From positions 1 to 45,641 of the forward strand of contig NZ_BCTP01000024.1 of assembly GCF_001571345.1 (NCBI RefSeq): 45,641 nt of DNA, written 5' to 3'. This document shows positions 1 to 45,641 of the stretch, piece by piece. How positions within the stretch are numbered: the stretch's first letter is position 1; the number at the start of each line of letters is the position of its first letter. The notes below the pieces were generated by a model. It had not been told where the DNA came from, did no database searches, and saw nothing but the letters and a program-made list of their open reading frames with translations. The position numbers and the translations under genes were made by a program. The stretch is from Komagataeibacter xylinus NBRC 15237. Its GTDB lineage: Bacteria > Pseudomonadota > Alphaproteobacteria > Acetobacterales > Acetobacteraceae.

Positions 1-144
1 CAGGTCACGCCATGGATGGTCATGCAGCCTGACTTCCAGTACGTGTGGAACCCGTCGGGCGGCGTGCCGGATTATGGCGTGAGCTACAATCGCCGTGTGG
101 GCAACGAGGCCATTTTTGGCCTGCACAGCAGCATTACGTTCTGA
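1..144 (+). CDS. Carbohydrate-selective porin OprB family, C-terminal fragment
   Basis: Only the last 47 codons are inside the window; the gene starts upstream. The fragment contains PDFQYVWNPSGG and ends VGNEAIFGLHSSITF, with alternating hydrophobic residues and a terminal phenylalanine. This is the usual closing beta strand of an outer-membrane barrel and resembles the C-terminus of OprB-type sugar porins, which let sugars diffuse across the outer membrane. The stop codon TGA (142-144) overlaps an ATG at 144. The family call rests on a short tail, so a related outer-membrane porin is possible. Confidence 0.7.
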   Translation, partial: QVTPWMVMQPDFQYVWNPSGGVPDYGVSYNRRVGNEAIFGLHSSITF

Positions 145-296
145 TGGGCACCCCCGCCACCCCGCGCATGCGGGGCTGGTCGGGCGCGATCGTGCTGCTG
201 CTCATGGTACTGCTTTTAGCAGCCCGGACGGGCCAATGCCCCCCATCCCCGCAACGATACATCCCGGTAAAGGCAAAAAGCACAGGGCCGCATTGA
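144..296 (+). CDS. Possible small membrane-anchored or secreted protein (50 aa)
   Basis: A short frame starts at an ATG sharing one base with the porin stop (TGATG), an arrangement that permits translational coupling. It encodes an Arg-containing N-terminus, one hydrophobic stretch (about residues 16-27, IVLLLMVLLLAA) and a short polar tail, so it could be a single-pass peptide or carry a signal sequence. The Cys after the hydrophobic segment is not in a canonical lipobox (TGQC). I do not recognise a family, and chance occurrence behind the porin is a real possibility. Confidence 0.3.
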   Translation: MGTPATPRMRGWSGAIVLLLMVLLLAARTGQCPPSPQRYIPVKAKSTGPH

Positions 297-316
297 GCAT
301 TTGTATTCTTGTTACG

Positions 317-349
317 TCCTCCCCCCGCCTTATAAACAACGGGGGAGGA
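317..349 (+). promoter_or_regulatory. Hairpin sequestering the Shine-Dalgarno site of the next gene
   Basis: The sequence CCTCCCCC (318-325) is perfectly complementary to GGGGGAGG (341-348), with an extra T317-A349 pair: 9 bp closing a 15-nt AT-containing loop. The 3' arm is the ribosome-binding site of the ATG at 354. In RNA the hairpin would hide the Shine-Dalgarno sequence. That it regulates translation is inference. Confidence 0.5.
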
Positions 350-353
350 ATCC

Positions 354-932
354 ATGTCCTACTACGACAGGTTTGATGATGTCCGGACCATCATGCGCAC
401 GGCGGCAAACGGGCGCTGGCTGGCATGCTCCCCCACCGACCCCAAAGGCAGGACCACCTTCATCCTGCTCGACATCTGCAACATCATCCAGTTGAAGCTG
501 GAATATGATGGCGCGGCCCTGTACCGCAATATCGGCGATGCCGTGCGCTATCCGCTGCATGATTTTGATGATCCCATCCATGAACTTGCGGAAAGGCTGG
601 GCGTAAAGGCCATCACGCACATCATGCAGCCGGACTATATCGTGCTGCGTGACCTTGAGGATTATGAAATACTGGGCGCGGGCGCGCCAACACGGGCGCA
701 GCCCGGCCCGGCCTATACCGCGTGCAGCATGATCCATTGCGCGACATACGCCCAGTATGCCCGCCCGCCCACGCCGGTATGCATCGTCCATGAGTACGCC
801 AGCATGACCCTGCGCTATAACCCCACCTTTGCGCGCAGCAGGCCCCAACAGCGCAGGCGGCGTGGCTTCCTCGGGCTGTTGAAATGGTTCTTCACGCCGC
901 CGGGCCGCGGTGGCGGAAAATCCGCGGCGTAA
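354..932 (+). CDS. Hypothetical protein, 192 aa
   Basis: I do not recognise a family. The start is set by a strong Shine-Dalgarno sequence (GGGGGAGGAA) six bases before ATG 354. The protein has no signal peptide or membrane segment. It has a mixed alpha/beta-looking body (residues 1-150) and a strongly basic tail with RRRR followed by a hydrophobic patch (GFLGLLKWFF, about 171-180), which could touch membrane or nucleic acid. A long antisense frame (330-944) covers it but has no comparable ribosome-binding site. Its leader can fold into a hairpin that hides the Shine-Dalgarno site (317-349). Confidence 0.65.
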   Translation: MSYYDRFDDVRTIMRTAANGRWLACSPTDPKGRTTFILLDICNIIQLKLEYDGAALYRNIGDAVRYPLHDFDDPIHELAERLGVKAITHIMQPDYIVLRDLEDYEILGAGAPTRAQPGPAYTACSMIHCATYAQYARPPTPVCIVHEYASMTLRYNPTFARSRPQQRRRRGFLGLLKWFFTPPGRGGGKSAA

Positions 933-1059
933 GGCCGCCCGCATGCGCTGGCGCGTAGCTGCCTTGAAAAAACATCGCAGCCATCAGGCAAAAAACAGTT
1001 TCACGCCTTCTTTTTGCATTATATGCAGCCTTGATGATCCGGCCCGAACAACCCGCCGC

Positions 1060-1731
1060 ATGACGGGTTTGCGCGCCCCGCCAAAAAGGAAAAAACCGTT
1101 GCGCCGTCTTGTTGCTTTATGTCTTCCGCTCGCCATGGCCGCCTGCGCGCAGCATGCACCCCGCCCCATGGTCAATTACTGCAGCCAGCCCGCCATTACC
1201 GCGGCCATCGTGCGCACGGCAAACCAGGGCGCGCCCACGGCCTCGCCCGCCATCCGTTTCGAGGGGGGCACGGTCAAGAGTTCGGTCTATAACGACCACG
1301 TCCAGGTGCTCGCCTGCCATGGCAGCCTCGTGCGCGGCGATGGCACGCGCGAGAATGGCGTGGCCATTGCCCGCCTGTCGCACATGCATACGGACTGGAA
1401 AGCCCTGTGGAGCACCACGGCAGCCACCCACCAGTGGATGTCGGATGCCGATATAGCGCGCAACCAGCAGGACCGTTACGCCAATTATTACGAACACACG
1501 CCGCAGGCCTGCAAGCCCTACGCGCATGACCTGTTCTATGGCGCCCCGAAATCGGACAAGGAAACCGACCACCTGCGCGAGACGCTGTATGACTGCCTTG
1601 CCGAGCATAACGTCAAGCCGCTGCGCCCCGTATCGGGCGTGGAGCATACCTACAGCCCGTTTGGCCTGAATTTCTACATTCCCTACTACACCAACCTCAA
1701 CGCGGATGATAACGGTCCCTTCCTGTACTGA
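1060..1731 (+). CDS. Predicted lipoprotein, 223 aa, unknown function
   Basis: ATG 1060 is chosen over an upstream in-frame start (910) because it gives a clean lipoprotein signal: basic n-region (KRKKPLRR), hydrophobic core and lipobox LAMAAC with Cys29 as lipidation site. The mature part (about 195 aa) has several further Cys and many His/Tyr residues (LSHMHTDW, YANYYEHT, FYIPYYTN) and no family I can name. The deformylase-like gene starts 17 bp after the stop, so the two are probably co-transcribed. Membrane anchoring is predicted; function is unknown. Confidence 0.7.
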   Translation: MTGLRAPPKRKKPLRRLVALCLPLAMAACAQHAPRPMVNYCSQPAITAAIVRTANQGAPTASPAIRFEGGTVKSSVYNDHVQVLACHGSLVRGDGTRENGVAIARLSHMHTDWKALWSTTAATHQWMSDADIARNQQDRYANYYEHTPQACKPYAHDLFYGAPKSDKETDHLRETLYDCLAEHNVKPLRPVSGVEHTYSPFGLNFYIPYYTNLNADDNGPFLY

Positions 1732-1748
1732 AGCCTGGGAACTCCGCC

Positions 1749-2246
1749 ATGGCCATCGTGCCGATCATCCGCTACCCGCATGCCTGCCTCGAACAGGTCG
1801 CCCGCCCCGTTGACGCCACCAGCGCCGAAACGGCCCGACTGGCCCACGACCTGCTTGACACCCTGCGCGCGGCACCGGGCCTGGGGATTACCGCCAGCCA
1901 CGTGGGCCAACCCCTGCGGCTGGTGGTGATCGACCTGCATGATGGCGCGGGCGCGCATGTCTATGCCAACCCCGAGATCATCTGGCACGCGGATGACACC
2001 GCCACGATGGAGGAAGGCAGCCTGTCCATGCCGGGCATCCACGCGCCCGTCACCCGGCCTGCACGCGTGCGGGTGCGCTACGACCGTCCCGACGGCACCG
2101 TGGCGCAGGACGAGGCCTGCGGCCTGCTGGGTGCGTGCCTGCAGCACGAGATCGACCAGATCAATGGCCTGTTCTGGACCCGGCGTCTGTCACGCCTGCG
2201 GCGCGAGCGCGCGCTCAGGCGGTATGCCAAGCTGGAGCGGGGATAA
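1749..2246 (+). CDS. Peptide deformylase-like protein lacking metal-binding residues
   Basis: Length (165 aa) and fold landmarks match peptide deformylase, which removes the formyl group from nascent N-termini using a metal held by one Cys and two His. All three signature motifs are altered: the GxGxAAxQ motif reads GLGITASH (44-51), EGCLS reads EGSLS (metal-ligand Cys replaced by Ser91), and HExxH reads HEIDQ (133-137; second His replaced by Gln137). The catalytic Glu134 remains. Loss of two of three ligands argues against normal deformylase activity; the protein may be a non-catalytic paralogue or bind ribosomes or peptides. A functional def would be expected elsewhere. It lies in a probable operon with the upstream lipoprotein gene and is followed by repeat copy R1. 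Confidence 0.85.
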   Translation: MAIVPIIRYPHACLEQVARPVDATSAETARLAHDLLDTLRAAPGLGITASHVGQPLRLVVIDLHDGAGAHVYANPEIIWHADDTATMEEGSLSMPGIHAPVTRPARVRVRYDRPDGTVAQDEACGLLGACLQHEIDQINGLFWTRRLSRLRRERALRRYAKLERG

Positions 2247-2249
2247 GCG

Positions 2250-2330
2250 TTTTCAGGTGCCGCCTTTTTTCCCAAAAAAGGCGTATTTTTCGAAGCTTTT
2301 TGAAAAAAGCTTCACCAGAAACCTTTATCG
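2250..2330. repeat. Cloverleaf repeat copy R1
   Basis: First of 13 copies of an AT-rich double-hairpin element. Here arm 1 is degenerate (GCCGCC, T-run, A-run, GGCG) and arm 2 is intact (GAAGCTTTTT/AAAAAAGCTTC). It fills the gap between the convergent deformylase-like gene and phoB, so it could end transcription from both sides. Confidence 0.8.
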
Positions 2331-2337
2331 GTTTTCT

Positions 2338-3066
2338 TCAGTCCGCCTGGCCGTCATCGAGCATGTAGCCACTTGAGCGCACGGTGCGGATCAGGTCCGC
2401 CCCGCCCGTGGCGTTGAGTGCGAGGCGCAGGCGGCGGATATGCACGTCCACCGTGCGTTCCTCCACATGGATGCGGTCATCCCACGCGGCGGCCAGGATT
2501 TCAGCGCGCGAGAACACCCGGCGCGGATGGCGCATGAGATGCAGCAGGATGCGGTATTCGGTCGGCCCCAGCGCAATGGTGCTGCCCGCGCGCGACACGC
2601 GGCGGCCGCCATGGTCGATCGTGACATCGGCAAAGGTCAGGACATCGCCCTCCGCCACGGCAGCAGCCGCAGCCCCGCGTCCGGCGCTGCGCCGCATCAC
2701 CGCGCGCACGCGCGCATGCAGCACGTCCATGCCGCAGGGCTTGACGAGGTAGTCATCCGCCCCGGTATCGAGCGCATGAATGGAATCCTGCTCCTCGCCG
2801 CGCGCGGTGAGCATGATGATGGGCAGGTAGCGCGTGGCCGCCGCCATGCGCAGCCTGCGGCACAGATCCACCCCCGACAGGCCGGGCATCATCCAGTCAA
2901 GCAGCACCAGGTCGGGCTTCCAGCTCGTTACACCGGTCAGCGCATCAAGCCCGTTATCGACCGGCATGACCGTATGCCCTGCCGCCTCGAGGTTATAGGT
3001 GAGCATGACGGACAGGGCGGCGTCGTCCTCCGCAACAAGGATGCGGAGCGGTTGATCAACCTGCAC
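2338..3066 (-). CDS. phoB: Phosphate regulon response regulator PhoB
   Basis: A two-domain OmpR/PhoB-type regulator of 242 aa. The receiver domain (about 8-122) shows the acidic pair DD at 14-15, phospho-acceptor Asp57 (LLDWMMPG), switch Thr87 (LTARG) and Lys109 (YLVKP). The C-terminal winged helix (about 142-236) has the typical RTVDVHIRRLR recognition segment and SSGYML wing. PhoB normally activates phosphate-starvation genes when phosphorylated by PhoR. It lies 5 bp behind phoU on the same strand, which supports PhoB over other family members. No pst or phoR genes are in the window, so the sensor and transporter must lie elsewhere. Confidence 0.92.
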   Translation of the reverse strand: MQVDQPLRILVAEDDAALSVMLTYNLEAAGHTVMPVDNGLDALTGVTSWKPDLVLLDWMMPGLSGVDLCRRLRMAAATRYLPIIMLTARGEEQDSIHALDTGADDYLVKPCGMDVLHARVRAVMRRSAGRGAAAAAVAEGDVLTFADVTIDHGGRRVSRAGSTIALGPTEYRILLHLMRHPRRVFSRAEILAAAWDDRIHVEERTVDVHIRRLRLALNATGGADLIRTVRSSGYMLDDGQAD

Positions 3067-3071
3067 GGGGT

Positions 3072-3779
3072 CTAGCTTCCCTGGCCCGAGAACCCGCCGC
3101 GTGGCCGCACCACGGGCAGGATCTCGCCGGTGGCGGTGTAGTACACGCGCTCGGCAATGTTGGTGGCGTGGTCACCGATGCGCTCAAGGTTCTTGGCAAT
3201 GAACAAAAGGTGGGTGCACGGCCCGATATTGCGCGGGTCTTCCATCATGTAGGTTACGAGTTCGCGGAACATGGCGTTGTAGAGTTCATCCACCGCCGTG
3301 TCGGACTGCCACACCTCGCGCGCAAGATCGGGGGTGCGCTGGCTCATGGCATCAATGGCGCGGCGCAGGTTGTCCTGCACCAGGCGGCCCATGCTGCGCA
3401 GGCCGCTGAGCGAGATGCGCGAGGCCACCAGTTCGGCCCGCAGCGAACGCCGCGCGATGGAGGCGGCGCAGTCGCCGATGCGTTCCATGTCACCGGTAAT
3501 CTTGAGGGCCGAGACCACCTCGCGCAGGTCGCCCGCCACGGGCGAGCGCAGGGCGAGGATGCGGATCACCATTGCCTCCACATCGCGCTCGAGCGCATCG
3601 ACCTGCGGGTCGAGGTCGGCTGCAATGCCGGCGGCGTTCTCGTCACGGTCGGCAATGGCGGCAACGGCCTGCGAGGTCTGGCGTTCAACCAGACCACCCA
3701 TGCGCGCCATCATGGAGCGCAACTGCTCGAGTTCCTGCTCGTAACTGCGTACGATATGTGCTGATTCCTGTCCCACCAC
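3072..3779 (-). CDS. phoU: Phosphate transport regulator PhoU
   Basis: PhoU is a helical cytoplasmic protein that links the Pst phosphate transporter to PhoR and damps the Pho response. The protein shows two PhoU repeats with the characteristic stretches ITGDMERIGDCAASIARR and NLERIGDHATNIAERV (metal-binding E/DxxxD helices). No ATG precedes the conserved start; I chose GTG 3779 (GTG 3776 is equivalent) because family proteins begin with a segment like HIVRSYEQELEQL, and AAGG lies just upstream. A longer GTG start at 3818 is possible. It forms an operon with phoB and is divergent from a TonB receptor. Confidence 0.92.
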   Translation of the reverse strand: MVGQESAHIVRSYEQELEQLRSMMARMGGLVERQTSQAVAAIADRDENAAGIAADLDPQVDALERDVEAMVIRILALRSPVAGDLREVVSALKITGDMERIGDCAASIARRSLRAELVASRISLSGLRSMGRLVQDNLRRAIDAMSQRTPDLAREVWQSDTAVDELYNAMFRELVTYMMEDPRNIGPCTHLLFIAKNLERIGDHATNIAERVYYTATGEILPVVRPRGGFSGQGS

Positions 3780-3955
3780 CCGCAACCTTTTTGCCTGCCT
3801 GCCCGCGCCATTCCGCACGATCCGCCCGATAACAGGGCTTACGATGCCTTACGGGACTATACTATATCGGTCCCCGATTTGTTCAAGACGATGTCATATC
3901 CCACCCGGATGAGACAGAATAATGAAATAAAAAGATATTTTTCAGGAACGCCCCC

Positions 3956-6277
3956 ATGCCGCGCCCGCCTAGCCGCCCCGTTGTGTTCCCTGCGCCCTCC
4001 GCTGGCCGCCTGAATGTGCTCACGGTCGCCCTCAGCACCCTGCTTGGCCTCGGGCCGGGCATGGCGGCGGCTGATGACGCCACCACCACGCCTGCTGCTG
4101 CAAAACCGCCCCGCCCGCCTGCCACGGGCAAGGTGGAGCGGCTGACCGTGACCAGCCAGCGCGTGGTGGGCACCGAGCCCGGTGGCGGGCTGATCCGGGT
4201 GGAGGATGCAGCGAAATCGGTCAGCACCATCGGCACGGATTTCATGCGCAAGCAGGCGCCGAGCGCCACGGCGTTCGACATGGTCAGCCTGCTGCCGGGT
4301 GCGAATGTCTCCTCATCCGACCCGCTGGGCTTTTCACCCCAGACCAATATCAGCGTGCGCGGACTGGGCGGGGATTCGCTGGGCTACGTGCTCGAGGGCA
4401 TGCCGCTCAATGATATTGCCTATTACAACGGCTATCCCGGCCAGTTTGCCGATACCGAGAACTACCAGAGCGTCTCGCTCGCACAGGGCTCGGCGGATCT
4501 CGACTCCCCCGTGCTCAACGCGGCGGGGGGGCTGATGAGCATGACCTTCCGCGACCCTTCAATGCGGGCGGGAGGATATGCCGATGTATCCTACGGCTCC
4601 TACAACACCAACCGCCAGTTCCTGCGGCTTGAAACCGGGCAGATCGGGCATACCGGCATCAGGGGCTTCGTGTCCTACTCGCATGGCTATACCGATAACT
4701 GGCGCGGGCCGGGCCATGACGAGCGCCAGCATATCGACTTCAAGTTCCTGCGCGAATGGGGGCAGGGCAACCGGGTCTCGCTGATCGGCACATGGAACAC
4801 GATGGTGGCCAGCTACTACCCGCCGGTCGACAAATCCGACTGGCAGGCCCAGGGCGTGCATGGCGCGGCCAACAACCTCGCCGCCACCTACAACCCCAAT
4901 AACGCAGCAGGCGGCACCGATTACTGGGCGCTGTACCGCCAGCCCGAGCGCATTGCCTACCTTGCCGCCCCTGCCCGCTTCATGCTGGCGCGCGGGCTGC
5001 ACCTCAAGGTCACGCCCTATGCGCAGTGGAGCTACGGCAACGACCCCGGCGGCACGACGCTGGGCGATGCCGGGCTTGCAGGCGGGGCGGATGCGGTGGT
5101 GCGCTCGAACTGGACCCAGACCAGCTACCGCTCGGGCTTCAACGCAACCCTCGACTGGCAGCTTGGCAACCATGACCTCGTGTTCGGCTACTGGTACGAC
5201 TACTCCGATGACAGCGAGCACCAGCCCTTCACGGCCGTGAACGCGCAGGGGTATGCACCCGATATCTGGGTAGACCGCATCAGCCGCACCCTGCTCGACG
5301 GCAGCGGCCAGCAGGTCGATGCGGGCAGCTACCACATGATATCCCAGACCAACGCGCTCTATATCGGCGACCGGATGCATTTCCTGCACAAGAAGCTGAT
5401 GGTGGATGTGGGCTTCAAGGAAGTGATGCTCGACCGCACCGGCACCACCACATCGGGCGGCGTGCAGACGGCGGCAGGCAGCAACAGCGCAACACCGTTG
5501 CCACGCATCGCCATCCGCTACCAGATCACGCCACGGCACATGGTATTCTTCAACACCACCACCAATTTCCGCACGCCTGATGAAAGCGCGCTGTTTGGCG
5601 GCGTGACGGCCAGCGGCATCACGACACAGCTCAAAAACGAATATTCCGTGTCGGAGGAACTGGGCTACCGCTACAATGGCGACCTGATCGTGGGTAGCCT
5701 GACACTGTTCAACTATGACTTCACCAACCGCGAAATCCAGACCCTGCTCAACGTGAATGGCGCACAGGTCGATTCCACCATCAATGGCGGCGGCCAGACC
5801 TCACGCGGGGTGGATGTGGAGATCGGCCTCAAGCCGTGGCACCATTTCGCGCCCTACCTGTCGGGGGAGTACCTGCACGCGACCATCGACAGCGACATTC
5901 CATCGGCTACCGGCACGCTGGCAACCCGTGGCAAGACAGCGGTGGAAAGCCCGACGCTGCAGGCATCGGCGGGGCTGAGTTATGATGACGGGCATTTCTT
6001 CGGGCTGGCCTCGGTGCATTATACCGGGCGGCAGTATTCAACCTTCATGAACGACGAGCGCATGCCCGACCACACCACGGGCAACCTCGCCATCGGCTAC
6101 CGCATGGATGACCATGCCTTCCTCTCGCACCCCGAATTCCGCATGAACTTCATCAACATCACCAACCAGCATTACCTCTCCGGCGTGGCCACCCCCACGC
6201 TGACCAAGGCCGACGGGCCGCAATATTACGTGGGCGGCGGACTGGCCGTGCTGTTCACCGCCGCCACGGGGTTCTGA
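3956..6277 (+). CDS. TonB-dependent outer-membrane receptor
   Basis: A 773-aa receptor for energy-driven uptake across the outer membrane. It has an N-terminal signal region (about 1-38, ending GMAAADD), a short Pro/Ala linker and a TonB-box-like segment (VERLTVTSQR). The plug domain (about 75-200) includes VRGLGGDSLGYVLEGMPLND, and a long Tyr/Asn-rich beta barrel follows. The start is supported by AGGAA upstream of ATG 3956. The ligand is unknown; no siderophore genes adjoin it. It is divergent from phoU-phoB, but I see no clear Pho box in the 176-bp gap. The last 52 bp overlap the convergent transporter gene, so its final residues (TAATGF) extend beyond the last likely barrel strand ([10 protein letters not shown]). 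Confidence 0.88.
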   Translation: MPRPPSRPVVFPAPSAGRLNVLTVALSTLLGLGPGMAAADDATTTPAAAKPPRPPATGKVERLTVTSQRVVGTEPGGGLIRVEDAAKSVSTIGTDFMRKQAPSATAFDMVSLLPGANVSSSDPLGFSPQTNISVRGLGGDSLGYVLEGMPLNDIAYYNGYPGQFADTENYQSVSLAQGSADLDSPVLNAAGGLMSMTFRDPSMRAGGYADVSYGSYNTNRQFLRLETGQIGHTGIRGFVSYSHGYTDNWRGPGHDERQHIDFKFLREWGQGNRVSLIGTWNTMVASYYPPVDKSDWQAQGVHGAANNLAATYNPNNAAGGTDYWALYRQPERIAYLAAPARFMLARGLHLKVTPYAQWSYGNDPGGTTLGDAGLAGGADAVVRSNWTQTSYRSGFNATLDWQLGNHDLVFGYWYDYSDDSEHQPFTAVNAQGYAPDIWVDRISRTLLDGSGQQVDAGSYHMISQTNALYIGDRMHFLHKKLMVDVGFKEVMLDRTGTTTSGGVQTAAGSNSATPLPRIAIRYQITPRHMVFFNTTTNFRTPDESALFGGVTASGITTQLKNEYSVSEELGYRYNGDLIVGSLTLFNYDFTNREIQTLLNVNGAQVDSTINGGGQTSRGVDVEIGLKPWHHFAPYLSGEYLHATIDSDIPSATGTLATRGKTAVESPTLQASAGLSYDDGHFFGLASVHYTGRQYSTFMNDERMPDHTTGNLAIGYRMDDHAFLSHPEFRMNFINITNQHYLSGVATPTLTKADGPQYYVGGGLAVLFTAATGF

Positions 6278-7599
6278 ACCGCAAGGCCACGCAGCACCAC
6301 CGTGCCCGCCAGCAGGTACAGCACGGCAGGCACCAAAAGGCAGCCCGCATGAATGCCCGCCTGCGCCTGTGCCGTCTGATGTCCCGCGCCACTGACCAGC
6401 CCCGCCGCCGCCAGCACGCCCGCCAGCAGGCTGCCACCAATATCAAACGCCATTTTTGACGCCATGGAATTGAGCGCCCAGCCCAGCCCCACCGTGCGCA
6501 GGCCATCCGCCCCGCCTTCGTGCCGCATGGCATGCGCCAGCAGGGTGAAGCAGGCCGGGTTGCACACGCCCACGCACAGCCCGAACAGCCCCAGCCCCGC
6601 CCCGGTCAGGTCCAGCCGCGCCGGCAGCCCATAGGCCAGCAGCAGGACAGCCCCCGCCGCCACCGTGCCGTGGCGCATGACCACGCCTGCGCCCCACCGT
6701 GCGCACAGGGGCAGGGAAAGCCCGCACCCGGCCAGCACCATCAGGCTCATCATGCCCAGCAGCCAGCCCGCCATGTGGTCGCCCGCATGCAAAACGTAGC
6801 GCACGTCATAGACCAGTGCGCCAAACAGGAAGGTGCTGCCCAGCATGGTCAGCAGCATGGCCCCCGTCAGCCGCCGCCAGGCCCGGTTGGCCAGCAGCGA
6901 TGCAACGAGCTGCCGGGGGGCCGCATCGCCGCCATCCGTCGCCACCCGCTCGTGGCACAACCGCGCAGGCAGCCACACCAGCGCGCCCACCACGCACACC
7001 ACCACCACCATGAACAGGGCAAAGCCCGCCTGCCGGTTGCCGTGGCCCAGAAAATCCACGGCAGGCAGGGTGACCATGCTGACCGCAAGCCCGCCAAGTG
7101 TTGCCCCCACCATGCGGCTCGTGGCCAGGCGCAGGCGGATGGCGGGATCGGATGAAATCAGGCTGGTCATGACCCCGTAGGCGGTATTGACCACTCCGTA
7201 GCTTACGCACAGCCCCATATAGGCCGTGCCCGCGCACAGCCCGCGCGCCACGATGGGCCAGCCGCGCGGCAGCGGCACGAAGGTCAGCACCACCAGCACC
7301 ATGAACGGCACGAGCCCGCCGCGCAGCAGCGGCAGGGCCTGATGGCCCGCGGGCCTGCGGTCGATCCACAGCCCTACGACAGGATCGGTCACGAGGCTTG
7401 CCGCGCGTGCGGCAAGCAGCATGAACCCCACCATGCGGGCAGGGAAAAAGCAGATATCGGTATAGAAATACGCCAGGTAGCTGAGCATCAGCCCCCAGAT
7501 GATGTTGAACCCCGCATCACCCGCGCCAAATGCCACGATCTCCTTCAGCCCCACGCGGAGGGCGGAAGGAGGCGGCACCGGCGCGGGCGGGCGCATCAT
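6226..7599 (-). CDS. MFS transporter, GPH (sugar:cation symporter) type
   Basis: A polytopic inner-membrane protein of about 457 aa with roughly 12 hydrophobic segments. The sequence [10 protein letters not shown] after the second segment matches the DP-x-x-G-x-x-x-DR signature of the glycoside-pentoside-hexuronide:cation symporters related to MelB. Start ATG 7599 overlaps the panB stop (ATGATG, stop TGA at 7596-7598), so translation is likely coupled to panB; a longer frame to 7632 would overlap panB more. The substrate cannot be read from sequence. The panB link makes a pantothenate-pathway compound a possibility, but sugar transport is the family norm. Its 3' end overlaps the TonB receptor gene by 52 bp tail to tail. 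Confidence 0.8.
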
Positions 7600-8435
7600 C
7601 CCGGCGTCACTGCGCGGCGGGTGCCAAAACATTCTTCCGGCCCCGGAAAGTCGCGGGTGCGCACATCCTCGGCATAGCGGGCAACCGCGCCGTCAATCAC
7701 ATCGCCCACATCGGCGTAACGGCGCACGAAGCGCGGGGTGTCCGTGCCGAACATGCCCAGCATGTCATCAACCACCAGCACCTGCCCATCGCACGCAGGC
7801 GAGGCCCCGATGCCGATGACCGGCACCGGCACGGCAGCCACGATCTCGCGCGAGACGGATTCGACCGTGCCCTCGAGCACCACGGCAAAGGCGCCAGCAC
7901 CCGCAATGGCATGGGCATCATCACGCACCTTGCGCGCCTGCGCCGCGTCACGCCCCTGGGTGCGGAAGCCGCCCGTGGCGTTGACCGCCTGCGGCATCAG
8001 CCCCACATGCCCGCAAACGGGAATGCCGCGCTCGGCCAGAAAGTGCACGGTTTCGGCCATTTCCACCCCGCCCTCAAGCTTGACCGCGCCACAGCCGGTC
8101 CCTGCCATGAGGCGGGCGGCGTTGCGAAAGGCCTGCTGCGGTGATTCCTGATAGGAGCCAAAGGGCATGTCCACCACCACCAGCGCGCGCTGCGAGGCAC
8201 GCACCACGGCAGCGCCATGGGCAATCATCATGTCCATGCTCACGGCCAGCGTATCGGGCATGCCGTACACCACCATGCCCAGCGAATCCCCCACCAGCAT
8301 CACGTCAACATGCGCATCGAGCCTGCGGGCCATGGGCGCGGTATAGGCCGTAAGCCATACACCGGGTTCCCCGCCCTTGCGCACATCGCGGATGGTCCGC
8401 CGCCGGGGCTGTTCGCCCTTGCCCATGCCTGCCAT
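7596..8435 (-). CDS. panB: 3-methyl-2-oxobutanoate hydroxymethyltransferase
   Basis: PanB transfers a hydroxymethyl group from 5,10-methylene-THF to alpha-ketoisovalerate, giving ketopantoate, the first step of pantothenate and CoA synthesis. The 279-aa protein has the family hallmarks: [13 protein letters not shown] near residue 28, the Mg-binding [36 protein letters not shown] and [16 protein letters not shown] with FGPEEC-like C-terminal residues (FPGPEECFG). The TIM-barrel length is normal. The start is preceded by GGCAGGAA; an ATG three codons later is also possible. It is co-transcribed with the downstream transporter by ATGATG overlap. panC and panD are not in the window. Confidence 0.95.
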
Positions 8436-8625
8436 TTTCCTGCCATATCCGTTGCGTTACGATGATATCTGGATATTGCAGGCCATCGGTCTTGGCAAAT
8501 CCCCCGGTCGCCTGAATGGGCACGCGCCCAATTCAGGTGGAACCACAGCACGCGCCGCACCGTTGACTTACAGAACTGAAAGAGACCTATCCATCCGGCC
8601 GGGGGGAAACCTGTCCGGGATTTAA

Positions 8626-8650
8626 TGTGATATTAATTACTATTATCACA
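8626..8650. promoter_or_regulatory. 25-bp palindrome TGTGATA-N11-TATCACA
   Basis: Seven-base perfect inverted arms (TGTGATA 8626-8632 and TATCACA 8644-8650) flank an AT-rich core. It resembles a CRP/FNR-superfamily half-site pair but with a much wider spacer than the usual 6 bp, so the binder is uncertain. The position in an AT-rich island of a divergent promoter region supports an operator role. Confidence 0.45.
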
Positions 8651-8660
8651 TAATATGCCT

Positions 8661-8674
8661 ATGATATACATCAA
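8661..8674. promoter_or_regulatory. FNR/FixK-like box, 9 of 10 positions
   Basis: ATGAT-ATAC-ATCAA differs from the FNR consensus TTGAT-N4-ATCAA at one base. It lies 11 bp past the palindrome and about 180 bp before ATG 8853. Oxygen-linked control of the downstream unit is inference. Confidence 0.45.
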
Positions 8675-8852
8675 TACGGCATCAAACGATCCATCATGCA
8701 GGCCTCACCCCCCTAACAAGGCGCATGCCGTATCCCCCATGTGACCCGCCCCCATCCACTGTGGCGCATGGTTCCACGCGGCGCAGGCCCCTCCTGCCCG
8801 CTCCACCACCAGTACCAACCGTTCTGGCCACAGATACTTCAAGGACCGTCCG

Positions 8853-9848
8853 ATGCGTGAAACACGTACCGCCCTGGCTGCCTGGCATCTGCAGCATTCC
8901 CGCCCCGAATGCCTGGTAAGCTACTTCGACCCCTGGCAGCCCGTGGCTCGGCAGCTTGACCTGCTGGCCAGCCGCTTCGGGGCCGTAAAAGCCCTGTGCG
9001 ATGCCGAACGCGACAGCCTCGCCACCGAGGATGACGCGTTGGCGCAACTGCGTGATTCGCTGGCCTTTCACCTGCTCAGGGCCTGCGTGTGGTGGCAGGT
9101 CGATTTCTCGCCCCGCGCCGTAACGGGGCTGTCGGCGCCCAAGTTCATGGAGCATGCCCACCGCCATACCGCACGGCATGTGGATGACGAGACGATGCTC
9201 GATGTCATGACATGGCAGCATTACATGCACCGCGCCGATAGCGGCCACATCATGGTGACCGGCACCGACCCGCTCTATCGCGGCAACACCACCATCGTGT
9301 ACGGCATCGACGGGCATCGGGGCTTCCGCTTTGGCATGCAGCGCCCCGGCCAGCCACTGGCGTGGAACGACATCACCCATCCGGATTTCATCGCCGCCAG
9401 CCTCAACGCCCGCGCGCTGCACTGCCTGATCGAGACGGAATGCGCCGCCATTGGCGAATGGGACCAGGCGCGTGAGGAGCATATCCAGGCCGCCCGCCAC
9501 CACGCCCGGCACTTCCACATCGTGGGGCAGGCCGATCCCGTGGCGCGCTATGCGCGCGCCCTGGAGCAGTTCAGCCGGTGCCAGTCGCGTTTCGGGCGCT
9601 TTGCGTTCGAGAACATCGTCAACCACATGGCCTTTGCCGTAGCCCACGCCGCCCATGAGCAGGGGCTGAGCCTTGCCGAACTCCTGCACCAGGGCGACGG
9701 GCACCCGGTCAGCCCCAACATGGTCGACAGCCTGAAGCGGCGCGCGCACGCCCATGTCACCACCGGCACCGACCCGCTGCGCCAGGCGCAGTACGTGGCC
9801 ATGCTCAACCGGGTTGAAACCGGCTTCGCCCTCTCGGGCGGGCAATAA
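8853..9848 (+). CDS. Hypothetical protein, 331 aa, partner of tandem AAA+ ATPase
   Basis: I do not recognise a family. The protein is soluble-looking, without signal peptide or membrane segments, and rich in His, Trp and Arg: FHLLRACVWWQVDFSPRA near residue 75 and ARHHARHFHIVGQADP near 210-225. The His-rich stretch could bind metal or nucleotide, but no recognised motif is present. The AAA+ gene starts 102 bp after the stop, separated by an imperfect hairpin. A 557-aa antisense frame (8694-10367) spans this gene but lacks family features, so I read the plus strand. The AT-rich upstream region with an FNR-like box suggests regulated expression. Confidence 0.65.
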   Translation: MRETRTALAAWHLQHSRPECLVSYFDPWQPVARQLDLLASRFGAVKALCDAERDSLATEDDALAQLRDSLAFHLLRACVWWQVDFSPRAVTGLSAPKFMEHAHRHTARHVDDETMLDVMTWQHYMHRADSGHIMVTGTDPLYRGNTTIVYGIDGHRGFRFGMQRPGQPLAWNDITHPDFIAASLNARALHCLIETECAAIGEWDQAREEHIQAARHHARHFHIVGQADPVARYARALEQFSRCQSRFGRFAFENIVNHMAFAVAHAAHEQGLSLAELLHQGDGHPVSPNMVDSLKRRAHAHVTTGTDPLRQAQYVAMLNRVETGFALSGGQ

Positions 9849-9862
9849 GAGGCCATAAGACC

Positions 9863-9894
9863 GGGGGGAAGAGAAAACATATTCTTCTCCCCCC
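9863..9894 (+). terminator. Imperfect hairpin between the two unit genes
   Basis: GGGGGGA...GAA pairs with TTC...TCCCCCC around a short A-rich loop, with a two-base mismatch in the stem. No T-run follows, so it may attenuate rather than terminate, or protect the mRNA end. It lies 15 bp after the stop of the 331-aa protein. Confidence 0.35.
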
Positions 9895-9950
9895 ACGACA
9901 TCCGGGCCTGCACTCCCTATATTCAGCAGGAATAGCAGGAGACCCGATAT

Positions 9951-12041
9951 ATGGCATTGGCCAAAAGCAGACGACCGGCACCCCGCCGCAGGACGGTACA
10001 GCCCCGCTCGCCGCGCGTTCGCGGCGAGACACGCCGCCTGCTGGAAATGCTGTGCGTGCTGCATGGGTCGATCCATCGCGGATCGCGTGATGCCGGTGCC
10101 CTCGTGCGCTGCGTGGTGCAGGCCCAGCCCGATCTTGGCCTGCCCGACAAGGACCTGCCCGCCGCCCCCCGCCATGATGGCGAGAACCCGCCCACCGCCA
10201 CGGAATGGAAGCGCCTGGGCCATGCGCTGGAGGAAATCCGCCTCCAGCACATGAACGACCGGGGCTACGTGGATGCCTGGCTTGATGAACTCAGCCATGC
10301 CACCGGCCTTGGCAGCGTGGCCAGCGAGGTGCTCGGCCTTGCCATGTGCTACCGCCTGAACGGGCATTTCGAGCAGTTATGGGATGATCTGTGCGAGAAC
10401 CGCTCGCGCGGGCCATTCCTGTGCGAGGACATTCCGCTGCTGCACCTGCTGCTCGGCCAGGAGGAGGACGCGATTGCCACCGCCCTCGCCCCCGATGGCC
10501 AGTTGCGCATGAGCGGCCTGATGACCGTGGACGAGGATGGCGACATCACGCTCCTGCCCCGGCTGATGGCGCTGATGAACCGCCGCGCCAGCGTGGTGGG
10601 CGATATCCGCTCCATGCTGCTCGGCCAGCCCCGCACGGCCACCCTGCCGTGGGAGGCCTTTGCCCATCTGGGCCAGCAGGCCGAGATTGCGGCCAAGCTG
10701 CTCAAGGCGGCGGTCGCCACCCATGCCAGCGGCATCAACATCCTGCTTTATGGGCCGCCGGGCACCGGCAAGACCGAGTTCGCGGCCACCCTCGCGCGGC
10801 ATATAGGGGCGACGCTGTACCCCGTGGGCGAGGCCGACAGCGCGGGCGATGAACCCTCGCGCCATGAGCGCCTGGCCGACCTGCGGTGCAGCACGCGCCT
10901 GCTGCGCAACACCGAGTCCATCCTTCTGTTCGATGAGGCGGAGGACCTGTTTACCTCCAGCCTGTTCGACGCGCCGCAATCCTACAGCCGCGTGTTCTTC
11001 CACCGCCTGCTCGAGCAGGGGGGCACGCCGGTCATCTGGACCGCCAACGACCTTGATACCCTTGGCCCCGCCATTGCCCGGCGCATGGCGCTGTGCATCG
11101 AGGTGCGCCAGCCCGGCATCGGCGTGCGCACGCGGCTATGGCAGGACATGGCACGTGAGGAGAAAGTGGCCCTCGCCCCGCAGGATGCGGCCGACCTTGC
11201 GCGCACCATACCGGCGGCACCCGGCATCTTTCGCAACGCCCTGCGCTCCACCCACCTTGCAGGCGGCGATTCGGGCATGGCCAGCCTGATCGCCACCGGC
11301 ATTGCACGCGCCGCCGCGGGCGGGCAGATGCCCATGCCATCACAGCCCGACGTGACGGATTATGACGCGACCCTCATCAACGCCGATTGCGACCTGCAGG
11401 CGCTGACAAAACGCCTCGCCCGCCCCGGAGCGCCCCGTGCGGTCTCCCTCCTGCTGTCCGGGCCGCCGGGTTCGGGCAAGAGCGCGTATGCTCGCCATCT
11501 GGCCGCCGAGATGGACATGCCGGTGCTGCAAAAGCGCGCCTCCGACCTGCTGGACAAATATGTGGGCCAGAGCGAGCAGCAGATTGCCGCAGCCTTTGCC
11601 GAAGCGTGCGACAGCGGGGCGTTTTTGATCATTGACGAAGCCGACAGCCTGCTTGGCGACCGCCGCTCCGCCGAGCGGTCATGGGAGATCAGTCAGGTCA
11701 ACGAGATGCTGACCTGGATGGAGCAGCACCCGCTGCCATTCGCCTGCACCACCAACCTGGTGGAAAAGCTGGACCCGGCCAGCATGCGGCGCTTCCTGTT
11801 CCGCGCGCGTTTTGGCTACCTGAACGCGGTGCAGGCGGCGCATGCGTTCTCGCGCTTTTTCGGGCAGGAGGCACCTGCTGCCCTGCGGCACCTGCACACC
11901 CTCGTACCATCAGACTTCGCGCTGGTGCTGCGCCGGGCGCGGCTGCTCGATGAAAACCCCACGCCGGACGAACTGCTCGAGCGCCTGCGCGCGGAAACCG
12001 CAGGCCGCGAGGGCAACCGCAAGATCGGTTTCCTTTCCTGA
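9951..12041 (+). CDS. Tandem AAA+ ATPase, 696 aa
   Basis: Two complete AAA+ modules follow a helical N-terminal region of about 240 aa. Module 1: Walker A GPPGTGKT (268-275), Walker B ILLFDEAED (324-332), sensor-1 Asn in WTAND (363-367) and paired Arg in IARRM (375-379). Module 2: Walker A GPPGSGKS (504-511), pore-loop-like YVGQSE (537-542), Walker B LIIDEAD (559-565), sensor-1 Asn602 and Arg finger candidates RRFLFR (613-618). All catalytic residues look intact, so both rings could hydrolyse ATP and remodel a protein partner. The start is supported by AGGAG 10 bp upstream. No protease domain is present. The adjacent 331-aa unknown protein is the obvious candidate substrate or adaptor. Confidence 0.85.
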   Translation: MALAKSRRPAPRRRTVQPRSPRVRGETRRLLEMLCVLHGSIHRGSRDAGALVRCVVQAQPDLGLPDKDLPAAPRHDGENPPTATEWKRLGHALEEIRLQHMNDRGYVDAWLDELSHATGLGSVASEVLGLAMCYRLNGHFEQLWDDLCENRSRGPFLCEDIPLLHLLLGQEEDAIATALAPDGQLRMSGLMTVDEDGDITLLPRLMALMNRRASVVGDIRSMLLGQPRTATLPWEAFAHLGQQAEIAAKLLKAAVATHASGINILLYGPPGTGKTEFAATLARHIGATLYPVGEADSAGDEPSRHERLADLRCSTRLLRNTESILLFDEAEDLFTSSLFDAPQSYSRVFFHRLLEQGGTPVIWTANDLDTLGPAIARRMALCIEVRQPGIGVRTRLWQDMAREEKVALAPQDAADLARTIPAAPGIFRNALRSTHLAGGDSGMASLIATGIARAAAGGQMPMPSQPDVTDYDATLINADCDLQALTKRLARPGAPRAVSLLLSGPPGSGKSAYARHLAAEMDMPVLQKRASDLLDKYVGQSEQQIAAAFAEACDSGAFLIIDEADSLLGDRRSAERSWEISQVNEMLTWMEQHPLPFACTTNLVEKLDPASMRRFLFRARFGYLNAVQAAHAFSRFFGQEAPAALRHLHTLVPSDFALVLRRARLLDENPTPDELLERLRAETAGREGNRKIGFLS

Positions 12042-12431
12042 AAATAAAGGTAACGCCCGGAAAGCGTCATCCCCTGCCTTTCACCCCCGCTGTCACACGC
12101 CGCCATCCATCAGGTGCCGCGACTTCCATGGGCATGCCACGGGTTGGTCCCGGATCTCCAAAACCCAGGGCGGACATGAACCGGAACCAAACCGTGACAT
12201 GTCCGGCATCGCCTGCAACATGACGGGGCCGTTTTTCGTTGCGGGTACGCCTCCCTCACAAAGAGTTGGATTCCGGTTCCCCGCGCATGGGTCGAGACTG
12301 CATGCCCGTCATATCGCGCCCGGGTCATGGCGGACGGGGGCGGCATCCGGGCGACCGGCCGATGCATCGCAGTCCCGCCATCGCATACCCACGCACGACA
12401 GTACGCCTCCGTCGAAAAGGAAATCCATCCC
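12042..12431. other. 390-bp intergenic region upstream of sodC
   Basis: No supported gene. It contains an 8-bp inverted repeat CGGACATG (12171-12178) / CATGTCCG (12198-12205) that could be a hairpin or operator, and should carry the sodC promoter. Reading frames through it overlap in all phases and lack ribosome-binding sites. No repeat of the R family is present after the AAA+ gene. Confidence 0.45.
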
Positions 12432-12992
12432 ATGTCCACCCGACGTCTCCGCCTTTCTGGCCTGTTTTCCCTCGGCCTGCTTTCCCTTGCCAGCGGCTAC
12501 GCCGCGTTCGCCACACCCGCCCGGGCCGCCGATACGGCATCGGGCGCCCTGATGGGCACGGACGGCACGGCGCGGGGGTCGATCCATGTGACAGCGGCAC
12601 CGAAGGGGGTGCTGCTGCGTATCGAGGCCACCGGGATGATCCCTGGCTGGCACGGCGTGCATTTCCATGAAAAAGGCATCTGCGGCCCGCCGAAATTCAC
12701 CGATGCGGGCGCGCATGTCCATACGGCGACGCCGGTGGTCCATGGCCTGCTGAACGCCAATGCGAACGATGCGGGAGACCTGCCCAACATCTTCGTTGGA
12801 CAGGACGGCAACGCGACGGTCGAACTGTATTCGACGCTGGTGACCCTTAACGGTACGGACGGCCACCCGGGGCTGCTCGATTCCGATGGGTCCGCCCTTG
12901 TCATCCACGCCAACCCCGATGATTACCGCACGCAGCCGATTGGCGGGTCGGGCGACCGCGTGGCCTGCGCCGTCATTCACCAGGGCGGGTAG
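12432..12992 (+). CDS. sodC: Periplasmic Cu,Zn superoxide dismutase
   Basis: SodC converts superoxide to hydrogen peroxide and oxygen in the periplasm. ATG 12432 is chosen because it is preceded by AAGGAAA and gives a standard Sec signal peptide (about residues 1-32, cleavage after ATPARA). The 186-aa protein keeps the metal ligands: His77 and His79 (HFHEKG), His95 (GAHVH), His104 (VVHG), Asp116 (AGDLPN) and His159 (VIHANPDDYRTQP). The disulfide cysteines are Cys84 and Cys179 (GDRVACAVI). The zinc subloop has VHTATPVV where the family usually has a short N-P-x segment. It stands alone; repeat R2 follows. Confidence 0.93.
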   Translation: MSTRRLRLSGLFSLGLLSLASGYAAFATPARAADTASGALMGTDGTARGSIHVTAAPKGVLLRIEATGMIPGWHGVHFHEKGICGPPKFTDAGAHVHTATPVVHGLLNANANDAGDLPNIFVGQDGNATVELYSTLVTLNGTDGHPGLLDSDGSALVIHANPDDYRTQPIGGSGDRVACAVIHQGG

Positions 12993-13037
12993 CCGATCAG
13001 GCACCGTTGGGACGCAGCCCACCGTAATGAGGCAATG

Positions 13038-13090
13038 AAAACTTCCGGGTGCCGCATCTTTTCAAAAAGGCGGCACCCCAAAACTTCTGT
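13038..13090. repeat. Cloverleaf repeat copy R2, single-hairpin form
   Basis: A short form with outer arm AAACTTCCGGGTGCCGC facing GGCGGCACCCC.AAAACTT around a TTTTCAAAAA centre. Lies between the convergent sodC and phosphatase-like genes and touches the stop of the latter. Confidence 0.75.
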
Positions 13091-13936
13091 TTACTGGGGC
13101 GGGTGGGCCGCGGCGTCGGCCTCGATGGCGCATTCGGCGGCAGGGGGGGCGGCCATGGTGGCGTGCAGCGCCGTCACCTCCGCCCGCGCGGCATCCATTT
13201 CCTGCCTGAAGCCATCATCCTGCTCCATGGCCGAATACAGCACGCCGCCATTGAGCCACCCCGCCGCGACATCGGTCTGCCACTGCACGCCACACACCAC
13301 GCGGCTCTCGCCAAACACGCGGGCGCGCTGCATGATCGCAGCCGTGCGATCAGGCAGGATATCGGACAGGATCAGCCCCGTCACCCAGCCCAGCGTGGCG
13401 TGGAGCGAGGGGTAGGACGGATCACGCTTGAGGTCGGCGCGCAGTGGAATACAGGTGGGAAGTTCAGCCTCGGTAAAGGGGCGGGGGCGATTCCATAGCG
13501 CCTTCTCGGCATTGACGGCAGGTGTGAGGCGCTTTTCGATCCGCGCCACAAGGCCCACGAGTTCGGGCAACTGCTCGGGCGGCAGGGTAAAGCCCGCGGC
13601 ACACGAAAAGGCCGAGACCATATGCGCGGGCGTATCGCGGTTATCGGCCTGCGCGAGTTTCCACCGTGGCGTGCCTTCAAGGGCGCGGGTGGCGGCAAAG
13701 ATGGAGGCATCGGCCGCGCGCTGCGCCGTGTCCGGGCCGGGCGGGGGTGGCAGGAACACCTGCCCGTCAGGCAAAGGCGGGCCTGCGGGCACATCGGCCT
13801 GCGCTGCAGGGTGGGCATGGGCGGCGTGATGAGGGGCATGCGGATGCGCCCGGGCCGCCACAGGCGGCATGGCCAGCAGCCCCATTGCGGCACAGGCAGC
13901 CAGCCCGCGCGCCATGGCAGAACGATCGAGACGCAT
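13091..13936 (-). CDS. Class A acid phosphatase-like (PAP2) protein, catalytic His replaced
   Basis: A secreted 281-aa protein with signal peptide (about 1-30, VAARA) and a His-rich mature N-terminus (HPHAPHHAAHAH). The vanadium-phosphatase fold motifs are present: K-x6-RP at 145-153 (KALWNRPRP), PSxH at 176-179 (PSLH, where PSGH is usual) and SR-x5-x-x3-D at 211-222. In the last motif the residue expected to be the nucleophilic His is Gln218 (SRVVCGVQWQTD; codon CAG). Class A acid phosphatases hydrolyse phosphomonoesters in the periplasm; this one may be inactive or have another role. The start is supported by ACAGGAAC upstream. A single base error (CAC versus CAG) should be excluded. Confidence 0.88.
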   Translation of the reverse strand: MRLDRSAMARGLAACAAMGLLAMPPVAARAHPHAPHHAAHAHPAAQADVPAGPPLPDGQVFLPPPPGPDTAQRAADASIFAATRALEGTPRWKLAQADNRDTPAHMVSAFSCAAGFTLPPEQLPELVGLVARIEKRLTPAVNAEKALWNRPRPFTEAELPTCIPLRADLKRDPSYPSLHATLGWVTGLILSDILPDRTAAIMQRARVFGESRVVCGVQWQTDVAAGWLNGGVLYSAMEQDDGFRQEMDAARAEVTALHATMAAPPAAECAIEADAAAHPPQ

Positions 13937-14102
13937 CTTGTTCCTGTCAGTTCACCTTTTGCCGCAGGCCACGGCGACACCCTGCCCATAGCATGAGGCG
14001 CAGAAGGGACAAATGCCACAACGCCCCCCTGCGGGCCAGACGCATCTTCTGCCCCGGCGGGTTTTATGGCATGCTGCACCAACAAGCTGGAGGCACGCCC
14101 CG

Positions 14103-14312
14103 ATGAACCGCAGAAACCCGATATGGCCCACCACCGTCAGCCCCGTGCGGATCGGGCTGTGCGTGATCGGGCTGACGCTGGTGCTCGTCCAGTTCATTCA
14201 CGGGCTGAACATCAGCCCCGATGCCATGCCGGGTCAGGTCATGTTCCATATCGCCATGCTGGCCCTTGGTGCCATCGTGTTCGTGGCCGGCATGTGGGGC
14301 CCGTCGCTTTAA
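14103..14312 (+). CDS. Small two-helix membrane protein, 69 aa
   Basis: ATG 14103 has a good ribosome-binding site (TGGAGG, 9 bp upstream), which sets the start well inside a longer open frame. The protein has a short basic N-terminus (MNRRNP) and two hydrophobic helices (about 17-36, IGLCVIGLTLVLVQFIHGL, and 45-65, MFHIAMLALGAIVFVAGMW) joined by a polar turn. It is therefore predicted to be a hairpin in the inner membrane. I know no function for it. It is divergent from the phosphatase-like gene and convergent with the SDR. Confidence 0.65.
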   Translation: MNRRNPIWPTTVSPVRIGLCVIGLTLVLVQFIHGLNISPDAMPGQVMFHIAMLALGAIVFVAGMWGPSL

Positions 14313-14373
14313 GAGAAATTATTGGAAAGTAATAAGAGCCTATTTGAAAATAACTCATTGATAAAAAATAATA

Positions 14374-14426
14374 AAAGTTTTTGGGCGTCGCCTTTTCTGG
14401 AAAAAAGCGACACCCGGAAACCTTCA
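14374..14426. repeat. Cloverleaf repeat copy R3, single-hairpin form
   Basis: The stem reads GTCGCC/GCGAC rather than GCCGCC/GGCGGC: the C-to-T change on one arm is matched by G-to-A on the other. It lies between the convergent small membrane protein and SDR genes. Confidence 0.75.
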
Positions 14427-14431
14427 TGGGT

Positions 14432-15196
14432 TCAGCGACCGCCCGATACCGTCATGACGCTACCGGTCATGTACGATGATGCGGGCGAAAGCAGGAACGC
14501 CACCGCCTGCGCAATTTCATCCACATGGCCCACGCGGCCCATGGGCACCACGGTTTCAGCCAGTTTTGCGGTTTCGGGGGGGACCATGTCGGTCGCGGTC
14601 AGGCCGGGGGCCACCGCGTTGACGCGTATCCCCTCGCGCGCGACCTCATTGGCCAGGCCGCGCGTAAACGCCTCGACCGCAGCCTTGGTGGCAGCATAGG
14701 GCACAAGCCCCGGCAGGCCGCCCAATCGCGCCGCAACGGAAGACAGGTTCACGATCACGCCGCCCCTGCCGCCGTGGCGGGTGGACATGCGGCGCACCGC
14801 CTCGCCCGCTGCCAGCATGGTGGCGCGGACATTGATGTCGAACAGTGCATCAAGCGTCTCGGCGGTCTGTTCTTCCACCCGCACCTTGGTGCCGGTCACG
14901 CCCGCGTTGTTGACCAGCCCCCAGAGCGGCCCGAGTTCATGCGCGCGTGTGAACAGGGCGCGGATCTCACCTGGCCGGGAAAGGTCGGCCCTGATGGCCA
15001 TCGCGCGGCCACCACGTTCGGTAATGGCGCGGGCCAGCGCCTCGGCCCGAGCAGCGTTGGTGGCGTAATTGATGGCCACCGCATGCCCCTCACGCGCAAG
15101 CAGGGTGCTGATGGCATGGCCAATGCCCCGGCTGCCCCCCGTTACGATCACGACGCCGGGCGTCTGGGCCGGGGCGGGGGAATGGGCATCGTTCAT
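14432..15196 (-). CDS. Short-chain dehydrogenase/reductase, FabG-like
   Basis: A classical SDR of 254 aa that would oxidise or reduce a carbonyl/alcohol with NAD(P). It has the Rossmann motif TGGSRGIG (19-26), NNAG (96-99), catalytic Ser152/153, Tyr167 and Lys171 (YxxxK as YAATK), and the C-terminal SYMTGSVMTVSGG that often closes FabG-like enzymes. A short Pro/Ala-rich N-terminal extension precedes the fold. The similarity to 3-oxoacyl-ACP reductase is general, and acetic acid bacteria use many such SDRs on sugars and polyols, so the substrate stays open. It lies behind the YidB-like gene on the same strand, separated by a strong hairpin. Confidence 0.85.
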   Translation of the reverse strand: MNDAHSPAPAQTPGVVIVTGGSRGIGHAISTLLAREGHAVAINYATNAARAEALARAITERGGRAMAIRADLSRPGEIRALFTRAHELGPLWGLVNNAGVTGTKVRVEEQTAETLDALFDINVRATMLAAGEAVRRMSTRHGGRGGVIVNLSSVAARLGGLPGLVPYAATKAAVEAFTRGLANEVAREGIRVNAVAPGLTATDMVPPETAKLAETVVPMGRVGHVDEIAQAVAFLLSPASSYMTGSVMTVSGGR

Positions 15197-15251
15197 GAAA
15201 TCATCCTGCCTGGTGTGGGGTGTCTGATCAGGGGATCATAGGCCCCTGCCC

Positions 15252-15288
15252 CCGCCTGCAAACAGGAAAAAGGCCCGTTTGCAGGCGG
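15252..15288 (-). terminator. 12-bp perfect inverted repeat between YidB-like gene and SDR
   Basis: CCGCCTGCAAAC (15252-15263) and GTTTGCAGGCGG (15277-15288) form a perfect 12-bp stem with a 13-nt loop, 11 bp after the YidB-like stop. There is no T-run behind it, so it may stabilise mRNA or give partial termination. Confidence 0.45.
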
Positions 15289-15298
15289 CCAGCGTATA

Positions 15299-15655
15299 TC
15301 AGCCATCCAGTCGCGCAAGGTGAGGCAGCAGGTCGCTCAGCCCCTTGATGGTGGCAGGGCGTGACAGACCTGTTTCATTTGAGAACCGGTCAATGACGGG
15401 ATCGGGGATCAGGGTCGTGACCACGCTTTCATCAACCGGTGTGTTGGTGGGGTGGGTTTCCCAGCGGATGACCTGATCTTCCAGCCCGGCCTTGCGGGCG
15501 CGGGCATGCAGGTCCTTGCGGCCGGGGCTGTTGGCATTGCCCATATAGGCAATGACCGCGCTCATCAGGCCCGATGTATCGGTGCGGGCGCCGGTCAACA
15601 CATCAGCAACCTTGCCTGCGGCCTGTCCGATCTGATCAGTACGGGTGGTAGCCAT
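15299..15655 (-). CDS. YidB-like (DUF937-type) protein, 118 aa
   Basis: A small soluble protein whose second half resembles the YidB family: a segment with GLEDQVIRW followed by PDPVIDRFSNETGLSRPATIKGLSDLLPHL, matching the helix pattern in which a region like L-A-x-x-x-G-L-S precedes LLP. YidB proteins have no firmly assigned role; some are stress- or envelope-linked. The N-terminus starts MATTRTDQIG with a ribosome-binding site (AAAGGAGC) just upstream. It precedes the SDR on the same strand. The family call is from pattern memory and moderate in strength. Confidence 0.55.
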   Translation of the reverse strand: MATTRTDQIGQAAGKVADVLTGARTDTSGLMSAVIAYMGNANSPGRKDLHARARKAGLEDQVIRWETHPTNTPVDESVVTTLIPDPVIDRFSNETGLSRPATIKGLSDLLPHLARLDG

Positions 15656-15808
15656 GGTTTATGCTCCTTTGTGGTCTGACGTTGTGGTCATGACAGGCCA
15701 ACGAGGGCGGGGCGGCATTCGTGCCATCACGGATTTATGAAGACTATCGTGTATTTTTCAGGGAACTTTTAAAACGCACCCTTCGCGGCCCTGTTATGAC
15801 AAAAAGGG

Positions 15809-15836
15809 TTGACAGTTGTAGCAAACTGCAATGCGC
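15809..15836 (+). promoter_or_regulatory. Candidate promoter element upstream of the Cys-rich protein
   Basis: A perfect -35 hexamer TTGACA (15809-15814) is followed by an inverted repeat CAGTT/AACTG. The expected -10 position is not a good TATAAT match, so this may be an activator-dependent or chance site. It lies about 75 bp before ATG 15888. Confidence 0.3.
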
Positions 15837-15887
15837 TGTGATGCGGCAAGACCACGCGACGACCTTGAACACAGAGGAGAAAACGCA

Positions 15888-16205
15888 ATGCGACGCCTGC
15901 CCGATGCCCGGCGCTCCACCACACATGGACTGCTTGCGCTCGTCTGTGTGGCTACGGGTGCTGCCTGCGCCCTGTCGCCCGCCCATGCGACCGAGCGTGG
16001 GGATCAGGCCAGCGCGTGCAAGGGCGATGTATTCAGGCTCTGCTTTCTCGACATTCCGAACGAAAAGCTGATGACGGAATGCCTGGAAAGCAAGCTTGAC
16101 CAGCTCTCGCCCAGATGCCGGGCCATGTTCGAGGATGATGGCCAACCCGAGCCCACCGGCACGCCCGCGCAGCCTGTGCCGCCAGCAGCCCCTGCCCCGC
16201 GCTGA
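15888..16205 (+). CDS. Secreted Cys-rich small protein, 105 aa
   Basis: ATG 15888 is preceded by AGAGGAG and gives a signal peptide (about residues 1-34, ending SPAHA). The mature part has the pattern C-x-GDVFRLC-x9-ITC-like CLESKLDQLSPRCRAMF: four Cys with LSP before the last, resembling a cysteine-rich (GLG1-type) repeat unit seen in small periplasmic proteins of alphaproteobacteria. A Pro/Ala-rich tail follows. A periplasmic, disulfide-bonded protein is predicted; function is unknown. Repeat R4 follows. Confidence 0.7.
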   Translation: MRRLPDARRSTTHGLLALVCVATGAACALSPAHATERGDQASACKGDVFRLCFLDIPNEKLMTECLESKLDQLSPRCRAMFEDDGQPEPTGTPAQPVPPAAPAPR

Positions 16206-16235
16206 AAACGTGCCGCTGCGCGGCCGGACCGAATT

Positions 16236-16312
16236 TTCTGGTGGTGCCTTTTTTCAAAAAGCGTCGAAGAAGGCGGCCATTTTGAAAAAAGGCACCACCC
16301 AGGAACTTTTAT
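16236..16312. repeat. Cloverleaf repeat copy R4, diverged
   Basis: Outer arms CTGGTGGTGCC and GGCACCACCCAGG pair with each other. The interior (TTTTTTCAAAAA, GAAGAAGGCGG) is rearranged. It lies 3' of the Cys-rich protein gene and before photolyase. Confidence 0.7.
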
Positions 16313-16442
16313 TATTTTTTATCAACGGGTTGTTTTCAAATAGTCTCTGCAACAGGAAAAATGGCGGCGACAGGGCGGTTATTTGACGGCCTGCCATTTG
16401 TACCCCACACAAACAGCCTGTCTTTTCTGGAACAGGGTCGTC

Positions 16443-17855
16443 ATGCCTGATTATGCTCCCACCATCATGTGGTTTCGTGATGATCTGCGGCTGGCGGATA
16501 ACCCGGCCCTGTCTGCCGCGGTGGCGGCGGGGCCGGTGGTGTGCGTGTATATCCATGACCCCGCGCTGAATCTGGGTGGCGCCGAGAAATGGTGGCTGCA
16601 CGGCGCGCTTGAAGCCCTTGATGCCGACCTGCGCGCGCAAGGCGGGCAGTTATGCCTCATGGCCGGGCCGGAACAGGAAAGCCTTCTGTGGCTTGCGCAG
16701 ATGCTGGGCGCGCGTGGCGTGGAATGGAACCGCCGTTACGCGGGACCGGCCCGCACGCGTGATGCCGCGATCAAGACCGCGCTGAAAGCCGGGGGCCTGA
16801 TGGCCCAGAGCCACCCCGGCAATATGCTGCATGAGCCATGGCAGGTGCGCACGAAGCAGGGCGGCCCCTTTCGCGTTTTCACGCCATGGTGGCGAGCGGT
16901 GCAGGCCATGGGGCCGCCGCTGCCGCCTCTGCCCGTGCCGCATGGCCTGAATGCCGCCCTGGCAGCCGCCCCGGTGCCAGATGCCGTGGCCAGCCAGCTT
17001 GTGAAGCTGGCCGCCCTGTCGCTGCGCCCCGCCACGCCCGACTGGGCGGCGGGCCTGCGCGCCACATGGCAACCGGGCGAGACAGCGGCCCTTGAGCGGC
17101 TTGATACATTCCTGGCCGAGCGCCTGCCCGGTTACGCCACCGCGCGTGACCTGCCCGCCCGACCCGCTACATCGGGCCTGTCGCCATGCCTGCGCTTTGG
17201 CCATGTCTCGCCCCGGCAGGTCTGGCACGCGGTTGACGCACGCGGCGCGGGCGACCGCGACAGCGCAAGCTTCCTGAGCGAACTGGGGTGGCGTGATTTT
17301 GCCCAGTCCACCCTGTTCGACTTTCCCGACATGGCAACGCGCAGCCTGCGCCCCGAATTCGATGCCATGCCCTGGCGCACCGACCCCGCCGGGCTGCGGG
17401 CCTGGCAGCGCGGGCGCACCGGCTACCCCATCATCGATGCGGGCATGCGCGAACTGTGGCATACGGGCTGCATGCATAACCGCGTGCGCATGATCGTGGC
17501 GTCTTTCCTGACCAAGCACCTGCTGCTGGACTGGCGGGTGGGCGAACGGTGGTTTGCCGATACGCTGGTGGATGCCGATGCGGCGAGCAACCCGTTCAAC
17601 TGGCAATGGGTGGCCGGGTGCGGGCTGGATGCGGCCCCGTATTTCCGTATTTTCAACCCGGTGCTGCAGGGCGAAAAATTCGACCCCGAAGGCGCGTATG
17701 TGCGGCGCTGGGTGCCCGAACTCGTGCGCCTGCCAGGGCGTGCCATCCACACGCCGTGGAAAGCCGACCTGCCCGCAGGCACGCGCTACCCCACCCCAGT
17801 GGTTGATCTGGCAGGCGGGCGGGCCCGCGCGCTGGCCGCGTGGAAAGCACTCTAG
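16443..17855 (+). CDS. phrB: Deoxyribodipyrimidine photolyase (class I)
   Basis: Photolyase repairs UV-induced cyclobutane pyrimidine dimers with blue light. The 470-aa protein has the N-terminal antenna domain (IMWFRDDLRLADNPAL near residue 8) and the FAD-binding C-terminal half. That half carries LSPCLRFGHVSPRQVW, FLSELGWRDFA, GYPIIDAGMRELWHTG, MHNRVRMIVASFLTKHLL and SNPFNWQWVAGCGLDAAPYF, including the conserved tryptophans of the electron chain. ATG 16443 begins the conserved start; an upstream in-frame ATG (16383) would add 20 unsupported residues. It is a single gene, not in an obvious operon. Confidence 0.94.
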   Translation: MPDYAPTIMWFRDDLRLADNPALSAAVAAGPVVCVYIHDPALNLGGAEKWWLHGALEALDADLRAQGGQLCLMAGPEQESLLWLAQMLGARGVEWNRRYAGPARTRDAAIKTALKAGGLMAQSHPGNMLHEPWQVRTKQGGPFRVFTPWWRAVQAMGPPLPPLPVPHGLNAALAAAPVPDAVASQLVKLAALSLRPATPDWAAGLRATWQPGETAALERLDTFLAERLPGYATARDLPARPATSGLSPCLRFGHVSPRQVWHAVDARGAGDRDSASFLSELGWRDFAQSTLFDFPDMATRSLRPEFDAMPWRTDPAGLRAWQRGRTGYPIIDAGMRELWHTGCMHNRVRMIVASFLTKHLLLDWRVGERWFADTLVDADAASNPFNWQWVAGCGLDAAPYFRIFNPVLQGEKFDPEGAYVRRWVPELVRLPGRAIHTPWKADLPAGTRYPTPVVDLAGGRARALAAWKAL

Positions 17856-18035
17856 CCCCGATTATGGACGGGCCGCCCTGTAAGTAGACAGGCGCTTCAT
17901 ATGGTGTTAGGGATTTGCCAGACAGTAACAGATATTATGTATTAATTATTATATGAAACTAATTTCCGCCATTCCCCAAGCGGCATGAAAGTCATCAGCA
18001 CGCCGCGCCCATGACGGATTGCGGCATTTTTTCAG

Positions 18036-18049
18036 TTGATCAGCATCAA
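18036..18049. promoter_or_regulatory. Perfect FNR/FixK-type box
   Basis: TTGAT-CAGC-ATCAA matches the FNR-family consensus TTGAT-N4-ATCAA at all ten positions. It lies in an AT-rich 270-bp gap, 76 bp before ATG 18126 and after the photolyase gene, at a distance compatible with activation. An FNR-type regulator is not in the window. Confidence 0.65.
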
Positions 18050-18125
18050 TATCTCAAAAATGACAATATTTTAGTCATGTCTCCCGCGCAGGCGACATGC
18101 ATGCAGCACCTGGAGGCAGGATTTC

Positions 18126-18770
18126 ATGGGTAGCAGGAACAGGTATGGCTCCACGCAGGCGGTGTCCTGTGAAAATGGGCAACTGGCCCTTGTATCCGGT
18201 CATTTCGATATGGATTCGCTCCAGCAGACCGTGGCCCAGTACCGCAGGGAAGGCCGCGTCTCGGCCAGCCGGGGCAATCAATGCCCCATCGTGGCGCAGA
18301 GCGGCGCGTGGCTAAGCATGAGCCTGACCGAACTCGACGGCTGGAAGGCGGGCGCCCTGCACCTTGATGGGGGCACGATCATCATAGGCCATGCACAGGG
18401 CACGAGCGTGACCATGCTGCCGGTGAACATACGCGCAGGCGGTGGCACTCTGATGTTTGACAGGGGCACGGCGCATGGTAGCAGCCTGCTCGTTGACCTC
18501 AAGCGCATGTGCGACTCCCACGCCACGCTGCAACTGGTCTTTGAAGGCCATGAGCGGCAGTTTGCCGCCTACGACCCCATGACGGACATAACCCTTGTCG
18601 GTCTGGCCCCCGGCAGCGACACCATTGAAGGCTGGGTTGCCCTGCGGCTTGATGGCAATCCGTGGCACATCGTCTGCCCCACGACCCTGGAAGGCGCGCC
18701 CCAGCCCCAGCTGCGCCGCGAATGGCGGGCCAACGGACAGCCACATGTGACCATGCACCTGCCGGGCTGA
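18126..18770 (+). CDS. Hypothetical protein, 214 aa, downstream of an FNR-type box
   Basis: I do not recognise a family. ATG 18126 has a strong ribosome-binding site (TGGAGG, about 9 bp upstream). The protein has no signal peptide or membrane helix. It looks rich in beta strands with alternating Gly/Thr/Ile segments (GGTIIIGHAQGTSVTMLPV, about 82-100) and a few Cys (15, 53, 128, 183) that do not form a known iron-sulfur motif. The AT-rich upstream gap with a perfect FNR-type site suggests expression under low oxygen. A 235-aa antisense frame (18312-19019) has no supporting features. Confidence 0.65.
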   Translation: MGSRNRYGSTQAVSCENGQLALVSGHFDMDSLQQTVAQYRREGRVSASRGNQCPIVAQSGAWLSMSLTELDGWKAGALHLDGGTIIIGHAQGTSVTMLPVNIRAGGGTLMFDRGTAHGSSLLVDLKRMCDSHATLQLVFEGHERQFAAYDPMTDITLVGLAPGSDTIEGWVALRLDGNPWHIVCPTTLEGAPQPQLRREWRANGQPHVTMHLPG

Positions 18771-19046
18771 AAAAGGGCGCCAGAACAAATCACGAAAAAA
18801 GGAGGACTCTGCATTCCGATGCCTGATCTCCTCAAGCGTCAACAGACTTATCCACAGGCCTGCGTGAAAGATTCCATCTTGCGAATCCTGTTTCCTGTTG
18901 CGGTAAAGCGACAATAAATGGCTATTTTCCGCCATAATCAGGATTCTTTTTGCGCCCTTCTTTACGCCTGCAATTTCCTGTGCAGGGGACTCGGGCGGAT
19001 TATGGTGAAAAAAATCCACACCTGACCAACCCGTTCCATCAGGGAC
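18771..19046. other. Intergenic region between convergent genes, without an R repeat
   Basis: The only convergent, non-overlapping gap in the window without a cloverleaf repeat. It holds one perfect DnaA-box sequence, TTATCCACA (18848-18856), and no convincing gene. A single box without an AT-rich cluster or dnaA/hem genes nearby is not evidence of an origin. Confidence 0.5.
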
Positions 19047-19253
19047 TCAGCCATTCAGTCCCGGTTCACCGTCATGTTCCGCAAGGCCAGGGGGCATCGG
19101 GTCGGGCTGGGCTAAGTGAACCAGAATTTCATGGGGCAGATTTTCGGCAAAGACCCGGTCGAATCGCGCATGCAGCGCCTGACGGACCCAGACCTCGAAC
19201 GGCGTGCCGCCACGCCTGGCGGGGAGGAGCGGCGTGTCGTGAAATGCTGGCAT
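19047..19253 (-). CDS. NepR-like small protein (candidate anti-sigma factor), 68 aa
   Basis: NepR proteins hold the general-stress sigma factor EcfG in alphaproteobacteria until PhyR displaces them. The central segment (about 22-47) has the order of NepR helices: WVRQALHARFDRVFAENLPHEILVHL in two helical halves around a Pro (LP), compared with the usual LRxxYDxVxxExVPDRLLxLL pattern. I set the start at ATG 19253 because of a strong ribosome-binding site (GGGAGG) eight bases upstream; a longer frame to 19331 lacks one. phyR, ecfG and a histidine kinase are not adjacent, unlike the usual NepR locus, so the call is tentative. Confidence 0.45.
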   Translation of the reverse strand: MPAFHDTPLLPARRGGTPFEVWVRQALHARFDRVFAENLPHEILVHLAQPDPMPPGLAEHDGEPGLNG

Positions 19254-19370
19254 GGTGTCCCTCCCTGTGATGCCGGGCGTGTCCTGCACCGCAAACGGCC
19301 ATGCCGGGCTGACAGTTTCCTGCCGTAGCAACCCGGCGGGGCTGCCATGCGCTTGGCTGGCACGCCCCGC

Positions 19371-20015
19371 TCAGGCCGCCATGGCGTCAAGCAGCGGAAT
19401 GCCGGTGGCCTGCGCCATGCGCGTGGCATAGGCCCGTACCGGCTCGGGCCATACAAGGCCCGCCACCAGCGTCAGGTTGCGCAGGAAGGGAAAGAGATGG
19501 ATGTCATCGGTTGAAAGCTGGCCGTTTACGGCGTCCGGGCTGCGAATCAGTCCGGACAGGCGGGGGAATGCCGCGTTGATGCGGGCGATCAGGGCCGGGC
19601 TTTCGGCCAGGCGCTGACAGAACGGGCCGACCATCTCCTCCTTGTTGCGGATGAAATACAGCCGCGCCGCCGTGGTCGCGAACTCCGGCAGGGGCGTTGC
19701 CGCCGTGCGCGGCAGTGTCAGGTTCAGGTAGGGTTCGTGCATCTCCTTCATCCACCCGATGACTTCGGGGCGCGTGGGGCCGGTCAGCAGGGGTTTGCCA
19801 TCCAAGGCATCGACATGGGCGACAATATCCATGCTTTCCCCCATGAAATGGCCGTCCTGTTCCAGAATCGGCACCATCTTGCGGCCAATCATGCGGGTGG
19901 GCGTTTGCACGTCATCATTGAGCAGCACGATATCGGTCACCGGCATATGCTTGAGGCCGAAAATCATGCGTGGCTTCACGCAGAAGGGGCAGTGATCATA
20001 GATATAGAGTTTCAT
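19371..20015 (-). CDS. grxB: Glutaredoxin 2
   Basis: A 214-aa GST-fold glutaredoxin that reduces protein and glutathione disulfides. It begins MKLYIYDHCPFC with the CPFC redox motif at 9-12, followed by VPILEQDG with the cis-Pro, ESMDIVAHVD and the helical C-terminal domain including LSTDDIHLFPFLRNLTLVAG. Both length and segments closely follow E. coli GrxB. It lies 10 bp behind the Pmp3-like gene and is likely co-transcribed with it. Confidence 0.93.
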   Translation of the reverse strand: MKLYIYDHCPFCVKPRMIFGLKHMPVTDIVLLNDDVQTPTRMIGRKMVPILEQDGHFMGESMDIVAHVDALDGKPLLTGPTRPEVIGWMKEMHEPYLNLTLPRTAATPLPEFATTAARLYFIRNKEEMVGPFCQRLAESPALIARINAAFPRLSGLIRSPDAVNGQLSTDDIHLFPFLRNLTLVAGLVWPEPVRAYATRMAQATGIPLLDAMAA

Positions 20016-20025
20016 GCCGGTCCCG

Positions 20026-20211
20026 TTAGCGTTTCATGCCCGCAATCTTGCGATCGGTGGTGAACTGGCTCAGCGCATAGACCGACCAGATGGCGGCGGG
20101 AATCCAGCCAATGACGGTGACCTGCAGGATCAGGCACACGATGCCTGCGAAGGGCCGCCCGATGGTGAAAAACTGTAGCCAGGGCAGCAAAAGGGCCAGG
20201 ATCAGACGCAT
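20026..20211 (-). CDS. Pmp3/YqaE (UPF0057) small membrane protein, 61 aa
   Basis: Two hydrophobic helices joined by a GRP turn, with the family pattern LILALLLPWLQFF and ILQVTVIGWIPAAIWSVYAL. Pmp3-type proteolipids sit in the plasma membrane and are linked to ion homeostasis and membrane-potential stress. Start ATG 20211 is chosen over ATG 20229 because AGAAAGG lies about 9 bp upstream and the shorter form matches family length. It is first in a two-gene operon with grxB and divergent from petA. Confidence 0.8.
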   Translation of the reverse strand: MRLILALLLPWLQFFTIGRPFAGIVCLILQVTVIGWIPAAIWSVYALSQFTTDRKIAGMKR

Positions 20212-20366
20212 CAACAATACCTTTCTCATGGTTCGGCAGGGCAGCGGGCATGACGCCATGCGCGGATGGGTGCGCCCCATATTTCTGCCTGTGCGGCACG
20301 GCTGGAGCAACATGACGCATGGCGCGCTGTATCCTCTTCCTTTTGGCGGAGGAGCGCAGTAAAAAC

Positions 20367-21008
20367 ATGATGATGGAAAACGCGTCGGATACACAACCCG
20401 CCCCCGGGGGGCGCCGGAATTTCCTCGGGCTTGTCACCACCGCCACCGCTGCTGCGGGGGCCGGGGCATGCCTGTGGCCTTTCCTGCAAAGTCTTGCCCC
20501 GCGTGACAGCGCTGCCGCCCACCTGCCGGTGGACGTAGACATATCCGCCCTGCCGCCGGGGCAGCAGATTGTCGTGACCTGGCAGGGCAAGCCGGTTTTC
20601 ATTACCCACCGCACGCCCGAGGCGCTGGCCGTGCTGCAGGATGCGGCCCAGGCCGCCCGCCTGCGCGATGGGCCATCGCACGACAACCAGCAGCCGCCCT
20701 ATGCCACGAACTGGCACCGCTCGCTTGACCCGCGCTACGGCGTGGTGGTGGGCATCTGCACCCATCTGGGCTGCGTGCCTGCCTACAAACCCCTGCCCGA
20801 GGGCAAGGGAGAAGCCGGTTGGCCCGGCGGCTATGCCTGCCCGTGCCATGGCTCCAAATTCGACCTTGCCGGGCGCGTGTTTCGCGGTGCGCCCGCGCCC
20901 TACAACCTGCCCGTGCCGCCATACAGCATGCCCACGCCGACCGTTATCCGGCTGGGCGAGAACCCGGCGGGGCAGGATTTTGACTTCTCGAGCATTCTCC
21001 AGCTCTGA
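20367..21008 (+). CDS. petA: Rieske iron-sulfur subunit of ubiquinol-cytochrome c reductase
   Basis: A Rieske protein passes electrons from ubiquinol to cytochrome c1 in the bc1 complex. The 213-aa product has a twin-arginine signal/anchor (RRNFLGLV, near residue 16), and the [2Fe-2S] ligands in CTHLGC and CPCHGS followed by the Pro-rich loop (PVPPY). Three in-frame ATGs (20367, 20370, 20373) follow a GGAGGAG ribosome-binding site; I use the first. petB and petC normally follow petA, but here the gene ends at repeat R5 and a convergent unrelated gene. The other subunits must lie elsewhere or be missing. Confidence 0.9.
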
Positions 21009-21018
21009 AAAACCAGTA

Positions 21019-21093
21019 AGGTTCCGGGTGCCGCCTTTTTTCCAAAAAGGCGGCGTTCTTCGAAGCTTTTTGAAAAAAGCTTCACCAAAAACG
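21019..21093. repeat. Cloverleaf repeat copy R5a, full form
   Basis: Left end GGTTCCGGGTG, arm 1 GCCGCCTTTTT/AAAAAGGCGGC, arm 2 GAAGCTTTTT/AAAAAGCTTC, right end CACCAAAAACG. The first of two copies in the gap between convergent petA and the MRJP-family gene. Confidence 0.85.
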
Positions 21094-21147
21094 TTCTTAT
21101 GATTTCTGGATGTTTTCCGGACCGACTTTTCACACAGTCTCTTAAAA

Positions 21148-21200
21148 AAACTTCGGGAGAACGCCGCGTTTTTGAAAAAGGGGGCACCCGGAAGCTTTTA
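21148..21200. repeat. Cloverleaf repeat copy R5b, partial
   Basis: A second, decayed copy: AACTTCGGGAGAACGCCGCG then TTTTTGAAAAAGGGGGCACCCGG. It faces R5a across 54 bp, so the gap holds a head-to-head pair. Confidence 0.7.
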
Positions 21201-21210
21201 TCACATGCTC

Positions 21211-22338
21211 CTAGCGCACCGGTTTGAGGTGCAGGTCCATGGTATAGATCGCAACCGGCAGGCGCAGGCGTGATTTTCCATCAGGCTGGAAGCTGGCTGT
21301 GCGGTTGAGCTGGACTGCGGGAATCCACAATGTGCCGTGGCTGTCGATCCACATGGCATCGGCCCAGACCAGCCGCCTGTCGCGCACCAGCGTGGTGGCC
21401 CTGCCCTGCGGGGTCAGGCGCAGGATACGCAGCCGGTTCACATCCGATACATACAGGTTGCCATCGCCATCAATGGCCGTGCCGCCGGTCGTGGGCGTGT
21501 TGTAGAACAGCCTTACGGTCCGGGCGAGATCCGGCGCGGGCAGGTCCGGGTTTTCCAGCGCGGCGGTGGGGGCGACCCATAGCGGGCCGGAACTGGGCTG
21601 GAAATAGAGTTTCGACCCATCGGGCGAGACCTCGAGCTGGTCGGCATGCACGCGGGCGGGGTGGCCGCCGGTGGTCAGCAGCCGGCCCTCGGCATACATC
21701 GGGCGTTCATCGGTGGTGGAACGGTCATGGGCCAGCACGCGGCGCTGCTGCCCCGTGCGCTGGCTGACCACGATCAGGGCGGGATCGCCTGCATCGGTGA
21801 CGAAAATCGTGTTGTTATGAAAGCGGATATCGTCGATATAGCTGTGCGGCGTGCTGCTGGCGCGCAACGAGATGATGTGCACGGGCTGCCCGGTCGTGAT
21901 GTCAAAGGCCAGCAGCCGCGCAGGCGCTCCCCCCATAGGGTTGGGCGGCCCGCCGACATTGGCATCGCCCGAATCCACCACCCACAGCAACCCGTCCGGC
22001 CCGATGCGCAGGGCGTTGACCCGCACGAAAGGCTGCATGTCGCCCTTCGTGCCATCGGCATGGTTCCAGCGCGCATCGGGGAAGGCATGGGGCACGCCCT
22101 GCGCATCGACCTCGGCCACACTCGGGCCGCCGCCACCCCCGCCCCAATACGGGAAAGAGACGAACATGCGCCCGTTATCCGCCACGGCCACGGCATTGAG
22201 CACGCGCTGCGAGGTCCAGGCCGTGTGCAGCGCCTCACGCGCGCCAGCCTGCCCCGACGGGCTGGCAAGCCCAAGGGTGAACACAATGCCCGCCACGGCC
22301 ATGCCGCGCAGGGTCAGGGAAAAACCGGGAAAGCGCAT
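21211..22338 (-). CDS. Major royal jelly/Yellow family beta-propeller protein
   Basis: A 375-aa secreted protein with signal peptide (about 1-33, ending GQAGA) and the MRJP/Yellow family pattern: NAVAVADNGRMFVSFPYW near residue 48, LWVVDSGD near 117, YIDDIRFHNNTIFVTDAGDPALIV near 166 and TAIDGDGNLYVSDVNRL near 290. Bacterial members are six-bladed beta-propellers of mostly unknown role; some relatives act on quinone or catechol compounds. The family call is good; the activity is open. Its 3' end meets repeat R5. Confidence 0.8.
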   Translation of the reverse strand: MRFPGFSLTLRGMAVAGIVFTLGLASPSGQAGAREALHTAWTSQRVLNAVAVADNGRMFVSFPYWGGGGGGPSVAEVDAQGVPHAFPDARWNHADGTKGDMQPFVRVNALRIGPDGLLWVVDSGDANVGGPPNPMGGAPARLLAFDITTGQPVHIISLRASSTPHSYIDDIRFHNNTIFVTDAGDPALIVVSQRTGQQRRVLAHDRSTTDERPMYAEGRLLTTGGHPARVHADQLEVSPDGSKLYFQPSSGPLWVAPTAALENPDLPAPDLARTVRLFYNTPTTGGTAIDGDGNLYVSDVNRLRILRLTPQGRATTLVRDRRLVWADAMWIDSHGTLWIPAVQLNRTASFQPDGKSRLRLPVAIYTMDLHLKPVR

Positions 22339-22453
22339 GCCCCTACCCTATCACCCTCCGCCGCGCAGGCGGTTCACGGCTGCGTGTGGCACACGCCGTG
22401 GCGGCCCAGCGTGAGTTACCGGGCAGAAATGACCTGAAAATAAATGATTGATA

Positions 22454-22531
22454 GAAGTTTCCGGGTGCCGCCTTTTTTCGAAAAGGCGGCGTTCTTTGAA
22501 GCTTTTTGAAAAAAGCTTCACCAGAAACTTT
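22454..22531. repeat. Cloverleaf repeat copy R6, best-preserved full form
   Basis: Left end GAAGTTTCCGGGTG and right end TCACCAGAAACTTTC are inverted repeats of each other. Between them lie arm 1 (GCCGCC, T-run, A-run, GGCGGC) and arm 2 (GAAGCTTTTT, AAAAAGCTTC). It lies 3' of the DUF1269 gene. Confidence 0.9.
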
Positions 22532-22542
22532 CTGATGGCGCT

Positions 22543-22575
22543 GTTCCCCGCAGGCGCGACGGCCTTGCGGGGAAC
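22543..22575 (-). terminator. Strong hairpin just after the DUF1269 gene
   Basis: GTTCCCCGCA and TGCGGGGAAC form a 10-bp perfect stem that extends through GGC/GCC with one bulged base. It starts 6 bp after the DUF1269 stop. There is no T-run directly behind it, but repeat R6 follows and may complete termination. Confidence 0.5.
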
Positions 22576-22581
22576 AAATCT

Positions 22582-23118
22582 TCAGGCGACAGGAGCGGCC
22601 GCGGCCATCTGGCCAAGGGCTGCGCGCAGCTTGCCTTCATTGGCGGGCGAGAGCGAGGTCTGGAGCACACGGGCGTGGCCCTTGAACTGGCTCAGGTCAG
22701 CCAGCACCTTGTCGGGCTGCGACTTGCGCACCAGCACGAACAGGGCAGACGTATTGGCGGGAATGGTCGCGCCAAGCGACTTGATGAAATTGTCATCAAT
22801 ACCGTAATCGGACATCTTGCCCGCCAGCGCCCCGGCGCCAGCGCCGACAATGCTGCCCGCGACAAAGCCTGCCAGCGGGTTCAGGCACAGAAGGCCGACC
22901 AGCGCGCCCCAGAACCCGCCCGAGAACAGGCCATAGGAGGCACCGACCTTTTCAAGGTTGATGCTCTGCTGCAGGTGCAGCTTGCCATCCGCCCCACGGA
23001 CCACGACAACCGCGTCCTCAAGGTCAAGCAGGTATTCCTTTTCCAGCTTCTTGCATTCGGTCAGCGCGGCCGTGGCTTCGTTCTGGCTGTCAAAGCCGAT
23101 AACGATCAGATCGGACAT
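22582..23118 (-). CDS. DUF1269 family membrane-associated protein, 178 aa
   Basis: Begins MSDLIVIGFDSQNEATAAL with an alpha/beta fold, then a Gly/Ala-rich membrane hairpin (about 62-100: GLFSGGFWGALVGLLCL and FVAGSIVGAGAGALAG), and ends in a second soluble segment (TSALFVLVRKSQPDKVLADL). This order matches DUF1269 proteins, whose function is not known. The protein is probably inserted in the inner membrane by the Gly-rich hairpin. It is monocistronic, with its own hairpin and repeat R6 behind it. Confidence 0.8.
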   Translation of the reverse strand: MSDLIVIGFDSQNEATAALTECKKLEKEYLLDLEDAVVVVRGADGKLHLQQSINLEKVGASYGLFSGGFWGALVGLLCLNPLAGFVAGSIVGAGAGALAGKMSDYGIDDNFIKSLGATIPANTSALFVLVRKSQPDKVLADLSQFKGHARVLQTSLSPANEGKLRAALGQMAAAAPVA

Positions 23119-23251
23119 GGGATACTCCGTTGCATGCTACCGCCACGGTGGTGGCGGATCAGGATATTGATATTACATGCAGGCCGCCCATCTGCCGTGG
23201 TGGTTTTGGGCATGGCCGCCGCCTGCACGATGCAGGTCTGCGCCCGGGCAT

Positions 23252-23986
23252 TCAGTCCCGGGGGGCCGCCCGTGGGGTGAACACATCGCGCGGCGCATGC
23301 GTAAAGGCGTCCTGCCCCGGCGCGTCATCGCCCTGCGGGTCGTGGCCGGGCGGGCTTGCGGGCTGTGGCGCCTGCGGCGGGGGCGTGGGTGCGTCATCGG
23401 ACGGGGCGGGCGGGGCCTCAAGCACGGGGATCATCAGCGTTGTGGGGGCTGTGGGCTGGGCCACGCGGGCCAGCAGGCCATCGACATAGCCATTGCGCAG
23501 CCCCCGCGTGAGGCTGCCGGTATTGTAGCAGCTCAGCGCATGGCGCAGCGCGGCCTGCGGGCTGGCCCCACCGGGCAGGGCGGCGCGGTAGCATTGATGC
23601 AGGATCAGGCTGGCCACGCGCAGGTTGCGGCATGGCTCGAGCAGGGCTGCGGGGTCCAGCCCCAGCCGCGTGGCGTTGCGGCTGTTGATCTGCAGCAGCC
23701 CCGTATCAAAATCATGCCCGTGGGCCGCCAGCCAGCGCACGGTGGCGGTGGCTTCGGCCAGACTAGCGGGTGGCCGGGGCAGGCGGTACGGACCATTGAC
23801 ATGAATGGCCCACGGCACGCCCCCTGATTCCTGTGCCGCGACCAGCATGAGCGTGCGGGGCGCGGTATCGGGCGCGCAGCTTTGCGCAAGCGTGGCCAGC
23901 GGCACAGCGGGCACGCTTGCCCGCGCCGGGCCGATCAGGCCACATGAAAGCCACGCCAGAAGCGCGAGAAGGAACCGGCGCTGCAT
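23252..23986 (-). CDS. VirB1-like lytic transglycosylase
   Basis: A 244-aa secreted lysozyme-like enzyme that would open peptidoglycan for a secretion channel. The signal peptide spans about 1-23 (PARA). Catalytic Glu53 lies in AAQESGG, followed by the family segments FDTGLLQINSRN and LSCYNTGS. The C-terminal 50 residues are Pro/Ala/Asp-rich and probably disordered, as in VirB1 tails. The start has a clear ribosome-binding site (GGAAGGAAGAA). It is divergent from the VirB7-9-10 genes, which supports a type IV secretion link over a general murein hydrolase role. Confidence 0.82.
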   Translation of the reverse strand: MQRRFLLALLAWLSCGLIGPARASVPAVPLATLAQSCAPDTAPRTLMLVAAQESGGVPWAIHVNGPYRLPRPPASLAEATATVRWLAAHGHDFDTGLLQINSRNATRLGLDPAALLEPCRNLRVASLILHQCYRAALPGGASPQAALRHALSCYNTGSLTRGLRNGYVDGLLARVAQPTAPTTLMIPVLEAPPAPSDDAPTPPPQAPQPASPPGHDPQGDDAPGQDAFTHAPRDVFTPRAAPRD

Positions 23987-24126
23987 TTCTTCCTTCCCGG
24001 ACTTGCCAATAACAGGGGGCTTTTTTATCCTTTTCGCATGCGAACGATGTCAAGAGACGGATTTGAGCAATCGGTAGCGGTCCGGTTCAGGGTCGGGCTG
24101 CCCGGTCTGTGAGGCGGGCTATCCGC

Positions 24127-24336
24127 ATGTTTTCACGCCTGCGGCCCGTTGGCGCGCGCCTGGGCATGGGCGTGGCGATGGGCCTGCTGCTGGCTGGCTG
24201 CGCGCCCCGGACCGGCCATGTAACCCAGCCCAACATGTGGCATCTGGTGCCGGTCAACCGCACGCCGCCGCCTGAACTCTCGGGCCGCGCGAGCGCGTCC
24301 GCCACCACCTCCGGCACACAGGCGGCACGCCCATGA
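24127..24336 (+). CDS. VirB7-like small lipoprotein, 69 aa
   Basis: A short lipoprotein with signal sequence and lipobox LLAGC, then a polar, Pro-rich mature part (VPVNRTPPPELSGR). Size, lipobox and position directly before VirB9 are those of VirB7, the lipoprotein that stabilises VirB9 in the outer-membrane core complex. Sequence similarity among VirB7 proteins is weak, so the call depends on context. A GTG start at 24109 is an alternative. The stop overlaps the VirB9-like start by four bases (ATGA). Confidence 0.6.
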   Translation: MFSRLRPVGARLGMGVAMGLLLAGCAPRTGHVTQPNMWHLVPVNRTPPPELSGRASASATTSGTQAARP

Positions 24337-25235
24337 TCCGCACACCCCACGGCGCATGGCGCATGGCACTGGTGGCGGCCCTCATGGCGCCCGTCCTGTG
24401 CGCGGCACCTGCGGGGGCCACGGGGCGCAAGAGCGCCTCACCCTATGACTACCGCATCAAGTCGGTCATCTATAACCCGCGTGATACGGTGGAAGTCGAC
24501 GGCGTGGTGGGAATTGCGACCGACATCACCCTCGCCCCCGATGAGCATTACATCACCCACGCCTTTGGCGAGGAAGGCGGCTGGTCCTTCGCCTGCCGCG
24601 AGAACCACTGCTTCATCCGCCCCAAGGCGCAGGAGAGCGACACCAACCTGGCCATCGTGACCGACCGCCGCACCTACCATATCCTGCTGCATTACGTGGG
24701 CGGCCAGCAGGAAAAGGGGGCGGATGGCGTCATGCGCACCGTCTTTGCCCCCACGCCGTGGGCGCTGGCGCAGGCCACGGTGGAACTGACCTATGTCTAC
24801 CCCGATGAAAATGATGGCAAAAAGGCTGCCGCAGCACAGGCCCGCCACATCGAGGCCGAACTGGCCGATCCGTATGGCGACGGGCCGCACAATACCGCCT
24901 ATCGCCGCTCGGATGGCACGCAGGACCGGGCCATCGCCCCGCTGAACGTGTGGGATGACTATCGCTTCACCTATTTCCGCTTCCCTGAAAACGGGGTGCT
25001 GCCCACGCTGTATGTCATGAACGAAAGCGGGCAGGAAACGGTGGTCAACGCCGTGGTGCTGGGGCGCGACCACAATATCCTCGCCGCCCAGATGACCGCC
25101 CGCCAATGGCGCATCCGCTACGGCAGCCTCGTGATTGGCGTGGTCAATGACGGGTTCAACCCCTCGCTGGGCAGCACGCCGGGCGGCACCATCTCGCCCA
25201 TGGTGCGCCGGGTCGTGCGTGACGGGGCATCATGA
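24333..25235 (+). CDS. VirB9/TrbG-like outer-membrane core component
   Basis: A 300-aa periplasmic protein with signal peptide (about 1-29, PAGA). The VirB9 signatures are visible in order: YNPRDTVEVDGVVGIATDI near residue 47, the region HCFIRPKAQESDTNLAIVTDRRTYHILL (about 92-119), then DYRFTYFRFPEN and the C-terminal GSLVIGVVNDGFNPSLG. VirB9 forms the outer ring of the T4SS channel with VirB7 and VirB10. Four-base overlaps with both neighbours indicate a tightly coupled operon. Confidence 0.88.
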   Translation: MIRTPHGAWRMALVAALMAPVLCAAPAGATGRKSASPYDYRIKSVIYNPRDTVEVDGVVGIATDITLAPDEHYITHAFGEEGGWSFACRENHCFIRPKAQESDTNLAIVTDRRTYHILLHYVGGQQEKGADGVMRTVFAPTPWALAQATVELTYVYPDENDGKKAAAAQARHIEAELADPYGDGPHNTAYRRSDGTQDRAIAPLNVWDDYRFTYFRFPENGVLPTLYVMNESGQETVVNAVVLGRDHNILAAQMTARQWRIRYGSLVIGVVNDGFNPSLGSTPGGTISPMVRRVVRDGAS

Positions 25236-26203
25236 AGCGCGTGGCCGCAACCTGCGTGCTGGCACTGTGTGTAGGGGCCAGCGCCGCCCGCGCGCAGGAT
25301 GCGGCCCAGCTTACCCTCAGGTGCCCCGGCAGCACCGTCATGGTCGATGGGCAGGGACAGGCCTCGTGCCCGCCCGCCGCGCAGGCCGCACCCGTGACCG
25401 CACCCGCCGCCGTGGTGGACAGCGCGCAGGACGCCGCCATGAAGCGCAGGCTCGGCCATGATTTCACCTTCGCCACCCCCGTGGCCGACACCACGGCAGC
25501 CCCGGCCGCCACTCCCGCTGCGGCCACGACGGCAACCAAGACCGATAACCCGCTCCTGACCCGCCTGCAGCCCGAGAGCACGCCCACGACCCATGCCAGC
25601 ATGATGCAAGGCCAGAACCTGATCGTGGGCAAGGGCACGCTGATCCCGTGTGGCACGATCAACGAGATCAACACCACCCTGCCCGGACTGGTCACCTGCC
25701 GGGTCAGCCATGATGTCTATTCCATCAACGGCAAGGTGCGCCTGATCGACAAGGGTGCGGTGGCGGAAGGCGAGGTCACTTCCGCCCTGCAATATGGCCA
25801 GAAGCGTATTTTCGTGAACTGGCTGCGCCTGCGCAACCCCGAGGGCGTGACCATCGACCTGCTCAGCCCCGGCACCACGCCGCTTGGGGGCAGCGGGGTG
25901 AAGGGCAAGGTCAACACGCATTTCTGGGCGCGCTTTGGCGATGCGATCATGGTGTCGATCATCACCAATGTGGGGCAGATGATGGTGCAGGCCATCACCA
26001 ACCTTGCCTCCAAGCCCGGCACCACCAGCATCACCACCAGCAGCGACAATACCAATTCCGTTGTCAGCGAGGTGGAAAAGGTCATCCTGGCCCAGACCAG
26101 CAACGTGCCGCCCAGCCTGTATGTGCAGCAGGGCAACATGGTGCAGATCTATGTGGCGCGCGACCTTGACTTCAGCAGCGTCTATACGCTGGCCGAGCAG
26201 TAG
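25232..26203 (+). CDS. VirB10/TrbI-like core component
   Basis: A 323-aa protein with the conserved VirB10 C-terminal domain (about 125-290): LIVGKGTLIPCGTINEI, TTLPGLVTCRVSHDVYS, RLIDKGAVAEGEV and SPGTTPLGGSGVKGKV then THFWARFGDAI. VirB10 spans the periplasm and forms the outer-membrane pore. Here the N-terminus is a short hydrophobic segment that looks like a cleavable signal (VGASAARA|QD) followed by a low-complexity linker, without the usual cytoplasmic region. It is last in the operon; no VirB8, VirB6, VirB4, VirB11 or VirD4 gene follows. Confidence 0.85.
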   Translation: MKRVAATCVLALCVGASAARAQDAAQLTLRCPGSTVMVDGQGQASCPPAAQAAPVTAPAAVVDSAQDAAMKRRLGHDFTFATPVADTTAAPAATPAAATTATKTDNPLLTRLQPESTPTTHASMMQGQNLIVGKGTLIPCGTINEINTTLPGLVTCRVSHDVYSINGKVRLIDKGAVAEGEVTSALQYGQKRIFVNWLRLRNPEGVTIDLLSPGTTPLGGSGVKGKVNTHFWARFGDAIMVSIITNVGQMMVQAITNLASKPGTTSITTSSDNTNSVVSEVEKVILAQTSNVPPSLYVQQGNMVQIYVARDLDFSSVYTLAEQ

Positions 26204-26293
26204 CCATGCACGCTGGCGGCGAACCATGCCCCTGCCCCGCGTGTTGTCTGCCCATGGGCCACCCGGCCCCAACACGACAGGAAAGACAGGCCC

Positions 26294-26632
26294 ATGCCGC
26301 GCTCGATGAATGATGATGACCGCCCCGGTGATGACGGCGGAAACAAGCACGCAGCCGCCCGCCATCTGGCCGAAGCCGGCCTGCGCGCCGAACGCGCGGG
26401 CGACCAGGCCCGCGCCGATGCCCTGTTTGATGAAGCCGAACGCACCGACCCCGAGGCGCTGGCCACCGTGCTGGCGGAAAACCCCGCCCTCCGCCGCCGT
26501 GTGTCGGGCCAGGGGTTTGGCGATGATGCCGGTATTGCCCGCATGAGCCGCACGGTGGAACCCGGCGCGGACGCCCCCTCACGCGCGGGCATTACCGATG
26601 AGGGCAGCGGCGCGGATTCGGAGCGCCGCTGA
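26294..26632 (+). CDS. Hypothetical protein, 112 aa
   Basis: ATG 26294 is preceded by AGGAAAGACAGG. The product is highly charged, Asp/Arg/Ala-rich, with one helical stretch (HAAARHLAEAGLRAERAGDQARADALFDEAE, about 19-48, in short heptad-like steps) resembling a single TPR-like helix pair. I know no family. It lies 90 bp after the VirB10-like gene on the same strand, so co-transcription is possible but not shown. A minus-strand frame (26182-26784) overlaps and is less convincing. Confidence 0.5.
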   Translation: MPRSMNDDDRPGDDGGNKHAAARHLAEAGLRAERAGDQARADALFDEAERTDPEALATVLAENPALRRRVSGQGFGDDAGIARMSRTVEPGADAPSRAGITDEGSGADSERR

Positions 26633-26953
26633 AAGGCCGCCCCTGCGCGGGTGGAAAGGCAGGTTGCGGGCGGTGCGTTACGCCGCAATGTCATCATCTG
26701 GCCCGATGTGCATGGTGCGCCCTCATGGCTGCTTTTTTCGGAAAGACGACGTCTTCCGAAGCCGTTTGAAAAAAGCTTCGCCAAAAACTTCCATCAGTTT
26801 TTTCATCACGGATTTATTTTCAGGCAGTGCCGCGCCACGCCGTGCAAAGCGGGTGGAAATACCCCCGCCATGCGTTACCCTGCCCCTGCGGCGCGCCCTG
26901 CAGCCGGAGCGCAGGTAGGCTTTCAGAACAGCTTTTGAGGAGAAGCCAGACAC
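26633..26953. other. 321-bp intergenic region with repeat R7
   Basis: Apart from the diverged repeat R7 and the likely promoter and ribosome-binding site (TGAGGAGAAG) of the ABM-domain gene, I see nothing here. Frames through it have no supporting features. Confidence 0.5.
26715..26795. repeat. Cloverleaf repeat copy R7, diverged
   Basis: Arm 2 is GAAGCCGTTTG/AAAAAAGCTTC and arm 1 is decayed (GGCTGCTTTTTTCGGAAAGACGACG). The right end CGCCAAAAACTT is preserved. It lies between two plus-strand genes. Confidence 0.65.
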
Positions 26954-27268
26954 ATGTATATCGCCATGAACCGTTTCCGTATCCCGCCCGAGAACGAGGC
27001 CGAATTCCGTGAGCGGTGGCTGGGCCGCGAGGTGCATCTGCGCACCGTGCCCGGCTTTGTCAGCTTCCAGTTCCTCAAGGGCCCCGCGCACGAGGACTAC
27101 ATCCTCTACGCCTCCCATACCGTATGGAACTCCTATGAAGCCTTTGTAGGCTGGACCCAGTCCGAGCAGTTTCGTGCTGCCCACGCGCATGCGGGCAACC
27201 GCAAGCCGCTCATGGCAGGGCCGCCGGTGTTTGAAGGCTTTGAAGTGCTGCAGGATATCCAGAACTGA
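26954..27268 (+). CDS. ABM-domain monooxygenase (HmoA/IsdG-like)
   Basis: A 104-aa ferredoxin-fold protein of the antibiotic-biosynthesis-monooxygenase superfamily. It begins MYIAMNRFRIPPENEAEFRE, with the early Asn, VPGFVSFQFLKG, YASHTVWNSYEAF and FRAAHAHAG, close to the pattern of small heme-degrading enzymes such as HmoA (Asn, Trp and His near the active cleft). Members act as dimers on heme or aromatic compounds. The start has GAGGAGAAG upstream. It stands alone, and the substrate is not shown by context. Confidence 0.75.
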   Translation: MYIAMNRFRIPPENEAEFRERWLGREVHLRTVPGFVSFQFLKGPAHEDYILYASHTVWNSYEAFVGWTQSEQFRAAHAHAGNRKPLMAGPPVFEGFEVLQDIQN

Positions 27269-27439
27269 AAGCCGTCTTTTTTTAAAACTTCGAGCTATAT
27301 TTTCAGGATCGCCTTTCATGCGGCGTCACCCGGCCCCTGCAGGGGCCGGGCTGTCCTGTCGTGATCCATCCTCATCAAAGGGAGGCCCCCATGCCGCCAG
27401 TCATCCATCCGTTCAATCCTGGCCGACGGGCCGGGACCG

Positions 27440-27790
27440 GGGCAGAACGGCCAGGGCGGGGACGGACGCATCCATGCCGCTGACGTGGCAGGCGGCGAAG
27501 TGCGCAACCTGCGCCCGTTTGCCGACATGATGCTGAACGGGCACGCGATGATTCCCGATGGCATGCGCACCGACATTTTCGGCAACCTGTGGTGCGGGGC
27601 CAACGGGCCGCTGGGGCTGTGCGGCGTGGTGGTGTACAACCCCCACGGCCACATGATCGGGCGCATCCGCCTGCCACGCGGGGTGTCGAACCTGACCTTC
27701 GGCGGCCCCAAGCGCGATGTGGTGTTCATGTGCGCGGGCGATACGCTGTTCACGCTGCAGGTCAACACGCAGGGCGCAGCGCCTTCGTAA
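27440..27790 (+). pseudogene. 5'-truncated SMP-30/gluconolactonase remnant
   Basis: The frame encodes only the last third of an SMP-30/gluconolactonase beta-propeller. It contains DGRIHAADVAGGEVRNL, IPDGMRTDIFGNLWCGA, GRIRLPRGVSNLTFGG and VFMCAGDTLFTLQVNTQGA, the metal-site Asp (PDG) and closing blades. Upstream of about 27440 the frame loses similarity and reaches a stop (TGA 27362-27364); the ATG at 27391 is in another frame. Normal family length is about 290-350 aa, so roughly two thirds are gone. The stop codon is only seven bases from the CRISPR-like repeat, so deletion at this spot may have removed both genes and spacers. Confidence 0.7.
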
Positions 27791-27797
27791 ATGAGAC

Positions 27798-27826
27798 AGG
27801 TTTATCCCTGCGTGTGCGGGGAACAC
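27798..27826 (-). CRISPR. Solitary type I-E-like CRISPR repeat
   Basis: A 29-bp sequence, read on the plus strand as GGTTTATCCCTGCG then TGTGCGGGGAACAC, closely matches type I-E repeats, with the short hairpin CCCTGC/GCGGGG (one T-G pair) and the ATAAACC end of the crRNA handle. In type I-E arrays the transcribed strand reads GTGTTCCCCGC first, so this copy points to the minus strand. No second repeat or spacer is found beside it; it appears to be a single leftover repeat. Confidence 0.6.
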
Positions 27827-27900
27827 TCTTCGTGGAACCTATTGATTTAACAGCATTATTTTACTTTCAAAGAAACTACCAACCAAAGCGCCCTTTTTAC
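27827..27900 (-). promoter_or_regulatory. CRISPR leader-like AT-rich flank with IHF-like site
   Basis: The sequence on the leader side of the solitary repeat is AT-rich in a GC-rich genome. Read on the minus strand it contains AATCAATAGGTTC (27835-27847), matching the IHF consensus WATCAA-N4-TTR except for the last base, eight bases from the repeat. In E. coli an IHF site in the leader is needed for spacer uptake. This spacing and orientation are those expected of a type I-E leader; its activity is inference. Confidence 0.5.
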
Positions 27901-27967
27901 CTCCCCCTTTCCATGCCCTCGGGAAAGGATCATCGTCAGGGTTCACGCCACAGCGCAGGCAGGCATC

Positions 27968-28042
27968 ATCCGGGTGCGGCTTTTTTCAACTGGCTGCGAA
28001 AAAGCCCGCCTTTTTGAAAAAAGGCGGCACCCGGAAATCTTT
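27968..28042. repeat. Cloverleaf repeat copy R8
   Basis: Outer arms CCGGGTGC and GCACCCGG are perfect, arm 1 is TGCGGC...GCTGCG, and the closing arm CCGCCTTTTTG/AAAAAAGGCGG is intact. It lies between the gluconolactonase remnant/CRISPR repeat and the convergent fumC gene. Confidence 0.8.
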
Positions 28043-28048
28043 ATCCTG

Positions 28049-29503
28049 TCAGGCGCCGCCTACACCCTTGCCCACCATGTCGAGCGGGCGGACGAGGCGG
28101 TCGAAGGTCGCGCCGTCGACAAAGCCGGAGGCCAATGCGGCCTCGCGCAGGCTGATATCATGCTCCATGGCCTGATGGGCAATGGCCGAGGCCCGGTCGT
28201 AACCGATTTCGGGGCTGAGGGCTGTGACCAGCATGACCGAGCCCGCCACGTAAGACTCAATGCGCTTGCGGTTGAGCGTGGTGCCCGCCACCGAAAACAC
28301 ACGGAAGTTGTGGCAGCCATCGGCCAGGATGCGGATGGCATGCAGCACATTGGCCACGATCACCGGGCGCATCACGTTCAGGTCAAGCTGGCCCTGACTG
28401 CCCGCAAACGCCACCGTGGCGTCATTGCCAAGCACCTGCGTGCAGATCATCACCATCGCCTCGCACTGGGTCGGGTTGACCTTGCCGGGCATGATGGAGG
28501 AGCCGGGTTCGTTTTCCGGCAGGTGTAGCTCACCCAACCCGCAGCGCGGGCCGGAGCCGAGCAGGCGCATGTCATTGGCAATCTTGAGCAGGCTCACCGC
28601 AACCCCGCGCAGCCCCGCCGAGGCCCGCACCATGGCATCCAGCCCGCCAAGAGCCGCGAATTTGTTGGGTGCGGTCACAAAGGGCTTGCCGGTCAGGGCG
28701 GCGATGCGCCTTGCAATGGCGCGGCTGAAGCCCGGCGGGGCGTTCAGCCCGGTGCCCACTGCCGTGCCGCCCGCCGCAAGCTGCAACAGGCCCGGGCGCG
28801 CGGCCTCGACCGCTTCAAGCGCATCTTCCAGCTGCTGCGCCCAGCCCGACCATTCCTGCCCCACCGTAAGCGGCACGGCATCCTGCAGATGGGTGCGGCC
28901 GATCTTGACCACCTGCATCCATTCCTCCGCCTTGCTGCGCAGGCATTCGATCAGTTCACGCACGCGCGGCAGCAGGCGGCTGTCGATTTCAAGCAATGTC
29001 GCCACATGCATGGCTGTGGGGAACGAGTCATTGCTCGACTGGCCCATGTTCACGTCATCATTGGGGTGAACCAGGCTTTTGGAGCCAATGGTGCCGCCAA
29101 GAAGCTGGATGGCGCGGTTGGCGATCACCTCGTTCACGTTCATGTTCGTCTGCGTGCCCGAGCCGGTCTGCCAGACAAAAAGCGGGAACTCGGAGTCGAG
29201 TCTGCCCGCGATCACCTCATCGGCCACGCGGCTGATGGCATCGGCCTTCCATTGCGGCATGCGCCCGTCAGCGGCGTTCACCTGGGCGGCCGCCTTTTTC
29301 ACGATGCCATAGGCATGGCACACCTCGATGGGCATATGGTCGCGCCCGATCGAGAAATGCACGAGGCTGCGCTGCGTCTGCGCCCCCCAGTAATGGCTGG
29401 CGGGCACGTCAATCTCGCCCATCGAATCCTTCTCGCGCCGCGTGCCGGTGGCATCAAGCCCGATGGGGCAGTCGGTCAATGTCGGGGGTGTGGGTTCGGT
29501 CAT
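28049..29503 (-). CDS. fumC: Class II fumarate hydratase
   Basis: FumC interconverts fumarate and malate in the TCA cycle without an iron-sulfur cluster. The 484-aa protein has TGSGTQTNMNVNEV, HPNDDVNMGQSSND, the catalytic-loop signature GSSIMPGKVNP and the usual three-domain length plus a short N-terminal extension (MTEPTPPTLTDCPIGLD). ATG 29503 is chosen because of AGGGAAGGAAC upstream; a longer frame to 29578 has no support. The gene is monocistronic, with repeat R8 at its 3' end and R9 upstream of it. Confidence 0.95.
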   Translation of the reverse strand: MTEPTPPTLTDCPIGLDATGTRREKDSMGEIDVPASHYWGAQTQRSLVHFSIGRDHMPIEVCHAYGIVKKAAAQVNAADGRMPQWKADAISRVADEVIAGRLDSEFPLFVWQTGSGTQTNMNVNEVIANRAIQLLGGTIGSKSLVHPNDDVNMGQSSNDSFPTAMHVATLLEIDSRLLPRVRELIECLRSKAEEWMQVVKIGRTHLQDAVPLTVGQEWSGWAQQLEDALEAVEAARPGLLQLAAGGTAVGTGLNAPPGFSRAIARRIAALTGKPFVTAPNKFAALGGLDAMVRASAGLRGVAVSLLKIANDMRLLGSGPRCGLGELHLPENEPGSSIMPGKVNPTQCEAMVMICTQVLGNDATVAFAGSQGQLDLNVMRPVIVANVLHAIRILADGCHNFRVFSVAGTTLNRKRIESYVAGSVMLVTALSPEIGYDRASAIAHQAMEHDISLREAALASGFVDGATFDRLVRPLDMVGKGVGGA

Positions 29504-29597
29504 GGTGGCGTTCCTTCCCTTATGGTTGAAGGGAATATGAGCACACCGCCTGCCTTTCGCGCCCCTGCCTGCCATCACAAGCGAGTGCGCGGCACTT

Positions 29598-29647
29598 CAT
29601 GAAAAAAATGCCGCCTTTTTAAAAAAAGGCGGCACCCAAAAACATGT
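29598..29647. repeat. Cloverleaf repeat copy R9, single-hairpin form
   Basis: ATGCCGCCTTTTT/AAAAAAAGGCGGCA forms one long hairpin ending CCCAAAAACAT. It lies 3' of the siderophore receptor gene. Confidence 0.75.
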
Positions 29648-29668
29648 ACTGTTTTTTGAACGGTGTTT

Positions 29669-32008
29669 TTAGAAGTCGGCTTCCAGCGTGAAGTGGAAGG
29701 CGCGCGGCATGCCGGCATAGGCGACGCTGCCACTGTTGAGCGACGTGGCCGTGGCATCCTTGGTCGTGACACCCGCACTCGAGACCGTGCCATTATAGAC
29801 CGAGGACCAGTACCGCTCATTGGCCACATTGGTCACACCAAAGCGGGCCATCCACGGGTGCTTTGCCGCACGGAACGGATAACGCAGGCCCATATCAAGC
29901 GTTACGTAGGAACCGGCATAGGTCGAATTCGTAATATCCGCAGCCCGGCGGCCCGTGTAATGCACGTTGGCATTGACCGCCAGACCATTGAGCGCGAAGC
30001 CACGCGGGAACGGAATGCGGTAATCCATCAGCGCATTGGCCTGCAGCGGAGCCACACCCACAACTTCCTTGTTGTTGAGGGCGGCGAAGGCTGCATGCGT
30101 TACCTCCGCATCGATCCACGTCATGCCACCGATAACCGACAGGCGGGGCGTGATGTGACCCATGGCCTGGAACTCCACGCCATAATTGCGCTGCGTGCCG
30201 AAATTGCCATACAGCGTGTTGCTGCCTTCATAAAAAGCATAGCTGCGCGTGGCGCGGAAACCCGCCACGTTGAACTGCATCTGGCGCCACTGCATCTTGT
30301 AGCCCACCTCATATTCCTCGCTGTGCACGGGGGATGTAAGGCCATTGGCATTGAGCGCATCGGCCGGGGCGGTCGTGCCCGCCTGCAGCGAACGGCCATA
30401 GGTGAAATAGGCGGTCTGGTTGTCGGTCGGCTTGTAGACCAAGCTGGCCATGGGGCTGAAGGCCGCATTGGCGCGGCTGTTGGTGGTGGCACCCTTGGCC
30501 AGATGGGTGGTGGTGACGGTATAGCCGTTTTCGATGCTCGTGGTGTTTTTCGCTGCCGTCGTGGTGCTCGTGGCGTCCTGATCCAGCCAGCTCCAGGCCA
30601 GCGTGCCCATGACCGACCAGTGCTTGTTGAAATGCAGCGTGTCACCCAGGATCATCGACTGGTAGCGCACGTACTGCGATTCATACTTGCCGCTGTAATA
30701 GGGCTGCGGGCCATTGGCCGCCACGGTGGGGTTATACAGCGAGCCCGACTTGATGGCGGTGTAGCTCTGCCCGCTCAGGGGGTTATAGCCGCCTTCCATG
30801 TAGCCATTGGTGCCAATGACCAGATCATGCCTGATGAAGCCCGTGCGCACATGGCCGTTGACATAGGCCATGTTGCTGCCAACCTTGAAGTCATTCACCG
30901 TGGTGGCGGCCGACAGCGCCTGCGTATAGCCGCCGGAGTTGTTGGTCAGTGAATCCGCTGATTCAAACACCTGCCGCCCGGAATCCTGGTACAGCCCGCC
31001 GATGACAAAGCTCCAGTTATCGTTGATGCGATGCTTGAGCTTGGCGAGGAAGACGTTGTTCTCGGAATTGTAGCCCGAATAGTCCTGCCCCATATGGGGC
31101 TTGCTCAGGTCAGGGGCCGCGGGCAGGTTGTAGCCCTTGAGGTTGACGCCCGCGGGCATGCCGCGCTCATCGAAGGTGTAATGGCTGGCATCGAGTTCCA
31201 GCACGGTATCGCGGTCGAAATGGATATCGAAATCGGCGCTGACCATGTTACGCCGCACCCAGCTGTCCTGCACATAGGACGTGCCATCGCCATGCAGCAG
31301 GTTGATGCGGTAGCCAAACCAGCCATGCTTGCCCGCGCGGCCCGATGCATCGACGTTTTCCATCAGCGTGCCAACGGAATCGACACCCACCACAAGGCGG
31401 TTGATGCGCTCGTCGGTCGGGCGCTTGAGGCCGTATTCAAACGTGCCCGCCGGGTTCTGGGGGCCATACAGGGCGCCTGCAAGGCCGTTGAGCACCTGCA
31501 CGTTGTCGAACTGCTCGGCGGCATAAGGTGTAACGGTAAAGGCGTTCAGCCCGTCGATGCGGCTGTTGGAGATCACATCCGCCTCGAACCCGCGCGACTG
31601 CGGGCGGCTGGTGCCGGGGTCGGCGCGCGTTTCAAGCTGCACCGAGGGGATGTACTGCATCAGGTCGTTGATGTTGCGCGCCTGCTGGTTGACGATCACG
31701 TCATGCGGCACGGTCATGATCGACATGGGCGTATCAAGCGTGCGGCGCGTGCCCAGCGGGCCGAGATTGGCCATTTTCTTGTTATAGTTGGCCGCAGCGC
31801 CCGCCACCATGCGGTGATGGCCGATCACGGTCATTTCCTCCGCATTGGCGGAGCCTACGGCGTCATCTGCGGCAGGGGTGCTTTTGGCGGCCTGAAGGGC
31901 TTTTTTGCCCTTGTCCGCATCCGTGCCCTGTGCGTAAGCGGAGGGGATGAGCAATGCGCCAAGACTGGCCGAAAGCATCCACGCCATACCTGCGGTCATT
32001 CTGGCCAT
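29669..32008 (-). CDS. TonB-dependent siderophore receptor
   Basis: A 779-aa outer-membrane receptor likely to take up a ferric siderophore. Signal peptide about 1-26 (SAYA|Q), then a TonB-box-like stretch (EEMTVIGHH). The plug domain (about 85-200) contains TPMSIMTVPHDVI, SRGFEADVISNSRIDGLN and VLNGLAGALYGPQNPAG, the spacing typical of siderophore receptors. The 22-strand barrel ends FHFTLEADF with the terminal Phe. No regulator or exbB/exbD gene adjoins it. The AT-rich upstream region holds a palindrome that may be its operator. Specificity is not readable. Confidence 0.9.
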   Translation of the reverse strand: MARMTAGMAWMLSASLGALLIPSAYAQGTDADKGKKALQAAKSTPAADDAVGSANAEEMTVIGHHRMVAGAAANYNKKMANLGPLGTRRTLDTPMSIMTVPHDVIVNQQARNINDLMQYIPSVQLETRADPGTSRPQSRGFEADVISNSRIDGLNAFTVTPYAAEQFDNVQVLNGLAGALYGPQNPAGTFEYGLKRPTDERINRLVVGVDSVGTLMENVDASGRAGKHGWFGYRINLLHGDGTSYVQDSWVRRNMVSADFDIHFDRDTVLELDASHYTFDERGMPAGVNLKGYNLPAAPDLSKPHMGQDYSGYNSENNVFLAKLKHRINDNWSFVIGGLYQDSGRQVFESADSLTNNSGGYTQALSAATTVNDFKVGSNMAYVNGHVRTGFIRHDLVIGTNGYMEGGYNPLSGQSYTAIKSGSLYNPTVAANGPQPYYSGKYESQYVRYQSMILGDTLHFNKHWSVMGTLAWSWLDQDATSTTTAAKNTTSIENGYTVTTTHLAKGATTNSRANAAFSPMASLVYKPTDNQTAYFTYGRSLQAGTTAPADALNANGLTSPVHSEEYEVGYKMQWRQMQFNVAGFRATRSYAFYEGSNTLYGNFGTQRNYGVEFQAMGHITPRLSVIGGMTWIDAEVTHAAFAALNNKEVVGVAPLQANALMDYRIPFPRGFALNGLAVNANVHYTGRRAADITNSTYAGSYVTLDMGLRYPFRAAKHPWMARFGVTNVANERYWSSVYNGTVSSAGVTTKDATATSLNSGSVAYAGMPRAFHFTLEADF

Positions 32009-32145
32009 GCTGATTCCATTTCGTTAGCCATTTTGAACATGCATGGCCGTATATAACCCGCCTGCCGCAACGTCTATATCAGCATAAATATATTAATCAC
32101 GTAATCGTCATATAGCGTATGACTGTGTCCTTATAGATACAGATG

Positions 32146-32167
32146 TCTATATATGGTTGTATATAGA
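32146..32167. promoter_or_regulatory. Palindrome TCTATATA-N6-TATATAGA
   Basis: Eight-base perfect arms around TGGTTG in the AT-rich leader of the siderophore receptor, about 140 bp before its start. It does not fit the Fur, RirA or Irr consensus as I know them. Operator role is inference. Confidence 0.35.
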
Positions 32168-32390
32168 TGCGCCTACTTTACCAACCACCCCTGATGACCC
32201 GGCTTTTGCAGCCAGCACAGTGCGATACGGCACAACTATATGGAATCGATACTGAAAAACACGTTCCGCCCGTGGCATTTACAGCGGCCCGCGCCGCAAT
32301 ACCGCACGCAGGCGGAACGGGTGCTCCATTTCCGGCCACCCTGCCCCTTCGGGCGCAGGCCACGCCCATCCGGCCCGGACGCCATCAGTC

Positions 32391-32460
32391 AGAAAGCTTT
32401 TTTCCAAAAAGCTTTGAAAGGACAACGCTTTTTTGAAAAAGGCGACACTCTGAAATCCTT
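32391..32460. repeat. Cloverleaf repeat copy R10, diverged
   Basis: AAAGCTTTTTTC/AAAAAGCTTT is intact, while the second arm (AACGCTTTTTTGAAAAAGGCGACA) has lost much of its pairing. It lies 3' of the LysE/RhtB gene, beyond two palindromes. Confidence 0.65.
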
Positions 32461-32492
32461 CGTCCATAAGCTGTTTTACAACTGGTTTTCCA

Positions 32493-32539
32493 GAGCAGAT
32501 CCAGTTTGAATGGTCACATTCGAACTGACGAAGATGCTC
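32493..32539. repeat. Imperfect 47-bp palindrome with GAGCA/TGCTC ends
   Basis: The ends GAGCA and TGCTC, and the inner arms CAGTTTGAAT (32502-32511) and ATTCGAACTG (32518-32527; one mismatch), form a long hairpin. It differs from the R family and may be a small mobile-element remnant. Confidence 0.45.
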
Positions 32540-32557
32540 GATAAATAATGAGCCAAA

Positions 32558-32591
32558 GCAATTCCACTGAGCCAGAGCCCTGTGGAATTGC
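32558..32591 (-). terminator. Hairpin terminator of the LysE/RhtB gene
   Basis: GCAATTCCAC and GTGGAATTGC form a perfect 10-bp stem one base after the minus-strand stop; TTTGG follows the stem in the direction of transcription. The T-run is short, so efficiency is uncertain. Confidence 0.55.
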
Positions 32592-32592
32592 T

Positions 32593-33222
32593 CTAGACGC
32601 GCGCCAGTAGCAGCATGGCTCCGAACCCCATGAATACCAGCCCGGTCACGATACCAAACACCCGCCGCACCACCGGTGTGCGCAACCAGGCCGACAGCAT
32701 GCGCCCGCCGCCCGCGTAAACCAGGTACCAGAACGCCTCCACAAACACGAAGGTGGTCACGAGCAGGACATATTGCGGCATGTGCGCGGCTGCGGGATTG
32801 ACGAACTGCGGCAGGAAGGCCGCCGCAAACAGCAGCAGCTTGGGGTTGCTGATACCGGTCAGGAATCCATCACGGAACAGTTCATGCCACGGAGCGGCCG
32901 GGCGCGGGGCCGCCGCCTGCGCATCCTCGCCTGCCGTGTCGCGCGCCATCCACACGCGCACGCCCAGAAACACCAGATAGGCCGCCCCCACCACGCGCAG
33001 CACCGCAAACAGCCGGGGCGAGGCGGCCAGCACGCCCGCCATGCCAGCAAGGGATGCGCACACCACCAGCACGATGGCCAGCATGCACCCCGCCATGACC
33101 CCCGTGCTGCGCAGCAGGCCGTGGCGCACGCTGATGGACATGACATGCATCATGTTCGGTCCCGGCATGGCCGAGAGCAGGAAGGCGGTGGCGGCGAACA
33201 GCAGCCATGTATGAAAGCTCAC
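32593..33222 (-). CDS. LysE/RhtB family exporter
   Basis: A 209-aa inner-membrane protein with about six hydrophobic helices. The early motif LLSAMPGPNMMHVMSISVRHG is the LysE/RhtB signature (PGPN), and GFLTGISNPKLLLFAAAFLPQFV is the second conserved block. Such proteins export amino acids or related small metabolites. I chose GTG 33222 (SFHTWLLF), because GGGGTGA precedes it at the right distance and it matches family length; ATG 33240 and GTG 33261 are alternatives. It is divergent from the zinc operon. Confidence 0.82.
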   Translation of the reverse strand: MSFHTWLLFAATAFLLSAMPGPNMMHVMSISVRHGLLRSTGVMAGCMLAIVLVVCASLAGMAGVLAASPRLFAVLRVVGAAYLVFLGVRVWMARDTAGEDAQAAAPRPAAPWHELFRDGFLTGISNPKLLLFAAAFLPQFVNPAAAHMPQYVLLVTTFVFVEAFWYLVYAGGGRMLSAWLRTPVVRRVFGIVTGLVFMGFGAMLLLARV

Positions 33223-33305
33223 CCGTTTCACCCCGATCATGCCATGCGCATGGCGTAACAATGCAGCCTTCGCTTGACGGATGGCAAGCCCGTGCTGTAG
33301 ACGAA

Positions 33306-33320
33306 TGTTATATTATAACA
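33306..33320. promoter_or_regulatory. Zur box
   Basis: TGTTATATTATAACA is a perfect 15-bp palindrome and matches the core of the proteobacterial Zur operator (GTTATA-N-TATAAC); the flanks GAA and CTTTG extend the similarity. It lies 15 bp before the first zinc-operon ORF, where a bound repressor would block transcription when zinc is sufficient. Confidence 0.75.
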
Positions 33321-33334
33321 CTTTGGGCGTTCCC

Positions 33335-33532
33335 ATGCCATTCCCCTCCCCGTCTGCCGCCCGTCACGCCCCGCAGGACCACAACACGACAATGCCCCAC
33401 CCTGCCCCCAAGGCGGCAACGCCCCTGCCGCTTACATGGATGGCCCGCGCGGGGTGGCAGCGCCTGGTGTGCATGGCGCTGCCCTGTGGCCTGTTATGGG
33501 GGCTGGTGGCCTGGGCCGTGGCCCAGCCATGA
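33335..33532 (+). CDS. Small membrane protein heading the zinc operon, 65 aa
   Basis: A frame that ends ATGA-overlapped with the ATPase gene (stop 33530-33532, next ATG 33529). The N-terminal half is Pro/His/Ala-rich and the C-terminal third is one hydrophobic helix (VCMALPCGLLWGLVAWAVA). ATG 33392 is an alternative start; neither has a strong ribosome-binding site. Position directly behind the Zur box, and coupling to the ABC genes, suggest a small accessory protein of zinc uptake. No family is recognised. Confidence 0.45.
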   Translation: MPFPSPSAARHAPQDHNTTMPHPAPKAATPLPLTWMARAGWQRLVCMALPCGLLWGLVAWAVAQP

Positions 33533-34260
33533 GCCATGGCGCCATCGGGCTGGATGATGCGGGTGTCGCACTCAACGGCACGCCGGTGTGGCAGCATGTA
33601 ACCGGCAGCTTCGCGCCCGGCAGCATGACCGCCATCGCAGGCGCCAATGGCGCGGGCAAGTCCACCCTGCTGCGCGCCATACTGGGCGAGGTGCCGCTGG
33701 CCGCAGGCAAAATCACGCTCGGGGGCCTGCGCGCGCAGGATTTTGGCTACCTGCCGCAGGCCCGCATCATTGACCGCGCCTTTCCCATCAGCGTAACCGA
33801 CATGGTGCTCGGTGGCGCATGGCGCCAGACCGGGGCCTTTGGCGCGGCCAGCCCTGCCGTGCGCCAGCGCGCGGCCGATGCGCTGTGCCGCGTGGGGCTG
33901 GAAAAACAGGCCGGGCGCATGATCGATGCACTCTCGGCAGGGCAGTTCCAGCGCCTTCTGTTCGCGCGCCTGCTCATGACCGATGCCTCCGTCATCATGC
34001 TCGATGAACCGTTCACCGCACTTGATGCCCCCACCACGCAGGACCTGCTGGCACTGGTGCGCGAATGGCACGCGCAGGGCCGTACCATCATTGCCGTGCT
34101 GCATGACATGCACCAGATCCGCACCTGCTTTCCCCATGTGGTGCTGCTCTCGGGCGGGCAGGCCATCTGGGGCGAGACCGCGCGCATCCTTACGCCGGGC
34201 ACGCTGCAACGCGCCTACGAGACGCCGCAGGCCACCCCGTGGGCAGGTGGCCCGGCATGA
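33529..34260 (+). CDS. znuC: Zinc ABC transporter ATP-binding protein
   Basis: A 243-aa ABC ATPase with Walker A GANGAGKS (38-45), signature LSAGQ (where LSGGQ is usual), Walker B VIMLDEP and a switch His in VLHDMHQ. It powers uptake through the downstream permease. The start at ATG 33529 overlaps the preceding small ORF, and its stop overlaps the permease start (ATGA at 34257-34260). Metal preference (Zn rather than Mn) is inferred from the Zur box. Confidence 0.88.
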   Translation: MSHGAIGLDDAGVALNGTPVWQHVTGSFAPGSMTAIAGANGAGKSTLLRAILGEVPLAAGKITLGGLRAQDFGYLPQARIIDRAFPISVTDMVLGGAWRQTGAFGAASPAVRQRAADALCRVGLEKQAGRMIDALSAGQFQRLLFARLLMTDASVIMLDEPFTALDAPTTQDLLALVREWHAQGRTIIAVLHDMHQIRTCFPHVVLLSGGQAIWGETARILTPGTLQRAYETPQATPWAGGPA

Positions 34261-35129
34261 GCATGCTGGCCGGATTATGGGAGCCGTTCGCCACCTTCGG
34301 CTTCATGCGTCGCGCGCTGGTCGCCTCCATCACGCTGGGCATGGGGGCGGGGCCGGTGGGCGTGCTGCTGCAGCTACGCCGCATGAGCCTGATTGGCGAT
34401 GCAATGAGCCACGCCATCCTGCCCGGTGCCGCCATAGGCTTTCTGGCGGCGGGCGGGCTGTCGCTTACGGCCATGGGGCTGGGCGGCATCGCGGCGGGGC
34501 TGGGGGTGGCGCTGCTGGCAGGCCTGGTCAGCCGCCGCACGCACCTGGCGGAAGATGCGAGCTTTGCCAGTTTCTACCTCACGTCACTGGCGCTGGGCGT
34601 GCTGATCGTCTCGGCGCGGGGGTCCAACATCGACCTGCTGCACGTGCTGTTCGGCACCATCCTCGCCATTGACGGGCCTGCCCTGTACCTGATGGCGGGC
34701 ATCACCACGCTCAGCCTGTTCCTGCTGTCCTTCATCTGGCGGCCGCTGGTCATGGAATGTGTCGATCCCGGCTTCATGCGCATGACCGGCAGCCGCGGCG
34801 CGCTGTACCACATGGTGTTCCTGTTCCTTGTGGTCATCAACCTCGTGGCCGGGTTTGAAGCCCTGGGCACGCTCATGTCGGTCGGCATGATGATGGTGCC
34901 CGCCGCCACCGCCCGGCTATGGACACGCCGCCTCGTGCCGATGATGGCGCTCTCGGCCACGGTGGGCATGCTGGCGGGCTTCACGGGGCTGCTCGTGTCC
35001 TACCATTTCCGGCTGGCGGCGGGGCCGTGCATCATCCTCACCTGCTCGGCCGCCTACCTGTTCTCCCTTCTTGCCTCCCCCGCCGGAATCCGCGCGGGGG
35101 GTGGTTCATCCCCTTTCCGGAGTCACTGA
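34257..35129 (+). CDS. znuB: Zinc ABC transporter permease
   Basis: A 290-aa permease of the ABC-3 (ZnuB/MntB) family with about eight to nine membrane segments. Family landmarks include LIGDAMSHAILPG near residue 43, GLVSRRTHLAEDASFASFYLTSLALGV (in two parts, about 89-115) and MSVGMMMVPAATARLW near 207. It starts inside the znuC stop and ends one base before znuA, forming a tight operon. Confidence 0.88.
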   Translation: MSMLAGLWEPFATFGFMRRALVASITLGMGAGPVGVLLQLRRMSLIGDAMSHAILPGAAIGFLAAGGLSLTAMGLGGIAAGLGVALLAGLVSRRTHLAEDASFASFYLTSLALGVLIVSARGSNIDLLHVLFGTILAIDGPALYLMAGITTLSLFLLSFIWRPLVMECVDPGFMRMTGSRGALYHMVFLFLVVINLVAGFEALGTLMSVGMMMVPAATARLWTRRLVPMMALSATVGMLAGFTGLLVSYHFRLAAGPCIILTCSAAYLFSLLASPAGIRAGGGSSPFRSH

Positions 35130-35130
35130 C

Positions 35131-36027
35131 ATGCGCCGCCTCACCTGCCTTCTGGGCTTCTGCGGTTTCCTGTCCATCCAGCCTGCCCATGCAGCCCCCG
35201 CGCCGCATGTGGTGCATGCCGTTGCCAGCTTTACCGTGCTGGCCGATGTGGTGTCGCATGTAGGCGGCGCGCATGTCGCGGTCACATCACTGGTGCCGCC
35301 CGATGGCGACCCGCATGAATTCGAACCCGCCCCCGATGATGCCCGCGCCCTGCGGCAGGCCGATGTCGTGTTCATGAGTGGCGAGGGGCTGGAAAGCTGG
35401 TTTGGCCGCCTTGCCCACGCGGCGGGCTATCAGGGCAAGCCCGTCATCGTCTCGAACGGGATCGACATCCACACCGAACACGATGGCCAGCAGGTGGAAA
35501 CCGACCCGCATGTGTGGAACAGCGTGCCCAACGTGATTGTATGGACCAACAACATCCGCGATGCGCTGATTGCCGCCGACCCGGCGGATGCCGATGATTT
35601 CCGCGCCTCCGCCGCAACCTATGCCGCGCAGCTCCAGACCCTTGACCATGACATCCGCACCGCGATCGACACCATCCCCCCCGCGCGGCGGCGCGTGCTG
35701 ACCAGCCATGATGCCTTTGGCTATTTTGGCCGCGCCTATGGCGTGACCTTCATGGCGCCACAGGGCCTCTCGACCGAGACCGAAGCCTCCGCCGCCGATG
35801 TGGGCAGGCTGATCGCACAGATCCGCGAAAGCGGCATGACCACCTATTTCCTTGAAAACGCGACCGATCCGCGCCTTGTGCAGCAGGTCGCCCACGCCAC
35901 CGGGGCGCAGCCCGGCGGCGAGCTTTATGCCGAGGCGCTCTCCACCGCGGGCGGCCCCGCACCCGATTACATCAGCATGATGCGCCACAATACCGAGCTG
36001 ATGGTCAGGGCGATGCGTCCGCACTGA
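35131..36027 (+). CDS. znuA: Zinc ABC transporter substrate-binding protein
   Basis: A 298-aa periplasmic protein with signal peptide (about 1-21, PAHA). The cluster A-I metal ligands expected for ZnuA/TroA proteins are visible: His in GDPHEFEP, His in DPHVWNS, His in TSHDAFGYF and an acidic residue near the C-terminus. There is no long His-rich loop, only HTEHD, which some zinc-specific members have in extended form; Mn or broader specificity cannot be excluded from this gene alone. ATG 35131 follows the znuB stop by one base. Its last 23 bp overlap the convergent ABC exporter gene. Confidence 0.87.
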   Translation: MRRLTCLLGFCGFLSIQPAHAAPAPHVVHAVASFTVLADVVSHVGGAHVAVTSLVPPDGDPHEFEPAPDDARALRQADVVFMSGEGLESWFGRLAHAAGYQGKPVIVSNGIDIHTEHDGQQVETDPHVWNSVPNVIVWTNNIRDALIAADPADADDFRASAATYAAQLQTLDHDIRTAIDTIPPARRRVLTSHDAFGYFGRAYGVTFMAPQGLSTETEASAADVGRLIAQIRESGMTTYFLENATDPRLVQQVAHATGAQPGGELYAEALSTAGGPAPDYISMMRHNTELMVRAMRPH

Positions 36028-37768
36028 CCACGTCGGTCGCACCCACGGCAAAGGGGGTGAGGTCAATGGCATTTTCATGCATGCCCACCACCGACTGCCG
36101 GTGCGTGATCGACACCACCGTCATGCCCGGGCAGGTCTGGGCCAGCAGGGCGTAAAGGGCGGCCTCGGACGCGGCATCGAGGTTCGAGGTCGATTCATCC
36201 AGAAACACCCAGCCCGGCCGCGCCAGAACGATGCGCGCGAAGGCCAGGCGCTGGAGTTCACCGGGCGAGAGGATCTGCCCCCACGGCTCCTCGTTTTCAA
36301 GGCGTGGCACCAGCGCGCCAAGGCCCACCTGCTGCAGCGCCTGCGCCACCTGTGTTGCGGCATAGGCCGTGCTGTCCGCCGGATAGGTCACGGCCCGGCG
36401 CAGCGTGCCAGTCGGCATGTAGGGGCGCTGGGGCACGAACATCATCGGCACGTCAGGGCGCGTGATCGTGCCTTTTGCAAACGGCCAGATGCCTGCCAGC
36501 ACCCGGAACAGCGTGGACTTGCCGGTGCCCGACGGGCCGGTCACCACCGTCATCTGCCCATGCGGCAGCGTAAGGTTCACACCCCTGAGCAGGGCCGTGC
36601 CATCGGGGCGGAACACGTCCAGCCCGCTGACCTGCATGCCCGCCCCGGCGGGGGCCGCAATGAGGCTGACCTCGCTCTGCATGGCCTGCGCGCGGTCCAT
36701 CACGCGCTGGAAGGTGGCCAGACGCGCCACCTCCGCATGCCATGTGGTCAGCGCGGCATAGGAGTTGGACAGCCAGCCCAATGCCCCCTGCACGCGCGAG
36801 AACGCCATGACCAGCTGCATGAGCGTGCCAAAGCTCATCTTGCCCGCGAAGTAGCGGATCGAGCCGATCAGCAGCGCAAAGTTGCCCGACACCACATCAA
36901 GCCCCGTGGTGAGCAGCCCCAGCCATTTGGTACGGCGCATGATGGACAGGAAATTGCCATAAACGGAGGCGAAGGATCGGTCGAGCCCGGCCTGTTCCTC
37001 CGCCTCGCCCCGATAGAGCGCGATGCCTTCGGCATTGTTGCGCACATGAACGAGGCTGTAGCGGAAATCGGCCTCGGCGCGCTGCTGGAAGAACTGCAGC
37101 CCCGCCAGCTTGTGCCCCGCCAGATGCGTGACCCACGTCGCCACCACGGAATAGATGAGTGCGGCCCAGAAGAAATAGCCCGGTATGGACATGCCCCATA
37201 TTTCCAGCGGCCCGGACAGCACCCACAAAAGCCCGACATAGCTGAACAGCGTCACGATATTGGACAGCAGGTTGATGAACTGCGTCAGCGTATCGGTCAC
37301 GAAGCTGTTCAGGTCCTCCTGTATGCGCTGGTCGGGGTTGTCGGCCCCGGCCTCAAGGCCCGACGTGGTGATGGCGATGCGGAAATAGGTCTGGTGCTCC
37401 ATCCACTGCCGCGTCATGCGCGCGGTCAGCCAGCGCCGCCAGCGCAGGCCGAGCATCTGTTGCAGGTAGGTGGCATAGACACTGAACAGGATGGCCGGAA
37501 TGGTGATGATGAAGAAGCCGGGCACGTACCCGCTGTCATTATGCACATACCAGAACAGCCCGCGCAGGAAGGTGGTGGCATCACGCTGCTGCAGCGCCGT
37601 GTAATACACATTGCGCGAGAAGGACTGGAGCAGGTCCATCCCCACGATGGAGAAGGTCAGCACCAGAACGGCCACGAGCAGGCCCCAGGCCCATTTTTTG
37701 TCCTCCGACACGAAATAGGGGCGGGTCAGGTACCAGACATCTTTCAGGAGAAGGCGCAAATGCTGCAT
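36005..37768 (-). CDS. SbmA/YddA-type ABC transporter (fused permease-ATPase)
   Basis: A 587-aa half-transporter. The N-terminal membrane part (about 1-330) has six helices and the SbmA/BacA-like features WRRWLTARMTRQWMEHQTYFR and NPDQRIQEDLNSF (NPDQR). The C-terminal ATPase has Walker A GPSGTGKS, signature LSPGELQRLAF and Walker B VFLDESTSNLD. Relatives (YddA, ABCD-type) move peptides, cobalamin or acyl compounds. I start at ATG 37768 (MQHLRLLLKDVW); longer frames reach 37897 but are weakly supported. It ends 23 bp inside znuA, tail to tail. Substrate unknown. Confidence 0.85.
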   Translation of the reverse strand: MQHLRLLLKDVWYLTRPYFVSEDKKWAWGLLVAVLVLTFSIVGMDLLQSFSRNVYYTALQQRDATTFLRGLFWYVHNDSGYVPGFFIITIPAILFSVYATYLQQMLGLRWRRWLTARMTRQWMEHQTYFRIAITTSGLEAGADNPDQRIQEDLNSFVTDTLTQFINLLSNIVTLFSYVGLLWVLSGPLEIWGMSIPGYFFWAALIYSVVATWVTHLAGHKLAGLQFFQQRAEADFRYSLVHVRNNAEGIALYRGEAEEQAGLDRSFASVYGNFLSIMRRTKWLGLLTTGLDVVSGNFALLIGSIRYFAGKMSFGTLMQLVMAFSRVQGALGWLSNSYAALTTWHAEVARLATFQRVMDRAQAMQSEVSLIAAPAGAGMQVSGLDVFRPDGTALLRGVNLTLPHGQMTVVTGPSGTGKSTLFRVLAGIWPFAKGTITRPDVPMMFVPQRPYMPTGTLRRAVTYPADSTAYAATQVAQALQQVGLGALVPRLENEEPWGQILSPGELQRLAFARIVLARPGWVFLDESTSNLDAASEAALYALLAQTCPGMTVVSITHRQSVVGMHENAIDLTPFAVGATDVVSADASP

Positions 37769-38139
37769 GTTGATCCCGTGCAGTGGGGTGAAAGGCATGA
37801 ACCCACAGCATTCCCACGAAGTGGGGGCGGACTCAATCATGATTGCGCCGCAGGCCCGTTTTGCATGCGAAAAGCCGGGAACATTAAGCATTATCACAAC
37901 TTATTGACCACATGCGCCATTTGCGCGCGCCCGGCACCCGGTGGGCAATACTGGCTGACAACAGGGGTTTATGGCGCACAAAGCGCATGACAAGGGCGCC
38001 ATATATCGAAAAGACGAATGCCTGACATATCCGCCGCAGGGGTGTGGCGCGCGCCCATCGTGTTATGCCTGACACATAGTTTCACAATTGAGTGGGCGCC
38101 TGCCGTGCCCGCCTGATGAACAGTGCAAGGAATAATGAA
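37769..38139. other. 371-bp divergent intergenic region
   Basis: Holds the promoters of the ABC transporter (minus) and the DUF2501 gene (plus). Frames in it (for example 37884-38075 minus) have no ribosome-binding site or similarity. I see no clear operator or repeat of the R family. Confidence 0.5.
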
Positions 38140-38589
38140 ATGGTGTCGTTCGGTCGCGTCCTGTCCGCCAGTGCCTTCGCAACCGTGCTGGCCGCAGCAC
38201 CGCTTGCGGCCCATGCCGCTGAAGTCTCGCCGCCCACGGGCGCAGGCGTTGCCAACCAGGTCGAGCAGATCAAGCCGGGTTCGCTCTCGGCTGATACGGT
38301 GTATTCCGCCGTTGCCTCCGCCAAGCCCGCTGATCTCGGCGGCATCATGAACTACTGCATCCAGTCCAACTACCTGACCGCGTCTGAAGCGTGGCCGGTG
38401 CTCGCGGCCTTCAACAAGAAGACCAACGACGTGCCGTCCAACCAGAAGGGCAACATGTCCTACGCCGATGGCTCGACCGGCCTGCTGAAGGTGGGTGGCA
38501 AGGCCCCCATCTCGCTCGAGGATGCCTCGAGCGACATCCGCAAGCAGGCCTGCGCCAAGGTGGAAGCCCGCGCGAAGTCCATGCTCTGA
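38140..38589 (+). CDS. Secreted DUF2501 family protein (YjjA-like), 149 aa
   Basis: A small periplasmic protein with signal peptide (about 1-26, LAAHA). The mature part has the DUF2501 pattern: GIMNYCIQSNYLT, a middle region ending in GSTGLLKVGG, and the C-terminal IRKQACAKVEARAKSML, with two Cys likely forming a disulfide. E. coli YjjA is the reference member; its function is not established. ATG 38140 is chosen with AAGGAAT upstream; ATG 38116 is an in-frame alternative. Codon use is strongly biased to preferred codons, suggesting good expression. Confidence 0.75.
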   Translation: MVSFGRVLSASAFATVLAAAPLAAHAAEVSPPTGAGVANQVEQIKPGSLSADTVYSAVASAKPADLGGIMNYCIQSNYLTASEAWPVLAAFNKKTNDVPSNQKGNMSYADGSTGLLKVGGKAPISLEDASSDIRKQACAKVEARAKSML

Positions 38590-38620
38590 TTACGGCGGCC
38601 TGACGCCTCGTTTACAGACC

Positions 38621-38647
38621 CCGTCAGTGAAGCTGGCGGTTTTTTTT
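38621..38647 (+). terminator. Rho-independent terminator of the DUF2501 gene
   Basis: CCGTCAG (38621-38627) pairs with CTGGCGG (38633-38639; one G-T pair) around TGAAG, followed by eight T. A textbook intrinsic terminator 31 bp after the stop, and separate from the R repeat that follows. Confidence 0.85.
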
Positions 38648-38653
38648 ATTTTA

Positions 38654-38736
38654 AAGAAGTTTTTGGTTAAGCTTTTTTCAAAAAGCTTCAAAGAACGCCG
38701 CCTTTTTGAAAAAAAGGCGGCACCCAAAAACTTTTA
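38654..38736. repeat. Cloverleaf repeat copy R11, full form, inverted
   Basis: Outer ends AAGTTTTTGG and CCAAAAACTT are perfectly complementary and differ from the TTTCCGG/CCGGAAA ends of other copies at paired positions. Arm 2 (AAGCTTTTTTC/AAAAAGCTTC) comes first and arm 1 (GCCGCCTTTTTG/AAAAAAAGGCGGC) second. It lies between convergent genes. Confidence 0.9.
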
Positions 38737-38749
38737 TTCCGTATCTTCC

Positions 38750-40435
38750 TTACTGCACCCACACGCGTGAAAAGGCCATGTGATACAGGCTGGTCACGAA
38801 ATAATGGCCCAGCCGGGGCGAGACGAGATCGACATACCGCGTGCTGATCATGGGGGCACCGGGTGCGAGGCGGGTGATGCGGTCATCCACCTGCCCCCAC
38901 AATGCCAGCGCCACGTGCGGGTCGGGTTCGCTACGGATACGCGCCACGAGCCCCTGCACCACCGGGTCGCACAGGCCGGACATGTTGATGGAACTGTCGG
39001 AACCGGGATGGAAGTTCTCGCAGCCAAACAATGTGTCAAGAAAGTTGGAGGGCGAGGCGTAATCCGCATACCACCCCAGCAGGCTGATCTGCACATGGTT
39101 GGCGGTATTGGCCGCGTAAGTGCCCTCCATGGCGGGCGAGAGCGGATGCAGCCGCGCGTGGTAGCCAATCGCCTCGAGCATGTCGCGCAGATAGGTGCCC
39201 ATGCTCACATACATGGCGGTGGCGGGCACGATCAGGGTCACGTCCATGCCCTCCGTGCCGCTTTCATGCACAAGCTGGCGGGCGCGTTGCAGGTCCGGGT
39301 GCGCCCAGGGCGTTGCCGGGTGGTCGGGGTCGGCGCCGCGCGTCCAGGCACACGCGCCATCACCGGGCAGCAGGCCGGGGGGCACCATGCGGCACAGCGG
39401 GGCTGCAATGCCCGACCCGCCGTACAGGATGGTCATAGCGCGGCGGTCAAGCGCGTAGTTTACGGCCTCGCGCGCCTTGGGCTGGTCAAAGGGCGGGATG
39501 TTGACGTTCATCGGCAGGAAGATCAGGCCATAAAGCGACGATACATGCACCTGCGCCGTGTAGCGGCTGCCGATCTCGCCCAGCCGGTCAAGCGGCTTGA
39601 GGCCCGCCATCCAGTCATATTGCCCGCGCTCGACGGCGGTAACCGCATCTTCTTCCGACAGGCCGAAATCATAAACGATACGGTCCACATACCCATCGGG
39701 CTGGGCCGCCTCGCTCCATTCATGAAAATAGGGGTTGCGCGCGAGCACCAGCCCGCGCTCGGGGTCGGATGACACGATCTGGTACGGCCCCGTGCCAGGG
39801 GCGGCCACATTGCCCAGGTCATGCGCGGGCGTGGAAGCTGGCAGGATGGTGGCATGGCCGAAGGCGAGTTTTTGCGGGAATTCCGAGTCAGGCTGGGTCA
39901 GGCGGATGGTGATGCGGCGGGTGGCGGGGTCGGTCTCCACGCCGCCTTGCAGCGTGCAGTGCGTACTATTACGCAGGCAGGCATCCGCCCCCACTATGGT
40001 ACCGTAAAACGAACCTGCCGTGGGCGTGCCCACCTTGAAGATGCGCCGCAGGGACGCTGCCACGTCCTCCACCGTAACCGGCGTGCCATCTGAAAAGCGG
40101 ATGCCATCGCGCAGGGTGAACACCCATGTGCGGCCGCCATCACGCGGCTCGGGCATGGCCTCGGCCAGATCAGGCACCACCTGGTTGCCTGCCGGCCCCT
40201 CCAGCTTGGGATAGGTGAGCAGCCCGTCATAGATGACGGTGGCAAGCTGCATGTACTGGCTGGTGTAGCTGATCTGCGGGTCAAGCGTGCCGGAAGCACT
40301 CGCCGCCGTCAGCCGCAGGGTGCCGCCGCGATGCGGGCTGCCCTGCGTGCCTTGTGCAAAGCCCGTGGCAGGCAGCGCGTGCAGGCCGCTGAGCATGAGC
40401 ACGACAATGCCCAGCCGATGGCACAATGCCCGCAT
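38750..40435 (-). CDS. Orphan ABC-type solute-binding protein, family 5
   Basis: A 561-aa periplasmic binding protein of the peptide/nickel (DppA/OppA) type. Signal peptide about 1-28 (GFA|QG). Conserved segments are GGTLRLTAASASGTLDPQ near 37, ATVIYDGLLTYP, FTLRDGIRFSDGTPVTVEDV, GTGPYQI and FDQPKAREAVNYALDRRAM. No permease or ATPase genes adjoin it; it is last in the operon behind polA and the SCO-like gene, 17 bp after the latter. Its ligand and partner transporter are unknown. Confidence 0.87.
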   Translation of the reverse strand: MRALCHRLGIVVLMLSGLHALPATGFAQGTQGSPHRGGTLRLTAASASGTLDPQISYTSQYMQLATVIYDGLLTYPKLEGPAGNQVVPDLAEAMPEPRDGGRTWVFTLRDGIRFSDGTPVTVEDVAASLRRIFKVGTPTAGSFYGTIVGADACLRNSTHCTLQGGVETDPATRRITIRLTQPDSEFPQKLAFGHATILPASTPAHDLGNVAAPGTGPYQIVSSDPERGLVLARNPYFHEWSEAAQPDGYVDRIVYDFGLSEEDAVTAVERGQYDWMAGLKPLDRLGEIGSRYTAQVHVSSLYGLIFLPMNVNIPPFDQPKAREAVNYALDRRAMTILYGGSGIAAPLCRMVPPGLLPGDGACAWTRGADPDHPATPWAHPDLQRARQLVHESGTEGMDVTLIVPATAMYVSMGTYLRDMLEAIGYHARLHPLSPAMEGTYAANTANHVQISLLGWYADYASPSNFLDTLFGCENFHPGSDSSINMSGLCDPVVQGLVARIRSEPDPHVALALWGQVDDRITRLAPGAPMISTRYVDLVSPRLGHYFVTSLYHMAFSRVWVQ

Positions 40436-40452
40436 GCGCTGGCCCGCCCGGT

Positions 40453-41082
40453 TCAGTTATGCGCCGCGGGTGACATGAGTTCCGTCATGCGGGCCGTGAT
40501 GTCGGCTGCCGTGGCGGTGGCGGGCAGGCTGCCCTCATAGCGCCCGGTGGGCGACATGATCACGATCTGGCTGGCAGGCTCCATGCTGTAATCCCCATTG
40601 GCGCCATCACGCCGCACGTAAGGGGCATGATACTCCTTGGCCACGGCCTGGATCATCTTGGGCGAGCCGGTCATGACCGTGACATGCGAGCCATAGCGCA
40701 GGGCATAGGTGCGCAGCACGTCGGAGTTGTCGCGCATGGGGTCAAGCGTGATGAAAATGGGCACCACCAGCCGCACGCGGTCATGGCCCAGCGCTTCCAC
40801 GCCCTCGGCCATCGCCTTGACGGTCGCGCCACATACATCATCAGGGCAATGGGTATCGCCAAAATAGATCAGCATCCACCGGCCACGGAAGTCGGTGTCG
40901 AGCACCGAGCCATCCGCCCCGTTGATCAGCCTGAACGACCCGCCAACCGGGTTGCCATAAGTGGTCAGCGGCACGGGCGCGCTATCGGAATAACGGTAGC
41001 CGAAATACCCCGCCACCGAGGAGACCGCCAGTATCAGCAACCCGACCAGCATGAAAAACCGGTCCCGTTCATTTCGCATCAT
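40453..41082 (-). CDS. SCO1/SenC-like thioredoxin-fold protein with altered copper site
   Basis: SCO proteins carry copper to cytochrome oxidase through CxxxC and a distant His. This 209-aa protein has an N-terminal membrane anchor (about 9-27), then the SCO fold with YFGDTHCPDDVCGATV near 73-88 and ITLDPMRDNSDVLRTYA near 111-127. The Cys pair is Cys79-x4-Cys84 instead of x3, and the usual metal His is Pro169 (YSMEPASQIVIMSP). Canonical copper binding is therefore doubtful; a redox role is possible. Start ATG 41082 shares a base with the polA stop (TGATG). Confidence 0.85.
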   Translation of the reverse strand: MMRNERDRFFMLVGLLILAVSSVAGYFGYRYSDSAPVPLTTYGNPVGGSFRLINGADGSVLDTDFRGRWMLIYFGDTHCPDDVCGATVKAMAEGVEALGHDRVRLVVPIFITLDPMRDNSDVLRTYALRYGSHVTVMTGSPKMIQAVAKEYHAPYVRRDGANGDYSMEPASQIVIMSPTGRYEGSLPATATAADITARMTELMSPAAHN

Positions 41083-43850
41083 CAGTGTGCATCCGCCCAG
41101 TTCGTTCCGGTCCCGGTTTCCACGACCAGGGGCACAGACAGGGCCGCCGCGGATTCCATGACCTGTTTGACGAGGGCTGCCAGACGATCAGCATCATCCT
41201 TGCGCACCTCGAACACAAGTTCGTCATGGACCTGAAGGAGCATGCGTCCGTCAAGCCCCGCATCGGACAGGGCGGCAGGAATTCGCACCATGGCGCGTTT
41301 GATGATGTCGGCCGCCCCCCCCTGCAACGGGGCATTGATGGCCTGCCGCTCGGCATAGTTGCGGCGCACCGCACTCTTCTCGGCAATGCCCGGCACAAAG
41401 CAGCGGCGGCCAAAGGGTGTCGTGACATAGCCGTTCTTGCGTGCCTCCGCCTTCACGCGCTCCATGTAGTCGCGGATGCCGGGATAACGGGCGAAATAGG
41501 CATCGATGTAACCCCGTGCCTCACCGGGGGAAATGCCAAGCTGGCGGCTCAGCCCGAAAGCGCTGATGCCGTAGATGATGCCGAAATTGATCGCCTTGGC
41601 ACGCCTGCGCGTGAGCGGGTCCATGCCCTCAAGCGGAATGCCGAACACTTCGGAGGCGGTGCGGGCATGAATGTCCTGCCGCAGCTCGAACGCCTCGCGT
41701 AATGCGGGAATATCCGCCACATCGGCCAGCAGCCGCAGTTCGATCTGTGAATAATCCGCCGAGACCAGCACATGACCCGGTTCCGCCACAAAGGCGCGGC
41801 GGATGCGCCCGCCCTCTTCCGTGCGGATGGGGATGTTCTGCAGGTTGGGGTCGTTCGATGACAGGCGGCCCGTTGTCGTTACCGCCATCTGGAAGGATGT
41901 GTGCACGCGGCCCGTGGCGGGGTTGATCTGGTTGAGCAGCGCATCGGCATAGGTGCTCTTGAGCTTGGCCAGTTGCCGCCACGCCAGGATCCGCGCGGGC
42001 AGGTCGTGGCCCTGGTCGGCCAGGTCCTGCAACACCGCCGAATCCGTGCCCCATGCGCCCGCCTTGGTGCGCTTGCCGCCGGGCAGGCCCATCTCGTCAA
42101 ACAGGATCTCGCCAAGCTGCTTGGGGGAGCCGACATTGAAGTCACGCCCGGCCAGCTTGTGAATCTCGGCCTCGATCACTGCCATGCGGCCCGCGAATTC
42201 GGTGGACATGGCGCGCAGGTCATCGGCATCGACCTTGATGCCCGCCCGCTCCATATCCGCCAGAATGGGCACCAGCGGGCGCTCCATTTCCTCATACAGC
42301 GCCAGTGCCTTGTTGTTGCGCAGCTGGGGCCTGAGCACCTCCCACAGGCGCAGGGTCACATCCGCGTCTTCCGCCGCATACGGCGTGGCGCGGTCAATCG
42401 CCACCTGCGAGAACACGACCCGCTTGCGGCCCGTGCCGGTTACTTCATCATAGGGGATGGGCGTGTGATCGAGCGTGAGGCGCGAAAGCTCATCCATGCC
42501 CTGCCCGTGCTGGCCCGCGGACTGCGCGTAAGAGATCAGCATGGTGTCATCGATCGGGGCAGGCTGCACGCTGCCTGCCTGTGTCAGCACCAGCAGGTCG
42601 AACTTGGCGTTCTGGAATACCTTGAGCACTGACGGATCGGCAAAAAGCGGCCCGAGGATTTCCAGCGCGGTCTGCGCCTTCATCTGGGGTGTGCCCGCGC
42701 TGTCCATCAGGTCAACCTGATGGCCCAGCGGAATATAGCACGCACGCCCGCAGCGCGGCGCAAGCGAGATGCCGACCAGCGGGGCCGTGAGCGGGTCCAG
42801 CCCGTCGGTTTCGGTATCGACCGCGCACACGCCGCCTGCGCGGGCCTCGCTGACCCATTCCCGCAACATCTCGGGGTCGGTTATGGTGATGTAGGGGCCA
42901 TACGGCTCCGGCGGAAAGGCCGGGCGTGGCGCCACCGGGGCCGCCGCCAGCGTGTCATGCGCCGAGATGCGCGGGCGCGGCTTTGCCTTGAGCCCCATGC
43001 GCTGCAACAGCGATGAAAACCCCATATCCGACAGCCATGCGCCCAACCGCTCCATGTCCACATCGCAGCAGCCCAGATCGGCCAGCTTCTCGGGGCAGGG
43101 CGCGTCCTCGCACAGCGTGACGAGCTTGTAGGACAGGCGGGCCATGTCGGCATGGGCCAGCAGGTTCTCGCGCCGCTTGGAAGGCTTCATGCCCTCCGCA
43201 CCCGCCAAGATGGCATCAAGCGAGCCATATTCCGCCATCAGGGCCGATGCGGTCTTGGGGCCGATTCCGGGCACGCCGGGCACGTTGTCCACCGGGTCGC
43301 CGATCAGGGCCTGCACCTGCGCCACGCGGTCCGGGGTCACGCCAAACTTGGCCTCGACCTCCTTCGGCCCGATCGGCCGGTTCTTGATCGGGTCCATCAT
43401 CATCACGCCGGGGCGGATGAGCTGCATCAGGTCCTTGTCGGATGAATAGATGGTGCACTGCCCGCCCGCATCGGTGGCCTTGCGGGCGTAGGCTGCGATC
43501 AGGTCATCGGCTTCCCAGCCTGCCTGCTCGATGGCGGGCACGCCAAAGGCTGCCGTGGCATCGCGCACGAGGCTGAACTGCGGGCGCAGTTCCTCGGGCG
43601 GTTCGGGGCGGTGGGCCTTGTATTCGCCATACAGGTCATTGCGGAAGGTATGGCGGCCTGCATCGAATATGACGGCCAGATGCGTGCCCGCATGCTCGCG
43701 CAAAAGCCGCGAGAGCATGTTGGTGAAACCATAGACCGCGTTGACGGGCGTGCCATCGGGGCTGGTCATGGGCGGCAGGGCGTGGAAGGCGCGGAAGATA
43801 TACCCCGAGCCATCCACCAGGATCAGGTGAAGTGGCGTGTCGCTGGACAT
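41082..43850 (-). CDS. polA: DNA polymerase I
   Basis: A full-length 922-aa Pol I for gap filling and primer removal. The 5'-3' exonuclease (about 1-285) has LVDGSGYIFRAFHALP, GWEADDLIAAYA, YSSDKDLMQL and DNVPGVPGIGPKTA. The 3'-5' exonuclease domain keeps its acidic residues in VDTETDG (344-350). The polymerase has LVSADYSQIELRLLADV (motif A), RRRAKAINFGIIYGISAFGL (motif B) and QVHDELVFEV (motif C, His875-Asp876-Glu877). It starts 14 bp after the zf-CHCC gene and is coupled to the SCO-like gene by TGATG. Confidence 0.97.
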   Translation of the reverse strand: MSSDTPLHLILVDGSGYIFRAFHALPPMTSPDGTPVNAVYGFTNMLSRLLREHAGTHLAVIFDAGRHTFRNDLYGEYKAHRPEPPEELRPQFSLVRDATAAFGVPAIEQAGWEADDLIAAYARKATDAGGQCTIYSSDKDLMQLIRPGVMMMDPIKNRPIGPKEVEAKFGVTPDRVAQVQALIGDPVDNVPGVPGIGPKTASALMAEYGSLDAILAGAEGMKPSKRRENLLAHADMARLSYKLVTLCEDAPCPEKLADLGCCDVDMERLGAWLSDMGFSSLLQRMGLKAKPRPRISAHDTLAAAPVAPRPAFPPEPYGPYITITDPEMLREWVSEARAGGVCAVDTETDGLDPLTAPLVGISLAPRCGRACYIPLGHQVDLMDSAGTPQMKAQTALEILGPLFADPSVLKVFQNAKFDLLVLTQAGSVQPAPIDDTMLISYAQSAGQHGQGMDELSRLTLDHTPIPYDEVTGTGRKRVVFSQVAIDRATPYAAEDADVTLRLWEVLRPQLRNNKALALYEEMERPLVPILADMERAGIKVDADDLRAMSTEFAGRMAVIEAEIHKLAGRDFNVGSPKQLGEILFDEMGLPGGKRTKAGAWGTDSAVLQDLADQGHDLPARILAWRQLAKLKSTYADALLNQINPATGRVHTSFQMAVTTTGRLSSNDPNLQNIPIRTEEGGRIRRAFVAEPGHVLVSADYSQIELRLLADVADIPALREAFELRQDIHARTASEVFGIPLEGMDPLTRRRAKAINFGIIYGISAFGLSRQLGISPGEARGYIDAYFARYPGIRDYMERVKAEARKNGYVTTPFGRRCFVPGIAEKSAVRRNYAERQAINAPLQGGAADIIKRAMVRIPAALSDAGLDGRMLLQVHDELVFEVRKDDADRLAALVKQVMESAAALSVPLVVETGTGTNWADAH

Positions 43851-43864
43851 GGATGTAGAGGCTG

Positions 43865-44080
43865 TCAGTGCGCGTCACCCGCCGGTGCATCGGGGTTGAG
43901 CACGAACAGGCGGGAGCAGTAGGGGCAGAAGGTCTGGTGACGGCCGATGCGCAGGAACACGCGCGGGTGGCCGAGCGCGCCGAGGCCACCATCACAGGAC
44001 AGGGTGCGCGAATCGACCACGATGGTTTCAATCGTGCCCAGGCGGGGGTGCGGTGCGGGATCGTGGGACAGGGCTTGCAT
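43865..44080 (-). CDS. zf-CHCC zinc-finger domain protein, 71 aa
   Basis: A short protein with the zf-CHCC pattern Cys...Gly-His-Pro...Cys-x2-Cys: LSCDGGLGALGHPRVFL, then TFCPYCSRLFVL. This is the domain found in the NDUFS6-type subunit of complex I and in small bacterial relatives, and it binds zinc through Cys, His, Cys, Cys. ATG 44080 begins MQALSHDP; an upstream frame to 44188 is weaker. It is the first gene of the polA operon. Confidence 0.8.
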   Translation of the reverse strand: MQALSHDPAPHPRLGTIETIVVDSRTLSCDGGLGALGHPRVFLRIGRHQTFCPYCSRLFVLNPDAPAGDAH

Positions 44081-44141
44081 TCTGATCGGCCTCGGGTTGT
44101 TGTCCGGCTTGGATTTGCATGGCGCGCCCGATGGGCAGGCC

Positions 44142-45239
44142 ATGCGCTGGCCCATGATGATACGCAGGATTGCCGTGCTTTCAAACATTCGCCTGTCACG
44201 CCTGCTTTATCCAGCGCTTTTTGTGATGTTGACCGCCTGCGCCACCCATGAGGCCCCGGCCCCCACGCCGCCCGCGCGGCATGCCGGACTCGCCCGCCTC
44301 ATACCGCCTGACCGCGTGGTGGATATTGCGGGCGTGGGTGCCGTGCCATTGCGCCTCTGGCCCGCCCGTGGGCCGGAACGCGCGGTGATTGTAGCGCTGC
44401 ATGGCTTCAATGACAGCCGCGATGCGTGGGAGCGCCCGGCCCCGGCACTCAATGCCGCCGGGCTGAGCGTGGTCGCCCCCGACCTGCCCGGCTTTGGCCA
44501 GACACAGGCACGCGGCGGTTGGGTGGGCACGGACATGCTGCGCCGCACGGTCAGCACTCTGCTCACCACCATCGGGCGTGAACACCCTGGCGTGCCGCTC
44601 TACATCATGGGCGAGAGCATGGGCGGCGCACTGGCCGCCGTAATGGCGGCCCGGCCTGACGTCCTGCCGGTAGCAGGCACGATCCTGCTGGCTCCGGCGT
44701 TGTGGGATCTGGACGCGGGCGCGCGCCTGACCACCCACCTGATGGCGGCCATGGCCCCGCGCTGGCGGCTGAGCGGGCGCGAACTGCCCGTGCATGTGAC
44801 CGCAGCCGATGACCAGTTGGCCCTTGCCCGCCTGTACTACGACCCGCTGACCCTACGCGACACATCAACCACGGCGCTCGCCGGGCTGACCGACCTCATG
44901 CATCAGGCCGCCCATGCCAGCGCCCACATGCATGGCCCCGTGCTGGTGGTGTATGGTGGGCGCGACCAGATCGTGCCCGCCGCCGCCATGGCGCGGGCGT
45001 GGCGGCACATGCCAGATGGCACAAGGCTGGATTACATACCCAACGGCTACCACCTGCTGACCCGCGGGCGGGCAGGCGAGAAGGTGACGGCGGACCTGAC
45101 AGGCTGGATCCTGCACCCCGAACGCTTCCTGCCCTCGGGCGGGGATGCGGCGGCGGCGGCATGGATGGCCGAACCCGCTGGCCACGACGCCCCGCTGCCC
45201 ATCCTGCCCGGACGGATGGACGCAATCGCGCCGCGATGA
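44142..45239 (+). CDS. Lipoprotein alpha/beta hydrolase (monoacylglycerol lipase-like)
   Basis: A 365-aa hydrolase of the serine aminopeptidase S33/monoglyceride lipase type, anchored as a lipoprotein (lipobox VMLTAC about residue 28-33). The catalytic triad is visible: oxyanion segment ALHGFNDSRDAW, nucleophile Ser in GESMGG, Asp in VVYGGRDQIVP and His in NGYHLLTRG. It probably cleaves an ester or lipid at the envelope. ATG 44142 is preferred because GGGCAGG precedes it; ATG 44154/44157 are alternatives. It is divergent from the polA operon and followed by tRNA-Arg. Confidence 0.85.
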   Translation: MRWPMMIRRIAVLSNIRLSRLLYPALFVMLTACATHEAPAPTPPARHAGLARLIPPDRVVDIAGVGAVPLRLWPARGPERAVIVALHGFNDSRDAWERPAPALNAAGLSVVAPDLPGFGQTQARGGWVGTDMLRRTVSTLLTTIGREHPGVPLYIMGESMGGALAAVMAARPDVLPVAGTILLAPALWDLDAGARLTTHLMAAMAPRWRLSGRELPVHVTAADDQLALARLYYDPLTLRDTSTTALAGLTDLMHQAAHASAHMHGPVLVVYGGRDQIVPAAAMARAWRHMPDGTRLDYIPNGYHLLTRGRAGEKVTADLTGWILHPERFLPSGGDAAAAAWMAEPAGHDAPLPILPGRMDAIAPR

Positions 45240-45294
45240 TTTTTCCCGATTGGGGCTGGCGTTCCGGCCTGTGGCGATGTATGCAGGCGTGAGT

Positions 45295-45371
45295 GGACTC
45301 GTAGCTCAGCTGGATAGAGCGTCGCCCTCCGAAGGCGAAGGTCGAAGGTTCGAATCCTTTCGAGTCCGCCA
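45295..45371 (+). tRNA. tRNA-Arg (anticodon CCG)
   Basis: A 77-nt cloverleaf with acceptor stem GGACTCG/CGAGTCC, D arm GCTCAGCTGGATAGAGC, anticodon arm TCGCC-CTCCGAA-GGCGA with anticodon CCG, and T loop TTCGAAT. It ends with encoded CCA (GCCA). It would read CGG arginine codons, which suits this GC-rich genome. Repeat R12 follows 55 bp later. Confidence 0.97.
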
Positions 45372-45426
45372 TTCCCAGATAAAATATAATAATACCATTT
45401 ATTTAGATGGTAGTTTATTATCAGAT

Positions 45427-45506
45427 AAAAGTTTCCGGGTGTCGCCTTTTTTCAAAAAGGCGACGTTTTTCAAAGCTTTTTGAAAAAAGCTTTACCAAAG
45501 AATTTT
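45427..45506. repeat. Cloverleaf repeat copy R12, full form with paired substitutions
   Basis: Arm 1 is GTCGCCTTTTTT/AAAAAGGCGAC and arm 2 is AAAGCTTTTT/AAAAAGCTTT. Compared with R6, both arms carry changes on both strands that keep pairing. Left end AAAGTTTCCGGGTG; right end TTACCAAAGAATTTT. It lies behind tRNA-Arg. Confidence 0.9.
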
Positions 45507-45641
45507 ATACTTCCAAGGTATTATCGTGCTTGCCTGTTCAAACGGCCTCTTATCGCCGCAGCGTGGCAAAAGGCCGGAGTGGCTGCGGGGCAGGCACGCA
45601 GTCATCCGCGCGCCATGACCGGATCAGCCCATCAGTAACCT

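Follow-up and report, generated by a model that had tools for sequence, protein, structure and literature searches.

A cloverleaf repeat behind genes of Komagataeibacter is the core of a small mobile element and probably serves at transcript 3' ends

Why should one short repeat recur almost only behind genes: because it is harmless there, or because it forms part of the gene's ending? Komagataeibacter strains are producers of cellulose and vinegar, in which both terminators and genome instability are of practical concern. Within the window, the whole stretch of 45,641 nucleotides from Komagataeibacter xylinus NBRC 15237 that was analysed, an initial annotation had described 13 copies of an AT-rich cloverleaf at 12 loci and proposed a MITE-like or otherwise spread element acting as a bidirectional terminator or mRNA 3' end. 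We found no description of such an element in the literature, in which our coverage of subscription journals was poor.

Thirteen core copies and their position relative to genes

An iterated DNA profile recovered all 13 copies, the weakest with E 2.2e-6, and a repeat search of the window returned the same repeat families. Copy 1 (2245..2327, +; E 5.6e-18) lies in a convergent gap. Copy 2 (13036..13089, +), a short single-hairpin form between the convergent Sod_Cu and PAP2 genes, was found in all three congeners mapped at that gap, in G018 with a compensated stem change. Copy 3 (14372..14426, −) is another short form in a convergent gap, with an outer inverted repeat at 14336..14350 (+; GAGCCTATTTGAAAA, two mismatches) and TAA directly outside. 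Copy 4 (16231..16311, −) lies just 3' of the stop of a plus-strand ORF; its outer repeat at 16333..16347 (−) reads GAGACTATTTGAAAA on that strand and has no TNA outside. Copies 5 (21018..21096, +) and 6 (profile bounds 21113..21201, −) share a convergent gap. The outer repeat of copy 5 (21127..21141, −) reads GAGACTGTGTGAAAA and is followed outward by TAA, both as read on the minus strand; the bounds of copy 6 overlap this arm, and its own core begins near 21145. One recognisable outer end was thus present on each of three window copies.

Tandem gaps hold copies 7 (22452..22532, +), 8 (26728..26793, +, diverged) and 11 (32395..32456, −). Copy 9 (27969..28044, −) is rearranged and lies in a convergent gap next to a fumarase-C-type gene, and copy 10 (29596..29648, −), detected by both profile and terminator scan, is a short form whose hairpin precedes a T-run on the minus strand, resembling a terminator. 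Copy 12 (38655..38736, −) occupies the minus-strand gene's side of a convergent gap; outside the element, the plus-strand gene has an ordinary intrinsic terminator (38621..38647, +; stem 38621-38639, then a T-run), whose hairpin recurs in each of the 16 congeners that were aligned with the window. Copy 13 (45426..45506, +) follows a tRNA gene (45295-45368). In Rfam, the only match in the window at gathering score was the tRNA, with none for the repeat; at 10 loci searched with E up to 1, nine matches appeared, all below gathering score and mostly to miRNA models.

The full form has inverted ends around two hairpins, GCCGCC-T6C/A5-GGCGGC and GAAGC-T5G/A6-GCTTC, and the short form is a single hairpin, as originally described. 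The paired substitutions that we checked, GTCGCC/GGCGAC and AAAGC/GCTTT, both occur in copy 13. Copies occupied 6 of 7 convergent gaps in the window (gaps ≥25 bp), or 5 of 6 once weak gene calls were removed. The further claim that none of eight divergent gaps holds a copy very probably stands: the gene caller placed one copy, copy 4, in such a gap, most likely an artefact, since the plus-strand ORF 15831-16205, which the caller missed, ends just before it. That ORF is well conserved at the DNA level in five aligned relatives, one of them with a 6-base indel.

The convergent excess extends beyond the window. In a 385-kb sample of the same genome outside the window, copies were present in 21/29 convergent, 1/34 divergent and 16/133 tandem gaps (convergent vs divergent, Fisher 2.8e-9), after 6 of 60 sites with E ≥ 1e-3 had been dropped. 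Convergent and divergent gaps held copies at 55/97 vs 4/120 in congeners and at 75/97 vs 3/101 in loci of named species, with 2 sites in the congeners and 21 of 179 sites in the named-species loci falling in no gap, the latter mostly near locus ends. Tandem-gap copies were closer to the upstream stop in 17/20, 37/42 and 68/79 cases. Genes were called with a home-made program that overlooks small ones and that, for the G185, G316 and G292 loci, was trained on another genus. Copies are denser in the window (13 in 45.6 kb) than in the 385-kb sample (41), and extrapolation from that sample gives about 390 per genome.

The cloverleaf within a transposable element

The potential cloverleaf of about 80 bp proved to be just the core of a larger unit whose outer arms and inverted repeats had been overlooked. 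The whole element is non-coding, measures 150-165 bp and ends in outer inverted repeats GAGACTGTTTGAAAA, a sequence with 64 matches in its own genome at ≤1 mismatch vs none for the reversed control. A perfect 3-bp target duplication flanked 22 of 25 full-length copies, with the form TNA in 21 of 25; among looser candidate end pairs, 10 of 28 had TNA duplications. A small, non-coding, multi-copy element with terminal inverted repeats and target duplications is a MITE.

TNA lay outside 62 of 87 recognised ends, and 18 of the 87 abutted a called stop codon. Counted per element, 18 of the 68 copies for which an end could be recognised sat exactly in a stop codon, vs 988 of 14,712 TNA sites in gaps (6.7%). 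Two stop codons, TAA and TGA, fit the TNA target; when an element enters one of them, the duplication restores the stop and the gene stays whole, a concrete mechanism for the harmless placement of a mobile element behind genes. By gap, the full-length copies were divided into 11 convergent, 8 tandem and 0 divergent, with 6 at locus edges. The outer arms are often missing while the core remains, and, with short or weak copies excluded, arm-less cores were about as conserved as armed ones; in the sample from the window's own genome they were slightly more diverged (0.900 vs 0.926).

Among 18 congeners the core was present or absent at orthologous gaps, compared per gap and not as base-precise empty sites. 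This supports the mobility for which the initial annotation had looked to empty-site comparison. The copy 7 gap (22339-22581) lacks the element in G008 and contains it in five other close congeners. At the copy 9 gap, three congeners lack the element and have the two neighbouring genes adjoining each other, and there it is dispensable. Six PLSDB plasmid records also hold the core, with no annotated feature under the best core match in a gene table that is itself incomplete. Outside the family, the profile gave single weak matches in two genomes, which we took as chance.

The IS1031 group of the IS5 family is described as following a 3-bp TNA target duplication rule, with inverted repeats of the form GA..CTGT; one member, ISLrh, has the repeat GAACCTGTCTAGTATCT (PMC12016507). 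The full-length copies share this duplication (21/25), and their inverted repeats have the same general form. They differ from the group in being non-coding and only 150-165 bp long, and no autonomous parent or transposase with the same ends was found among the matches listed, of which a minority of the IS-sized pairs was inspected singly. One candidate, at L215:5176-6066 (= L265:1327-2217), was considered as a parent for the outer repeat it shares and was rejected, as the transposase there is that of an IS ending in GGGCCTGTTGGGAATTA. This IS5-type IS is nested inside or beside MITE copies.

Stem pairing and possible signs of a transcript 3' end

An alignment of 120 of 122 selected copies, from which two rearranged window copies were left out and for which short or weak copies were not selected, gave 65 cells with double stem changes vs 37 (sd 5) after shuffling; none of 500 shuffles reached this value. 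Slid controls gave 32-57, making the excess modest. Such covariation could alternatively come from template-switch correction of quasi-palindromes. Between genera the stems covary wholesale: other Acetobacteraceae genera have the same architecture behind genes with different stem letters, the stems being swapped while the tops and the outer stem are retained; in one alignment across genera, hairpin 2 is out of register. Of the elements seen in seven other genera, 11 were convergent, 12 tandem and 3 divergent, with 1 within a called gene and 1 at a contig edge. A hand-written structure scanner, too strict in that it found 14 elements in the sample from the window's own genome vs 54 by profile, detected 13 in 784 kb of seven other family genomes (G226, 5; G262, 1; G062, 1; G333, 6; none in G331, G160 and G152) and 0 in reversed sequence. 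Four of the six G333 elements lay in no gap, leaving too few for a test of context.

G-U pairs made up 79 of 161 cases when element and gene were on the same strand vs 38 of 124 when opposite (p 0.002; 35 of 5000 permutations of copy labels), with short or weak copies excluded. This transcribed-strand bias is a hint of an RNA role. It is of moderate size, hairpin 2 does not show it (11/33 vs 7/21), and mutation may account for the part derived from G-C.

Full forms end in CUUUUAU, a U-rich exit, and are without the classic GC hairpin and long T-run. A terminator scan of 20000-39999 overlapped three of eight copies, one of them cleanly, and the short form at 29596-29648 qualified. Ordinary terminators outside the copy were found at 9/242 convergent gene ends with a copy vs 25/153 without, and at 2/108 vs 26/399 tandem ends. 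We discarded the reading that a copy and an ordinary terminator exclude each other, because a mock mask placed on copy-free ends lowered their counts as well, from 25 to 1.6 and from 26 to 3.7. With a longer window, 20/242 convergent and 10/108 tandem masked copy-bearing ends had an ordinary terminator.

Weighing the explanations

We consider it reasonably probable that the repeat is a MITE core spread by IS1031-type insertion and since then most likely retained for its RNA fold at transcript 3' ends. On this view the 13 window copies are cores or other remains of a 150-165-bp non-autonomous transposon whose integration duplicates a 3-bp TNA target in the manner of the IS1031 group. Insertion into TAA or TGA restores the stop, and presumed purging of harmful insertions elsewhere would have left copies directly behind genes. 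The outer arms are often lost afterwards. What stays is a core with a potential cloverleaf fold whose exit is U-rich on either strand; in both orientations it may terminate transcription, weakly or bidirectionally, or hold up exonucleases. Of the original proposal, the MITE half is supported by the outer repeats, the TNA duplications and the gaps with and without the element. Two outcomes that the initial annotation had named as counting against it, a lack of convergent excess genome-wide and a lack of covariation in the stems, were not what we saw. The half concerning a terminator or mRNA 3' end is our inference from the covarying stems, the G-U bias that depends on strand, the persistence of cores without arms and an architecture found across the family.

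The same element might instead be purely selfish, surviving behind genes since it does no harm there, with a cloverleaf that serves transposition and has no host role. TNA duplications and stop-codon insertion account for the placement without any host function; full-length, presumably young copies already avoid divergent gaps (11 convergent, 8 tandem, 0 divergent); and the element is missing from single congeners such as G008 and is found on plasmids. In pneumococcus, too, tolerated insertions, even IS elements, are reported as convergent-enriched (PMC3049150). We nevertheless regard this as rather unlikely: arm-less cores, immovable by the outer repeats, remain about as close to the consensus as armed ones, G-U bias tracks the transcribed strand, and the architecture is kept across genera despite different stems.

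BIMEs have been proposed to absorb supercoils or bind nucleoid protein between convergent genes. An AT-rich cruciform site with that function would fit the strong convergent-gap preference and the palindromic, AT-rich sequence, the genome as a whole having about 64% GC, but it is improbable given that copies are also common in tandem gaps, near the upstream stop, and that the bias in pairing varies with the strand transcribed. We give almost no weight to REP-type repeats moved by a RAYT (Y1) transposase. REPs are likewise short palindromic repeats, and the GTAG and CGTC classes are described as lying mostly downstream of genes, with stem G-T pairs read as a sign of transcription and ends that can supply stop codons (PMC3733652). 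Against a RAYT origin, no Y1_Tnp match was found in 19 genomes of the genus, vs matches in 5 of 14 control genomes; long inverted repeats flanked by 3-bp TNA duplications are rather what an IS5-type element would have; and CGTC repeats are given as missing in Acetobacteraceae in the same source (PMC3733652).

The repeat offers a system in which to test whether a transposon core has been retained as an mRNA 3' end. A bolder version, which we put forward tentatively, is that of a self-spreading gene ending: an Acetobacteraceae-wide cloverleaf acting as a two-way mRNA 3' end, spread by an IS1031-type MITE that restores the stop codons it enters, with the fold preserved and the stems rewritten from genus to genus. 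SPRITE and RUP of Streptococcus pneumoniae are similarly described as MITE-like, AT-rich, folded and convergent-enriched, and SPRITE has been proposed as a co-opted terminator (PMC3049150). The Komagataeibacter element differs from them in sequence, in its two hairpins within an outer stem, in stop-codon insertion with TNA duplication and in stems that turn over between genera. Clustered-hairpin intrinsic terminators, as described, also consist of neighbouring hairpins no more than 80 bases from the stop codon and do not always require a poly-U tail (PMC8355165); unlike them, the element in Komagataeibacter is repeated and mobile.

Architecture and mobility of the element

All 13 repeat copies that the initial annotation had described in the window were recovered by repeat finding and an iterated profile (weakest E 2.2e-6). 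Its proposed fold for the full form was also borne out by the window sequence and the profile, with AAAAGTTTTTGGGTG and its partner enclosing hairpin 1 (GCCGCC-TTTTTTC-AAAAA-GGCGGC) and hairpin 2 (GAAGC-TTTTTG-AAAAAA-GCTTC). Three window copies retain one outer end. Separately, a small ORF at 15831-16205 (+ strand) is conserved at the DNA level in congeners and was overlooked by composition-based gene calling.

This ~80-bp cloverleaf is the core of a mobile element, a MITE, as shown by its outer ends, its target rule, its use of stop codons and its presence or absence at orthologous gaps. In line with the MITE-like spread first suggested from the window, copies found at orthologous gaps in some species were missing in others. 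Some copies had longer matching flanks (arms), both terminating in GAGACTGTTTGAAAA, an end that matched 64 times at ≤1 mismatch in this strain's genome, compared with 0 for the reversed control. The full-length element measures 150-165 bp.

Among the matches listed, 25 pairs of exact GAGNCTGTTTGAAAA ends lay at MITE spacing, a few of them shared with the looser sets of ends. Identical 3-bp flanks bordered 22 of these 25 copies, 21 of the 22 being TNA; 11 copies were convergent, 8 tandem, none divergent and 6 at locus edges, and 6 of the 25 were inserted exactly at a called stop codon. Of 68 copies that keep one or both ends in recognisable form, 18 lie precisely in a stop codon (TAA or TGA). 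By comparison, stop codons make up 988 of 14,712 gap TNA sites (6.7%). The search behind the 68 also covered 44 loci retrieved through their ends, in addition to the sequence used for TNA counting. Because the element enters TAA or TGA as a TNA target with a 3-bp duplication, the stop codon is duplicated. The same TNA preference and 3-bp repeat are described for the IS1031 group of the IS5 family (PMC12016507).

An IS5-type insertion sequence bounded by GGGCCTGTTGGGAATTA apparently uses the MITE itself as an insertion target: it lay within hairpin 2 at three loci (L275, L277 and L281), in an arm at L265, and at the core's outer edge in this strain's locus L272 (~1338-2160). A candidate autonomous parent at locus L215 (5176-6066) was rejected: it is a decayed IS lying within an arm of the MITE, and it resembles a parent because the two share the outer repeat. 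Among the matches listed, congener G005 ranked first of 19 genomes, with 63 exact copies of the outer repeat and 14 full-length pairs, which looks like a recent burst of the full-length MITE.

Position relative to genes

The reported excess in convergent gaps extended beyond the window. In 385 kb of this strain's genome, made up of contigs 1 and 4 and a 20-kb piece of contig 7, the profile gave 41 sites at E<1e-3. Copies occupied 21/29 convergent, 1/34 divergent and 16/133 tandem gaps of ≥25 bp, and none of the 41 sites fell inside a called gene. This rate extrapolates to ~390 copies per 3.62 Mb, or ~450 with the richer window added. Likewise, the counts were 55/97, 4/120 and 42/212 in 18 congeners (660 kb), and 75/97, 3/101 and 76/293 in 110 named-species loci taken from among the matches listed for an exact core pattern. 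The convergent bias recurred in each named group alone: Komagataeibacter, Novacetimonas (with Gluconacetobacter entanii) and Acetobacter musti. Tandem-gap copies lay closer to the upstream stop (17/20, 37/42 and 68/79 in the three samples), at a median distance of 22-26 bp in both element orientations.

Convergent enrichment is no proof of function, because pneumococcal IS elements are likewise enriched between convergent genes (PMC3049150). Gene-trailing MITEs and REPs are a known kind of repeat, some of them resembling terminators; SPRITE, RUP and REPs are examples. Within the parts of the literature searched, no description of this Acetobacteraceae family was found; word searches found no "MITE" in two Komagataeibacter genome papers (PMC13028821, PMC6528568) and neither "repeat" nor "palindrom" in a Gluconobacter RNA-seq paper (PMC5756330). 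In Rfam, only tRNA exceeded the gathering threshold in the window, and all matches at 10 loci were sub-threshold. Phage records gave 0 matches at E 1e-5; six plasmid records, from Komagataeibacter and Novacetimonas, matched the element.

Core survival and its candidate RNA role

The core outlives the outer ends, and its pairing is biased by strand. Local alignment of 218 full cores found 113 without either arm and 35 with both. Arm-less and armed cores were similarly close to consensus: the medians, arm-less versus armed, were 0.942 vs 0.926 in named-species loci and 0.853 vs 0.852 in congeners, but ran in the reverse direction in this strain's sample (0.900 vs 0.926). The U-rich exit from the outer stem persists for ~8 nt in arm-less copies (46% over 9 positions vs 25% and 19% farther out), which may reflect selection or an arm remnant.

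Stem covariation, which the initial annotation had proposed as a check, was found. In 120 of 122 selected copies (<90% alike), 86.1% of pair cells were paired, and 65 double-change cells compared with 37 (sd 5) after shuffling (0/500 as high) and 32-57 in versions slid by 1-3 columns, a signal that copy kinship and palindrome correction may inflate. Orthologous copies had stems changed on both sides, for example in gap 38590-38749 (GCCGCC/GGCGGC vs ATCGCC/GGCGAT).

The core probably folds in RNA, where it would end or protect transcripts. A folded transcript predicts a strand-dependent G-U bias. Read in element orientation in tandem gaps, G-U versus A-C counts were 79 vs 82 on the gene's strand and 38 vs 86 on the opposite strand (Fisher p 0.002; copy-label permutation 35/5000). 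Hairpin 1 (28/43 vs 5/24) and the outer stem (40/85 vs 26/79) carried the contrast, with none in hairpin 2 (11/33 vs 7/21). Changes from A-U pairs leaned the same way (109 vs 85) and unpaired sites leaned oppositely; changes from G-C pairs (55 vs 35) could be C>T asymmetry. Against a terminator role, simple terminator criteria were clean for 1/8 copies scanned. In gap 38590-38749, an ordinary terminator hairpin of the + gene occurs in the window and 16/16 aligned congeners, and the core lies on the - gene's side; the profile finds no core in 5/16 (G010, G009, G013, G017 and G001), of which G010 keeps a diverged remnant. Mutual exclusion of copies and ordinary terminators was dropped, as its test failed its control.

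At gaps 21009-21210 and 27791-28048, the two convergent genes touch each other or share a few bases in the element-free congeners G001, G013 and G017 (extrapolated from anchors), leaving no space for an intergenic terminator.

Distribution across Acetobacteraceae

In a wider search, also proposed initially, model R1 matched all 18 other genomes of the genus and, at E 1e-8, 42/299 family genomes in 19/102 genera (own genus counted). Loci from seven other genera showed the same cloverleaf, with outer AAAAGTTTTTG/CAAAAACTTTT and tops T6C/A5 and T5-6G/A6, on differing stems (e.g. GCTTC, CTCCC, TGGGGTG, GCCGC). Of 28 other-genera copies, chosen by score, 11 were convergent, 12 tandem, 3 divergent, 1 within a called gene and 1 at a contig edge. 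Each of the 12 tandem copies lay closer to the upstream stop, with a one-base margin in one case. An arm resembling that of Komagataeibacter is visible at L312 (genus g86), which makes shared ancestry with the MITE likely there; for the other copies it is possible. At loci L310, L317, L336 and L322 (genera g79, g45 and g58), the outer stem is lengthened by covarying paired letters (gaat/attc, gtat/atac, ggat/atcc).
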